A DNA stretch of 64,000 bases, from contig CM067307.1 in NCBI GenBank assembly GCA_034231615.1, forward strand, positions 5,566,647 through 5,630,646, given 5' to 3'. The translations under genes and the position numbers were made by a program. Under the pieces are notes generated by a model that saw only the letters and a list, made by a program, of their open reading frames with translations, was not told the origin of the DNA and ran no database searches. Origin of the DNA: Meghimatium bilineatum (Eukaryota > Mollusca > Gastropoda > Stylommatophora > Philomycidae). Positions 1 to 64,000 of this stretch are shown in pieces. The number at the start of each line of letters is the position of its first letter. Position 1 is the stretch's first letter.

Positions 1-11
1 TTGCAGCAGAG

Positions 12-275
12 ATGAGATGTCTGAGAAAAGCCGCAGGAGTGACCAGAAGACACAGAATTAGAAACGATGTCATAAGAGAAAGTTTGGGTGTCATATCAAT
101 TCTACAATACATACAAAACCAAAAGATACAATGGTTTGGTCATCTGGAAAAAATGCCGTGTGATTCATTAGTTTGTAAAGCATATATGAAGAGAGAAGAA
201 GCAGAAAGAAGTGCCAAGGGTAGACCTAGAGTACTCTGGATCGACAACATCAAAGAAACGTTACAGCTGTTAATG
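12..275 (+). mobile_element. RTE-like non-LTR retrotransposon, C-terminal fragment
   Basis: Encodes the conserved tail of the endonuclease-reverse transcriptase ORF: MRCLRKAAGVTRRHRIRN, then IQWFGHLEKM and KGRPRVLWIDNI. The frame then leaves element sequence. It lies in the GPCR intron beyond exon 7, opposite strand. Confidence 0.8.
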
Positions 276-382
276 TGTTTTAAATCTGTCCCTGATATTT
301 CCTTATCAAAAACTTTATACATTTTGAGAATAAATGTACACCCACTTGAAGGTACACACCTGATACTCTTCTTCAGACTTAC

Positions 383-506
383 CTGTAATGTAACAATGCA
401 TACAAGGCTTAGCAAAATGGACAATTCCGGGTCACGTGCCTTAAGCTCCTCAAAATTAAACTTTCGAAGTGAAGACATGTTTAAACGTGAAATTTTCCAT
501 GGCACC
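383..506 (-). CDS. GPCR exon 7 (end of intracellular loop 3, start of TM6)
   Basis: 124 nt with acceptor TTTTTTTTCAAATAAG before 506 and donor TTACAG|GTAAGTC at 383. One base completes Arg1505, then 41 codons to phase 0. A basic, polar stretch (SSLRKFNFEELKARD) passes into LSILLSLVCIVTLQ, the expected start of TM6. The remaining TM6, TM7 with its NPxxY-type motif and the C-terminus should lie to the left of the window. An RTE-like fragment on the other strand overlaps only the intron beyond the donor. Confidence 0.77.
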
Positions 507-3500
507 CTTATTTGAAAAAAAAATAATTAAATAAGCATGTGAAATAATTTGGTCCACGGATCTATAGATACTAGAATATATATATATATATATGTTCCAC
601 GTATCAATAATAGGTGGTTGTGTACAAACATTGCTAGGATTGTGTTTCCATACAACGTATGCTTTATCTCGGCTCGTAGTGATGGCAATCTGAGAAATGA
701 GATTAAGCTGGTTGCCATGGCAAGTTTAAATATGATTTGAAAAAGTAAGATCAGTATTTCAGTAAAGATCAATCTATTCAGATCGCTAGTGCTAATTATA
801 TGTGTATACGAATGTCAAAGTCGGACACTCAATGCTCGGACACACAAGAAGAAAGATTCAGGCTTTTGAAAAAAAAGTGCAACAGAAAAAAAGTGCAACA
901 GAAGTTTGTTAAGAATTAGCTATATAGAACACAAGACAAATATATTTGTCTGCAGCAAATAAACAAACTTACAGGTTATCAAGAACCAGTTTTGGCAGTG
1001 ATGAAACTGTTTGGTTTAGACATGTAACGAGACACAATTTTCAAATAAACGAGAAACAAAAACAAAAACCAGACAAAAAACTAACATTGTTTTGCAATGA
1101 ACAGTCGAGAGTGGAAGGATGCGAGGGGGACAGTGAACATTTATTTGATTAAGGAATGGTCTGGACGTGATTTTTCAACTCTTCCGAATGTTTGAAGATA
1201 AAGCTGTTTGGAGAGTGGTTGTTGTATTGGTGTATCCACACTGATATGGCACCCCTACGTCCCTGATTGGCGTGGCACCCCTACGTCTCTGATTGGCGTG
1301 GCACCCCTACGTTCCTGATTGGCGTGGCACCCCTACGTCCCTGATTGGTGTGGCACCCCTACGTCCCTGATTGTTTATGGATCTTATTATTACATATCGT
1401 ATTGATGAATCTAGCATTTTTGGCTATAAAGAAAATTTGTGTATGTTCCATGGCAGCGGCCTACCGTCGGGGACGAATATAACTCTTCATGTGCAAAGCC
1501 GCAGAAATTATTAGGTGGGGTGGCCCGTTCTTATTTACAGATTGGTGGAGTGGTAGCGTCAGGCGAGAAATCACACAACTCTGATTATTTTTCTGTGCTG
1601 GGACGTGATTTCGAACCTGTCGCTGTAACCCGGCGATAGCAATCAAGCAAGTTCACTATCAACTAAGCTACCGCGCTCCCCTAGTCCTAGTGATAATCTA
1701 GACCAGGGGTTCTAGAACTGTGGGACAAACCTCCTAGGAAGGGGATCTTGAGATGATATAAAAGGGATGTGGTGGCGGTTTAGAAATTTAGTCCCTGAAC
1801 ACATTCAGTTTTTCTGGTGATCGGCCGGTACTGAAAGGGTTGAAGGCATATTTACTTTTAGGTTAAAAAAATATAAACATGTTTTTAAAACATATTTTCA
1901 CCAGTAAAGCTCACAAGCTTATAAAAACCTTCATTAACTGTAAAGGAAATACCCTGGCAATATTTGTTTATAATCGCCTGCTTTTTGTGACGTGGCCAGT
2001 CCCGCTATCTATCTCTGTATCTAGATGATTCTTGCACGATTTCAGTTACAGTGTCAATGTAGCTACTATATAAGGTAGACCATTTTACATGTAGCTGCTA
2101 TATAAGGTAGACCATTTTACATGTAGCTACTATATAAGGTAGACCATTTTACATGTAGCTACTATATAAGGTAGACCATTTTACATGTAGCTACTATATA
2201 AGGTAGATGTTCTACATGTAGCTACTATAGAAGGTAGATGTTCTACATGTAGCTACTACATAAGGTAGACGTTTTACATGTAGCTACTATATAAGGTAGA
2301 TGTTCTACATGTAGCTACTATATAAGGTAGATGTTCTACATGTAGCTACTACATAAGGTAGACGATTTACATGTATCTACTATATAAGGTAGATGTTCTA
2401 CATGTAGCTACTATATAAGGTAGATGTTCTACATGTAGCTACTACATAAGGTAGACGATTTTACATGTAGCTACTATATAAGGTAGATGTTCTACATGTA
2501 GCTACTATATAAGGTAGATGTTCTACATGTAGCTACTATATAAGGTAGATGTTCTACATGTAGCTACTACATAAGGTAGACGATTTACATGTAGCTACTA
2601 TATAAGGTAGATGTTCTACATGTAGCTACTATATAAGGTAGATGTTCTACATGTAGCTACTATATAAGGTAGATGTTCTACATGTAGCTACTACATAAGA
2701 TAGATGTTCTACATGTAGCTACTACATAAGGTAGATGTTCTACATGTAGCTACTATATAAGGTAGATGTTCTACATGTAGCTACTATATAAGGTAGATGT
2801 TCTACATGTAGCTACTATATAAGGTAGATGTTCTACATGTAGCTACTATATAAGGTAGATGTTCTACATGTAGCTACTATATAAGGTAGATATTCTACAT
2901 GTAGCTACTATATAAGGTAGATGTTCTACATGTAGCTACTATATAAGGTAGATGTTCTACATGTAGCTACTATATAAGGTAGATGTTCTACATGTAGCTA
3001 CTATATAGGTAGATGTTCACATATATCCACTACATACGTAGATGGTTTCAATTTCACTACTATATAGGTAGATAATTATTAAAAATATAAAGTGGTTAAT
3101 TAGGTTTGATAGCCTACAACAAGACAAATCGACGTTTCGATCAAATTATCTTTATAAGATAGGGATGAACAAATAAAAAAATCAGTACCAATATAGAAGT
3201 TGACAACATAGAATCATGTATTCTTCAATAACCAAACATTTATTTTGGGTAAAACCTATGTAACAAAATGTATATTTCCCCAATTAATTATCTGCCTTTA
3301 TGGTATAAGGTGATACTGCGGTCTCCCGTACTTTTAGTGTAGCTACTCTACAATCAACATTAGAATCTGTAAGCCTGGGTTGTTTTAACGCGAAGAATCA
3401 AATGATGATAATAATCTTGATGATGATGATGTTGATGATGATGATGTTGATGATGATGATGATGTTGATGATGAAGATGATGTTGATGATATTGATAATG

Positions 3501-6500
3501 ATGACAATGATGACGATGGTTATGATGATGATGAAGTAATCCATGTGAGCTAGTAGTTCTGGACAGCCTAAGCATTTCTGATATAATCACAGATCCTAAT
3601 CATTTGATTAACAGAAGTGACCACCCGAACTCGTATAAGGTTTCTTGTCTCAAAGGCATGGTTATATTATTGGATGGGGGGGGGGGAAGCGATTATGGAT
3701 ACATGTTTCGTCCTATAGAGTGAAGTACTCCAGTGTGGTCAATGACCTATGATCATGACAATCTGCCAGAAGCGAAGTATAGAGATGTATACGGATCCAC
3801 AAGAACCATTACTTTCAATAGTAAAACACCAAAATCGTATGGTTTAGACATGTATGCCGAAATGTTTCCCTGTCACAAACAATACTGAAGGAAACGGTCG
3901 AAGATGGAAGAAGCAGAGGAGGAAAAGTAAAAGAATAGACAAAATGAAGAAATGGACAAGACACGATTTATGTCCACACTCGTCCGTATCGTTGAAGATG
4001 TTCCTACGTCCATCACAAGTGATGCTGACCATCTTTTACATCCAGTTTTGAAAATTCAATTAGAATTGTGACCATGCATAATAGTTCGTAGATGGCTAAT
4101 GAGCCCTGTTTGAGCTGTAAATGTTCTTGGACAGTTTGGACAAGGAATAACATCGTTGAAGATAGACATCGCTGCAGGATCTTTGTGCTGATGCATCCAA
4201 TGTGATACCCCATACGGCCTGACAGTTGTGGATTTATATATATATATATACATACATACATATAGAAGCGCGGAATATATCTCTGCGTCAACAAGTTCTT
4301 CTGTCAGGCCTGTGGATACATTTGCAGTGATAGTAAATCTAGCCATCTGAAATCCGTCGAAGAAGATAATAAATCTAGTCATCTGAAATCGGCCGAAGAA
4401 GATAATAAATCTAGCCATCTGAAATCTGCCGAAGAAGATAATAAATCTAGCCATCTGAAATCTGCCGAAGAAGGACAATGACGCAGTCTCCGCTGGAATG
4501 CATTTCTTTGTCATTCATCCGTACCATCTGACAAAAAATATTTAGTTAGTTAGTCGTTGGATCATCGTCATTGTACTCCGGACAAGTCCATAGGTGCTCA
4601 GATCTCTCCTTGAGTGTAGCCGCGATTACACGTTGACTGACGGTCCCAGTACGCAGTTGATTGACCATCATTCTTTCTTGCCCACGAAACCGCTCCGTTC
4701 TAGCGTCACCACATTTCAAACCAAATAATACAATAATTTAAAAAATAATAAAAAATAAAAAAAAGGCAGGAAATCGAAACAAGGCGCTGACCGTAGATAT
4801 ATTAGACAAAATGTCTTCGAATTTTCTATAAAACTACATTAGTACTACAATTTATACCAGCTCACTACGGCACCTCTGGTAACAAAAAATCTGGCGAATT
4901 GACAAATACAGGAGGCAACCTCCCTCAGATCCTCGTAACGGCAAAGCTTCAAGGAAGTAAAGACTCTGTTGAAACAATCTATGCGACTTCAATAAAGAAA
5001 ACTAAACCGCAATTACAGCAATGAGTAAGACAACATTAACAAATTGAACAGCAATGAACAGATCACGATATTTCGACTCAGAACGTCACACCGCTTTCTA
5101 AAAGCATGCTTACGTCGAACCGGGATCAGCGAGACTGCGACCTGCTTCTGCGAAGCAGCAAAACAGACTCCAGAACACACATTCAAGAATTATCCCAATT
5201 TCCCTGTTCACAGAATAAAAATTTGACCCAGGTGAGGTTTCCTTTAAAACAAGTTGTGGGAAAGTCAAGATGATTTTTAAAAAAACCATTCTATACATGT
5301 ACTTTAACAATTGATCGATGAAGTTGTGCAGTAGCCTGAAAATGTCATCAGTTGTTGTGTAGTATCATTACGGACGCGTCCTCAGTGGCTGTGTAGTATC
5401 AATATAGACGCGTCTTCAATTGTTGTGTAGTTTCAGGAACATTTTAGATTCGTTTTAGATTCGATAAAACACACTGGTATATGCATTTTCCATGTTGGAC
5501 TAAATTATTAACAATTGATCACAGAAGAAGGACAAGAATGCATTTCTATAGCAGAAAAAAGTGACAATGAAGATATCGTTGTTATTGAATGAAGATATTG
5601 TGTTATTGAATGAAGATAGTGTTGTTATTGAATGAAGATATTGTTGTTATTGAATGAAGATAGTGTTGTTATTGAATGAAGATATTGTTGTTATTGAATG
5701 AATATAGTGTTGTTATTGAATGAAGATATTTAATGCGGATGTAGTGTCTAAGTGCTTTACAATGATTCACCTGGTAAAAATGTAATCCTTCGATGCATTG
5801 TGGAAGGCAGCTGATGTTGTGTTAGTCACTGCTTCGTTGTCCGCATCTTGGAACGCTTCAAACATTTCAATGCTGCCCTGTCTTCCTTCTGTAGATCTGA
5901 TGTCTATATCCTCGCTGTCTGGACTAAGATCAGCGGTGTCAGTTGGCATGTTGGTCTCCGCTGTATGATCAGAGAGACAGAGATAGAGAAAAAGAGTTAG
6001 CTGTAAGAGGAACAAGTAAGAGTACAACCTATCAGAGAGCAAGATGGTTTAGATATACATTGATATAGATTTTATTGCACCATAGAAGTCAGTACCTAGC
6101 TGGGAAGAGAGGGCAAAATAAATTGCAAGTAAAGCCACTGCCCGAGCAAGTAGATTTGCTAAAGACCCTATTATTATATGTTATAATAAGAGAAAAGAAC
6201 TAGATTAGTGAGAAAAGAGAGAGAAATAATAGTTATAACACAAGGTAATTAGATGTATGTGAGAAAATAGAGAGAAATAATGGTTATAACACAAGGTAAT
6301 TAGATGTATGTGAGAAAATAGAGAGAAATAATGGTTATAACACAAGGTAATTAGATATATGTGAGGAGTTAGAGATTACCAGATTACAGAGCTATATATA
6401 TATATATATATAATACCATCATCGGGTGCCATGCCTGCTTGCTTAGGCAATCAAAGCTCTCCACAGCTCTCTGTCTCCCGTTTTATGTATCAAGGACGTT

Positions 6501-9500
6501 GTTGTTTCCCTGCCGTGCCAGGTTGTCAAACTGTCTAATATTTTCTAACGTAGTTGGCGTCTGTCTCTGTTGCCTTCAATCTTGCCTGCTGTGTCTAAGT
6601 TCTCCAAACCTCCCTGTGTCATGAAGTGGCCAAAAAAATGAAGACTGTCTTTTTCCTTGATTAAGCTCCGTTTCGCATTCGACTATTTCAACATCTCCAG
6701 ATTAGTTTTTCTGGCACTCCATGGTATTCTCGGCATTCTTCTGTAGAACCACTTCTCTATTGCCTCAAATTTCCCACTTTCAGTTTCTTTATTGTCCAAG
6801 ACTCGCATCCATATGTTAGTATAGGAGATGTTCCCCAGTTGAGGCGGAAATATTTTTCAGATCGCAACGGCTCCCAGGTCGACCCAGCCTTAAATGGGTA
6901 CCGGATTAATCCGGGAAGTAAAGACTGCGAGGGAGAGGAGATGGCTACCGCCCTCATTTGCAGAGCCTCTGAAATATGAGATTGCTAACATCTCACACCC
7001 CTACGGCATTAAAAAATGATATTGGTTACTTTAATTTTGTATAGGAGATATGTAACACCGAAGAACTCTCTTTCTCACCCTCTAATGACACGGTAATATT
7101 ACACAATATATTTTTCATTTTTCTGAATAGTGTTTTTGCCTGCCCTATTCCGCTTTTTATTTCTATTGAACTTCTTCCATCTGCTGTATATATTTCTATA
7201 TATTTCATATATTATATATTTTTATATATAAAAAATGTATATATATCGTGCCCAAATTTCTGTCATTCTGTGAATGTACCCGCTATCACACCCGGTGCCG
7301 CCTTCTTCACTGTGTAGTATATCAATTGTCCTTATTTGTTATAACCACATCTCTTGTCAATACTGTGTCATCAACCTCAGCGATGCTTGCCAATGAGTCT
7401 AACCTTTCGTTGCCTTTGAATCCTGAATGACAACGGGAGCATATCCATTATCAACTTTCAACAACCTATATGTTCTGTGTCATGTGACGTATTCCTTCCA
7501 GAACGTTGTCTTCCCAATGAACTCTCTGAACCTCTCTCTGTCTTGGGCGATGCGGCTTGCATTTTCTAGCGATGTATTCATGTTATATTAAATGTCGTCA
7601 GTCCATCGTCTTCTTGGTCTGCCCCTTCTCCTCTTTCCAGGTACTCTTCCCTCCATTATTTGTCGTTCTAAACAGTTATGTCTCTTTATATGACCAAACA
7701 CGCGTAGTTTTCTTTTTGTTATTGTGTTTAGTAACCAACACTCTGGAATATTCAATGTGTTTATAATATCTGAGTTTTGTTCCTTCCATGATATTCTAAG
7801 TATCTTCCTGTAGCATTTCAGCTCGAAGGCGTTGATCCTCTTTGCCGCTGTTTTAGAGTCCATGTTTCACAGCCGTATATTGCAACCGGAAAAATAAAAG
7901 TTCGTAACATTAGCACTTTCGTTTCTATTTTGTTGTTTTTCCATATGTTTTTCAGCCGTGTTATTTTGCAATATGCCATTGCCAATCTCTTCCTTATTTC
8001 TGCCATGCAGTCTCCTGCACCGTTATGTTTGCTCCTAAGTATTCAAATTTATCCACACATTCTATCTCGGTATTGTCTTATGTTCTGTAGCGTTATCAAT
8101 TTCTAAACAAGCACATTGGTTTACCCTGAAAGACGTATTAACGTAACAAGTCTCATGCTATTGTAAGGTCGAGGAAGATCAAGGAATGGCGCCATCGCCA
8201 CCGAGCAAATTTAATAAGCAACACCACAAGTAGGCGACACTAGTCTTTCGGTTTCTGGTCAAGCAGGTGGATTGCTTATGGGAAACCCGTGGACTATGGG
8301 AAAACCGTGGACTATGGGAAAACCGTGGACTATGGGAAAACAGTGGACTATGGAAAAACCGTGGACTATGAAAAAACCATGGACTATGGGAACACCGTGG
8401 ACTATGGGAAAACCGTGGACTATGGGAAAACCGTGGACTATGGGAAAACCGTGGACTATGGAAAAACCGTGGACTATGGGAAAACCGTGTAGTATGAAGC
8501 TAGTGTAATACTCAGCTTACGGTTGCCTTGTTTGTTTGAGAACCCCAGAAATTGCGAACAATTAGCTCTTATTTCTTATGTGCATTGGGGTGGTTTTTCT
8601 GAGCCTTGACCTTTAAATTTACACATATTCAGACGTGTTTAACTTATGCAAATAAGCACATGAGCTGTCACAAACACACACACACATACACACACATGCC
8701 ATTGTGTTGCTGAAATGCGAAAGGTAAGCATATAATGGTAACACTGTTAACTGTTATTAAGAAGGTGAACATAGACTGGTGACACTGTTATGCGGAAGGT
8801 GAGCATAAACTGGTGACACTGTTATGCGGAAGGTGAGCATAGACTGGTGACACTGTTACTCGGAAGGTGAGCATATACTGGTGACACTGTTATGCGGAAG
8901 GTGAGCATAGACTGGTTATACTGTTAACTGTTATGCAAGTGGCGACTAAAGATAATTTAGAGGTGAGGGTTGTCTGTTCCATCCCCAAAAGGTCAAATTA
9001 ACCCATAAACCCCGCTGAAGTCGTGTGATACTGGCCTACATATAACAATAGAGCTGTAAATCATAATACAACGTTTTTTCCATGTTCCAGAGTGCACCCT
9101 GCGAGTCTGCAGGAGTGTGAGAACAAATTCATACCGAAATACACTTTCAATTAATAACTCACTCTCTTTGAATAAACTTACCTGCAGTTCGTGATGTCTT
9201 AATTCTGCACAGTTTAGCGTTTGCTGTTTTATTTCCCTGAACATACTCTGAATACATTCCTTTCGTTGCGTTACCGATATACTTTGAATGCTCTAACTGC
9301 TGACCTGCCACCTTCTGCAGCTTTTCCCGCTTCCTTCTTTCACAGTCTGGACATCTATACGAGTCTTCTAGCCCATGCAAATGCATCTTGTTCATATCAA
9401 TAGGTATATCACCCGACAAAATATCTTGGTAGATGCCTAGTTCTGCCAGAAGTGCCCTGCATGTCACACTCATAGATTCAAATATTTGATACGTCGTCGT

Positions 9501-12500
9501 CGCAGCGTCCCGCGCTCTTGCTTTCTGATCAGAATTAATCACTTCCTGTAGCTCCTGTTTGTATTTCATATTGACAAAGTCTTGCATGGATTTGTCAAAA
9601 GCGAAGTGATTAATTTTCTGCGGGATACACTTTGTTTTATTTAGCACATTGTTGTCCTTACTTTTATCTAAACCTTCTGGGAAGTTTAGATTGTCTGTAC
9701 CAGTTGTCTGAACAGATGCTTCTGTAATTCCTTTATATTTTTCATTCGTATCACTTATTTCGAGTGCATCCCTTTGTGTACCAAAATGTATTAAATTATC
9801 CGTGTCCTTAAAATCAGCTACGTAATTGTCGCTGGGTTCTTCACATCCTTTAATAGAAAAATTCGTGTTAACCCTTTCAGTTCGTTTCATCTTCGTATGG
9901 ATATCGTTTTCAGAAGATATACTAGAACAGTCAGGTTGTTCGCTGGGCTCTTCAGTTTCAAAATTGTAAACTTTCTGAATGTCTCCACTACTCCTGTTCT
10001 CAGATAATAGTGCAGTGTAATCTACATGACTTTCTACAATTGAAGATGTATAAGTAAACAGATTTGATTTAACAGCAGCCATACTTTCAGTTGAGGTATA
10101 CTCATCTATGTTATTGTCTTCATTTTTCAGATTAATTGTCTCACTTTTTGTATTCGGGTATTTGGGTTTTGAGTTAACGAAAGTATTTGCCTTTCGGACA
10201 GAATGCAGTACTTCTGCTTTGTTGATGGAATATTCTTGGCTATTGCCAGTAGTCATCTCTTCTATATTCTCATGAAAGCTTTCTCCTAAAGGTACACACA
10301 GACGGTTAGAATCGGTATTTAGGTTCTCTGCAAACTCTTTTAGGATAGTGTCTAATGGATGTATTTGGTGGTTGAGACATTTACTGGTATTTTCTTCTAA
10401 ATATGTCTTAAGTTGCCCCGCGTGCATACATCTGGCTGCATGCGTCAAACTATTTGTTATTCTTGAATATTCCTGATTTTTTAAATCTGCCCCAGGTATA
10501 TCAATAGATGTACTTAACTGTCTTCTATTCAAATAAGTTCCATTTGGTTTGTTTTCATGCTCTTTTCTTTTTGCTTCCTTCAGAGAGTTGTCTTCTGCTA
10601 CATGTACAGACACTGGAACGGAAATTACCTTCTTGTTTAACTGATTCCTTGAGCTTCGAGTATTTTTTTCCATTAAATTGATACCATAAAAGTCAAACCA
10701 GTTTTGCTTGGCACGAGCGAGAGCTTTGGAAGATGGCATACTATGGACATAGCTCTCTAAGACACTTTCGTCATTCTGGCAAGGTTTTAAGCTATCAATT
10801 TTATTGCTTGAATGCATTTCACATTCATTAATCGCATATGAGCTTGTGGGATTTATATCGTAGAATTGAACCCAATTCTCTACAGCAAGATCCATTTCTG
10901 ATTTCGACTGTTCATCATTCCTGCAGTCGCTCAACTGACCACTGGTATTATCTACGTTACTTCTAGCGCCATCATATACCTTTGACCTCTCATTATTAGC
11001 GTAAAATAGATCCTGAATTATAGAAATAGACTCCTTTTCTTTAGAATACCTACCAGGCTCACATTTCGCTGTACCTATAGTCGCATCATATTCTGCTATA
11101 TCAGACTTGAAAGATACACGGCTTCGATTTTCTAACCCATTTCGCTTCTCAAACACTGCTTTTGCTTCCGTAGATTCTGGTAACGTTGGAGCACATTTGC
11201 CATCGCTTCGTGTAGTAACTTTTGTAGAAATCCCACCAACTCTGCACCTTTTTCTTGATATACCAAACGTACGATCATGATCGATTTTGCATGTCCCTGC
11301 ACTGTTGTTGTCATTCTGAAAACTCTTGTCAGGATTCTGACAACATTCGCATCCGTCATTATGTTGTTCTTCTTCGTCCACTTCCAAATGATTACTTGTT
11401 TGATGCGGTTGTTTTTGCTGTCTACCTTTCCAATCGTGCCTATTTGCTGCGAATAAGTTTGTATTACAACTAGTGATACACTGATTCACTAACTGATTAT
11501 CAGAACTGCCAGCAGGATCACTTGAACTGAATTGTGTTTTACTGATGAGATGCTGCTGAGTGTTGACGAGGCCAACGTATTTTTTAGACTTGCTCTCCAG
11601 TGAATTCGTTGATGAGTATAATTCTTTTTCAACTGTACCAATAGACAACTCCTTGTCTAAGTCTCCGGAATGATGCTTGCTTGTGTCTATGGTGTTAGAA
11701 CTTTTAGTGTGCCTTACATTGGTCTCATTAATAGCTAAATATTTCTCAGTGTTAACCTGACCACAACATTTATTGTTATCGTCTACATTTAGTGTTGTGC
11801 CTTTATTTTGATTAGAGATCTGAGATTTTGAACTTCTTCCTGATGTTTGACATGAGCCCTCAGATTGACTCTCATCATCCACAACGCCATCTGTTCCCCT
11901 AAAGAGAGATTCCTCAGACATACTCAAACAAGATCTAAGAGTATACAGAGAGTCTGTGTGCTGTTTGAGATTTGGTTGAGGGATTTCAGCCAGTCCATCG
12001 TCAGACACAGATAAACATGTTGGTAATATATCTTCTGCAGACTCAATGAATGCGTCGTCTTCTTCTTTAGCTTCATGTATGGTCTCAACAGGTAAATCAT
12101 TTACGTAGAAATATTTTTGATGTTTACCTTTGCATAGTGACATTTTTCTCCCAGGTGATTGATTGTTTGCTGTAGAAGTTTCTATATTGTAGTCACATTT
12201 CGATTCTCGATATTGATTATCTACGATAAGTCTATTTACTTGTGTACTCTTCAAACTGTAGTCGGGTGTTTGAATTAATTCATTGGTGGCTTCATACATG
12301 GGTCCATCTCCTGGTAGCCATGTTTTCATGCCGATTCCTAGCGTGCTCTTTATTAATTTATTCGGCTTGAAATTGTTATTATCGATACCGCATGTTTGAT
12401 ATTTGTTTTGATTTCTGGGGAGAATATCTTCGTTGCTGTCAGCCAGTTTCATTGAATTCTCTTTCAGTTCCGCTTCGGAAGTTTCTGGGTAACGTTCATG

Positions 12501-15500
12501 AACTTTACCATGAAATTTGTGCACATTCAGATTCTTTGTTAACACTTCATTTGACGAACACGATAGATAAGCTTCTGAAAGACGTTGATTTTGTAATTCT
12601 TCCATTTGCTTAGACTGTGCCATCTGGAAGTCCAATTTCTCTTGTAGTTTAAATGAAGGAAGTGGCTGTCTCATGCATGTGGATTGTCCCGAGTATTGAC
12701 TGGACAGTCCAGCAAAATTTTCAGATACGCTCACAGGACTTCGAGGTACCAAATTTTGTAAGCCCTTTTTGTCCTTCAATGTGGCAGTGTCTGCTCTGCA
12801 GCTTATGCTGTACAACTTTTCTTCCCAATCTCCATCAAGCCTGACAAACTGTGGAGATGTTTTTCGATGTCTCCTGAAGAGAATAAAATGGTTCAAATGC
12901 ACATACGTTTTACGAATGTTGATTTAAATTATAGGAGTGCATTATCCCTACCATACAGTTTTCAAATATAGTCTAAATTTGCTCACATAATTATCGTTGA
13001 CAGGTTTGTCAAAGGAAAACTATTTATAGATGATCTAATATTAAAACAAGAGAGAATGCTGGGTTAATCGATAATATGTGAAACTAAGAAAGTGGGGTTA
13101 ATCGATAATATGTGAAACTAGGATGGTTGAGGTAATTGATAATATGTGGAACTAGAAAGGCTGAGGTATTCGATAATATGTGGAACTAGTAAGCTTGAGT
13201 TACTAGTTAAAGAAGATTGAGCTATTTATAACATCAAGAGATTGTGTTATCGATTACAGGAGATTGATTTACAGATTATCAACATATCCCCCAATCTTTC
13301 CTTAGCCGCCTTCTTTGACATGCCTGGAAAGAAGACAGTGGCCCTACTATTTTCCCACTGAACTAGAAGTTCAGGTCCTGGCTGCTACACACGCGTCATC
13401 ATTGCGTACATTAGTTTTGCTGATTCTAACGGTTTCTTCCGTGTCATACTTATTCCTCGTTGACATGTCCTGTAGTTTTCTATTAGTTATTTTCGTTTTA
13501 TTTTTATGTGTTCATCGTATTGTACCACACATCTTCATCAATATTCAAACACGAACACTAATTTCTGCAGCTGCTATGTTATCATTTATATCTCAAATAG
13601 TTTAATACATACCATTACAACATAGTGAGCCACTTAAAAACAGCCCCGTTATAATTTTACATTGTTGTCAGGACATTATGCCAAAAAATCATATTACATA
13701 TTACAAGAGGAGATTGAGTTACCAATTACAGGAGGGGGCTGAATTATCAATTACAGGAGGGGGGGCTGAATTATCAATTACAGGAGGTGGGCTGAATTAT
13801 CAATTACAGGAGGAGATTGAATTACAAATCACAGGAGGAGACTTAAGACGTTATGTTTTCAAAATTTAGTGTTCCTATCATAAATATATTCACATATTCT
13901 TTTTTTAAAAACCATAGAAAGACCAACTTCAATAGTTTATTTTTGTTGTTGTTTAAATTAATGTAAAAAAGCACGTTTACGTTGTGTTTCCGAAAATAAC
14001 CATAGAAAGAAACCTTGGAAAATTTCTTGAAAATAACCGTAAAATGGTTAAAATGATAAAACGAATATCTGGTTGCCACAACATTCATGGCTGCTTTTAA
14101 GTGGATCACATTCGACAAACCACCCATCACATTTTGTAGAAATAAAAACAAAATACAAATGTATATATAGTAGTCGTGAATACCTAAAACCGAATATGAT
14201 ATACTGTAATCATACATACCCAAATTCGAATATGATATACAGTACTGTAGTCATACATACATAAAATCGAATATGATATAGAGAATCCGTACAAAACTTA
14301 TTTCCTTCGACATGTTTTTCAAGCAGAAACGAGTAAAACATTGCAATTTAACTCCATACTTGGAGTTAAGTATACATGTGAAATGTAATATTGTGCAAAG
14401 AGTCACATAGACTCTCGAAAACCAAATGGTTCGGTCACCTGATAATAATGGAACCAGATTGCATTCATAAACAGCCTTCAAAAAAAGCATCTGAAGCGAG
14501 AGGCAGGAGAAGACCCAAATGAAGATGGAAAGATGACATCTGAGAAATACTAGAACATCAAGGCTACACTATGTCAGCGGCAACAGTTATCAAAAGAAAA
14601 ACTACTCCGGCTTCACTTGACGCCTAGGGGTACACATAGACAGGACAAGACAGAACAAGATACATACATAAAATCGAATATGATATACAGTAGTCCTTCC
14701 TAAAATCGAATATAGCATACATAAGTCATAGATTGGGCACTACATAAAATCGAATGAGATATAGAGTAGGCATACATACATAAAGTCGAATATGATATAC
14801 AGCAATCATACATACCTCTAGACGAATACGATATACAGTAATCATACATACCTGACGTCGAATATGATATACAGTAATCATACATACCTCTAGACGAATA
14901 CGATATACAGTAATCATACATACCTCAAGACGAATACGATATACAGTAATCATACATACCTCAAGACGAATACGATATACAGTAATCATACATACCTCTA
15001 GACGAATACGATATACAGCAATCATACATACCTCTAGACGAATACGATATACAGTAATCATACATACCTCTAGACGAATACGATATACAGTAATCATACA
15101 TACCTCTAGACGAATACGATATACAGTAATCATACATACCTGAAGTCGAATACGATATACAGTAATCATACATACCTGAAGTCGAATATGATATACAGTA
15201 ATCATACATACCTGAAGTCGAATACGATATACAGTAATCATACATACCTGAAGTCGAATACGATATACAGTAATCATACATACCTGAAGTCGAATACGAT
15301 ATACAGTAATCATACATACCTGAAGTCGAATATGATATACATCATTGCCACCGTGAGACTGACCAGCAAAAAGAAATGCAGGAACGATGTGCAGCTGATG
15401 TACAGAAGACGACCATAGAATTTACAGGAACCATACCCGTACATCTTGACTGAGGACATCAGCTGTGCAACACAAACATTTTATAGGAAATTTGCTGCTG

Positions 15501-18500
15501 GAAACTATAACTTAAGTCCCTGGCCCTTATAAGAACATATGTCAGGGATGAATTTTCGTTGTCCCTTATAAGAACATATGTCAGGTATGAATTTTCGTTG
15601 TGCCTTATAAGAACATATGTCAGGGATGAATTTTCGTTGTCCCTTATAAGAGCATATGTGAGGGATGAATTTTCGTTGTCCCTTATAAGAACATATGTCA
15701 GGGATGAGTTTTAATATTATTTTTTTTATGGTTTAACCTTTTTTTAATGGACAATATCACAGTATTATTAACCTTCTGCTCTAGTTGTCCAAGTGATCTC
15801 ATATCGCTATTTCCTGCTGCCAGAAAGTTGAAATGAGATTCGACCCAACAGTGTTCTAGCACACTCCAAGTGAATAGTTTATTTCCTGCTGCCCGACAGT
15901 TGAACTATGTCATGATTCGAACTAACAGTGTTCTAGCACACTTCAAGTTCCATCAATCGCATTTGATGTTGTATCTATCCTCAGAAACTACAAGCGGTTT
16001 GCTATTATTTCCTATGTGCTATAGCGTGATTTCTTCAGAGCTTTTGTTCATTTGTTCATAACAAGAAGACGAACTCTAAACGGCGGGCAATGTTTTGAGA
16101 AGAACTCTAACAATAGGGGATACATTCTAGATTTGTCAATATCATCTAAAACTGGGCCATGATCTCTGGGAAGGAAGGATAACCAAATATGCATTCACGT
16201 CCATTCAACGGAGTCTCTTCAATTATAAAGGCTACCATGCTTATCGGATTCTGGCATCTCCCAGGGGAGTTGTCACGGCCCACGCAGAGTTGCTTTTCAC
16301 CACATCCCATGTTACACATGTTCAGTCATGAAACCCCGTACACTTTGGCATATAGGACACTGATCAGGGCTGGATTCCACCTGGTTCCCCCAGCTGGATA
16401 TTCACTTATGGGTTCTTTAATTGTTGCACAACAAACGGATACGTAATTGTATATATGAAATGATATGCAGCCTCCACAAGAAGGAATCTCACTGTATTGA
16501 CGGGCCATCTACTGATAATGTACCGTTGCATGAAGGCGTATCTGATATGGCAATCGTGAAAAATTGAGTTCTTTCACACGCATATAAATCGTAGTATAGA
16601 TGCATCATTAGTTGCCGTTTGTCCTGTGTTTATAAGTTTATGTCCTTTCGAGTCTCAAAGTAAATCCCATCACTTATACTAGCAGGATGTATCGTTTTCT
16701 TCTACGATCGATCACCTTGCCTTCTGTTCGATATCGATCAGATATAGAGCGGCTTAGTTTATGTCGGTGTTTGCTTTTGTGAATGGGTTCTATAACGAGA
16801 TTGCGACCGTTCACACATGACCTTTTCCCCGTTGATCACTATTTATATACTTGGAGTCGCATGCCAATATTAACCAAGGTGACTTCACGTATATAAATAG
16901 TGACCAATGGAAAATCTCGAGAATAATTTAAAAAGTAACAAATTGAGGCATAATTAATTTAGCGAACAGGTCTTCTATACAATCGAAGGTCACAGCTTAT
17001 CTGTGTGATACATAGATTTTATCGTGTAGCATAAACACCTTGTCTCATCTAATTCCCCATGAACCGGTGTATTCGACAATGACCGGCCTCGGGTATTAAG
17101 ACCTGTGTACAGAAAATGTAAGCATTCTTCGAAGGTCGATTTTGATTATTTCCGCGCATTCGATAGTCGGCCTTGGTTAATTTTGGCATGCAACTCCAAG
17201 TTTATAAATAGCAACCAACGAAAACACGACAATAATCGTAATGAATGAAGTTTATTGCCGGCATTCTCGATTCAAAAGTAGACTAGAATTTTGTGCAACG
17301 TGCCTGAACGTTTATTTTTAAATGACTGCCCGCATATTTGCTCAATGTGACGAATATGATGAATGTATTGGCAACCCTGGTTGTGACGAATATGGTGAAT
17401 GTATTGGCAACCCTGGTTGTGACGAATAAAATGAATGTATTGGCAACCCTGACTGACGAATATGATTAATGTATTGTAACGTTTAAGGATTCCTGCCTGC
17501 GTCGCTACTTAACCCTCTATTATACCATTTAAGATTTTCTATGACAAAAAATTGTTTATTGAATATGTCAACTGTATGAATATTTCAACTGATCAGAAAT
17601 GCATGATTTGTAAAACAGAAATAGTGAAAGTTGTATATTAACGTTTCCATGGTAGTGGTACCCCATTTCTCTATAATACGTTTTTTGGGTGGGTAGGTAG
17701 ATGGTAAGTTTACTTCTTCAATGAAGAGGCGCGGCCTTTCAACCAGCGGACAATGTCCAAGTAGGCTATATCAGGACACACAACTAAAAATAATTGAAGT
17801 CAAAAGACCCATAAAGTATCCTATTTTTTGGAAGGAAAGGAATTTATTTTTTTATTTAAAAAAAAAATTAAGACATCAAAAGACTAAAGTGGTATCAATA
17901 TATGTAATTTTAGAAAACTAACTGTAGTGAAACTACGTTAGAACAATTTTATTTTTAGAATAATATACTTAGTAAAACATCATTAAAAACTTGTTATTTA
18001 CACAATTTTGCTTTGGCCAAAATTACTTTTTTAAGAAAAGGTAAATGCATGCATAATATTACACAAATGTATCGCCTTGAAAGTTTAAAGGATCCGAGGG
18101 GAAAAAAAACAAACTTCTGGACTTAAAGGGGAACAACTGTTAAAATTGTGAACACAAAATGACCAATATATAGGCTACGCGTCGAATCAGTTAATTTTTA
18201 GAAAGAAAAAAAAACATACCAAAATAACCTCACCATGTCATCTAGTGTTAGTGGAACCGGAAAACATTATATTTAGAAATTTGGTCTCCGAAGACGCTAT
18301 ACTAATTAATTGTAGCTGACCACATCATCTATCTAAATAACTGACCATATCCTCTATCTAAATAACTGACCATATCCTCTATCTAAATAACTGAAACTGA
18401 CCATAGCATATTGCCTATCTATTTGACTTACCACAGCATCTATCTAAATAACTATTTACTTACATCTGTGACAAGGAAGCTGCCAACAAAACTGACCACC

Positions 18501-21500
18501 CAGGTCAGGAACAGGATCAACTTCTCAACATGCCAGTGCAGTGTGCAGCGTGTGTAGAACATACCCCTCTGTAGTGCCCTGTGTCTGTCATTACACATGA
18601 TGTGTGAGAGAATCAGCTGCTCGACTAGGAGAGCGTTTGTGAACACTGTACACACCTGATGGATAAATGGGGAATAGAAGATGTGAACACTGAACACACC
18701 TGGTGGATAAATGGGGAATAGAAGATGTGAACACTGAACACACCTGGTGGATAAATGGGGAATAGAAGATGTGAACACTGTACACACCTGATGGATAAAT
18801 GGGGAATAGAAGACGTTAACACGGTACACACCTGGTGGATAAATGGGGAATAGAAGATATGAACACTGTACACACCTGGTGGATAAATGGGGAATAGAAG
18901 ATGTGAACACGGTACACACCTGGTGGATAAATGGGGAATAGAAGATGTGAACACGGTACACAACTGGTGGATAAATGGGGAATAGAAGATGTGAACACGG
19001 TACACACCTGGTGGATAAATGGGGAATAGAAGATGTGAACACGGTACACACCTGGTGGATAAATGGGGAATAGAAGATGTGAACACGGTACACACCTGGT
19101 GGATAAATGGGGAATAGAAGATGTGAACACGGTACACACCTGATGGATAAATGGGGAATAGAAGATGTGAACACGGTACACACCTGATGGATAAATGGGG
19201 AATAGAAGATGTGAACACGGTACACACCTGATGGATAAATGGGGAATAGAAGATGATAAACATGTTGAAGCATGGAGCAGTGAGGAAACGACTGACATCA
19301 CTAAGTTGACAAACGGTTGACACCACTAAGTTGACAAACGGTTGACACCACTCAGTTGACAAACGGCTGACACGACTGAGTGGACAAACGGTTGACATCA
19401 CTAAGTTGACAAACGGCTGACACGACTGAGTGGACAAACGGTTGACATCACTAAGTTGACAAACGGTTGACACCACTCAGTTGACAAACGGTTGACACCA
19501 CTAAGTTGACAAACGGCTGACACGACTGAGTGGACAAACGGTTGACATCACTAAATTGACAAACGGTTGACACCACTACGTTGACAAACGGTTGACACCA
19601 CTACGTTGACAAACGGTTGACACCACTACGTTGACAAACGGTTGACATCACTAAGTTGACAAACGGTTGACACGACTGAGTGGACAAACGGTTGACATCA
19701 CTAAATTGACAAACGGTTGACACCACTACGTTGACAAACGGTTGACACCACTACGTTGACAAACGGTTGACACCACTACGTTGACAAACGGTTGACATCA
19801 CTAAGTTGACAAACGGTTGACACCACTACGTTGACAAACGGTTGACACCACTACGTTGACAAACGGTTGACACCACTACGTTGACAAACGGTTGACATCA
19901 CTACGTTGACAAACGGTTGACACCACTACGTTGACAAACGGTTGACATCACTACGTTGACAAACGGTTGACACCACTACGTTGACAAACGGTTGACATCA
20001 CTACGTTGACTAACGGTTGACACCACTACGTTGACAAACGGTTGACATCACTACGTTGACAAACGGTTGACACCACTACGTTGACAAACGTTTGACATCA
20101 CTACGTTGACAAACGGTTGACACCACTACGTTGACAAACGGTTGACGTACTTATTATATTATAAAATATTATATTGTTTGTACTGTATTTATCGAATTTA
20201 TGTTATTACATACATATGCTTTGGTTTCGACCAAGTTGTTAAATTGGGATTTGACTGCAGTATCCTAGGACCCTCACGTCCTGTCAAAGTGCAGCACGCA
20301 CTTCTGGGCCAACTATCGTGGCAATCTGTTGTCAGATATGTTTACACATCTGCGGTATTGTTACACTCATTGTTACATTCATTGTTACAGTCATTGTTAC
20401 ACTCATTGTTACATTCATTGTTACAGTCATTGTTACAGTCATTGCTATACTCATTGTTACACTCAATGTTACACTCATTGTTACATTCATTGTTACAGTC
20501 ATTGTTACAGTCATTGTTACACTCATTGTTACACTCATTGTTACACTCATTGTTACATTCATTGTTACAGTCATTGTTACAGTCATTGCTATACTCATTG
20601 TTACACTCATTGTTACACTCATTGTTACATTCATTGTTACAGTCATTGTTACACTCATTGTTACATTCATTGTTACAGTCATTGTTATACTCATTGTTAC
20701 ATTCATTGTTACACACATAATGTTCCCACCAACGAAGATCTGCAACAAACTGACAAAGGTGCAATGTCTACTGACCTGCATCTCTACGTTATCCACGGGG
20801 ACCATGTAACAGGACACAAAAGTATGACAAGACATTTGACAGAAGACATAAGTAAGAAAAGACATTTGACAGAAGACAAAAGTAAGACAAGACATTTGAC
20901 AGAAGACAAAAGTAAGACAAGACATTTGACAGAAGACAAAAGTAAGACAAGACATTTGACAGAAGACAAAAGTAAGACAAGACATTTAACAGAAGACAAA
21001 AGTAAGACAAGACATTTGACAGAAGACAAAAGTAAGACAAGACATTTGACAGAAGACAAAAGTATGAAATTAAGAAAAGAGATACAGTGACAATGATGAT
21101 GTTTTCCACAGGTGACAGGTTGTCAATATATTCCATAAATTTCCTTAGTCGCCTCCTACGACGTGCATGGAAATAATACAGTGCCCTGTTCTTTACACAC
21201 CTGAACTAGAAGCCAAGGTCTTTGGTTGTTACACTTGCAGGAAATATAGAGAGATTTCACTTAGTTAACACATACCTGACAAATGATAGATCATTTTGTT
21301 ACACTGACGCAAAATATAGAGAAGTCTCAGTTAACATCTGACAAATGATAGATCATTTTGTTACACTGACGTAAAATATAGAGAGATTTCACTTAACACA
21401 TACCTGACAAATGATAGGCCATTTTGCAAGAAATGACATCTTTGTCATCTCATCAATCACAGCTATTATAACCAGAAAACCTAAAACATATGTTTTAATA

Positions 21501-24500
21501 GCTGTCAATTTTATATATGTATATAACACACATGGATGTTTTAATATAAGGTAAAACATCATGTACCCAGTTAAGGCTGTGTCGACATGGGAGCCGTTGC
21601 GATCAGAAATATTTCCGCCTCAACTAGGGAATGAACCCAAGACCACTCGTATACGAGGCCAGTGCGGTGACCACTATCCGACCCCCCTCCCATCAAGTAA
21701 CGTTGGTTCTGTGGTTGCGTCTGTGGGTCTCACCAGTGGCCCATTATACAAAACACCCATGCAACAGAAAATCGTAGTAGATGACATGCCGTTAAATTTA
21801 GGCAGCATATCATCCATAGAATTATGGACCCCCCTCTCAGTAGAAGACTCCTTTTGTAGACATTGCACTAATCCGAAAGCTGAAGTCTTCTGGGTATGAA
21901 AGAAAGCTAAGAAAAACCACACCACTGCACATAGAAAGTAAGAGCTAATCGCTTGCAATTCCTGGGGTTCTCAAGCAAACAAACGGACAACACAGCAAGT
22001 AGATTTTGTTGTGAAGACATGTTATATAGTCATGTTGCCTGATACCATGGTTGCTCGTGCGTCTCTCGGCCTGGTATCACCGACTTCAGCATCAATGATT
22101 GCTTTAGCAGGATTGTGGTCCTGCTCGTTGTCAGGGATGGCCCGACTAATATTAGTTTCCAGCCCCCAACTCCACTTCAAGAAGTTGGCCTCGATGTGAA
22201 CCATCTGATCAAACAAAACTAAGAAATACGAAACAACTCGTCTTTTTTCTTATCATTCTAGATCTTAAGCTTTTCTTTTCGCTCCTTTTTCTTTTTTTGT
22301 TGTGCTCTTCCTTCTTATTTTTCTTCTTCTTATCCACACTTTTTTAAATTATCAACGCTTGCTCCCCTCTTTCTATCATAATACGTGTCTCTTTGCGTAA
22401 GATTCATTGTTTATTGTTTGTTTTGTCCTAATGAAGACAACGTTTTATTCGAAACGTCTTATATCTTTGTGGCTGTTTATAGTATGTCGTGTACTTAAAT
22501 ATTTCCAACAGACCTTACATATTTCCGTTTTCTCCCTGTGAAGTGCATATATTCCCACTTCTCCATGCTGAGAACAGGCGTATGAGAAATAATATTGTCA
22601 TGAAAGTCAGATGCATTAGACCGAATGGCGCATATATTTCAGAATATCTGTAAATAATGACACAACGCACTACATTCTCCGAACTACTTTCTGCCAATCT
22701 GCAGGAGTTTGAGACTGCTAATCTGCAGGAGTTTGAGACTGCTAATCTGCAGGAGTTTGAGACTGCTAATCTGCAGGAGTTTGAGACTGCTAATCTGCAG
22801 GAGTTTGAGACTGCTAATCTGCAGGAGTTTGAGACTGCTAATCTGCAGGAGTTTGAGACTGCTAATCTGCAGGAGTTTGAGACTGCTAATCTGCAGCAGT
22901 TTGAGACTGCTAATCTGCAGCAGTTTGAGACTGCTAATCTGCAGCAGTTTGAGACTGCTAATCTGCAGGAATTTGAGACTGCTAATCTGCAGGAGTTTGA
23001 GACTGCTAATCTGCAGGAGTTTGAGACTGCTAATCTGCAGGTGTTTGAGAATGAATGCACACCAACTGTTGTCATGTACATTAGTAAAAGGACTACTGGA
23101 CACTAAAAATCTTTCTTTTTGAATATAAAATCCCTACAAATAGATCTCCGTTTGTCCATGTTTTGCTGAGTTTCAAAGTAAAGCAAGAAATAGTAAAACA
23201 GTAACATGTCATATATGTCGCAAGAGACGATTAAGTAGGTTGTGCGTGACGGTGGCAACCCAATTATCTGGAAAGAAAAAATAACTCAAACGTCCGATTG
23301 GTTGTCCCCAAAAGAGCAGAAATTGCAGTCAATCTACAAACCAAGATACAAAGCATTTCGTAATGCTAATACATCCGGCTAACACATCTGGAGTATTAGA
23401 ATGAAACTCGTACAAGAGAAAATTCCTTTAAAATTACGTTACATCAACGAACATCATTGGTATTTCAGGAGCGTGTACATGGGCATTCTGTTGGTCTTCG
23501 TTCTTAAAAGCAACATTCAGATATATGATCATTGCCGATACGTGTAGAGCGAATAGTAAATGCGTTCTCAACCTTTTCAGACGGAGAACACAACCCACAT
23601 GTCAGTGACCGTGAGTCAGTGCTCACTGGCAATTTTTTACTCGTGTGGCACAAATATATGTCCTTGTGAGAGCATTAAGGTGCTCGCGAGCACACGGTTA
23701 AGATCGTATAGCATAGTACAATAACTTCAAGTGTGAAGTGGTTTGAACAGAAATGAGTACAAAAGGTCTAGAGGATTGATTTCATTTTACATGGATAACC
23801 AGATATGTACTCTGTCCCTCTGTAGGAGCGACATGCAGCATCACGAGAGTACCAGCACAGCAAGTAATTGGTAGCTTTACGCGATAATCCTCAGAGATTT
23901 ACGAACATCTACTTTGTAAACACGAAATGGGGAGCTACCTTCCAACTCATGAACTCTAAGTGAACGACTTAGCTAATACCATAACGAGATTCCCATTGTG
24001 ACATGGAATATATGGGGCCGTCATTGTGCCGTACTTGCAACTCATCATTGACGTGTGTGCCGTACTTGCAACTCATCATTGACGTGTGTGCCGTACTTGC
24101 AAATCATCATTGACGTGTGTTCCGTACTTGCACCTCATCATTGACGTGTGTGCCGAACTTGCAACTCATCATTGGCGTGTGTGCCGAACTTGCAACTCAT
24201 CATTGACGTGTGTGCCGAACTTGCAACTCATCATTGACGTGTGTGCCGAACTTGCAACTCATCATTGACGTGTGTGCCGAACTTGCAACTCATCATTGAC
24301 GTGTGTGCCGTACTTGCACCTCATCATTGACGTGTATGCCGAACTTGCAACTCATTATTGACGTGTATGCCGTACTTGCATCTTATCATTGACGTGTGTG
24401 CCGTACTTGCAACTCATAATTGACGAGTGTACCGTACTTGCAAATCATCATTGACGTGTGTGCCGAACTTGCAACTCATCATTGACGTGTGTGCCGAACT

Positions 24501-26588
24501 TGCAACTCATCATTGACGTGTGTGCCGTACTTGCAACTCATCATTGACGTGTATGCCGTACTTGCATCTCATCATTGACGTGTGTGCCGTACTTGCAACT
24601 CATCATTGACGTGTGTACCGTACTTGCAAATCATCATTGACGTGTGTGCCGTACTTGCAAATCATCATTGACGTGTGTGCCGAACTTGCAACTCATCATT
24701 GACGTGTGTGCCGAACTTGCAACTCATCATTGACGTGTGTGCCGAACTTGCAACTCATCATTGACGTGTGTGCCGAACTTGCAACTCATCATTGACGTGT
24801 GTGCCGAACTTGCAACTCATCATTGACGTGTGTGCCGCAATTTCACCACATGAACAATGTGTGTACCGGACTTTCAACCCATGAACAATGTGTGTACCGG
24901 ACTTTCAACCCATGGACAATGTGTGTACCGGACTTTCAACCCATGAACAATGTGTGTACCGGACTTTCAACCCATGAACAATGTGTGTACCGGAATTTCA
25001 ACCCATGATCAATAACATTCAGATTGAATGGCTGCAACCCGGAGAATGGATTGATCATATTGAGGGGTTTCACACTCCAAGGACCTTACGTGGATATTCT
25101 GTGCTGGCCATGATGAAGTTTAATAATTGGATCGGACCAGCTGGTTTCAAGAGCACGCTGTTAGGACAGACGATGATATTGAAGAAGAATATTGTGGATT
25201 CCCAAAGTATGCATCATTTGGGCGAGGATACTTAATGGATGGTCCTACATACCCTTGAACATCTGCTGAAATACCTATGGGGGTGTCCAGGGTGTGCAAA
25301 TGACTGTTCATAATCAGTCAAATCATTCACAATATAGAGACCACAGTGAAATTTGATATAGAATCGAGTGTAATAACGATATCCATAATCTACAAATAAA
25401 TACAGCTACAATTTGATATAGAATCGAGTGTAATAACGATATCCATAATCTACAAATAAATACAGCTACAATTTGATATAGAATCGAGTATAGTACTGAT
25501 GGTCTCCCATGCCACAGTGCTAGGTTACCAAGCATCATCATCGTGCCTGTTGTTACAAAGTGGTCCATCTTTCCCCTTCTCATGGTGTGTTTTAAATAAA
25601 TGTGGATTGTTTTTTTCTGATGCGAATAAACATCCGGTACAGCTTTCTTTAATTAGCTTCTTTCCAGATATTTTCATTGACCAGTTGTCCATGGTGTTCT
25701 TAACATTCATTGGTATAAAACAACATCTATGCTGCCTCAATATACTTCTCATTATTCAGTATCAATATTGAATAAAATTGGTAGCAGATCCTATTCAGGA
25801 CGTGGCTATCTACCCAGCATTATTTGGCTGTAGTGATTTTCTTGGCAATATAAATATGTTCAGTAGTTTGCCAATGCTTTCTGAACGGTCCGGATGCACA
25901 ACTGCCTGTTCCATTCCGCCACAGAGACGGACATATTATAACATTATATCAATATAGTATATCAATACTACAACATTATATCGATATGTTAAATCAATAT
26001 TAATACATTGTATCAATATAAATTATATTAAATCAATATTACAACATTGTATCAATATAAATTATATTAAATCAATATTACAACATTGTATCAATATAAA
26101 TTATATTAAATCAATATTACAACATTGTATCAATATAAATTATATTAAATCAATATTACAACATTGTATCAATATAAATTATATTAAATCAATATTACAA
26201 CATTGTATCAATATAAATTATATTAAATCAATATTACAACATTGTATCAATATAAATTATATTAAATCAATATTACAACATTGTATCAATATAAATTATA
26301 TTATATCAATATTACAACAACTAAATGAATAAATACATACTGATCATGAGGTCGGCTGTAGCTAAGTGCACAACGAAGAGGTTGAAGATTACTCTCAATC
26401 GATTATCCCTGAAGAAGGCAGCAATGACAGAGCTATTACCAAGAATGCTGAAAATAAGCACAGCGATAATGCACAACAATGGCACAGACTCATATTCGTA
26501 ACGGTCATCAAATTCGGGATCTAGTTCATCGTTCATGTTAAAGAGGCTCACTGTTTGGAATGTTTCATTACGCAACATTGCTGGCCGT
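383..26588 (-). CDS. Class A GPCR-like gene with giant third intracellular loop; seven exons, 3' end off the window
   Basis: Hand-assembled from exons 26588-26341 (ATG at 26578), 21462-21404, 18655-18464, 15462-15320, 12873-9182, 5960-5771 and 506-383. Exon lengths from the ATG sum to 4,638 nt, 1,546 codons without a stop, and every join has matching intron phase. Seen: TM1 about residues 32-56 with GN (N48), TM2 with ATAD (D76), C98 placed 25 residues before R123 of a DRH motif (the spacing of class A C3.25 to R3.50), W151 in TM4, C176 in the second extracellular loop as disulfide partner, TM5 about 184-208, start of TM6 about 1532. The loop between TM5 and TM6 is about 1,320 residues. Odd: no Asp at 3.32 (Thr105), which argues against an amine receptor; DRH instead of DRY; no obvious TM5 proline. 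Ligand and subfamily are not recognisable. A plasma-membrane receptor is the expectation for the family; signalling is inferred only. Confidence 0.87.
520..1240. other. Intronic sequence without recognisable gene
   Basis: AT-rich intron of the GPCR gene. It has a short TA run near 580 and simple duplications of AAAAAAAGTGCAACAGAA near 870-900. No coding or RNA gene seen. Confidence 0.5.
1243..1371. repeat. 26 bp minisatellite, 5 copies
   Basis: Unit GTGGCACCCCTACGTCCCTG followed by ATTGGC. The copies are nearly identical, and the unit is GC-richer than its surroundings. Confidence 0.9.
1440..1685 (-). mobile_element. tRNA-derived SINE
   Basis: Read on the minus strand, the head near 1590-1680 has pol III A-box-like GGTAGCTTAGTTGATAG and B-box GGTTCGAAATC, followed by about 150 bp of unrelated body. 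Acceptor-stem pairing is poor, so it is a SINE head and not a working tRNA gene. Confidence 0.6.
1704..1800. mobile_element. hAT-end relic
   Basis: CCAGGGGTTCTAGAACTGTGG resembles a hAT terminal repeat. No matching right end is obvious within the next few hundred bases. Confidence 0.35.
1800..2050. other. No feature recognised
   Basis: AT-rich intronic sequence between the hAT-like relic and the 31 bp array. Confidence 0.4.
2055..3080. repeat. 31-32 bp minisatellite, about 31 copies
   Basis: Unit TAGCTACTATATAAGGTAGA followed by TGTTCTACATG (first copies: CCATTTTACATG). Two monomer types occur in blocks and the last copies decay. Each junction holds the perfect palindrome CTACATGTAG and a TATATAAG box. 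Confidence 0.95.
3081..3410. other. No gene recognised
   Basis: AT-rich intronic sequence; GACGTTTCGATCAAATTATC near 3131 resembles dispersed repeat debris. Confidence 0.4.
3411..3540. repeat. GAT/GTT trinucleotide microsatellite
   Basis: Interrupted GATGATGATGTT repeats. The His-rich reverse reading is a by-product and not a gene. Such GAT runs also terminate several LINE fragments in this window. Confidence 0.9.
3790..4030 (+). mobile_element. RTE-like retrotransposon fragment
   Basis: The plus strand, with frame breaks, reads SLSQTILKETVEDGRSRG and RNGQDTIYVH, the basic tail region of an RTE-type ORF. Strongly decayed. Confidence 0.6.
4056..4270 (-). mobile_element. Non-LTR element C-terminus with zinc finger
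   Basis: The minus-strand frame ends IPCPNCPRTFTAQTGLISHL followed by R and a His-containing tail, the C2H2-like finger that closes many metazoan non-LTR ORFs, preceded by HWMHQHKDPAAM. A short TA microsatellite interrupts the upstream part. Confidence 0.7.
4320..4470. repeat. 36 bp minisatellite, 4 copies
   Basis: Unit AATAAATCTAGCCATCTGAA followed by ATCTGCCGAAGAAGAT, adjoining the zinc-finger LINE fragment. Confidence 0.9.
4520..4720. repeat. Dispersed repeat shared with 52665-52760
   Basis: TCATTGTACTCCGGACAAGTCC and the following bases recur in diverged form at 52690 (GTCATTCCGGACAAGTTC). Likely a SINE body; no head identified here. Confidence 0.45.
4860..5215 (+). mobile_element. Non-LTR element fragment, C-terminal Cys/His segment after RNase H
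   Basis: The plus strand encodes ITIFRLRTSHRFLKACLRRT and then CFCEAAKQTPEHTFKNYPNF. This is the C-x-C...H pattern seen after the RNase H domain of jockey/I-type elements. Frames upstream are broken. Confidence 0.65.
5227..5576. other. No gene recognised
   Basis: Contains two or three diverged repeats of about 52 bp around GTTGTGTAGTATCA (5350-5435). Otherwise featureless intronic DNA. Confidence 0.4.
5577..5745. repeat. 22 bp minisatellite beside GPCR exon 6 donor
   Basis: About 7 copies of GTTGTTATTGAATGAAGATA plus GT or TT. The array begins about 25 nt downstream (minus strand) of the exon 6 donor. Confidence 0.9.
5771..5960 (-). CDS. GPCR exon 6 (acidic distal part of intracellular loop 3)
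   Basis: 190 nt with a long pyrimidine tract and acceptor CTGATCATACAG before 5960, donor TTTACCAG|GTGAATC at 5771. Two bases complete the phase-1 codon (Ala1442), 62 codons follow, and AG is left (phase 2). The peptide is acidic (SPDSEDIDI, then EMFEAFQDADNEA) with no hydrophobic helix. An array of about 22 bp repeats begins about 25 nt downstream of the donor. Confidence 0.8.
6190..6370. repeat. 51 bp minisatellite, about 3 copies
   Basis: Unit GTGAGAAAATAGAGAGAAAT followed by AATGGTTATAACACAAGG and TAATTAGATGTAT; about 230 nt upstream of the exon 6 acceptor. A TA run follows at 6391-6412. Confidence 0.9.
6430..6830 (-). mobile_element. RTE-like retrotransposon fragment
   Basis: Minus strand, frames broken: ILTYGCESWTIKKLKVGN, WFYRRMPRIPWSARKT, then a FGHFMTQGGLENL-type segment. 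A second copy of the same family is at 61500-61735. Confidence 0.7.
6825..7015 (+). mobile_element. SINE family A, 5'-truncated copy
   Basis: Starts inside the tRNA-like head (CCCCAGTTGAGGCGG) and continues through GCGATCGCAACGGCTCC-like, TTAAATGGGTACCGG and GAGAGGAGATGGCTACCGCC segments to CACACCCCTACGGCATTAA. Near-identical body at 58595-58835. It abuts the LINE fragment. Confidence 0.75.
7020..7485. other. No gene recognised
   Basis: AT-rich with a short TATATA segment near 7195-7245. No open frame with recognisable content. Confidence 0.4.
7489..8095 (-). mobile_element. RTE-like retrotransposon, C-terminal fragment
   Basis: Minus strand in order: ECVDKFEYLGANITVQE, MAEIRKRLAMAYCKITRLKN, FPVAIYGCETWTLK, INAFELKCYRKILRISWKE, FGHIKRHNCLERQI, GKRRRGRPRRRWTDDI and IGKTTFWKEYVT. 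One stop and one frameshift. The same family, better preserved, is at 34465-35175. Confidence 0.88.
8274..8495. repeat. 18 bp minisatellite, 12 copies
   Basis: Unit TATGGGAAAACCGTGGAC. As an 18-mer it stays open in several frames (MGKPWT repeats), which is a by-product. Confidence 0.95.
8505..8615 (-). repeat. Dispersed repeat family G, 3' part
   Basis: GTTTGAGAACCCCAGAAATTG and TATGTGCATTGGGGTGGTTTT match the reverse complement of 21890-21985. It directly abuts the 18 bp array. Confidence 0.6.
8735..8940. repeat. 34 bp minisatellite, 6 copies
   Basis: Unit GGAAGGTGAGCATAGACTGG followed by TGACACTGTTATGC; about 240 nt downstream (minus strand) of the exon 5 donor. Confidence 0.9.
9182..12873 (-). 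CDS. GPCR exon 5: 3,692 nt exon encoding nearly all of the giant intracellular loop 3
   Basis: Acceptor TTTTATTCTCTTCAG before 12873 and donor ACTGCAG|GTAAGT at 9182. One base completes Arg211, 1,230 open codons follow, and one base is left (phase 1). It follows TM5 directly with a basic RRHRK start. The sequence is hydrophilic, rich in Ser, Asn, Thr, Asp, Glu and Lys, with no transmembrane segment, and looks largely disordered. Noticeable elements: two related motifs, NWVQFYDIN (about 10856-10885) and NWFDFYGIN (about 10685-10715), a Cys cluster (GCECC, near 11345), and near the end YRCPDCERRKREK (about 9320-9360), a CxxC pair followed by a strongly basic run. I recognise no domain family. 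The open frame, flanking splice sites and phase fit support a real exon. Confidence 0.9.
13060..13215. repeat. About 33 bp minisatellite, 4-5 copies
   Basis: Unit around ATCGATAATATGTGAAACTA; about 190 nt upstream of the exon 5 acceptor (minus strand). Confidence 0.8.
13290..13420 (-). repeat. Dispersed SINE-like repeat with GCGGCTAAGGAAAG core
   Basis: On the minus strand the core GGCATGTCAAAGAAGGCGGC followed by TAAGGAAAGATTGGG matches 21135-21240 over about 100 bp, and shares the gtc-taagaggcgactaagga core with 23220, 28420, 41465 and 43425. Confidence 0.6.
13421..13695. other. No gene recognised
   Basis: A short hydrophobic open frame (13315-13605, plus) has no acceptor, donor or family resemblance. 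Treated as chance. Confidence 0.4.
13700..13845. repeat. About 27 bp minisatellite, 5 copies
   Basis: Unit ATTACAGGAGGGGGCTGAAT followed by TATCA, with variable G-run length. Confidence 0.85.
13850..14160. other. No gene recognised
   Basis: AT-rich intronic sequence of the GPCR gene between two arrays. Confidence 0.4.
14165..15345. repeat. 36 bp minisatellite made from the GPCR exon 4 donor junction
   Basis: About 15 regular copies (14805-15320) and 6 or so diverged ones (14165-14290, 14650-14800). In minus orientation the unit is the exon end TATATCGTATTCGACTTCAG followed by the intron start GTATGTATGATTACTG. The copy nearest the exon carries the real donor at 15320. Variants include CTAGAG and CTTGAG before GTATGT. 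A LINE fragment (14395-14640) splits the array. Confidence 0.95.
14395..14640 (+). mobile_element. RTE-like fragment inserted within the 36 bp array
   Basis: Plus strand reads TKWFGHLIIMEPDCIHKQ, then ARGRRRPK and RWKDDI with stops, the usual RTE tail. Array monomers lie on both sides, so the array predates the insertion. Confidence 0.7.
15320..15462 (-). CDS. GPCR exon 4 (extracellular loop 2 cysteine, TM5)
   Basis: 143 nt: 47 codons plus AG (phase 2). The acceptor is TTTGTGTTGCACAG before 15462 and the donor is CTTCAG|GTATGTATG at 15320. It encodes the second extracellular loop with a single Cys (C176), then TM5 (about residues 184-208) ending IIFDF. The usual TM5 proline is not visible. 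The donor is repeated about 15 times downstream in a 36 bp array. Read-through into any later donor meets a TGA in the array within three codons, so only this first donor joins in frame to the next exon. Confidence 0.85.
15515..15715. repeat. 39 bp minisatellite, 5 copies, close to the exon 4 acceptor
   Basis: Unit CCCTTATAAGAACATATGTC followed by AGGGATGAATTTTCGTTGT; begins about 50 nt upstream (minus strand) of the acceptor at 15463. Confidence 0.92.
15716..16830. other. No gene recognised
   Basis: Includes a duplicated segment of about 85 bp (15808-15870 and 15878-15945, TTTCCTGCTGCC and GTGTTCTAGCACACT). Otherwise intronic sequence with no supported feature. Confidence 0.45.
16830..17225. 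repeat. Inverted repeats carrying TATAAATAG boxes
   Basis: 16836-16888 and 17163-17222 are inverted copies of about 57 bp (CCAAG, TATAAATAG and GGCATGC in each). The first also forms a local hairpin with 16889-16918 (CACTATTTATATAC against GTATATAAATAGTG). This may be a foldback or MITE-like element; no target duplication identified. Confidence 0.6.
17335..17475. repeat. 36 bp minisatellite, about 4 copies
   Basis: Unit TGACGAATATGATGAATGTA followed by TTGGCAACCCTGGTTG. Confidence 0.88.
17480..18310. other. No gene recognised
   Basis: AT-rich intronic DNA with homopolymer A/T runs. A 67-codon plus frame at 17721-17921 has no resemblance to a known family. Confidence 0.4.
18315..18455. repeat. 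25 bp minisatellite starting at the exon 3 donor
   Basis: About 5 copies of TGACCATATCCTCTATCTAA plus ATAAC. On the minus strand the array starts within about 10 nt of the donor at 18464. Confidence 0.88.
18464..18655 (-). CDS. GPCR exon 3 (TM3, DRH motif, TM4)
   Basis: 192 nt, 64 codons, phase 0 at both ends. The acceptor is CCATTTATCCATCAG before 18655 and the donor is CACAGAT|GTAAGTA at 18464. It encodes TM3, the helix-ending NDRHR motif (R123), a basic second intracellular loop, and TM4 with LTWVVSF. The acceptor sits at one end of a 44 bp minisatellite whose units repeat both the intron 3' end and the first 17 nt or so of this exon, so 13 further acceptor-like copies lie upstream. The exon start used here is the only one that gives the class A spacing from C98. 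Confidence 0.83.
18640..19255. repeat. 44 bp minisatellite made from the GPCR exon 3 acceptor junction
   Basis: 14 junction copies including the real one. Minus-strand unit: intron end TTCTATTCCCCATTTATCC followed by ACCAG, then exon start GTGTGTACCGTGTTCACA. No stop codon occurs in any minus frame across the array, so the 161-283 residue open frames seen here are repeat artefacts, though inclusion of three units (132 nt) would keep the receptor frame. Confidence 0.96.
19290..20140. repeat. 25 bp minisatellite, about 34 copies
   Basis: Unit TTGACAAACGGTTGACACCA followed by CTACG. The left third has CTAAG/CTGAG variants and a composite of about 50 bp; the right two thirds alternate CACCACTACG and CATCACTACG. 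Confidence 0.95.
20350..20715. repeat. 12 bp minisatellite, about 30 copies
   Basis: Unit CATTGTTACACT with TC/AG variants. Being a 12-mer without stops it is open in several frames on both strands (up to 253 codons); these are not genes. Confidence 0.95.
20818..21068. repeat. 30 bp minisatellite, 8 copies
   Basis: Unit AGTAAGACAAGACATTTGAC followed by AGAAGACAAA. Each unit has a plus-strand AAAAGTAAGA that resembles a donor, but no plus-strand exon is evident. Confidence 0.93.
21130..21245 (-). repeat. Dispersed SINE-like repeat (same family as 13290-13420)
   Basis: TTTCCTTAGTCGCCTCCTAC and the following TGCATGGAAATAATACAGTG match 13300-13400. Orientation minus. Confidence 0.6.
21245..21425. 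repeat. About 57-62 bp repeat, 3 copies, made from the GPCR exon 2 donor junction
   Basis: Each copy, read minus, repeats the exon end CTATCATTTGTCAG and the intron start GTATGTGTTAA. The middle copy reads CAGATGTT and so has lost its GT. The copy at 21404 is the functional one. Confidence 0.85.
21404..21462 (-). CDS. GPCR exon 2 (end of TM2, extracellular loop 1, TM3 cysteine)
   Basis: A 59 nt microexon with acceptor TTCTGGTTATAATAG before 21462 and donor TTGTCAG|GTATGTG at 21404. It supplies 2 nt to complete the phase-1 codon (Thr80) and then 19 codons ending KWPIICQ. The Trp is typical of extracellular loop 1. The Cys falls 25 residues before the DRH Arg of the next exon, which strongly supports the join. 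The exon ends in phase 0. Its donor end has been tandem-copied into the neighbouring intron (21245-21425). Confidence 0.82.
21560..21690 (-). mobile_element. SINE family A, truncated copy with tRNA-like head
   Basis: Minus strand: GGATAGTGGTCACCGCACTG (A-box region), TGGGTTCATTCCC (B-box), TTGAGGCGGAAATA, GATCGCAACGGCTCCC and then GGGTAC, where similarity ends. Lies in the GPCR intron. Confidence 0.7.
21695..21990 (+). repeat. Dispersed repeat family G, longest copy
   Basis: GTGGTTGCGTCTGTGGGTCT to GGCCCATTATACA recurs at 49325-49440. Its other end, CCTGGGGTTCTCAAGCAAAC, recurs reversed at 8530-8610. Noncoding. Confidence 0.65.
22005..22205 (+). repeat. Dispersed repeat family F
   Basis: GATACCATGGTTGCTCGTGC, TGTGGTCCTGCT and TTAGTTTCCAGCC recur at 48065-48270; a shorter version is at 61030-61160. 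Confidence 0.65.
22210..22595. other. No gene recognised
   Basis: Pyrimidine-rich stretch at 22235-22350, then ordinary intron. GAAACGTCTTATATCTT near 22452 may be another repeat fragment. Confidence 0.4.
22600..23060 (+). repeat. 24 bp minisatellite (15 copies) that grew from a SINE 3' end
   Basis: 22618-22700 matches the element E/D body (GTAAATAATGACACAACGCA, CTCCGAACTA). The unit CTGCAGGAGTTTGAGACTGC plus TAAT is the SINE end (CTGCAGGAGTTTGAGAATGA) multiplied. The last copy runs into GTTTGAGAATGAATGCAC, the normal element end. The 24-mer is open in several frames (137-188 codons), not genes. Confidence 0.85.
23065..24020. other. No gene; scattered repeat fragments
   Basis: Includes a core-repeat fragment at 23210-23270 (GTCGCAAGAGACGATTAAGT), a hAT-like end at 23565 and a family I copy at 23760-23900 shared with 54445-54590 (TTGATTTCATT, CTCTGTCCCTCT). 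Confidence 0.5.
23565..23700. mobile_element. hAT-like end relic
   Basis: GTTCTCAACCTTTTCAGACGG is nearly the same as the left end of the element at 51784. The rest is degraded and no target duplication is visible. Confidence 0.35.
24025..24836. repeat. 31 bp minisatellite, about 26 copies
   Basis: Unit GCCGAACTTGCAACTCATCA followed by TTGACGTGTGT, with GTAC/GAAC variants arranged in blocks that themselves repeat. Confidence 0.95.
24837..25012. repeat. Second 31 bp array contiguous with the first, 5 copies
   Basis: Unit AACCCATGAACAATGTGTGT followed by ACCGGACTTTC: same period, same TGTGTRCCG phase, but diverged sequence. Confidence 0.9.
24981..25235 (+). CDS. Unassigned open frame, possible exon or repeat-derived fragment
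   Basis: After the 31 bp array, an open frame of about 70 residues beyond the array-derived start shows non-repetitive, fairly balanced composition (IEWLQPGEWIDHIEGF, then RGYSVLAMMKFNNWIG), ending at a TAA. An acceptor-like AACATTCAG lies at its start, but the upstream tract is array sequence. I recognise no domain. It could be a fragment of an unlisted mobile element. Confidence 0.2.
   Translation: MCVPEFQPMINNIQIEWLQPGEWIDHIEGFHTPRTLRGYSVLAMMKFNNWIGPAGFKSTLLGQTMILKKNIVDSQSMHHLGEDT
25335..25490. repeat. 60 bp repeat, about 2.5 copies
   Basis: Unit starts ACAATTTGATATAGAATCGA and ends TACAAATAAATACAGCT. Confidence 0.88.
25495..25775. other. Short open frames, no recognised gene
   Basis: Open on both strands for 75-90 codons. 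One minus reading ends in a GATGATGATG run like the LINE tails here, so it may be a mobile-element remnant. Confidence 0.3.
25778..25880 (+). repeat. Dispersed repeat family H
   Basis: TTATTTGGCTGTAGTGATTT, CTTGGCAATATAAATATGTT and CAGTAGTTTGCCA recur at 46066-46165. Confidence 0.7.
25935..26312. repeat. 39 bp minisatellite, about 9 copies, beside the exon 1 donor
   Basis: Unit ATCAATATTACAACATTGTA followed by TCAATATAAATTATATTAA. On the minus strand it begins about 30 nt downstream of the GPCR exon 1 donor. Confidence 0.93.
26341..26588 (-). CDS. GPCR exon 1 of the coding part (N-terminus, TM1, most of TM2)
   Basis: The ATG is at 26578-26576. An acceptor (TTAATTTCGCAG) ends at 26589, so only 10 nt of 5' UTR belong to this exon and at least one upstream noncoding exon is expected. 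It encodes 79 residues plus one base: an acidic extracellular N-terminus with an N-glycosylation sequon (NET at residues 4-6), TM1 with the conserved GN, then TM2 with LATAD. The exon ends ATGATCA followed by GTATGT at 26340, phase 1. No signal peptide is visible, as is usual for class A receptors. A decayed LINE begins about 100 bp upstream, so the promoter is not adjacent. Confidence 0.85.
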
Positions 26589-26689
26589 CTGCGAAATTAA
26601 TGGGTAAAAAATAATTTTTATTTAGTATATCTATTCTATAGAAAAATGTTAACAACATGATCAAATAAAAATAGCATGAAAATGTCATG

Positions 26690-28300
26690 AAAGAGATTAA
26701 TTCAGACAGAGAGCTGCTTACACGCATCAGAAAGAGGTCATCAATTGTAATATCAATTGTTGTTGGTGACTTGCTGTTTTTCTTAACTTCGGTCTTCTGT
26801 ATGTTGAGGTTTATATCATACTTCCTCCGAAGACGGATGTGTCGGGCCATTGGTGCAAATAAAACGGCGACACAACGCATTTCCACTCTCTTGACTACAT
26901 CCTGCTTGAAATCTAGTGGGGCCATGGTCCTGCTACAAAGGAGATCCAGCGGGAGTTTGAGAATGAACGCTGAAGAAGAAGAAGAATATCATACTTCCTA
27001 CATACTGTTGACAGTTCATCTATGTGGATTTGCATGTTTTCTTCGTCATCGTATACCAGGCATTGATCGTCAGCGAACATAACTTCATTTATTTCAATTG
27101 TGTTTTTCATCTTCGTGATTGTCTGCGTTGATTATATTTTCCTCTTTTAGAATAATAACGTCTTTCGTTATTCTATCCTTATACATATTGAAAAGTAAAG
27201 GGGAAAGCATGCAGCCCTGTCTGATCCCTGGTTTCGTTTCTAATGTTTTGGTTGTTCTGTTTGCTGTTCTCACTGCGCTTAGATAATTTTGATATAGTGC
27301 TTTTATGTTATCTAATAGCAGACAACTGATATTGTACTTCTCTAATGTTTCGCAGAGAATATTTCTATCTACTCTATCGAATGCCTTTTCCAGGTCTATA
27401 AATATTATGTTGATATCTTGATTGTATTCAATAGCTTTTTCACTTGTCTTAGTGTGAATAGTGCGTTGGTACAACTAGCCCTCCTTCTACAATCAAATTG
27501 AGTGGGGCTCAGATGAGGCTTATGTGGCGTATTCTTTGCTCTAAGATCTTTGCGTTGTATTTCCTATATAGCTTAATAAGGAGTTGCCTTTGTATGATTC
27601 ACATTCCTTTTATTACATTTATGTTTCCATATTGAAATAATTATTGACTTTTGCCAATCTTCTGGAAATTTTCTCTCTGCCCCTGATATGCTGAATAGTC
27701 TTTCCAGCCATTGAACCCCCGTTTCTCCGTACGCTTTGATTGCCTCGTTAGGTATACCATCTCCACCTGGAGATTTATTTTTCGGGCTATATATTAGTAT
27801 GTTTTTTTTTAAATTTCCTGATATAGAATTTCAGGTTCCTCGTTATCATGGTGTGTTATATTAACTGTTGGAATGTACTCTGTTGTGGTGTTTAAATTCT
27901 ATAGTTTTTGGAAATATTCTTTCCATCTAGGCTTTCTTAATGTTTTATTAACTAGGGAGTTTCCATTACTGTCGTTAACAATTATTATATGACTATAGGT
28001 CTCTTCTCTCACTCTCATTGCTTTAATACTTTTAAAAAATTCCCGTGGATTTGTCTTTAATATTTCCTAAAGATGTTTGTCGTAGTTGTTCCATTAATTA
28101 ATGTTCGCGTCTATGATTGCATGTTTGGTTTCTTTTCTAAGGTGACGAATTTTTAGATAATATTCTTGTCGTTTTGATTTTATCCAGTCCTTGAAATACG
28201 TCTTTTTACGTTGAATAGCTTTCTGTCTCTGCATTCCATCATGCTGTTTTCTTGCCAATGGTAAGATCATGAGATTTTCACTTCAAAATTTATCCTGTAA
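26690..28300 (-). mobile_element. RTE-like LINE, degenerate reverse transcriptase body
   Basis: Minus strand order: DWIKSKRQEYYLKIRHLRKE, a KTNPREFFKSIKAMR segment, PGGDGIPNEAIKAYGETG, EDWQKSIIISIWK, INIIFIDLEKAFDRVDRNIL, TKPGIRQGCMLSPLLFN and VMFADDQCLVYDD (the catalytic ADD motif), then NLNIQKTEV. Several stops and frameshifts. Interrupted by a SINE at 26827-26985. Confidence 0.9.
26827..26985 (+). mobile_element. SINE inserted into the LINE reverse transcriptase, with 14 bp target duplication
   Basis: 159 bp flanked by identical ATATCATACTTCCT at 26813-26826 and 26986-26999. Its 3' end is GAGTTTGAGAATGAACGCTG followed by AAGAAGAAGA, a GAA tail. Removing it makes the surrounding LINE frame continuous. 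Confidence 0.9.
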
Positions 28301-28384
28301 ATGATTTCTATATAGCAAATGTCATTGTAAACTTCCTCGCTACGGCAATTTTTTTCCTGTTTCCAGGGATCTCAAATTGGAGCA

Positions 28385-28485
28385 AAGAATTGTGACACTA
28401 CTATCTGTCTTTTACGTTATAAGAGACGACTAAGGAGGGTTTTGCGTGATGGAGATGGTTCACACGTCATAGAGTGTCAAAGCGA
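28385..28485 (+). repeat. Core dispersed-repeat fragment
   Basis: ATAAGAGACGACTAAGGAGG with flanks resembling 23210-23270 and the reverse of 43400-43450. Confidence 0.55.
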
Positions 28486-28629
28486 ACAAGAAAGAACTTG
28501 AACAGGTCCTTGTTCCTTTTGTTGTTGTTGTTGATTTGTGTGTGTTATTTTTTCATTTGTCATTCTTTATTAGTAATATTAGTAATCAGTAACAATAATA
28601 TATTATTGTAGTTGTTATCGCTTCTTAGT

Positions 28630-29748
28630 TTTGTTACTGTGTCACTCTCAACCGTGTCGGATATCCTCTGACAGTTTGTTACTGTGGCACTCTCAACCAT
28701 GTCGGATATCCTCTGACAGTTTGTTACTTCGTCACTCTCAACCGTGTCGGATATCCTCTGACAGTTTGTTACTGTGGCACTCTCAACCGTGTCGGATATC
28801 CTCTGACAGTTTGTTACTGTGGCACTCTCAACCGTGTCGGATATCCTCTGACAGTTTGTTACTGCGTCACTCTCAACCGTGTCGGATATCCTCTGACAGT
28901 TTGTTACTGTGGCACTCTCAACCGTGTCGGATATCCTCTGTCAGTTTGTTACTGTGGCACTCTCAACCGTGTCGGATATCCTCTGACAGTTTGTTACTGT
29001 GGCACTCTCAACCGTGTCGGATATCCTCTGACAGTTTGTTACTGTGTCACTCTCAACCGTGTCGTATATCCTCTGACAGTTTGTTACTGTGGCACTCTCA
29101 ACCGTGTCGGATATCCTCTGACAGTTTGTTACTGTGTCACTCTCAACCGTGTCGGATATCCCCTGACAGTTTGTTACTGTGTCACTCTCAACCGTGTCGG
29201 ATATCCTCTGACAGTTTGTTACTGTGGCACTCTCAACCGTGTCGGATATCCTCTGACAGTTTGTTACTGTGGCACTCTCAACCGTGTCGGATATCGTCTG
29301 ACAGTTTGTTACTGTGTCACTCTCAACCGTGTCGGATATCCTCTGACAGTTTGTTACTGTGGCACTCTCAACCGTGTCGGATATCCTCTGACAGTTTGTT
29401 ACTGTGTCACTCTCAACCGTGTCGGATATCCTCGGACAGTTTGTTACTGTGGCACTCTCAACCGTGTCGGATATCCTCTGACAGTTTGTTACTGTGGCAC
29501 TCTCAGCCGTGTCGGTATCCTCTGACAGTTTGTTACTGTGGCACTCTCAACCGTGTCGGATTTTCTCTGACAGTTTGTTACTGTGGCACTCTCAACCGTG
29601 TCGGATATCCTCTGACAGTTTGTTACTGTGGCACTCTCAACCGTGTCGGATATCCTCTGACAGTTTGTTACTGTGGCACTCTCAACCGTGTCGGATATCC
29701 TCTGACAGTTTGTTACTGTGGCACTCTCAACCGTGTCGGATTGACAGT
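28630..29748. repeat. 45 bp minisatellite, about 25 copies
   Basis: Unit TGTTACTGTGGCACTCTCAA followed by CCGTGTCGGATATCC and TCTGACAGTT. GTGGC and GTGTC variants alternate irregularly. 45 bp is a multiple of 3, which explains the 373-codon open frame; not a gene. Confidence 0.96.
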
Positions 29749-29754
29749 TTGATT

Positions 29755-30655
29755 ATTATTAAAACAAGCATATATGAAGCACATAGCAAATTCAGAGCAC
29801 CAATCTACCACCCGACGCTGCAAGGCACAAAGAAATAATAGCGTATACAGATTGAGTATCCAAATGTGGCACTGCTATATCAATTGACGTATTATTATTA
29901 TTGTTATTATTATTATTATTATTGGCCAGAGGAAACAACACTGGAATCAAAGCTCTATGGGACACTGTATGAACTACAAAAGACAGTGAGTTTTATTAAT
30001 GAGACAGAATTACAGATATAGACATGTTTCAAGTGAACGAAAGAATTATTATTATTATTATTATATAATGCCTGCTTGTTTCCTTTTGGGTAAGCTGAAC
30101 ACATAAAATCCACAAAACAGAAGGCGTCATATGAAATGGCATAGACCTTCTGTTACAGAAAAAGAGTTTAAGACTATACCTTATTTACGCTTAGAGTTAA
30201 ATAGCAAGGCCACACCGTTTCATTTCGTCCAACATTCCACACAAGTGAATTCCTTAGAAACAAGTCTGCGTTGTCATTACTGGAAACTTGTCAGAAATTC
30301 ATTCATTGTTGTTTAGTTGATCTAAAATAATCGATTCATATCTGGAAACTCATTATGGAGTCGTAATTTCCAAGGTAGAACGGCAGATTGAATGATGTCG
30401 AAAGTCGTTCATTCAGTGTGAGGAATGGTGTAGTGTTATTTTTCAATGTTTGAGTAACTAATTGGTGTGCAATATCATCATCATTATACATAAATTCAAT
30501 GTCATTATCATTAAACATAAATTTAATATTAAACATGGATTAGACATAGTTATCTAGAGAAAAGAAACCATGATAATCAGCAAACATCGCAAAGGACAGT
30601 CGCTAAAAATAAAAATACGTTGAGAGATACTACAACAAGTAGTTAGTTATTCTTC
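29755..30655. other. No gene; ATT microsatellites
   Basis: ATT/TTA trinucleotide runs at 29890-29922 and 30045-30065. The rest is AT-rich without supported coding content. Confidence 0.5.
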
Positions 30656-30659
30656 TAGG

Positions 30660-30985
30660 GCCAAAGACAGCATATAGAACGGATGTCATAGATTTCCATG
30701 CCTCTCGTTTCATTGCAATTTGCTTTAGATTTTCATTGTTTCTGATACCGATGGTGAAACGTTCTCTTGTAATAGTTCTACGTAAAGTTTCTTTTGGTCT
30801 TCATCGTTTTCTCTTGCCCTTTGGTGACTACATCAAAGCTTGACAGGGGAGTCTTTCAGTATCTATTCGTAGCGCGTGTCCGATGTAATTCCAGCGACGC
30901 TTTCTAATATAGGTGGATACATCATCTTGTTTTGATTCTTGTCTGACAACTGTGCCGGATTTGAAGTCTGACACAAGTAGATCAT
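30660..30985 (-). mobile_element. Non-LTR element C-terminal fragment (second RTE-like family)
   Basis: Minus strand: DVSTYIRKRRWNYIGHALRI, ERLPCQALM, then KGKRKR and RPKETLRRTITRE with stops. It lacks the tail repeat of the neighbouring elements. Confidence 0.75.
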
Positions 30986-31034
30986 TACGAATATCTAGGA
31001 CACATAACCACACATTACGGTAGGTGTGAAACAG

Positions 31035-31196
31035 GGGCAAAGGCCGCCCAAGATTCCGTTGGACAAAAGTCATGCAAGAATGCCTTCGCATGTCACTAGA
31101 AGAGGCGGGACAACTTTGCTCAAGACTGTGGAGAATCTAAGATATCCATAGGGAAGACTACGTTCTGGAAAGAATATGTCACATGATGATGATGTG
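31035..31196 (+). mobile_element. RTE-like 3' end with GAT tail
   Basis: GKGRPRFRWTKVMQECLRMS, LEEAGQL, then ISIGKTTFWKEYVT, ending in GATGATGATG. Same family as 34465-35175. Confidence 0.8.
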
Positions 31197-31710
31197 AAAA
31201 GTACCTTCAATGACATGAGGAAATTATTAATATCTAAACAAATTACAAACAAGTTAAAAATGAGAATTATAAAATGCTACATCTATTCCATATTAATGTA
31301 TGGCTCAGAAACATGGACACTAAATAAACAATTAGAAGACAAAATTGATGCCTTTGAGATGTGGGTATATAGAAGAATAGGGAGAACATCATGGAAAGAG
31401 AAGAAAACAAATAAAGAGGTGCTAAAACACTTAATATGAAGAAAGAACTACTAAGAGAAATAAAGATCAGGCAAATAAAATACTTTGGACACATTAAAAG
31501 ACATGACACCCTATTGAAGACATTACTTGAGAGTAAAGTCAAAGGGAAGCGAGCAAGAGGTAGGCAGAGATACAAGTGGGAGAGTAACATTACACGATGG
31601 ACAGGTTACAGTCTAGCAGAGTGCACCACCAAGACAAGAGACAGGAAATGTTGGAGATACGTTGCAGCCAACCTTCGTTGCGGAGACGGCACTTGATGAT
31701 GATGATGATG
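31197..31710 (+). mobile_element. RTE-like 3' fragment with GAT tail (family 3)
   Basis: NKLKMRIIKCYIYSILMYGS, DAFEMWVYRRIGRTSWKE, one stop, KIRQIKYFGHIKRHDTLL, RARGRQRYKWESNITRWTGY, YVAANLRCGDGT, then stop and GATGATGATGATG. Begins exactly where the preceding fragment ends. Confidence 0.88.
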
Positions 31711-31734
31711 TGAAATAGAAGTTAAACGGAAGAT

Positions 31735-32215
31735 AGGAATGGCAAAAAAGTATTTTCAGTAAGACGAAGACATATTTAACATTTAAATAAATCACAAACA
31801 AATAAAAAATAAGAATGAAAAAAATGATACATCTATTCTACTGTATGGCTCAGAAACATGGATAATGAACAACAAATTAGAAGACATAATGTATGCCTTG
31901 AGATGTAGATATATAGAAGAATAGGGATAACTTCATAGAAAGAGAAGAAAATAAAGAGGTCCTAACAAGACGTTGTATGGAAATAGAAGAGAAATTAAGA
32001 TGAAACAGATAAAATATTTTGAACATATTAAAAGATATGACACCTTGTTGGAAGACCTTACTTGAGGGTATAGTCGCAAGGAGCAATGCAGAGCTGCAAG
32101 TTGGAATCATAACGAGATGGACAGGTTACAGTCTAGCAGAGTGCACCACCAAAGTAAGAGACAGAGATGTTCGAAGTCTGTTGCATCAAAATTTTGACGC
32201 GGAGACGGCTCCTGA
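31735..32215 (+). mobile_element. RTE-like 3' fragment (family 3), older copy
   Basis: Same sequence order as the previous element (SILLYGSETWIMNNKLED, IKYFEHIKRYDTLL, a GDGS-like end) with more stops and deletions. It ends directly at the TA tract. Confidence 0.8.
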
Positions 32216-32216
32216 C

Positions 32217-32362
<146 letters not shown>

Positions 32363-32399
32363 CCATTGATAAGGTTTTGAAGGGGGGGGGGGGGGTGAA

Positions 32400-32930
32400 A
32401 GTAAGAACATTACTTAAAGTACTTGAAACTTAGCCAAAAGAATAAAAACCCTCTTGACGAGTTTTCACAAAAACATCATTAAGTAAATCTCGTATCACGA
32501 AAGAAGGACACGAAATCTAACGGAAGACCCTTTTTTTAGACAAACTCCTTTCTTACTAAAAAACTTATATATGGCCCTATTCTTCTTGACAGACGGTCTG
32601 AAGCAAGCAGATATCAGGTCGTGTTAATCAGGCACGATTCAAGTGTCTTTTATTGCTAAATCTGCCATCTCATTATCGAAATTATATGCTATAGAATAAA
32701 ACATAAGAACGAATAAGTTATTGCCAGGGTGTTGTACATTGTGTTTGAACTTTCGTTATTCCTCTCTGATGAATGTTGAATTCTCAAATGTCTTATCACT
32801 AATATAGCATGTTCATGAATAGTTGATCACCAATATTATTTATTATCTCGGTAATTACTGAACGTATGTGCTTCATAATTTTTATGGGTGTATTATTTCA
32901 TAACCACGTTGAAGATTTATGATTAATTAT
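32400..32930. other. No gene recognised
   Basis: AT-rich unique-looking sequence between the TA tract and the hAT MITE. Confidence 0.4.
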
Positions 32931-32939
32931 TATCTAGAC

Positions 32940-33161
32940 CAGTTTTTCCCAACGTGGGGTACATGCCCCACAGGGGAGGGGGGTTTGATTGCACAAGGGG
33001 GGGGACAATTCGAATCAAACACATTTTTGGGGAATAATTCAATTTTTCAATATAAACAATATATGTATATGTTATATTGGGGGGGGGGGGGGGGCGGGGA
33101 AACAAAATTATTAGAAAGAATTAGGTGTGGCATTGCTAATAAAAAAGGTTGGGAAACACTG
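32940..33161. mobile_element. hAT-type MITE with 8 bp target duplication
   Basis: 222 bp. Imperfect inverted ends CAGTTTTTCCCAAC (left) and CAGTGTTTCCCAAC (right, reversed), typical of hAT elements. Flanked by identical 8 bp duplications ATCTAGAC at 32932-32939 and 33162-33169. The interior is noncoding and contains three long G runs, one of about 16 G at 33079-33094. Confidence 0.88.
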
Positions 33162-33171
33162 ATCTAGACTG

Positions 33172-34085
33172 AACGGATTTATTGCAGCAGTAACTACGAA
33201 TCTCATTTTTAAAGTAGAAATACTTGTTTGTTGATCGCCATAAAAGTAGAAGGATTTACGGTACAAATTACCATATATTACGTCAATGAGGATAAATGAT
33301 TCTTCTGTGTTTATTTGTTGTTTTCCTCCAACTCTTCATTGGCTGTTAGTTAAAGTATAAATATGCTTGCCAATTAAAAGCACGATAAAAATAAGACATT
33401 CAATATAATGTAATACTACAGTGAAAAGGAACAACAATAGTACTTTCGAAGAACACAGTTTTTTTAATGTTTCACTTGAACACAACAGACGGACTATCAC
33501 TAAGACTAAGGAGTTTGGAGGTGTTTACACGGAAACATACAAATTACAATACACATTTTCAACGTTTCGAACCGTTAGGTTTTTCTCAAAAATATATACA
33601 AGAAAAAGAAAAAAACAATGAAAATAGTAAAAACAATTCTACCACCATAAAGGCACTAGATACAATATCGCATGTCAATACTTGTCGATACTTATTACAT
33701 GTCAAACTATTATTTTACATGTCAATAATAGTTATCACACGGCGGAGACTCATCCCTGAATTATGGTCAATTATAGCTACTTTAGTCTTCTGTGACAGAA
33801 TGCCCTCTCTATTTGTAAGATCAATTGCATAGAAACTAAAGCAAGTTTTCTCCTTGATTTCTTTATATCAATAATGCACAAACATTCCCGCACCAAGCTC
33901 AACAAGTATTAAACAAGCGTTGTCACATCATTCTATAGAGATTTCTGCGGTGAGAACCCTAAGTTAAGTGATCAGAATTAAATATTTTGGTTAAAAAAAT
34001 TAATGCTGATGCTTCCCACCTTCTCAAATTTAAAAAAAATGAACACACTGCAGACAACAGCCAAAATCTTCAGATCTAAGGAAAA
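33172..34085. other. No gene recognised
   Basis: AT-rich. Overlapping open frames of 66-121 codons near 33420-33830 have no family resemblance. TTTCAACGTTTCGAACCGTTAGG at 33557 is typical repeat debris. Confidence 0.4.
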
Positions 34086-34087
34086 CG

Positions 34088-34168
34088 ACACGGTTGAGAG
34101 TGCCACAGTAACAAACTGTCAAAGGATATCCGACACGGTTGAGAGTGCTACAGTAATAAACTGTCTAA
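34088..34168 (-). repeat. Dispersed inverted copies of the 45 bp monomer
   Basis: About 1.7 monomers of the 28630-29748 array in opposite orientation (CGGTTGAGAGTGCCACAGTA, CAAACTGTC, ATATCCGACACGG). Confidence 0.88.
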
Positions 34169-34169
34169 G

Positions 34170-34430
34170 AAATAGCCGTGGTATCAATGTCGATCATCAT
34201 ATTATTTAGTGTCGTCTCCGAATCAGAAATTAGCCAGTTTCTAGTACAGGTCTCCGTCATGACCTTTGTTCTACTTTCGAGGTATTACCTAACCTTTGCA
34301 GTTTTAAATAAGTTGCGTAAGATTATAGATTTTGGGAATTGGGGGCTTAAAGGATTAGAATTAGTTTATACATTTTTTGGGAGGGGGAAGAAGGGTTAGA
34401 ATCATTGTTTAAAATTAATAATTAATTCTC
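34170..34430. other. No gene recognised
   Basis: AT-rich spacer with a G-rich run (GGGAGGGGGAAG) near 34380. Confidence 0.4.
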
Positions 34431-34464
34431 TAAGAATTTTCGTCTAAGGCGGGAATCGATATGA

Positions 34465-35175
34465 TTGGTTCATCATCATCATCATCATCGTGACATATTC
34501 TTTCCAGAACGTAGTCTTTCCTATAGATCTCTTGAATTCTCCGCGGTCTTGAGCAAGTTTCCCTGCATCTTCCAGTGACATGCGCAGGAATTCTTGAATG
34601 TCTTTTGTCCAACGGCGTCTTGGTCGGCCTTTGCCCCTTTTGCCTTCTATCATCCCATCCATTAACACTTTCTCCATGCCGTCGTGTCTTTCCGACCGAA
34701 AAAAGCTAGCTTTTTCTTTAATATAGTGTTCAGAAGCCAGCCTTCCTGGACGTTAATTGTTCGTAACACCTCCTGGTTTGTTTTCTTCGCTGTCCATGGT
34801 ATTATCAAAACTCTTCTATAACACTTTAATTCAAATGATGTTATTCTCTTGGCCACTGTTTTATTTAGTGTCCATGCTTCACATCCATATGTCGCCACAG
34901 GAAATACACATGTTCGTAGTAAAAACAATTTGGTTCGTATGTTAGCACCTTGCCATAGTTTCTTTATCTGTTTTAATTATGCCAGCGCCATTGCCGTTAT
35001 TCTCTTGATCTCAACTGCGCAGATCCCCGAATTGTTTATATTAGTTCCTAAATAATCAAAATGAGTCACTTCTTCCAAATTGCAGTTCTCAATATTAATT
35101 TTGGGTCTTGATTTAGTTTTGTCAGTTTCCATTATTTTTGTCTTTTTCATATTTAAGAACAAGTTTCCATAGAAA
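34465..35175 (-). mobile_element. RTE-like retrotransposon, best preserved C-terminal fragment
   Basis: Minus strand: MKKTKIMETDKTKSRPKIN, EEVTHFDYLGTNINNSG, FPVATYGCEAWTLNKTVAKR, CYRRVLIIPWTAKKTNQEV, GKRGKGRPRRRWTKDIQEFL and IGKTTFWKEYVT, ending in six GAT units. The tail repeat at the ORF end is typical of RTE elements. Confidence 0.9.
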
Positions 35176-35179
35176 ATTT

Positions 35180-35390
35180 CTTGGCACAGTACTCCTGTAG
35201 TTTGCCGTTTCTTTCAGGAGGAACATCCGATTTAAACTGACACCGAGGAAAACACATACATTCTCACTCGCCATTTTGACCGGAACATCTTGACATTGAA
35301 CAAACATATGATTGGTTGTTCATGGGAAATCAGTGACGTTATTATAAACAATGCGCTATTTATATCCCAACGGAGACCTATATTAGAAAC
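35180..35390. other. No gene recognised
   Basis: Spacer between two LINE fragments, including ordinary AT-rich sequence near 35330. Confidence 0.35.
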
Positions 35391-35394
35391 TCAC

Positions 35395-35535
35395 CCAGAA
35401 GTTATCTGCATTGGATCTTCAACATTCTTTGTCTCTTGCGTTGGTGGTGTAATCTGCTAGACTGTATCCTGCTCATTCTATGGTGTATCACTCTCATGTG
35501 TATTTCTGTCTATCTTTGCTCGTCGCTTCATAGCT
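35395..35535 (-). mobile_element. RTE-like family 3 3' fragment, decayed
   Basis: TCTCTTGCGTTGGTGGTGTA and ATCTGCTAGACTGTATCCTG match the reverse of 31600-31660 and the plus sequence at 50020-50060. Confidence 0.65.
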
Positions 35536-35539
35536 CTAA

Positions 35540-35879
35540 AGTAAGGTCTTAAACATGGTGCCATACTATTTGATGAAGCTTATAAAGTTCTAAATTTATT
35601 ATTAATGTTGCATACAATGTAAACATTTTGTAAACTTCTGTAGTAAATAAAACCCCAGATACATGCACATTTTTCAAAATAAAAATAAAAATCTTTGCAT
35701 TCCAGATGAGGACTAAAAAACCCCCAGACATAGTGAATCAAAATGCAGTTGTGGCATCACTGTTGATCAGATGTGGACTTTTCTCATGGAAGAGCACCAC
35801 CACTTTTCCGGAAGCTGTGTGTAGCCACAATTAATTCTTACTTAATAATATATTTACATAACAAGCCGAACGAGATCAG
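35540..35879. other. Upstream region of the MYORG-like gene
   Basis: AT-rich. No TATA box or initiator can be assigned with confidence. CGAGATCAG just before the ATG could be a 3' splice site. Confidence 0.35.
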
Positions 35880-38800
35880 ATGATTGAAGATCAGTTAAAC
35901 GAAGCACTCATTCATGAAGAGAAACAAAAGATGGGGATACCAAAACGTAAACTAGTAAAGTTGCTTAAAATAGGAAGTATTGTTTGCGTCCTTGCAATTC
36001 TTATTATTTTTGCCATATCGCTGTCAACCGGGAGAGAAATTTCAACAATAATCGGGGTAATTCAATTTAACCAAGCAAGTTCCATTCCAGCTTTGAACAA
36101 CGTGAAATATAACAAGGACTCAAAAACATTAACATTTACAGACCATGAGCTGAAACAGGATTACTTGAACATTAATATTCAATATGATATGGTGCACAGT
36201 CAGAGAACATTTGAAACTGAGTGTCAATCACAGGCTCATTCTCCTGATTCAGAAAAATTGGTTCCCGAAGTGGACTTGCCTTCTAAAAAATGTCCTCCTC
36301 AGTTGAACTTGGAATTCGGTAACGGGTTGAATGCAGTAATATATGAAACTGATCTTGATGGCACGCTGTGCCATTCTGTTCAGTGGCATTCAACCAACAT
36401 TAGTTCAGAGATCACAAATTGTTTCATCTTGGAAGATAACTGGTATGGTGGTGGTGGTTTATCTATTCAGAAATGGCCATTGAATCGAGTAAATGTTCCT
36501 TTACAACCACACATTACACAAAAGTTGAACTTGCATAATCAATTTGACAATTCGGAGGAAACAAGATTTGATTCATTTATTGAGCCTTATTTCGTTAGTG
36601 GCAAAGGTGCTGCAGTTTTATTTGAGCATTACCTCCCATTATTTATTTCTATGAATCACTATAATGATAAAAAGCTTTGTTTCACATCTGCATTCAAACA
36701 GCCATATGCTTCTGTGAACGCTGATGACAAACTTGTATTGAAATATCTCGTCTGTAAAGAAAGAACAGCAAAGTCAATGCATCGACATATGTTAAAAACA
36801 CTAAAAGTTCCATTCTTTCAAGGGACTCCAGTACGTGATCTTATACGTAAACCAATATGGAGTACCAGAGGCCTGGACAATGCTGATATAAATGAAGCAC
36901 AAGTATTGTCTTTGGTCAATGAAATTAAATCATACAACTTACCTTACAGTCATTTGTTTATTGATGGCAATTACTCCAGATCTCGTGGCAACTTCTTCTT
37001 CAATGAAAATAAATTTCCGCACTCTCATCAACTTATTATGGAGTTAAATTCACCAGGAGAAAATAAATTTCCAGTTGGAACTGAAATCTTTCCTCACATT
37101 TCCAGCCATGAGTCAAAATTGTTTGCAATACAATATAAAAATAACTCAGCTTCAAAATATAACCAGGAACAAGCTTACTTTCTAGATGTAACTAATGAAG
37201 AAGCGGTGAAATGGTATAAATCTCATTTAATTGATCTGACAGAGCAGATAAGTCTGAAAGGGTTCAGATTTTCAGGAGGGTATGCAAAGGATATAGTGAA
37301 TGGCGCAGATGAATCTTTCCTCAAAACAAATAAGACGATGCATAATCTAAATTTATTCACAAAGAAGTTTGCTGAAATTGCAAGTGAACTTAAAATAAAT
37401 GTGTTACTTGGAAGTGGTTACAAAAGTCAAATTGACACATTTATTGCAGACGCAGGACCAATGCTGTCATCTTGGGAACATAATAAAGGTTTGAAAAGCG
37501 TTATCCCAACTGTTCTGACTTATGGTCTCATGGGGTATCCTTTTGGTCTAGTTGGTCCTATTGGAGGTATCAATATTTCTGGTGGGGAATTATCAGGCAG
37601 GAGAGGAATACCTGATAAGGAGCTTTACATTCGATGGTTTCAGCTTATGACCTATTTACCCATAATGGAGTTGTCCATTGGACCGTGGGTGTATGGACAG
37701 GAAGTAATGAATTATACTGTGTCATTACTGAATTTCCGTTACAGTGAACTTTGGCCAAAACTCCTTTTGTCAGCAGTGGAAGAAGCAATCAAGTTAGGTA
37801 AGTTCTTGTATCATCTAATTTTGCTGAACAATCCTAGGTCTGTTCCTTTTATATCTGGTACAGTGGAATACCTTTATAAGAAATTGGTCCTGACTTGTGA
37901 AATGAAATATGTATGCAATATCTACAATTTTCTATACACAATTATATGCATTAATGAGTAACGTAATTTGGGATTTTTGAAAAGTGTTGTTCTATCTATC
38001 CATCCAGTCTATTATCTTTTCTCTGCTTTTGCTGTAATGTGTCGCAGAATTGAACAAGGATCAGTTTTTGGGCTATGTCATGTTTAGTCGCTTTATATGC
38101 AGTAATACTTTGATGTCTCACAATGTTGGTAACTTATTCAATGCACCTTCTTATCTTGCTGTTTTCATTTTCATGTTGTATGCTCTTGCCGCCGGCCGAT
38201 AAAGGTTCATTCTCATTAAGTGGCTGAACCATTGCAAAGTATCCATGCCCTGTTGATTTGGTCCCAACTCCTCTGGAATGGCCACATCTTTCATATGCCA
38301 GACAAGCACCTTCCAAAAAGATTATTCTATGGGGAGCTGTATGATGGTAAACATTCAAACAGAGGGTAGAAAAAGTGATTTAAGGACCACTTACAGAACT
38401 ATCTCATGCACTGCAGTATTGATCCTAGCTCCTGGAAGACTACAACCCTTGACTATGAGCTTGGCACACCCAGATCACTGTTGGCAGCACTAAATTTGAA
38501 AAAGAAAAAACACTGCTAGCAATTTACAAGAGATGGGAGTGGAAGGAAAAATCTGAAAACTCTCTTACTCAGGTCCCTTTACACTCCTTCATGCACTGCA
38601 ATAAATCTTTTCTGGCATGAATCAGACTCATTGGGCATCTACAAACCAAAACCAAATTAGACAACCACAAATGTTCTGTTTTTTTAGTTTTCCTATTTGT
38701 TAACCGCCTTTTATTTTTTTTTCATGCCAGGCTCATCTTTGCTTGCGAAGGTGGAACATCATCATACCCACCTTCCATGTATCACTCCTACAAACATTTC

Positions 38801-39236
38801 CTGTATATCTACCTTCTCTGTATCACTCCTACAAACATTTCCTGTATATCTACCTTCTCTGTATCACTCCTACAGATATTTCTTGTATAACTATTTTCTA
38901 TGTATCACTCCTACAGTCATTCATGTCTATTATTCATTTAAATATTTAACTTTGTCTGTTGCAGGCATACCTATTGCTCGACCTCTTTGGTGGATTGCTC
39001 CGGAGGATAAGATTGCACAGTTCATTGATTGTGAGTTCTTTCTTGGTAACAGCCTCCTGGTTGCTCCAGTTTTGTATGCTGATGCTAGATTCCGTGATGT
39101 GTACTTGCCTGACGGCAGCTGGTGGAGAGATCAACTTCGAGGACAGCTCTATGAAGGGGGACAATGGCTCCGTAGATATAAAGTTGGTCTTTATGAGATT
39201 GCTACTTTCAAACGTGACATCAACCCACGTCCCTAG
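35880..39236 (+). CDS. MYORG-like glycoside hydrolase family 31 membrane protein, probably catalytically dead
   Basis: Two exons, 35880-37797 and 38965-39236. The donor AAGTTAG|GTAAGTT and acceptor TTGTCTGTTGCAG join in phase 1 to give 729 residues, close to the roughly 714 of human MYORG. A short cytosolic N-terminus is followed by a type II anchor (about residues 29-49). The lumenal part shows MYORG/GH31 landmarks: NWYGGGG (187-193), KWPLNR, IPTVLTYGLMGYPF (542-555), GIPDKELYIRWFQLM (576-590) and, in exon 2, ARPLWWIAPED and LLVAPVL. Known: MYORG is an ER/Golgi alpha-galactosidase whose nucleophile lies in FKFDAGE. Here the aligned segment reads GFRFSGG (461-467), Ser for Asp. The acid/base Asp region reads GPMLSSW (526-532), and the usual PDMVGGN is GPIGGIN. 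I infer loss of hydrolysis with fold retained. ATG at 35880 is the first in frame, just after a CAG, so an upstream noncoding exon is possible. Confidence 0.88.
37962..38234. other. MYORG-like intron, first part
   Basis: Unique-looking AT-rich intron sequence after the read-through stop. No further feature. Confidence 0.4.
38240..38560 (+). mobile_element. Non-LTR element C-terminal fragment in the MYORG-like intron
   Basis: QLLWNGHIFHMPDKHLPKRL, FYGELYDGKHSNRG, stop, FKDHLQNYLMHCSIDPSSWK and TTTLDYELGTPRSLLAAL. This is the jockey/RTE tail common in invertebrate genomes, interrupted by two stops. Confidence 0.85.
38770..38935. repeat. 41 bp minisatellite, 4 copies, just upstream of the MYORG-like exon 2 acceptor
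   Basis: Unit TGTATCACTCCTACAAACAT followed by TTCCTGTATATCTACCTTCTC. Pyrimidine-rich, ending about 30 nt before the acceptor at 38964. Confidence 0.9.
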
Positions 39237-39239
39237 TCA

Positions 39240-39865
39240 TGTAAAGTACTGATATATTTTCAGATGTGATGTACAATATATACTTAAACTGAAAAAATGT
39301 TGCGGAAGAAAACCGCTGAAAAAAAATTTAATGTCTTGTGTACAAGCCAATTTAATCTTTAATGTCACTGATGATGTCTCCATGAAACATATCTACTGTT
39401 GGTTGTTTTGAGCAGCATGCCACCATATTTTATGGAACCTCAAGCCACTGTGACCAGCTTCCAGTATGCGCATTGTTAAAGCCAATATAGATTTGAAAGA
39501 AAACAGCTAAAAATTAAAAAGTCTTGAATACAAGTCAATCCCAGCTTACATTCACGATGCTTCCATGAAATATGTCTCAAATGAAAAGCTGCAGAATTTT
39601 CTCAGTGCAGCTTCTGGTTCTCAAACTGTAAATTAGGTGATATATCATGCTGAAATTGGATGTGGCATGCCAAATGATACAGATATCACAACAAAGCTGT
39701 AAACCATAAAGACATAGTATTTTTTTCTCCGGAGCACATCCTGATTATCTGCATGAGTTTGAGAATTAACTTACCAAAAGAAGGTGATATCTATATGTTA
39801 CTGAGTGTTGAAAGAGGAGCTAAACAAATAGCAACAATGCAACTTGACATAAATGTCATTAGATC
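39240..39865. other. 3' flank of the MYORG-like gene
   Basis: Contains two diverged copies of a segment of about 190 bp (39290-39480 and 39490-39660: GAAAACMGCTRAAAAW, GTCTTGWRTACAAGYCAAT, CCATGAAAYATRTCT). No gene seen. The polyadenylation site was not identified. Confidence 0.45.
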
Positions 39866-39869
39866 TGAC

Positions 39870-39985
39870 TAGGAAGGTTAGAACAGAAAATAAATACATT
39901 CTGAACAGGTGGGCGGAATACTTTAGGGAAATGTATGAAGATCCAAACATAAACACAGACTCAAACACAGAATTTGAGCCAGAAC
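39870..39985 (+). mobile_element. Non-LTR ORF fragment (reverse transcriptase N-terminal side)
   Basis: Reads KYILNRWAEYFREMYEDPNI and SNTEFEPEP, the linker before the reverse transcriptase in RTE-like ORFs. Cut off by the 35 bp array. Confidence 0.75.
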
Positions 39986-39994
39986 CTTTGATCT

Positions 39995-40288
39995 CATTGT
40001 ACCCTACATGTAGACTGGTCAGTTGATCTCATTGTACCCTACATGTAGACTGGTCAGTTGATCTCATTGTACCCTACATGTAGACTGGTCAGTTGATCTC
40101 ATTGTACCCTACATGTAGACTGGTCAGTTGATCTCATTGTACCCTACATGTAGACTGGCCAGTTGATATCATTGTACCCTACATGTAGACTGGCCAGTTG
40201 ATATCATTGTACCCTACATGTAGACTGGTCAGTTGATCTCATTGTACCCTACATGTAGACTGGCTAGTTGATCTCATTGTATCTTACA
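39995..40288. repeat. 35 bp minisatellite, 8 copies
   Basis: Unit TCATTGTACCCTACATGTAG followed by ACTGGTCAGTTGATC. Shares the CTACATGTAG palindrome with the array at 2055-3080. Confidence 0.93.
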
Positions 40289-40404
40289 TTTTACAATATT
40301 TATTAAGCATTTGGGATTTGAAAAAGTTCTGGAAAATTTCCACATCAAAAAGAAATTCAAGAGAAACAGTAATCTAGAGCTGAAAGTAAATTAATGCAAT
40401 CTGG

Positions 40405-40855
40405 TGTAGGGAACAAGTTTGATGAACTCACACTACCTTCAGCAAACGTTTGATGCACTCACACTCCCTTCAGGGAACAAGTTTGATGAACTCACACTCC
40501 CTTCAGGGAACAAGTTTGATGAACTAACACTCCTTTCAGGGAACAAGTTTGATGAACTCACACTCCCTTCAGGGAACAAGTTTGATGAACTCACACTCCC
40601 TTCAGGGAACAAGTTTGATGAACTCACACTCCCTTCAGGGAACAAGTTTGATGAACTCACACTCCCTTCAGGGAACAAGTTTGATGAACTCACACTCCCT
40701 TCAGGGAACAAGTTTGATGAACTCACACTCCCTTCAGGGAACAAGTTTGATGAACTCACACTCCCTTCAGGGAACAAGTTTGATGAACTCACACTCCCTT
40801 CAGGGAACATGTTTGATGAACTCACACTCCCTTCATGGAACAAGATTGACACTCA
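40405..40855. repeat. 33 bp minisatellite, 13 copies
   Basis: Unit GAACAAGTTTGATGAACTCA followed by CACTCCCTTCAGG. A multiple of 3, so open in several frames; not a gene. Confidence 0.95.
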
Positions 40856-40859
40856 CTCT

Positions 40860-41275
40860 CCCTTGAGGTTCTATCATCATATTCTGCAGAACTGTCTGAA
40901 GTATGAACAATTGAGAGAAACGTACTAGCCCAATGGTGCAACTCTTCAGGGAAAGATAGAGAACCAAAGCAGAGAAGTCAAGACAGCGATGGAGTACATC
41001 CATGAGACTTGTCTGACAGTGTAGACATCAAGTAGTGAACATAAGACTTGTCTGACAGTGTAGACATCAAGTAGTGAACACAAGAAAGAAGGGTTCTATT
41101 GTCATCAAATTAGGTGACCAATATTTTGTGCAAAAAGTGGCTATCTATCATTCAGGAATTCATGAACAATTACTCCCGCTGTTGTGATATTTTTGTGGGC
41201 GGCTGTAGGCTGAAAAAAATGTTCATAAGGTGTAACTTTGAGTCATCGACAACGCATGATATAACGTTCTTATTC
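40860..41275. other. No gene recognised
   Basis: Contains a 35 bp direct duplication (GACTTGTCTGACAGTGTAGA at 41007 and 41045). Confidence 0.4.
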
Positions 41276-41279
41276 TTGT

Positions 41280-41515
41280 GCGTTCATACTCAAACTCCTG
41301 CAGATTAGCAGTATTTAGTTCTGAAAATAGAATGAATTGTGCCATGGTTTACAGATTAGCTTTGGTATCGTTTCGGCCGTATACATCCAAGTTCAGCATT
41401 CCTTCTGGGTCATGTCAACCCAGTATGGGGTGGGACAACGAACTCCATCCCAAAACCTCCTTAGTTGCCTTCTAAGACATTCATAATTATGTTGCTATTC
41501 TTTACTTCCCTCTCA
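41280..41515 (-). mobile_element. SINE-like element family E, copy 1
   Basis: Minus orientation. Contains in plus order TTCATACTCAAACTCCTGCA, GCCATGGTTTACAG, GGTCATGTCAACCC, CCTTAGTTGCCTTCTAAGAC and CAGGCCCCGGCAACACA. Aligns throughout with 43245-43510. Confidence 0.7.
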
Positions 41516-41679
41516 GGCCCCGGCAACACACAGGCAATGTAAAGTTTAAGTTTTGTGAATGAATATTTTATAAGATACAGTCTCTGGAAACAGTTGATAA
41601 AAAAACAGTCATAAACTATGAACAGTTCATCTACCAGGATTGTCAAATATGATCGTTTCATCCATATTTCTGATGTTCC

Positions 41680-41935
41680 ATTCATTCATATTTCTGTTTC
41701 ATTCATCCGTTTCTGATGTTCCATTCATTCATATTTCTGATGTTCCATTCATCTGTTTCTGATGTTCCATTCATTCATATTTCTGATGTTCCATTCATCC
41801 GTTTCTGGTGTTCCATTCATTCATATTTCTGATGTTCCATTCATCCATATTTCTGATGTACCATTCATATTTCTGATGTTCCATTCATTCATATTTCTGA
41901 TGTTCCTTTCATTCATATTTATGATGTCATATTGT
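41680..41935. repeat. 24 bp minisatellite, about 11 copies with deletions
   Basis: Unit ATTTCTGATGTTCCATTCAT plus TCAT; some units read CATCCGTTTCTG. Confidence 0.9.
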
Positions 41936-41939
41936 CTAA

Positions 41940-42515
41940 ATTTCTCACCTTTATACTGCTTTGTTAAATATTTATAAAATTTATGTACTTTAATATTTGT
42001 AACAATTTTAGGACATTTATACTCCTTTGTATCAAGCATAAATGAAACATATTCCTAAAATGAGTACACAAATAAACCCACACTTTCATTTCTATTATTT
42101 CGAGAACAATTAAAGCAGAGAAATGACCTTCATTTTTCCAATACTACTTTTTGTGAAGTGGTTTTTGAACATTTATCAATGTATGTTTTCTTTTTTTAAC
42201 TCTTAAAAAGACAATTTAAAAAAAATTGTTTTGCCATAATTATTTCTTCCGTTTACTTGATGCAGCATTACTGTTTTTTTTTAAACTCTTTTCCTCCATT
42301 ATTATTTTCCTTGTTTCTGTGGAATTATCTTTCTTTGAATTATAAACCACAAAATATTGAGAACTCGTTTACTTGTGTATTTTTCAGAAAAAACCTACTA
42401 TATGAAATGAAAGGAAAATGATTGCAAAACACAAGATGAAATTGTTACTGTGACATAATATTAAATGATTAGTTATGTATAAAATTGAAAAAAGGTTAAA
42501 TAAAAATAAGAAAAT
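41940..42515. other. No gene recognised
   Basis: Very AT-rich with several T and A homopolymer runs. Confidence 0.4.
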
Positions 42516-42519
42516 AGAT

Positions 42520-43160
42520 GTACATGGACTACTTACAGGTGTCTTGCAAGCAGAATATAATGTTTCATAATCATTTCGAAGATTTATCCAAAATAAATTA
42601 CAATGTTTCTACCAGTTCAATTGACAGCAAATTTAAACAACTCAGAACAGCAATGAATGAAGCAGCAATATCTACAGCAGGATACTTTCTGAGGAGAAAT
42701 AAAAGTGGATAAGTAATACCTCCTAATACCTGCTACATGCAATTTTTGCAAGAAGACATACATATTATGAAATAAACACATGAAATCACATGCTCTTAGG
42801 GACAAAATGACAGTTTATCGATGAATTGGCCACAACAGCTGAAAATGCAGAAAAAGTAGAGAACAGTAGATGCTTATACTGTATCACAAGATAGTTACTT
42901 ATCAGAGACAAATACAGCAAATTATTCAATACAAAACCATAATTACAGCAATGAGCCGAACAGTTTACAGAGTTGCTGGACAGAGTGGAACTAGCATTAA
43001 CCCCAGACTTTGAGATGGAACCAGACATATCATTAATGTCAGTATCATGCGATGAATTTACACTTAATGAGATCAGATTGGCAGTTATAAAAATAATGTC
43101 AAGCTGCTTGTGATGATGCGATTAATGGTGAAATGCCTGGGCAGTTTTTAAAGACATGAA
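42520..43160 (+). mobile_element. RTE-like ORF fragment between endonuclease and reverse transcriptase
   Basis: FHNHFEDLSKINYNV, IDSKFKQLRTAMNEAAIS, AGYFLRRNKSG, then FTELLDRVELALTPDFEMEP and FTLNEIRLAVIK. This is the linker leading into the first reverse transcriptase motif, with several frame breaks. Confidence 0.82.
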
Positions 43161-43244
43161 CTTTGCCAAGTTTTCACAGGTCCTCTTGTGACCTGACTAT
43201 TACATTCCAAAGGGAAAGATTTCCAACATTTAGAATCAGGTAGA

Positions 43245-43510
43245 ATCTTCTTTGTTCATTCTTAAACTGGATGAAGTCTGGAGAAAGGAATGCGTTGTGT
43301 CATGGTTTACAGCTTGGCTGCGATATCTACACCTTTTGGCCTGTCACATGCGACTTCAGCATGACTTCAGGATCACTTGACCCTCTATGGGATGGGAGAA
43401 CCAATTCCAACCCAAATACTCCTTAGTCGCCGCTTATGATATACAGGGCAGGTAGCAGTGTCACTATTATTTGCTTCCTTTTCTGGCTCTGGCAACACAA
43501 AGGTAGAGTA
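43245..43510 (-). mobile_element. SINE-like element family E, copy 2
   Basis: As copy 1: GTTCATTCTTAAACT, GTGTCATGGTTTACAGCTTG, GGATCACTTGACCC, CTCCTTAGTCGCCGCTTATG, TCTGGCAACACA. Confidence 0.72.
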
Positions 43511-43514
43511 GAAT

Positions 43515-44495
43515 CTAATACAAATTAGAAACTGTAAAAAAGACATGAAGATACTACAGCACAGATTTGTCACAGGAAACAAAAAACCTGAAACTTAGCT
43601 TTAAAACAGAGCTATCCATATAGTAATTATATGTATTGAACAGAACTATCCGTATAGTAATTATATGTATTGAACAGAATTATCCGTATTGTAATTATAC
43701 CTATCAAATGTACACATTTTAACATTTGACCCCAGCTTCCATTCTTCACCAAAGGGTAATATTTATTTCTGCTGTATGTTGTAATGTATATCTTCCTTTC
43801 CTTTGTTATATCGCTGTTATACAAATATTATTGCTTTTTCTCGGTCAGTAATTGATTATAAGTTTTTGCAACAATTGAATGGATCTTAATTTGCGGTCAC
43901 ATTTCTGCTGTAGTCTTCTCTATTTGCGTAGATATTTACTGAATATTTGTATTGCTTTGTAAATATTTTGCAGTTTTTTTTTGTATTGATATAAGGAATT
44001 TATTTGTTTTGAATTGTTGTAAGTTTATTTTATAATTTTTTATTAATTTTTCCTTGTTGGACATTGTAAATTTTATCCCAAACAATGGCATGTTGTTGGT
44101 GTGTTTCTGATTAATATTTTACATTTATTATCTCAGCAAAGTTTCTTTTAATACCATTAATCCTAGTGCGTAGAAGTCAAAACTCAGTCACATACTCAGT
44201 GGTAGCTGTTTTTAGTTGCAAATTTTGCAAATACCAGCTATTTAATCATATAGTCATTTTCAATTAGAATAAACATTACATAAAATGATGTAATAGTTTG
44301 CACTGTTGAGTTAGCGATTTGTCGTCAATGCTGCGATTAGTTGTTTTTTCTGGAAGGAAAACTCTCAAATAATCCAACTGTGTCATCCCTACAACCACAG
44401 CAGTTTTATGGTGAAGGTAAAGGCTGCGACTGATGCACTGTCATGGCAGATGTCCATACTTAGTGACGCAATGAACATTTTCTACAAGTTGAAGC
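43515..44495. other. No gene recognised
   Basis: A 34 bp repeat (AGCTATCCATATAGTAATTA, 2.7 copies, 43610-43700), then AT-rich sequence with no supported feature. Confidence 0.45.
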
Positions 44496-44499
44496 GAGA

Positions 44500-44960
44500 G
44501 TCATTTGCTGTCAATGGGTGAAGTTATTGACACAATCTCTGGCCAGAAAAACCTTTATATTTGTGCCAGGACATGCAGATTTGTGGGATAAGGAACAAGT
44601 CGATACACTGGCGAACATTACCACAGTGTCTATAGGTACATCAATGAATTATCTGACATTGTGTAAAACGTTAAATTTTTGTCTACTCTGAAATTTTCAA
44701 AAGTGTGAGTCATGGTCACTCAAGACTACATGAGATTAGTGTAAAGATCAGAACAGGCCACAAAAAGAAACATAACTGATATACAAAGTGACTGGTAGAT
44801 CAACATCGAACTGGAACTTTCAGCCATTGCACTCTGATGGATTTACTGAGACGGGTAGCAGAGTACCTATAGACTGATCGGGGTATGTGCTGATCATAAA
44901 CTGTAGTCATTTCTAATAACCGATTGTTATAACTTCTAGTGGTCTAACAAAATATGTGTG
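44500..44960 (+). mobile_element. RNase H-bearing non-LTR element fragment
   Basis: 44525-44640 reads KTFIFVPGHADLWDKEQVDT, the RNase H signature region. 44640-44960 (AAAAGTGTGAGTCATGG, CTGATGGATTTACTGAGACG) aligns with 55640-55850, the 3' part of the same family. Confidence 0.7.
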
Positions 44961-45079
44961 TATTCACAGAAATTTGTAATATATGGTACAAACAAAGAAT
45001 AAATATAATTGGAGGATTGTAAAAAGTTTTATTAGAAATGTAAATTTGTGATAAAATGATACGTTATCAACGGAGTCTA

Positions 45080-45425
45080 CTGTACATATTTGCCATTGTT
45101 AATAACATTTTTGATATTAACAAGTAATTTAGAGTGTACTTATTTCCCCATTACCAAGTGTGTTCATACATTTTAGAACAAAAATGAGAGTTGCTGTCTT
45201 ATAAATTCATGAGAATAATGTGGTTGTTTATGTGAGTCTTAATACACAGAAGAGAAGTCTACCATTGCTCTGAATAAGTAGAGCAGGGAACATGTTTCAG
45301 CTAGAACTTGAATCATATTATTAAAATTGCAGGATCTTGTCTTCCTTTGTGCACCTACAAAGTAGCACATAGTTTCATCATTATGTACCTCTTGATTGTT
45401 TAGTGTTTCATGAAACTTCATGTAT
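45080..45425. other. No gene recognised
   Basis: AT-rich spacer after the MITE relative at 44940-45080. Confidence 0.4.
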
Positions 45426-45429
45426 CGTT

Positions 45430-45590
45430 TTTGTTCATTCTCAAACTCCTGCAGATTATCTGGATGTGGTCCAGAGAGCAGATTGTGGATTTATCATGGT
45501 TTACGGCTTAGCTGTGATATCTGCACCTTTATGTCTGACATATCTGACTTCAGCTTGATCGGATCTGTCTAATCTTACAATACCCATTGA
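45430..45590 (-). mobile_element. SINE-like element family E, copy 3 (truncated)
   Basis: TTCATTCTCAAACTCCTGCA, CATGGTTTACGGCTTAGCTG and TGATATCTGCACCTTTATG align with copies 1 and 2; the other half is missing. Confidence 0.68.
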
Positions 45591-45654
45591 ATAGATTATT
45601 TTATCTTTACATTTTTTAATATGTTACTATGTTATGTTAATTCTGTTCATCAGT

Positions 45655-45895
45655 TGATTTTCGATGTGATATGTTCTTGCAAAACGTTGTCCTCACTGCC
45701 ACTCTGTTTGCCTCTCGGTTCTGTGCAAGCTGCCCTGTCTCTCCTAGTGTCATGTTCACAACATTTTTTGCATCCTGTGTCCATCAGAGTCTTGATCTGC
45801 CTCGTGTTCTGTTTCCTAGAACTTTCCACGAATGTTTGACTACTTATCAAAATGTCAGTCTTACAGTTCATCCATCCAGTGTTCAGCCTTGAGCA
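45655..45895 (-). mobile_element. Decayed RTE-like fragment
   Basis: TTGCAAAACGTTGTCCTCAC, GCCTCTCGGTTCTGTGCAAG and CACAACATTTTTTGCATCCT match, reversed, the RQRFART and KML-type tail seen in neighbouring LINEs. Coding frame lost. Confidence 0.45.
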
Positions 45896-46065
45896 GCTTG
45901 CTTCAGTATGTAGAATCTGCAGTTTTCTACTGTTGGGATAGACTTCTATATCAAATGTTCTGATATAAGATGGTCATGGGGGTGTAGATGTTCATGTCTA
46001 GCTTGATATAGTCCTATACACTCAGATAATAACAGAGAATGCTGTAAAACTGGATAACAATAGTA

Positions 46066-46165
46066 AATTGGTAGCGTATCTTATTCAGGACGTAGCCATC
46101 AACTCAGCATTTTTTGGCTGTAGTGATTTTCTAGGCAATATAAATACGTTCAGTAGTTTGCCATA
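46066..46165 (+). repeat. Dispersed repeat family H, second copy
   Basis: Near-identical to 25780-25880 (TTTTTGGCTGTAGTGATTTT, GGCAATATAAATACGTTCAG). Confidence 0.7.
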
Positions 46166-46169
46166 TATA

Positions 46170-46910
46170 TATATAACAATAGTACTTACATAAAACATAA
46201 AGTTGATCTGCTTTACAATGAACTCACAGAAATACTGATAAAATTCATTTATTTAGATTAGGATAGTGGGATTTTGTTGTGTTGTCGTTCATGTTCTTTT
46301 CAGGCATACTTGTTTAATCATTCTCATTTTTATATTTTTGTAATGTGCCTTTCTATGACAATACTTGTGTATATATCATTGTTACCTTGGATGTCTCTGT
46401 TGTTAAATGTCTGCCTTCTAATGCTTTTGTGATAGTACATTATTTTCACTGTTTGTCCACTATTTGTCTTGTACTTTCTTGAAAAAGACCTTAAGGCTGA
46501 GATTTTTTTTTTTATTATGTTCCTTGTATTTTTAAATACCCATACCTTATAGTCTGTGAGTTCATTGTGAAGCTAATCGACCTTGTCTTTTATGTAAGTG
46601 CTACACTCAGACATGCTATGCTGTTTATTTAGGAATTTTTAGTCCTACAGTAAATGTAGCATTATATTTTAAGTAGAGGCAGCATTAATTATTTGTTATA
46701 TTATGGATACATCCGTTTGATATTAAGAAAAGCACGATAAAGTGAACACAGGTGATAAAAAGACTGTTTAATATCGGGGTGAATGGACACAACTAGAAGT
46801 TAATAACTTTAAATATATAATTTCCTATTTGAACAGCAATAGAAGCACTAACACAGAAATCAATACTTGAAATGGCCGATGAATTAAAATCACTACTGTC
46901 TTAACTAAAT
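46170..46910. other. No gene recognised
   Basis: AT-rich; no open frame, array or element end detected. Confidence 0.4.
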
Positions 46911-46914
46911 AACC

Positions 46915-47409
46915 AAGGTTTGGTTGGTTGCTGATTCAGCGGTCCATGGGCTCATGACCTTTGACCCAATGCCATTGTGTGATAAATGCATGTGTTTGTG
47001 AGCTTTGTTGTGTTCCATATAATGTGTTCCATTTATCTGGCCCTGGAGAAACATTTTCCCGACATCATCCAGCGCTGGACATTCAAAAAAGGTGGTGGTC
47101 AACAGTTTCATAGGGATGAGTGCACTTCCAGCACCCTGGAGTGTGTTGTGGCTGTATTCTGTTCAGGTGATTGTTAAGCTGTACATTTTGTGTGCGCAGT
47201 CTGAAGACAATACTCTGGTCTTTCTTTCCTAGGAGGTTGATGTTGTCTTTAGGATTTGCGCTGATCATATATTTATAGATTTCCCGCCCAGTGTTTCCCA
47301 TGGCCCATCGAATAACCAAGCAAAAGAAGTGGTTCTCTAGTGGATTCCAGGTCTGGATTCTATTTAAAATGCCCATACCATTGTTAACAATAAATCTATT
47401 ACAGGACAA
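46915..47409 (-). mobile_element. Non-LTR element C-terminal fragment (Cys/His after RNase H) joined to repeat J
   Basis: 47083-47409 minus: KKDQSIVFRLRTQNVQLNNH, HTPGCWKCTHPYETVDHHLF and ECPALDDVGKMF, a CxxC...H pattern. 46915-46975 is repeat J (CGGTCCATGGGCTCATGACC), present reversed at 49868-49935, apparently the 3' end of this family. Confidence 0.78.
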
Positions 47410-48060
47410 ATGCTATTCTGTATTCATTAGCATATTTATTTAATCGTGGTATGATCTCGCTATGATGTTAATATGATTATCTGGTACTTGGATGGAATTA
47501 ATATCCAAAACACAGAAATTGTTCCAATTGGGTTTCCATAGATGGCATATTGGGGATTTCTTAGTTGTGCCATTAAGGGACTTCCTAGATGATATCACTG
47601 CAGGTTATATATATGTTCTGTTCTTCGTTATGTATATCATTCAATGAGTTTCATTGACCCAGTATTGTACCTGATGGTTAGTATTTGATTGCAAGAAGCT
47701 AGAAATGTCCTATCTTCATTGCTAATTAATTATTCTTATCCATTGTCAAACACAGAGATATTTAATCACAAATATTGCTTAATGTTACTTTATTGAGTGA
47801 GTGACCAACATTTTCTATGGAAATCTGGTTAGAACAATTTTTATGATTTGTATATTAATCCCTTCCAAGTATTAAGTTTATTATACCATTTCATTCAGCA
47901 TTAATTATACTTCGGAGATCTGCCATGAGTGTCTTTGAATTGTTTCTTTTCATTAAAAAAATTAGCTCTAATGATGACTTCTGCTGTTTTCAGCTCTGGT
48001 TATAAGTCAGATTTGTTTTTATCTGAACTTAAGCTCATCACAAATAATAGAGGTTTTTTG
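47410..48060. other. No clear gene; weak similarity to the exon candidate at 62356
   Basis: Around 47490-47560 the minus strand reads QYAIYGNPIG, recalling MYVIYGNPF of the candidate exon near 62450. Otherwise AT-rich and featureless. Confidence 0.25.
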
Positions 48061-48064
48061 GTTG

Positions 48065-48270
48065 TTGTGAAGACATGTCTAGTTGTGTTGTGTGATACCA
48101 TGGTTGCTGATGTGCCTCTCAGCCTGGTACTTCCAAATACAGCACCAGTGCTTGCTTGGCAAGGACTGTGGTCCTGCTTGATGTCAGGATTGACTCGACC
48201 AATCTTAGTTTCCAGCCTCTGTTGGGTGGACTAAGCCTCCATCTCCACTTTTAGGACTTGGCCACGATGG
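48065..48270 (+). repeat. Dispersed repeat family F, second copy
   Basis: GTTGTGAAGACATGTCTAG, GTGATACCATGGTTGCTGAT, GACTGTGGTCCTGCTTGATG and TTAGTTTCCAGCC, matching 22005-22205. Confidence 0.7.
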
Positions 48271-48289
48271 AAAAATAATATAGTGAGTC

Positions 48290-48625
48290 AGGTCATCACA
48301 GTTTACCACCGCAAGCTATGCTACACAGATAGAGTGAAGGCAGACCACCGCAAGCTATGCTACACAGATACAGTGAAAACAGACCACAGCAAGCTATGCT
48401 ACACAGATACAGTGAAGGCAGACCACCGCAAGCTATGCTACATATATACAGTGAAGACAGACCACCACAAGCTATGCTACACAGATACAGTGAAGGCAGA
48501 CCTAGAGGCCGACCTCGAAAATGATGGACCACTGAGATAAAAGAGGCGACACATTCCACAATATACTCAGCACACACGAGGGCCATCTCCAGAAAACTCT
48601 TCTACCCCTGACGCTGAAAGTGAAT
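48290..48625 (+). mobile_element. RTE-like C-terminal fragment with an internal 39 bp in-frame expansion
   Basis: In the element frame, QAMLHRYSEGRP is repeated five times (13-residue period, 48300-48500), then WWTTEIKEATHSTIYSAHTR and AISRKLFY. The single-copy version of the same tail is at 55340-55600. Confidence 0.85.
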
Positions 48626-48629
48626 AGAT

Positions 48630-49055
48630 AGATTCAGGTCATCTCATAAATGTATAGAAATATATTATTATTACTATTTTGTAATTTTCTGACCAGTATT
48701 CAAAAACATTTTGTGGTTTTTATATGTGTTATGTGTTACATGTATTATTAGCCATACAAGCTGGTGCTTCTACATTGTGGTTATCATTTTTGACCATTTC
48801 ATGGCAAAATTTAACAAACGTGACTATTTTTAAATGTCGCTGATCATGAATTGTATGATTTGGTATTTTTTGTCCAACTTGAAAATGTATCTATTTTACA
48901 TTTGTTCTACTTTGAATTGATGAAAACACCACAAGTAGTCTAATTATGTCAGAAAACACAAGAAGTCTGATTGTGTCAGAAAATACAAGAAGTCTGATTG
49001 TGTCAGAAAACAGATGTTTATGATTTACCTAGATGGGTCGGTCATGTGCCACCAG
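48630..49055. other. No gene recognised
   Basis: AT-rich. A short triplication of GAAGTCTGATTGTGTCAGAAAA lies near 48930-49010. Confidence 0.45.
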
Positions 49056-49059
49056 CTGT

Positions 49060-49240
49060 GCACATGGGTCTTTATTGCCAGATCACATGGAAAAAACAGT
49101 TCACGAAGCTAGTGGGGCCGTCATTCCAACAACAAGCAGTCTAACGATGGAAGTGTTTGCTGTGACACGGGCACTAAAGTAGCTGGAATTGTTAGCCTAT
49201 AACCATTTTGTGCAGTAACAAAGTAAAAGCTAGATTTTAT
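49060..49240 (+). mobile_element. RNase H domain fragment of a non-LTR element
   Basis: Reads HEASGAVIPTTSSLTMEVFA and VTRALK, the segment carrying the RNase H catalytic Glu, then a stop. Confidence 0.7.
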
Positions 49241-49324
49241 AAAGAGCACTAAACCATCATAGAACCATTAGCCGCTATGCTCAGAGAGATTTAATGAAGT
49301 TAAGACTTTGGCATCTATGTATAT

Positions 49325-49440
49325 GTCTACGCATGTGGTTGCGTCTGTGGGTCTCACCAATGGCCCACTAGACATACCACCCATGCAACAGAAAACCTTA
49401 GTGGATGACATGCCGTTATATTGAGGTTATCTTCTTATAG
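49325..49440 (+). repeat. Dispersed repeat family G, partial copy
   Basis: GTGGTTGCGTCTGTGGGTCT, CCCATGCAACAGAAAA and GATGACATGCCGTTA, as at 21710-21800. Confidence 0.68.
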
Positions 49441-49444
49441 AAAC

Positions 49445-49940
49445 TTCATGGCACGTCATCTATACAGGTACGATTTTGTTTTGTTGTTGAAATGTTTTTC
49501 ATGTTTGCCTGAATATATATGTATGCCTCTGTGGTTGGGAGGGAGCCAGAGATGTACTGTGCAGCACTGAGTAGGAGGAAACTGACATCCCTGTTTTTCC
49601 TATAGCTGTGGCCCATCATAGAGGCATAGTGACTCAGGACGTGACAATCCTTTTGACTTGAACATTTGGTTGCATGCCTGGAGCTATAGAGAAGTTCGGC
49701 ATAACCAGTAGTCAATTGGTGGCGGGGAATGAGCACAGTGAACCCTATCTTGGCTACAGTGGCTAGGTGCAGTGCATAGGTTGAAACCTACCTTCCTAGA
49801 GGTGTGATAGTTATTCTCTGGCTCTGTCCCGGGGTGGGCCGAAAATCCACAGACTTCCCAGCAATATAATGCCATCTAATGGCATTAGGTCAAAGGGCAT
49901 GAGCCCATGGACCGCTGGATCAGCAACCAACCAACCATAT
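49445..49940. repeat. Repeat-derived region ending in repeat J
   Basis: 49868-49935 (GGCATGAGCCCATGGACCGC) is the reverse of 46915-46975. The two overlapping minus open frames further left have no recognisable domain and probably belong to the same element. Confidence 0.45.
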
Positions 49941-49963
49941 ACATGTCTGGTTTGATATCATCA

Positions 49964-50450
49964 TCAAGTGCCGTCTCCGCAACGAAGGTTGGCTGCAACG
50001 TATCTCCAACATCTCCTGTCTCTTGTCTTGGTGGTGCACTCTGCTAGACTGTAACCTGTCCATCGTGTAATGTTACTCTCCCACGTGTATCTCTGCCTAC
50101 CTCTTGCTCGCTTCCCTTTGACTTTACCCTCAAGTAAGGTATTCAATAGGGTGTCATGTCTTTTAATGTGTCCAAAGTATTTTATTTGCCTGATCTTTAT
50201 TTCTCTTAGTAGTTCTTTCTTCATATTAAGTGTCTTTAGCACCTCTTTATTTGTTTTCTTCTCTTTCCATGATGTTCTCCCTATTTTTCTTTATACCCAC
50301 ATCTCAAAGGCATCAATTTTGTCTTCTAATTGTTTATTTAGTGTCCATGTTTCTGAGCCATACATTAATATGGAATAGATGTAGCATTTTATAATTCTCA
50401 TTTTTAATAAGATAAGATTTGGTTTGATAAGACAATAATAAATATAGCTA
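49964..50450 (-). mobile_element. RTE-like family 3 3' fragment with GAT tail
   Basis: KMRIIKCYIYSILMYGSETW, DKIDAFEMWV, one frame break, KIRQIKYFGHIKRHDTLLNT, RARGRQRYTWESNITRWTGY and YVAANLRCGDGT. Closely matches 31197-31710. Confidence 0.88.
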
Positions 50451-50556
50451 ATAAAAAGCCTGATTACATCAACAAGAATAATTGTTTCTCTCAGTTGCCA
50501 AATAACCAAGAAATAGATGTAACATATTTTTCTCGAGATAGTTACCGGGTATATTA

Positions 50557-51428
50557 CGAGGCGTGTTCAAATGAAAACGGGACTTGTTACACCACGCGTG
50601 ATAGAGCGCACTGATATTATTGACATTTTGCACTAGTAATGAGTATCCAATAATTTACATACGGTCACGTGTTCATCTTCCCAGCATGCATATGTGCTGC
50701 AGAAGACTGTTAACAATATGGCGGGTGTGATTCCGAACCCGTCCAAAGTGAATCAGCGTGCTGTGATCCAGTTTCTTTCATTTGAAGGATGTCAAGCAGT
50801 AGACATTCATCGGAGAATGAAGGCAGCATATGGTGACAAATGTTTGTCGAGGACCAGAGTGATGGAGTGGGTGCGTATGTTTAAAGACGGACGTGAGTTA
50901 ACGGCAGATCTTGCACGGCCAGGTCAGGCGCATATTGTTGCAACAGAAGAAGCCATAGCCGTGCTTGATAAAGCAGTACTGACTGACCGTCGTCGGAGCA
51001 TTCGTTCGCTTGCAGAAGAATTCCATATGTCAATTGGGACAGCCCACATGGTTGTTCGGAAGAAATTGAACTATCGGAAGGTGTTCACAGTGGGTCCCAC
51101 GGATGTTGACTGACCACCATAAGGAAGAACGGATGGGGTGGAATTAGAAAGCACTAAAGGGACAGCGATTCAACAGCGACGCAGACGTGAAGACAGCGGT
51201 GACCACATGGTTCAGAGAACAGCCACGCAACTTTTTCTCGGACGGCATTCGACGTCTACCTAAACAGTGGGATGCTTGCCTAAATGCATACGGAGATTTT
51301 TTCTGATGAACCCATGTGCATTCTTATTCACAAGTGGTTGCTTTGTTCAATTCCGTTGAAAATATTAAATTGCGTATGATACTTTTTAAATAAATCCACA
51401 AGTCCCGTTTTCATTTGAACACGCCTCG
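50557..51428 (+). mobile_element. Internally deleted mariner-family transposon with perfect 31 bp inverted ends
   Basis: 872 bp bounded by TA dinucleotides (50555-50556 and 51429-51430). Left end 50557-50587 (starts CGAGGCGTGTTCAAATGA) and right end 51398-51428 are exact reverse complements over 31 bp. It holds the N-terminal part of a Mos1/SETMAR-type transposase, a short frame-shifted piece, then the transposase C-terminal end (about 51163-51305, ending NAYGDFF). The DDE/D catalytic core between them is gone; full mariners are about 1.3 kb. Perfect ends suggest recent mobilisation in trans by an intact relative. Confidence 0.93.
50694..51113 (+). CDS. Truncated mariner transposase: DNA-binding domain only
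   Basis: 139 codons. From about residue 20 the sequence matches the mariner bipartite DNA-binding region (HTH_48 type): first helix-turn-helix around AVIQFLSFEGCQAVDIHRRM, linker with VMEWVRMFKDGR, second helix-turn-helix around SIRSLAEEFHMSIGTAHMVV. After KKLNYRKV the frame slips, so the familiar QWVPRMLTDHHKE segment is read only in another frame, and the catalytic aspartates are absent altogether. The predicted product could bind the element ends but not cut; that it is made is unknown. Confidence 0.8.
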   Translation: MLQKTVNNMAGVIPNPSKVNQRAVIQFLSFEGCQAVDIHRRMKAAYGDKCLSRTRVMEWVRMFKDGRELTADLARPGQAHIVATEEAIAVLDKAVLTDRRRSIRSLAEEFHMSIGTAHMVVRKKLNYRKVFTVGPTDVD

Positions 51429-51430
51429 TA

Positions 51431-51775
51431 GAAATGTGCAATGAATTGCAACCTTGTTTTATTATAGTTTATAAAGTTTTTTTTTTTTACATATTTGAGA
51501 AGTTTGGTTATTTGTTAGTCTATTTTTTACCTAAAATTTGTCAATAAATAGGTCCAATTGTCTGGCAACCGTCTATCTAGACTTGAAAAATGTTCGGTAG
51601 AATGCCCAGTGAAATTTAGAATAAGATAGAAAACTCCCAGAAAAATGAATGTTAGAAAATTATCAGCCCATAGAGATATATTTTTGCTCAGTGCACTCTT
51701 TTATGGTATGACCAGAAAATGGCAATAGGCTGTTAAGAAATATCTACTCACAGCTAAAGGGATTATTCCATCATT
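51431..51775. other. No gene recognised
   Basis: AT-rich spacer between the mariner and the hAT-like MITE. Confidence 0.4.
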
Positions 51776-51783
51776 GTCTACTG

Positions 51784-52074
51784 CATGGTTCTCAACCTTT
51801 TCAGACGGTGAGGCCACCTACAATACTGTGATTGAGCACCATAATATATTCTAGCATGAAATTGAATGTGACAGTTGGCCATATAGCCATCTTATTGCAG
51901 TGGGCAAACATATTCTCCATTCCTTTCCCCCATAACCATAGACAGTAACACTATATGTTTCAATTTCTACAACATAATTTGTATTGTAAAGAAAGCTCAT
52001 GATCCTTAGTCTCGCTGGCACCGTCTCATACGAGACCACTACTGTGCTTACGAGCATCGGGCTGAGAATGTCTG
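51784..52074. mobile_element. Older hAT-like MITE
   Basis: 291 bp beginning CATGGTTCTCAACC and ending with the reverse of CAGACATTCTCAGCC, flanked by GTCTACTG (51776-51783) and GTCTACTA (52075-52082), a 7/8 match to an 8 bp duplication. Interior noncoding. Confidence 0.6.
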
Positions 52075-52159
52075 GTCTACTATTTAACTTATAGGGATTA
52101 TAGGGATGTAATTATATATATATATATAGGATATATATGTATAGGATATATATGTATAT

Positions 52160-52220
52160 CCAGTGTCGTGCTACAAGAGAGATGCATCGGGAGCTTGAGA
52201 ATGAACGCTGAAGAATCAGA
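52160..52220 (+). mobile_element. SINE family D 3' end fragment
   Basis: GTGCTACAAGAGAGATGCAT and GGGAGCTTGAGAATGAACGC followed by TGAAGAA match the end of the SINE at 26827-26985. Confidence 0.7.
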
Positions 52221-52224
52221 TCGA

Positions 52225-52600
52225 AAATTAGTAGCTTCTAGTAACTTAATTATCTGTCGCGCTCTCTCTTGCGTATAAAGGGATATAAGCACTCACCATT
52301 ATTCATTTGTCTTGATTGTTTCCCTTAGTCTCCAGATAACTCTTCTACTCCCAACGCTGCTGGGTCAAAGCGAAAAGAAACGGAAAAGTTTTCCTTGGTA
52401 AGGTGAATGTAAGTGCATTACTTTCTCTTTTCATTAGTTTGATACCAATTGTAGACCTTTTGTGGTACTGCAAAACTGTTGAATTTAAGATTATGAACTC
52501 TTGGCACCCATATAAGTGCTTGATCCCTTTTCATAGTGTAAGTAGATAGGTAGAAAACGTGGTCCCTTTTTTGTGATATTTGTTATTTGTATAATATAGG
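52225..52600. other. No gene recognised
   Basis: CCAGATAACTCTTCTACTCC near 52332 resembles the LINE tail CTCTTCTACCCCTGACGCTG at 48597. Nothing else supported. Confidence 0.4.
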
Positions 52601-52604
52601 CATT

Positions 52605-52665
52605 GAGGATCTTCAGAGTGTAGTGCTCAAGAAGTCGCGGTTCGAATCCTACTCGTGATGTTTTT
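52605..52665 (+). mobile_element. tRNA-like SINE head
   Basis: Perfect B-box GGTTCGAATCC at 52639 followed by a T12 run, with a weak A-box about 30 nt upstream. Followed by the repeat body shared with 4535-4640. Not a functional tRNA gene by stem pairing. Confidence 0.5.
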
Positions 52666-52754
52666 TTTTTTTACAAAGTTAGTTGTCAGATGATCACCAT
52701 GTCATTCCGGACAAGTTCATATGTGATCCGATCTCATATTTAGTATGTCCTTCA

Positions 52755-52875
52755 GCGTGTGGTAACTGATTGTTCCTGTCCTTCAGCATGTGGTAACTGA
52801 TTGTTCCTGTCCTTCAGCATGTGGTAACTGATTGTTCCTGTCCTTCAGCTGTGGTAATTGACTGTTCCTGTTCTG
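52755..52875. repeat. 31 bp minisatellite, 4 copies
   Basis: Unit GTCCTTCAGCATGTGGTAAC followed by TGATTGTTCCT. Confidence 0.9.
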
Positions 52876-52919
52876 TTTTGATTGATACTTTTTAAAAATT
52901 GCTATATGCCACTCATTTC

Positions 52920-53048
52920 TTGCAACACCCAAGTGCTACATTCTAGCTATATAGCAACACCCAAGTGCTACGTTCAAGCTATATAGCAACACCAAAGTGC
53001 TACATTCAAGCTATAAAGCAACACCCAAGTGCTACATTCAAGCTATAG
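52920..53048. repeat. 32 bp minisatellite, 4 copies
   Basis: Unit AGCAACACCCAAGTGCTACA followed by TTCAAGCTATAT. Confidence 0.9.
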
Positions 53049-53049
53049 A

Positions 53050-54080
53050 TACAGAAGAAGAAATGCAGCCCATATCTTCCAACAGACGCAATCCATTATT
53101 GCATTGAAAATATCAACACTGTCCATTGAACTGTCATTATTTACTGTAGCCACGCTGGTAGTCTGTGTGCTCTATCGTTTCCCTCAATACCCACGCCTCC
53201 AGGTACAAAAATTAGGATAACTCTCCTCAACACCCACGCTCCCAGGTACACAAATTAGGGTAACTCACGTCAGCACAGATTTTCTCATCGACTCATGCCA
53301 CTGACGTCATAGATAGCAAGACTGGATCTTTCACAGCATACTCAAAGAATAATAGAAAACGAACATGCGTAGCAATATGGGACTCTAGCTGAATCATTGT
53401 TTACAGCGTGGATTTTTGTAAATGAGAAAACGGACACCCGTAGCACCATGGGACTCCAGCTGAATCATTGTTTACATAGTGAATTTTTGTAAATGAGATC
53501 CTTGTGAATCATCGATTAAAGCAACGGAGTTACGTGCTGTGAGTAGTACTCTAAGCGAGAGGCTTGAGACGGACTGAGTACATATTGGAAAATCTAACTA
53601 CAATAGAGTCACCTACTTTTTATGTAGATATTTGTTATCCTCATTACCTTGTGCTTCTACTGTGAGCTGGACAGTTTCACTACCCCCCCCCCTCCCTCAC
53701 TTTAGGAACACGGCATGTAGAACTAGGAACTTGACCAAAAGGCCGGAAAAACTCCAATCCCTCCAATAATAATAAGCCCTACACCCCTTCACAGTCGCAG
53801 GGGTGCCACTAGAGATTTCAACACACAAAAAAGCCATCCAAACATCTCTATTCGGAGGAGTGTAGAAAAATTATGCCGACCATTCCTTGATGCTATAAAT
53901 TCAGTATTGTCTTTGACCGGCTCTTCTTCTATCCTCGATTGACCCTTGTAAAATAATGGTAGAAAGTGAGTATTCTCGTGACATGTCAAAACCAAATAGA
54001 TTTACACTATTTAACCAATTTCAAAAGTTTTTTTTGTTGCTGCTGGAGAAATGTGTTTCTGTGTCATCTTGATCGATGTG
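53050..54080. other. No gene recognised
   Basis: Two direct duplications (CACCCACGCYYCCAGGTACA near 53190 and 53230; a 75 bp unit at 53365-53500). A C9 run at 53684. No coding family seen. Confidence 0.45.
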
Positions 54081-54084
54081 ATCT

Positions 54085-54325
54085 TTCTGGTTCAGCGAAA
54101 TACCACCCTCCCAGAGTCTCTTGTGTCTGGTTCAGCGAAATACCACCCTTCCAGAGTTTCTTTTGTCTGGTTCAGCGAAATACCATCCTCCCAGTCTCTT
54201 TTGTCTGGTTCAGCGAAATACCACCCTCCCAGAGTCTCTTTTGTCTGGTTCAGCGAAATACCACCCTGTCAGAGTCTCTTTTGTCTGGTTTAGCGAAATA
54301 TCACCCTCCTAGAGTCTCTTTTAAC
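54085..54325. repeat. 40 bp minisatellite, 6 copies
   Basis: Unit CTCTTTTGTCTGGTTCAGCG followed by AAATACCACCCTCCCAGAGT. Confidence 0.93.
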
Positions 54326-54329
54326 AAAA

Positions 54330-54640
54330 CTTAGAAATATCCAGTCCCCTTATGGTTAGGCTTAACTATCTGGGAAAATATTAACGTGCTCTAGTGCGGG
54401 TGAACTTACGTTGATGGGGTACGCAAGTCCCAAAAACAGAGGTTAAAAAGTTTAGAAGATTGATTTCATTGTACTCGGTTAACCCCATATGTGCTCCGTC
54501 CCTCTCAACGAAGCGACTTGTTTAGAGTACCACTTATAGTATGTCGATCCATAGCTTTATTCGTAATTCCCAAGGATCGCCTAAAAATATTCAATTTGAT
54601 ATCAGGTAAGTCGTTTTGAACACGCGACTGGATATTGATA
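54330..54640. repeat. Dispersed repeat family I and spacer
   Basis: 54445-54590 (GATTGATTTCATTGTACTCG, CTCCGTCCCTCTC) aligns with 23760-23900. No gene. Confidence 0.5.
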
Positions 54641-54644
54641 AGAA

Positions 54645-54920
54645 ACTAACCCCCATACACAAACTTCATAGGCAACAATAGACCACTGCTGATTCCTGGG
54701 CAACCTGTACCAGATCAGGGTGGCCCACCACAATCGAATGTCCATTCGGAACAGGTATACAAATCCCTGAACACATACTCGAAGGCTGTCCAGATTACAA
54801 AGAACTGCGAGGTAAGACATGGTCACACTGGACTGACTGCGGCAAAAGCTTTGGGTCAGCCGCTCTGACTCGGAGAAGACGGAGCTTTGTCCTGGTGACT
54901 GACCTGAAGATCTAACAAGA
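54645..54920 (+). mobile_element. Non-LTR element C-terminal Cys/His fragment
   Basis: ECPFGTGIQIPEHILEGCPD, YKELRGKTWSHWTDCGKS and RRRRSFVLVTDLKI before a TAA: the terminal domain following RNase H in jockey/I-type elements. Confidence 0.8.
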
Positions 54921-55079
54921 CCAAAAGAATCCTGACCGCAGACGAAGAACACGCGACCTCTTGAACACAAAGCGAATACTCTGCCAGGGAGATTACCCGT
55001 AATAAGTTCTAAGTAATAAGGTAATCCTAGAAGCACACATCTTCTACCAGGAAGCCCAACTTTTACTGAATATTATCTC

Positions 55080-55335
55080 GACTATAGTTTCTCATGATTC
55101 GGACCAAAGAATTTATCTTTTACTGAAGATAATCTCGTCTATAGTATCTCATGACTCGGACCAGAGAATAAGGAAGTGGAGTTATTGACACAATTTATGA
55201 CCAGAAAGACTACTATTATATTCGTGCCAGGACATGTGTGTATTGAGGGTAGGGTACGAGCTGATACAGTGGCCAGCATGGCAACAGTGCTAATAAGTAA
55301 ATCAGTGGATCGATATAGACAAAGTCGGATAGACA
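55080..55335 (+). mobile_element. RNase H fragment of a non-LTR element
   Basis: ELLTQFMTRKTTIIFVPGHV, CIEGRVRADTVASMATV: the RNase H FVPGHxxxxGNxxAD-type motif. Same family as 44500-44640. Confidence 0.78.
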
Positions 55336-55337
55336 AA

Positions 55338-55610
55338 GAACCAACACTACCCCAATCTTGGAATATATTAAGAGACAACAGATCAAATGGTTTGCACACA
55401 TCAGCAGATTACCACCAGACAGCATACCACAGCAAGCTGTGCTACACAGATACAGTGAAGAAAGACCTAGAAGCCGACCACAAAAACGATGGACCACTGA
55501 AATAAAAGAGGCAACAAATTTCACAATATACTCAGCACACACGCGGGCCATCTCCTGAAAACGCTTCTACACCTGACGCTGAAGGGCAATAAAGGGTTTA
55601 GCGGATAGAA
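55338..55610 (+). mobile_element. RTE-like C-terminal fragment, single-copy reference for 48290-48625
   Basis: EYIKRQQIKWFAHISRLPPD, SIPQQAVLHRYSEERPRSRP, QKRWTTEIKEATNF, YSAHTRAIS then stop. It abuts the RNase H fragment of another family, so the locus is a mosaic. Confidence 0.85.
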
Positions 55611-55639
55611 TAGAAAGGTAGGATAGTTAAGAGATCTCT

Positions 55640-55855
55640 TCTGCTCAAAAGATATTTTGAAAAGTGTCAATCATGGTTGCTCTGGATACTGCGTGAGATG
55701 GAAAAATATACTAGATTTAAGAAGGTACTGGTACATCAGTAGGGAACTGGAAGTGTCAGCCGCTACTATCTGGTGGGTTTATTGAGACGGAATCGGAGCA
55801 TAAATAACTTGTTCCGCGTGCGCTGATGATAACCTGTAGAAATAACTCACAGTTG
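55640..55855 (+). mobile_element. 3' part of the RNase H-bearing element family
   Basis: AAAAGTGTCAATCATGG, GGTGGGTTTATTGAGACGG and GTGCGCTGATGATAA align with 44690-44910. Confidence 0.6.
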
Positions 55856-55867
55856 TCACATACACAC

Positions 55868-56905
55868 TGTCAACACTGCATGATTCCCGTTAGGGAGTTG
55901 AAGAGACTGCATATCACTGCTGTCGTCACGTTTCCCGTTAGGGGGTTGAAGGGAGACTGCATATCACTGCTGTCGTCACGTTTCCCGTTAGGTAGTTGAA
56001 TGGAGACTGCATATCACTGCTGTCGTCACTTCAAGTGTCACGTTTCCCGTTAGGGAGTTAAAGGGAGACTGCATATCACTGCTGTCGTCACATCAAGTGT
56101 CGTCACGTCTAGCGGCACGTTTCCCGTTAGGGGATTGAAGGGAGACTGCATATCACTGCTGTCGTCATGTTTCCCGTTAGGAAGTTGAAGGGAGACTGCA
56201 TATCACTGCTGTTGTCACGTCAAGTGTCGTCACGTTTCCCGTTAGGGAGTTGAAGGGAGACTGCATATCACTGCTATCGTCACGTCAAGTGTCATGTTTT
56301 CCGTTAGGGAGTAGAAGGGAGACTGTATATCACTGCTGCCGTCACGTCAAGTGTCACGTTTCCCGTTAGGGAGTTGAAGGCAGACTGCATATCACTGCTG
56401 TCGTCACATCAAGTGTAGTCACGTCTAGCGGCACGTTTCCCGTTAGGGGATTGAAGGGAGACTGCATATCACTGCTGTCGTCATGTTTCCCGTTAGGGAG
56501 TTGAAGGGAGACTGCATATCACTGCTGTCGTCACGTTTCCCGTTAGGGAGTTGAAGGGAGACTGCATATCACTGCTGTTGTCATGTCAAGTGTCGTCACG
56601 TTTCCCGTTAGGGAGTTGAAGGGAGACTGCATATCACTGCTGTCGTCACGTCAAGTGTCACGTTTCCCGTTAGGGAGTTGAAGGGAGACTGCATATCACT
56701 GCTGTCGTCACATCAAGTGTCGTCACGTCTAGCGGCACGTTTCCGTTAAGGGATTGAAGGGAGGCTGCACATCCCTGCTGTCCTCAGGTCAAGTGTCGTC
56801 ACGTTTTCAGTTAGGGAGCTGAAGGAGGGCTGCATATCCCTGCTATCGTCACGTCTAGCGGCACGTTTCCCGTTAGGGAGTTGAAGTGAAACTGCATATC
56901 CTTGT
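55868..56905. repeat. 50 bp minisatellite with an optional spacer, about 18 copies
   Basis: Unit CGTTTCCCGTTAGGGAGTTG, AAGGGAGACTGCATATCACT and GCTGTCGTCA, with CGTCAAGTGT, CATCAAGTGTCGTCA or CGTCTAGCGGCA spacers inserted between some units, giving a higher-order pattern. Confidence 0.95.
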
Positions 56906-56947
56906 AGGTATATGGTAGGTTTTTGTTTTTACTTAAAGTTCCGATAG

Positions 56948-57030
56948 AATAAAAAAAAAACTCAGTTCTTGCTGGAGTCGAACCCTGGAACTCACGGGGA
57001 GACCGACTCATCTATCGACCTTGTACACAC
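56948..57030 (-). mobile_element. tRNA-like sequence (SINE head or tRNA pseudogene)
   Basis: Minus strand: GGTCGATAGATGAGTCGGTC (A-box region), AGGGTTCGACTCC (B-box), AGCAAGAACTGAG and a T10 run. Stems do not pair as in a functional tRNA. Confidence 0.5.
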
Positions 57031-57060
57031 ATCAATTATTACAATATAAAAAAATCAGTA

Positions 57061-57280
57061 TATAGTGAAATTCCATTATAACAACTTTGCCCTAATCGTT
57101 ATGCAGTGAAATCCCATTATAACAACTTCGCTCGGATCGCCAAAATAGTGAATTTAATAAACATAAATGTGCTCTATACAGTACAAACAATAAAGAATAA
57201 ATATAATCGGGGATTTTGAAGTGTTGTTATAAAAGAAAATGTGTTATAAAATGATGCGCTATAGCGGAATTCCACTATAT
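57061..57280. mobile_element. MITE with TATAGTG ends (Tc1/mariner-pogo type)
   Basis: About 220 bp. The left end TATAGTGAAATTCC and the reversed right end TATAGTGGAATTCC form inverted repeats next to TA. The left end carries a second, tandem copy of its first 30 or so bases. A diverged relative of the right half lies at 44940-45080 (shared AAAGAATAAATATAAT and TTATAAAATGAT). Confidence 0.6.
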
Positions 57281-57284
57281 TTAA

Positions 57285-57585
57285 TTGAAGAAAACATGAA
57301 AAGATATGATCACGCAAAGGAATGTTTATTCTTTCATTCTGGACAAGCAACAAAAAATAAATTCTTACATTACAAATGACATACATTATCATAAATTATA
57401 TCTGTAACATTTCATTTATAACGAAGACGCTGTGAATTATGACACAATCATTTATAGAATTGAATATACATACAAATATAAATGTATAAATACAGAATAG
57501 TTATTATCAACATACGACAAAAGATCATTTTACAAAGCATAACAGATGATATTGATGCATCGACCAAAAGGACTGTATCCAGCAT
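57285..57585. other. No gene recognised
   Basis: AT-rich sequence downstream of the MITE. Confidence 0.4.
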
Positions 57586-57587
57586 CA

Positions 57588-57865
57588 TTATCATCAAGTG
57601 TCGTCTTCGCATCACAGGGTGGATGCAATGGATTTCTAACATCATTTCTGTTGCCTAGCATTTTTCTAGCCTGTGTCCTATTCAATTCATGACTTTCCCC
57701 TCCCATTTTTATCTCTGCCTACCTCTTGCTCACCTCTCCTTAGATTGACATATGCCTACCTTTTGCTCACATCTCTGTGGATTCAAGTAATGTAGGCTTT
57801 AACAAAGTATCGTGTTTTTTTATTATGTCCAGAAAATTGTATTTGTTTGATTTGTATTTATTTGA
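57588..57865 (-). mobile_element. RTE-like family 3 3' end, decayed, with internal duplication
   Basis: CATCATTATCATCAAGTGTCG at the tail, then CATCATTTCTGTTGCCTAGC and ATCTCTGCCTACCTCTTGCT (twice) match 49960-50130. Coding frame lost. Confidence 0.65.
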
Positions 57866-57984
57866 TTAGTTATTCGTTGACATGAGATCTGGGTGAGTTG
57901 TGATCTTTTAATCGCAAAGAGCTATATGACTCTTCTTCTTCCGTGTGCCTGAAATGTGCCTGTATCTGAAGTATTGCCACTTCT

Positions 57985-58418
57985 ATAAACTTGACTGTTT
58001 TTTACCTTCTATAAACTTGACTGTGTTTTGTATCTTCAATAAACTTGACTGTGTTTAGTATCTTCTATAAACTTGATTGTGTTTAGTATCTTCTATAAAC
58101 TTGACTGTGTTTTGTATCTTCTATAAACTTGATTGTGTCTTGTATCTTCTATAAACTTGATTGTGTTTTGTATCTTCTATAAACTTGACTGTTTTGTATC
58201 TTCTATAAACTTCACTGTTTTGTATCTTCTATAAACTTGATTGTGTTTTGTATCTTCTATAAACTTGACTGTGTTTTGTATCTTCTATAAACTTGACTGT
58301 GTTTAGTATCTTCTATAAACTTGATTGTGTTTTGTATCTTCTATAAACTTGACTGTGTTTTGTATCTTCTATAAACTTGACTGTGTTTAGTATCTTCTAT
58401 AAACTTGACTGTGTGGAG
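57985..58418. repeat. 28 bp minisatellite, about 16 copies
   Basis: Unit ATAAACTTGACTGTGTTTTG followed by TATCTTCT. Confidence 0.94.
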
Positions 58419-58594
58419 GCATGCCCAAAGTATCACTTGCATAACCTCTGCTGATCATAGGCGCGCGACATCCACAGAAGGTGCTCATTGATTCGAATAT
58501 GTGCGTATGTGTTATTGCTAGACTCCATCTTTCAGCCATTTCCCCAGTCATGCTTTATCCACAGTAAAAGTAAAGTAACCCATATCATGTATTA

Positions 58595-58838
58595 ATGCCG
58601 TAGGGGTGTGAGATGTTAGCGATCTCACATTTCACAGGCTCTGCAAATGAGGGCGGTAGCCATCTCCTCTCCCTCGCAGTCTGTACTTCCCGAATAAATC
58701 CGGTACCCATTTAAGGCTGAGTCGATCTGGGAGCCGTTGCGATCTGAAAAACATTCCGCCTCAACTGGGGAATGAACCCAGGACCACTCATATGCGAAGC
58801 CAGTGGGCAAACCACTGTTCTAACGCGGCTCCCAGTAT
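58595..58838 (-). mobile_element. SINE family A, full copy with tRNA-derived head
   Basis: Minus strand: GGGAGCCGCGTTAGAACAGT, A-box TAGAACAGTGG, B-box GGGTTCATTCC, then TTGAGGCGGAATG, GATCGCAACGGCTCCC, AATGGGTACCGG, GAGAGGAGATGGCTACCGCC and CACACCCCTACGGCATTAA. About 240 bp, the reference for the copies at 6825 and 21560. Confidence 0.82.
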
Positions 58839-58934
58839 CAACATTCCACAGTAGCAATATTCCATTGTGAACAGGGGCATCCTTCTGGCCCTGTAATGCT
58901 GACTCAAATAGTCTCTTGGCTCATTGGAAAATAT

Positions 58935-59218
58935 TAAGTCTACTTTATAATAAACTTAGCTTGCTAAATGAAACAAACATATTGTGTCTACTTTATACTA
59001 AACTTAACTTGCTAAGGGAGACAAAAATATTCAGTCTACTTTAGACTAAACTTAACTGGCTAAATGATACAAAAATACTGAGTCTACTTTATACTAAACT
59101 TAACTTGCTAAAGGAGACAAAAATATTGAGTCTACTTTAGACTAAACTTAACTGGCTACGGGAGACAAAAATATTGAGTCTACTTTAGACTAAACTTAAC
59201 TTGCTAAGGGAGACACAC
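58935..59218. repeat. 48 bp minisatellite, 6 copies
   Basis: Unit TTGAGTCTACTTTAGACTAA followed by ACTTAACTTGCTAAGGGAGA and CAAAAATA; ends in a short CA run. Confidence 0.93.
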
Positions 59219-59219
59219 A

Positions 59220-59810
59220 CACACAAAAGGGAGACTAAAGGTAACTTGCTACAGCAAACAAGAAATAAGAGATGATTGGTTGAAGAAACACCATGTCTTT
59301 CATGTATTCTGCAATGAATGGGCCTAGACCAAAGAACAATATCAACTTACTATAAACACAAGATCAAATCACACTTGTTCAACTCAAAGAAGAACCTTTT
59401 TGCCCTAAATGCTCATCTAATCGTTACATCCAGCACACCCACTTAACTATACATATTGTGTAAATGTTTTATATTTAGTTTCGTAAATTTGTTATATATG
59501 TATTCTTTTCAATTGATAATAGTTAACATTTTGTAAATGCCATCTATTTAATGGACAATATGTAACAGTTTGTTAACGTCTTCTGTTAAAATTTCAAATG
59601 GTTAACATTTTAGAAATGTTTTTTTTTGTTCCTTAGATAATACGAACTATTTCTAAATGTCTTCAAGTTAATACAACAAATATGGGATGGTTTTCGAACG
59701 CAATAAATAATCACGCAGCGATTAAAACATTAGAAAGAGATAACTAGACAAAGTTGTTACTTTATAGCAAACTAATTAGTACCGCAGCAGCAACCACATA
59801 TAGAACGTAA
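59220..59810. other. No gene recognised
   Basis: AT-rich spacer between two arrays. No open frame with recognisable content. Confidence 0.4.
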
Positions 59811-59814
59811 TTAT

Positions 59815-60312
59815 TGCACATTTTTACACTCACTAACATATATTGCGCAATTTTACACTCTTTAACAAATATTGCACATTTTTACACTCACTAACATATA
59901 TTGCGCAATTTTACACTCTTTAACAAATATTGCACATATGCACACTCTTTAACAAATATTGCACATTTGTATACTCTTTAACAAATATTGCACATTTTTA
60001 CACTCACTAACAGATATTGCGCAATTTTACACTCTTTAACAAATATTGCACATTTTTACACGCTTTAACAAATATTGCACATTTTTACATTCGCTAACAA
60101 TTATTGCACATTTTTACACTTGCTAACAAATATTGCACAGGTGTGTATTCACAAACAAATATTGCACATTTCTGCACCCACCAACAAATATTGCAAAGTT
60201 GTGCACTCACCAACAAATATTGCACATTGTAGTTGCACTCGTGTACACTCACCAACAAATATTGCACATTATAGTTGCACTCGTGTACACTCACCAAAAA
60301 ACATTGACTTAA
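59815..60312. repeat. 28 bp minisatellite, about 17 copies
   Basis: Unit TTAACAAATATTGCACATTT followed by TTACACTC, with longer units (added TGTAGTTGCACTCG) near the right end. Confidence 0.94.
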
Positions 60313-60424
60313 GAAGTTCACATATTTTGATATGTTTGATAGGAATTAATCTATAACATCGTACAAACTGTCAACATATCAAGAATATATACAGCCGATC
60401 ATTACAGAATAAATACAGGATGTC

Positions 60425-60800
60425 AGGAAACACGGTGTGCACTCATTCAAACAGTAGTCTGAAGGAAACACGGTGTGCACTCATCCAAACAGTAGTCTGA
60501 AGAAAACACGGTGTGCACTCATCCAAACAGTAGTCTGAGGAAAACACGGTGAGCACTCATTCAAACAGTAGTCTGAAGAAAACACGGTGTGCACTCACGC
60601 AAACAGTAGTCAGAAGAAAACACGGTGTGCACTCATTCAAACAGTAGTCTGAAGAAACCCGGTGTGCACTCATGCAAACAGTAGTCTGAAGAAACCCGGT
60701 GTGCACTCATGCAAACAGTAGTCTGAAGAAACCCGGTGTGCACTATTGCAAACAGTAGTCTGAAGAAACCCGGTGTGCACTCATGCAAACAGTAGTCTGA
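60425..60800. repeat. 38 bp minisatellite, 10 copies
   Basis: Unit GAAGAAAACACGGTGTGCAC followed by TCATCCAAACAGTAGTCT; the last four copies read GAAACCCGG. Confidence 0.94.
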
Positions 60801-61025
60801 TATCGTGACATTGCGCAGAGTTATACCCTGATGCAAGTTACTGGAAAATATAGGACTGTGGAGATCCATTATCGCCTACGCCAGTCGACACGTCACCTGA
60901 TGATGAGCATGTTCATCAGATACCATGCCGTCTGGCTTTGGCGATTGTGAATCTTCATAACGTTCTATTTCTATTATCTTGAATAAAAATCGCTGTTTAT
61001 TATTTGCCATGTCACGATTTTGAAG
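60801..61025. other. No gene recognised
   Basis: Short inverted echo GACACGTCACCTGATGATGA; nothing else supported. Confidence 0.35.
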
Positions 61026-61029
61026 ATAA

Positions 61030-61160
61030 GTTATCTAATCAGGTTGTATGATACCATTGTCACTGGTGCGGATCTCGACCTGGTATATCCGACTTCAACA
61101 CTTGTGCCTGCTTGGGTAGGTCTGTGGTCCTGCTCAATGTAGGTAATGGCCTTGGACTCG
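61030..61160 (+). repeat. Dispersed repeat family F, third copy
   Basis: TGATACCATTGTCACTGGTG, GACCTGGTATATCCGACTTC and TCTGTGGTCCTGCT match 22040-22150. Confidence 0.62.
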
Positions 61161-61169
61161 ATGAATCAA

Positions 61170-61445
61170 AAGGGGGTGTTTCTTACTGATGAAATGTCTG
61201 TCCTACAAGCCCTTGACAGTGATAAACTGCAAGACTGAAAGGAAGCCATACGAGAAACGAGCATTCAACGAATGGTAGTATTACAGTGGATACCATCGAA
61301 CTATGGCATACTAGGCAATGAAATATAACACAGGAACAAAAAGACCAAGAAATCACCGACCAGGAAAAGAGGACCCTCATCAATGCTATTAGAAAAGTCG
61401 ATCAACCACAAAATATAGTGTTCAAAAGAAAAAAGTTAAGATTGT
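61170..61445 (+). mobile_element. RNase H fragment of a non-LTR element
   Basis: LTDEMSVLQALDSDKLQD, stop, then QRMVVLQWIPSNYGILGNE (RNase H motif QWIPSHxGIxGNE), stop, and a Lys-rich tail. Confidence 0.78.
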
Positions 61446-61497
61446 CTCTTTCTTATATTATTATGCAGCCATCGTCTTCAAAATCATCTCATTCTAA

Positions 61498-61740
61498 TTA
61501 GAAATTTCTAGCTATCTGTGGTACTCTCAACATTCTTCTATAAAACCACACATTCGCTACCTCTAATTTTCTAGCTGTCCGTGGTACTCTCAACATTCTT
61601 CTATAAAACCACACATTCGCTACCTCTAATTTTCTAGCTGTCCGTGGTACTCTCAACATTCTTCTATAAAACCACACATTCGTTACCTCTAATTTTCCAC
61701 TCTCTTGCTTATCCAAGATCGCATCCATATGTTAGAATTG
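61498..61740 (-). mobile_element. RTE-like fragment with in-frame 63 bp triplication
   Basis: Minus strand: MDAILDKQESGKLEV, then KLEVANVWFYRRMLRVPRTA plus R in three tandem copies (21-residue period). The single-copy counterpart is the fragment at 6430-6830 (KLKVGN, WFYRRMPRIPWSAR). Confidence 0.85.
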
Positions 61741-61744
61741 GTAT

Positions 61745-62355
61745 TACCAAGCTTCAAATAACTTTCTTCAGCGTCTCTAATGACGACACATCACACAGTA
61801 TGTTATTTATTTGTCGTAATGACCCAGATAACTTGTGATTTAACATTTTCTTGTTTGTTTGCTTAGTGGAGGGTTCGTCTCATTTGGACGAGACGCGTCC
61901 CTTTCTACCTTGATTTGTTTTAATTTTGATTATGACAGAGAATAAATATTTTAGTGGCTCATGTAAACCTGGATACAGTCATTTTAATTCAACCTGGAGG
62001 AGGGAGCCCAGAAAGAAACCTGTCTTTATCGGCCAGTTTGTGCCCAACTCTGCATTTCAAATATAAAATATGTTTCTTACATAAACAATTTCATTATTGT
62101 AGCTCATTATTATAAATAAACCAAGCACAGTAATGACTATATATCCAATATGATGATTCGACATAAATCATTTACATAATGTACATGAATCAAATAGCTT
62201 GTAATAGTATACATATATATGACATATTGATTGCAACATATAGCACAAATATACATAAAAAGATATAATATCAATACATGGTTACTAATGTTAAGGTCAC
62301 CGTTCTGTGTGAATATACATCTTACATGTAGTTGAATGTAGGTATTGTGACATCA
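61745..62355. other. No gene recognised
   Basis: AT-rich. TATATATGACATATTGA and similar runs; no coding content seen. Confidence 0.4.
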
Positions 62356-62552
62356 TCAATAAATGTGCCGGTACTTATGTAGAATGTTCCCTAGTAGCAG
62401 CGAAAATGTCATAGATTTTGTCCAAAACGGGTTTCCGTAGATGACGTACATGGGAATTGCTAATATGACGCATTGTGAAATATGTATGTAGTCACATGTT
62501 GAAAAACATTTTCCCTCGTTGTCGTCGACTGCCTCTTCCGTGATTATCGACA
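62356..62552 (-). CDS. Candidate exon of a multi-span membrane protein, perhaps P5-type ATPase (ATP13A-like) C-terminal region
   Basis: Acceptor ATATGTCTTGCAG before 62552 (phase 1), then an open frame to a TGA at 62356. The peptide has an acidic start (ITEEAVDDNEGKC), a hydrophobic helix QCVILAIPMYVIYG, then NPFWTKSM and a second hydrophobic run. The pattern Gln, helix, G-x-P-F before another helix resembles the last membrane helices of ATP13A-type pumps. The resemblance is weak, and a donor before the stop (CATAA|GTACCG) is poor. It may instead be a decayed exon. Confidence 0.35.
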
Positions 62553-62554
62553 CT

Positions 62555-62840
62555 GCAAGACATATAGGCTAAAGTAGGAATCATTTATCTAATGTCACTT
62601 CTAACTTTTCCCTTGAGTTTCATTCACTGGCGAAACAAAATATATGCAAAGGAGTGAGTCAAAAGTCACATGCAGGAAAAGTCAAATGTGTCAATTTAGA
62701 AGGACGATCCCCGGTGAGCCAGCAATACTGTAATATTGACGAATATTAGGGCTTCGTCCCACATTTATTTTGCTGTTTTGTGTTTATGACTTCTTTTCTG
62801 CTGACATGCTAAAGAATGATTGTCTTGTTTTGAGTTTCAC
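62555..62840. other. No gene recognised; 3' flank of the exon at 62843-63279
   Basis: Expected to hold the 3' UTR of the minus-strand terminal exon. No canonical AATAAA was identified with confidence. Confidence 0.35.
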
Positions 62841-62842
62841 AA

Positions 62843-63279
62843 TTAGTAGACTTCCACGTGATTGTGTGAGGATTGGTTAGAGTAATCAATATAACCTTGA
62901 GTGTTATCGTCCCCTGCTGGGAGAAGTCTGGGAATGCCAGACATAGCGTCAAGAGGCATCATTTGTGAATGAGAAAGGGGGATTCCTGGAGAGTGGCGAC
63001 CCATAAAATGATGAGGCATCGCCCCTGGGCTCATGCTAGATCCTAGAGGTCCGTTTCCGGACAATGGACCACCTGGTCCGTGAGAAGTAGGCGGCGGGCC
63101 ACTAGGAACGAGAGGGCCACTGTAGGGAGACCACGGTTCAAGACTTGGTCCGTCATTCGGGCCTCCTGATGGTCCATGTCCTAAAGCTCCTAAAGAGAGG
63201 TCTGAGTCCAGACTGTAGTTGTCACCTGACATTCGGCCTCCGGAAATACCTCCAGCACTGTCAAGGTCATCTAAGCTTC
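62843..63279 (-). CDS. Terminal exon of a Gly/Pro/Ser-rich protein, possibly a transcription regulator
   Basis: Acceptor TATATTTTTAG before 63279. The exon starts with two bases of a split codon and runs about 145 codons to a TAA at 62843. It encodes an acidic Leu/Ser segment (LDDLDSAGG, then YSLDSDLSLGALG), a long Gly/Pro-rich stretch with Met and His (SPGAMPHHFMGRHSPG), and ends IDYSNQSSHNHVEVY. GC content and codon use are clearly higher than in the flanks, as for a conserved exon. The composition resembles activation tails of homeodomain-type or co-regulator proteins, but I cannot name the family; its upstream exons lie beyond the right edge. Confidence 0.65.
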
Positions 63280-63284
63280 CTAAA

Positions 63285-63640
63285 AATATAAATTGGATGT
63301 GATTTAGAAATTTGTTTTCAATGTGCCTCACACATTTTTAAAATGTTTACCAGGCTCACACCTTCACATTCGCCATACATTCAGTAACATGTTCGCCATA
63401 CATTCATTTTCATATTCGCCATGCGTTGAAGGTGCGTATTTAACCATCACCAGACATACCATACTGTTCTGCTCAAATCCAAGTGTTTCCCTCCCTCTCA
63501 GACAGCACCGGCAGAATCAAGACAGAGCTAATGCAGACATGCATAATGGGCAAAACACTTTTTCCATTTAAACTACCGTCATAAGTAAACATGTATTATG
63601 TAATAAACTTCGCAGACAAGCACATATATATTATGCACAT
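63285..63640. other. Intron upstream of the terminal exon
   Basis: Short duplication of TTCGCCATACATTCA (63367-63415). No gene on the plus strand supported. Confidence 0.4.
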
Positions 63641-63644
63641 TTCT

Positions 63645-64000
63645 TTCATTCACAAGCTCCTGCAGGATCTTTCTTGTAGCAGGACATAACTACTAGAATG
63701 TAGCCCTACAAGATTGTAGCCCTACTAGATTGTAGCCCTACAAGATTGTAGCCCTACTAGATCGTAGACCTACTAGATTGTAGCCCTACAAGATTGTAGC
63801 CCTACTTGATTGTAGCCCTACAAGATTGTAGCCCTACTAGATCGTAGACCTACTAGATTGTAGCCCTACAAGATTGTAGCCCTACTAGATTGTAGCCCTA
63901 CAAGATTGTAGCCCTACTAGATCGTAGACCTACTAGATTGTAGCCCTACAAGATTGTAGCCCTACTAGATTGTAGCCCTACTAGATTGTAGCCCTACTAG
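63645..64000 (-). repeat. 16 bp minisatellite (about 19 copies) adjoining a SINE D end
   Basis: 63645-63685 read minus is TGCTACAAGAAAGATCCTGC then AGGAGCTTGTGAATGAAA, the SINE D end. The array unit TGTAGCCCTACTAGAT (alternating with CTACAAGAT) follows and runs off the right edge. The monomer resembles the GCTACAAGA part of that SINE. Confidence 0.85.

Follow-up and report, generated by a model that had tools for sequence, protein, structure and literature searches.

Results

The analysed window is a stretch of 64,000 nucleotides of the Meghimatium bilineatum genome (C10:5566647-5630646; the genome comprises 1.61 Gb in 32 contigs). It carries on its minus strand the predicted gene for a class A receptor. 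As this gene overruns the left end of the window, four 10-kb stretches leftward were added, and only the nearest of them (L009) was needed to complete it. Seven coding exons lie in the window, from 26578 to 383, and an eighth lies outside, to the left:

Exon 1, 26341..26578, minus strand: ATG at 26578, N-terminus with one NxT site, TM1 (GN) and most of TM2 (LATAD)
Exon 2, 21404..21480, minus strand: the rest of TM2, the loop that follows it, and Trp and Cys at the top of TM3; entered in phase 1, left in phase 0
Exon 3, 18464..18655, minus strand: TM3, DRH, TM4 with its Trp; phase 0 in and out
Exon 4, 15320..15462, minus strand: loop-2 Cys and TM5; phase 0 in, 2 out
Exon 5, 9182..12873, minus strand: 3,692 nt, the initial 1,230 or so residues of the predicted third intracellular loop
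Exon 6, 5771..5960, minus strand: 190 nt, the last part of the loop; the weakest exon call
Exon 7, 383..506, minus strand: the last loop residues followed by the first half of TM6; entered in phase 2, left in phase 0 through the donor GTAAGT
Exon 8, L009 7970-7770 (2,030 to 2,230 bases left of the window, stop included), minus strand: LTCWLP..., TM7 with QPLLY, stop
Reverse transcriptase fragment, 27097-27474, minus strand: a neighbour of exon 1 on its upstream side (RVT_1, E 2.4e-12)
Glycosyl hydrolase family 31 gene, 35862-39233, plus strand: a TIM-barrel domain at 35862-37958 and a C-terminal domain at 38688-39233, the gene being in two or more pieces; probably MYORG-like
Open frame, 50643-51110, plus strand: presumably resembling a mariner transposase; nothing in Pfam at E 0.001

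In the final model of eight exons, every one of the seven junctions follows the GT-AG rule and agrees in phase (phases 1, 0, 0, 2, 1, 2, 0), all exons are open, and the window is free of N. The seven exons and six agreeing junctions of the first-pass annotation were thus all recovered on the minus strand. Its exon span held at 383, and at the other end it has to be shortened to the ATG at 26578: position 26588 directly follows a CGCAG that lies upstream. The two ends of the receptor were detected by tblastn with receptors of the same genome, with TM1-TM2 at 26530-26336 and TM6-TM7 in L009 near 7,990-7,790; exon 1, which leaves in phase 1 through the donor GTATGT, matched the paralogue L007 of the same genome at E 2e-06. 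Exons 2, 3, 4 and 6 were located from their phases and splice scores together with the landmarks of class A receptors. Two candidate assignments were rejected: an open frame at 15480, considered for TM3, carries the loop-2 Cys and TM5 (exon 4), and the DRH stretch at 18589, considered part of a repeat, is exon 3. TM6 is split by an intron, since exon 7 ends in LSILLSLVCIVTLQ at its donor and exon 8 opens with LTCWLP after TTTGTTTCCAG. An AATAAA lies 47 bases beyond the stop codon of exon 8.

Two of the exon calls are weaker than the others. For exon 2, the criteria were satisfied in 5 of 100 shuffles, and there is an alternative acceptor that starts the exon at 21462. The acceptor at 21480 adds six residues, gives a slightly higher score against the Pfam profile 7tm_1 (58.3 vs 57.2 bits) and yields a more usual spacing from TM2 to TM3 (D76 to C104); the predicted product then has 1,618 residues, compared to 1,612 with the acceptor at 21462, which reproduces the earlier numbering of C98 and R123. 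Exon 6 is the sole phase-matching candidate (phase 1 to 2) above the splice-score threshold, and at least one candidate of this kind occurred in 17 of 200 dinucleotide shuffles.

By its sequence, the gene is that of a class A (rhodopsin-type) receptor with TM1 to TM7. With the loop removed, the product matches 7tm_1 from end to end (58.3 bits, E 1.1e-15, cut-off 30.5, positions 1-260 of 260), in agreement with the class A landmarks described earlier. Scored by exon group, exon 1 alone reaches 23.6 bits, exons 1, 7 and 8 together 28.0, exons 1 to 4 44.2, and all exons without the loop 57.2-58.3; exons 2 to 4 alone give 12.7 bits (E 0.089, not significant) and exons 7 and 8 alone no match. Hydropathy analysis of the model with the shorter exon 2 yields seven hydrophobic segments, TM7 being the weakest (peak 1.28). 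DRH occupies residues 128-130, and the disulphide cysteines are C104 and C182. Reading by eye with the general numbering scheme, we take N1.50, D2.50, C3.25, D3.49-R3.50, W4.50, the loop-2 Cys, CWxP, P7.50 and Y7.53 to be at their expected places. TM5 is devoid of its usual proline. The rest of TM6 and the TM7 expected to the left of the window are provided by exon 8, with CWLP and the stop; TM7 carries QPLLY for NPxxY, with P and Y kept and Q replacing N at 7.49. The C-tail is very short, with 21 residues after QPLLY ending in FMCCHSCR, so that nearly all of the predicted cytosolic sequence lies in the third loop.

The position 3.32 (C3.25 plus seven) is occupied by T111 instead of Asp, which argues against a biogenic-amine receptor. 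In the comparison of the core (shorter exon 2) with PDB, 236 distinct sequences were found at E 0.001 or better, and among the best 60 of these the best match is the neuropeptide Y2 receptor (NPY2R, E 1.6e-11); the neuropeptide Y2, cholecystokinin-A and orexin receptors are among the best-scoring solved structures, a weak likeness, and since amine receptors are close behind and score nearly as well as the peptide receptors, the comparison assigns the receptor to no subfamily. A search of the slug's own genome with a query of 188 residues (exons 1, 7 and 8) revealed no close paralogue: the gene itself was followed by other receptors from E 1.2e-5.

Elsewhere in the genome, very similar amine-type receptors occur in pairs with one member on contig C1 and one on contig C2 (L002/L003, L004/L008 and L005/L006, judged by eye), which look like duplicated chromosomes. 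Among the matches listed, about 19 single-exon class A receptors are clustered on C7, at about 3.1-5.2 Mb. The only COX1 match in the genome (L033, C2:121989805-121990428) is partial, has five internal TGA codons and lies on a large contig; it resembles mitochondrial DNA that has been copied into the nucleus.

The outstanding feature of the predicted protein is its third intracellular loop. With the boundaries that we have set, the segment between TM5 and TM6 comprises residues 218-1534, i. e. about 1,317 residues in frame, of which about 1,230 are encoded by exon 5; the insert of about 1,320 residues reported previously, mostly from one exon of 3.7 kb, is thus borne out. Three lines of evidence suggest that exon 5 is a real exon. 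First, its own frame is free of stops over 1,230 codons, whereas the other five frames contain 130, 73, 62, 70 and 54 stops; the order-0 log10 probability of such an open frame by chance is -39.4. Second, the open frame behaves like that of an internal exon, extending only some 16 codons upstream of the acceptor and six codons downstream of the donor, and good splice sites that fit the phases of the receptor are present at both edges. Third, tandem arrays make up 36.6% of the introns (7,891 of 21,540 bases), whereas no array scoring 50 or above lies in exon 5. On the other hand, codon usage, with 5,390 codons from other receptors as the training set, did not favour the frame of exon 5 over the others, which leaves the open frame, the splice sites and the lack of arrays as the basis for this exon.

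Several tandem arrays begin at splice junctions, namely at the exon 4 donor (15320-14750), the exon 3 acceptor (18655-19255) and the exon 2 donor (21426-21265); the array units thus carry copies of splice sites. Three of the 13 junctions in the window lie within arrays, which is not above expectation given the array content of the introns.

S, N, E and K are abundant in the loop (S and T account for 234 of 1,317 residues), and by its charge and hydropathy it is classed as disordered with a narrow margin to the dividing line (0.401 vs 0.422). No hydrophobic stretch resembling a membrane helix was found in it (hydropathy peak 1.05). Relatives of exon 5 were found neither in Pfam (nothing over the cut-off; best DUF1283, E 0.1) nor in PDB (no match at E 10); the own genome returned exon 5 itself plus one row of E 9.8, and of 15 pattern matches in prokaryote genomes none was confirmed. 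The best pair of repeats of 12 residues in the loop, AVENWVQFYDIN and AKQNWFDFYGIN, exceeded all 30 shuffles; at window lengths of 9, 18 and 30 residues the best pair was equalled in 1, 5 and 3 of 30 shuffles, respectively. The motif NWxxFYxIN, which was picked after the fact, occurs at residues 883 and 941. As DNA, it occurs six times in the genome, these two copies included, as compared to ten for a reversed control, as expected by chance genome-wide, and what is notable is only the closeness of the two copies. WxxFY, also chosen after the fact, occurs twice in the loop, a count reached by none of 200 shuffles. Eleven of twelve classes of linear motifs were at shuffle level: CK2, PKA, 14-3-3, SH3, PxIxIT, RVxF, NPxY, YxxPhi, dileucine, LIR and CxxC were not enriched (lowest value 35 of 200 shuffles). 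Similarly, the 31 arrestin-type phosphorylation patterns in the loop were reached by 86 of 500 shuffles and are not enriched.

Together, exons 5 and 6 have 3,882 nt (1,294 codons), a multiple of three. Their joint omission, by the splice from exon 4 to exon 7 that the first-pass annotation had considered, would keep a compatible frame (phase 2 to 2) and leave an open receptor of 324 residues, in which the loop has shrunk to about 23; skipping of exon 5 alone would break the frame. Since the skipping of both exons leaves an ordinary receptor, the giant loop may be a cassette that is included optionally.

Discussion

We regard this gene as real, pending RNA, and probably as an extreme variant of the known receptor layout with a long third loop and a short tail. 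The reading that we favour, and to which we would give somewhat better than even chances, is that of a single-copy class A receptor gene in which a cassette of exons 5 and 6, placed exactly between TM5 and TM6, has enlarged the third loop to about 1,317 residues.

The comparison with published receptors puts this loop at the end of a series. Third loops of class A receptors are stated to have 10-240 residues (PMC10033409). The previous idea that they reach a few hundred residues at most is contradicted by Drosophila Dm5-HT2B with 563 residues, called extremely long by the authors; the honeybee Am5-HT2B has 399 and Dm5-HT2A 321 residues (PMC5425475). Given these examples, the loop marks the far end of a known layout, and the earlier proposal of a new receptor architecture is not supported. 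As in the slug protein, over half of Dm5-HT2B is in the third loop (563 of 904 residues) and the C-terminus is short (26 residues; PMC5425475). In contrast, the slug loop is about 2.3 times longer and its receptor has no Asp at 3.32; the likeness noted here is one of layout. In the part of the literature covered, we found no third loop above 563 residues, which is weak evidence as such lengths are often not put in words. Among the matches listed for the slug's own single-exon receptors, the largest codon surplus over the profile is about 364 by hand estimate (C15:53803259-53804980), and the loop described here is over three times as long.

What could such a loop do? The muscarinic, D2, D4, alpha2B/C, H1 and H3 receptors recruit arrestin via a long third loop, according to a preprint (PMC13105114), and third loops are described to regulate and limit the access of G-proteins (PMC10033409). 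Based on these precedents, we infer that the slug loop may be a regulatory and docking region. It would be cytosolic, flexible and hydrophilic, and it could take on the work that the C-tail performs in other receptors, i. e. the provision of kinase sites and the binding of arrestin and other partners; moreover, it might gate the access of the G-protein. The muscarinic M2 and other long-loop, short-tail receptors, which according to the preprint combine a long third loop with a C-tail that cannot be phosphorylated (PMC13105114), are similar in this respect, whereas the slug loop differs from this type by its unique sequence and by its size as compared to the 10-240 residues given for class A (PMC10033409). 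Support for a regulatory and docking role from motifs was sought in the loop and not found, either for arrestin-type patterns or for eleven of the twelve linear-motif classes.

As the cassette is frame-neutral, splicing may toggle between a receptor with a giant loop and an ordinary one with a short loop. Loop isoforms made by splicing are described for the H3 receptor, with cassettes of up to 116 residues (PMC11274711), and for the long and short forms of the D2 receptor, with cassettes of 24-33 residues (PMC12198306). The slug gene resembles them in having a loop segment that could be skipped, here of 1,294 codons and by prediction only. It is also tempting to speculate, although we would put this below even chances, that the giant loop is present constitutively. 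The receptor would then carry its own cytosolic platform of some 1,300 residues, which would have to pass between TM5 and TM6, take the place of the C-tail and hold docking motifs of its own, for instance the two copies of NWxxFYxIN, and one polypeptide would serve both as receptor and as signalling scaffold.

The precedents of D2 and H3 also bear on a less probable explanation, which we consider rather unlikely and which holds that the main product is an ordinary receptor made by joining exon 4 to exon 7, with exons 5 and 6 confined to rare or tissue-specific transcripts. The open join of 324 residues speaks for this explanation; however, exon 4 leaving and exon 7 entering in phase 2 has a chance of one in three anyway and is no proof of skipping, and exon 5, being fully open and free of arrays, is expected to be used in some product. 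It is improbable that exon 5, perhaps with exon 6, is a separate gene on the same strand inside the receptor gene, or the end of a truncated five-helix product of read-through. No homology links exon 5 to receptors, and read-through past its donor would add six residues before a stop; yet the splice sites at the edges of its open frame fit the phases of the receptor, and there is no AATAAA or ATTAAA between 9182 and 8300. Finally, a decaying gene or an assembly artefact, as might be suspected from QPLLY in place of NPxxY and from the dense tandem arrays in the introns, is very hard to reconcile with eight open exons, GT-AG junctions in phase and a window without N.

We thus return to the single-copy receptor gene with a loop enlarged by exons 5 and 6. 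If transcripts confirm it, the loop would be more than twice as long as the longest that we found in print (563 residues in Dm5-HT2B; PMC5425475) and over five times the range of 10-240 residues stated for class A (PMC10033409). The receptor would then offer a natural experiment on the amount of protein that can be placed between TM5 and TM6 in a manner compatible with the helix movement of activation. Moreover, if splicing both includes and omits the cassette, the slug would possess a built-in comparison of long and short forms for the function of the third loop.
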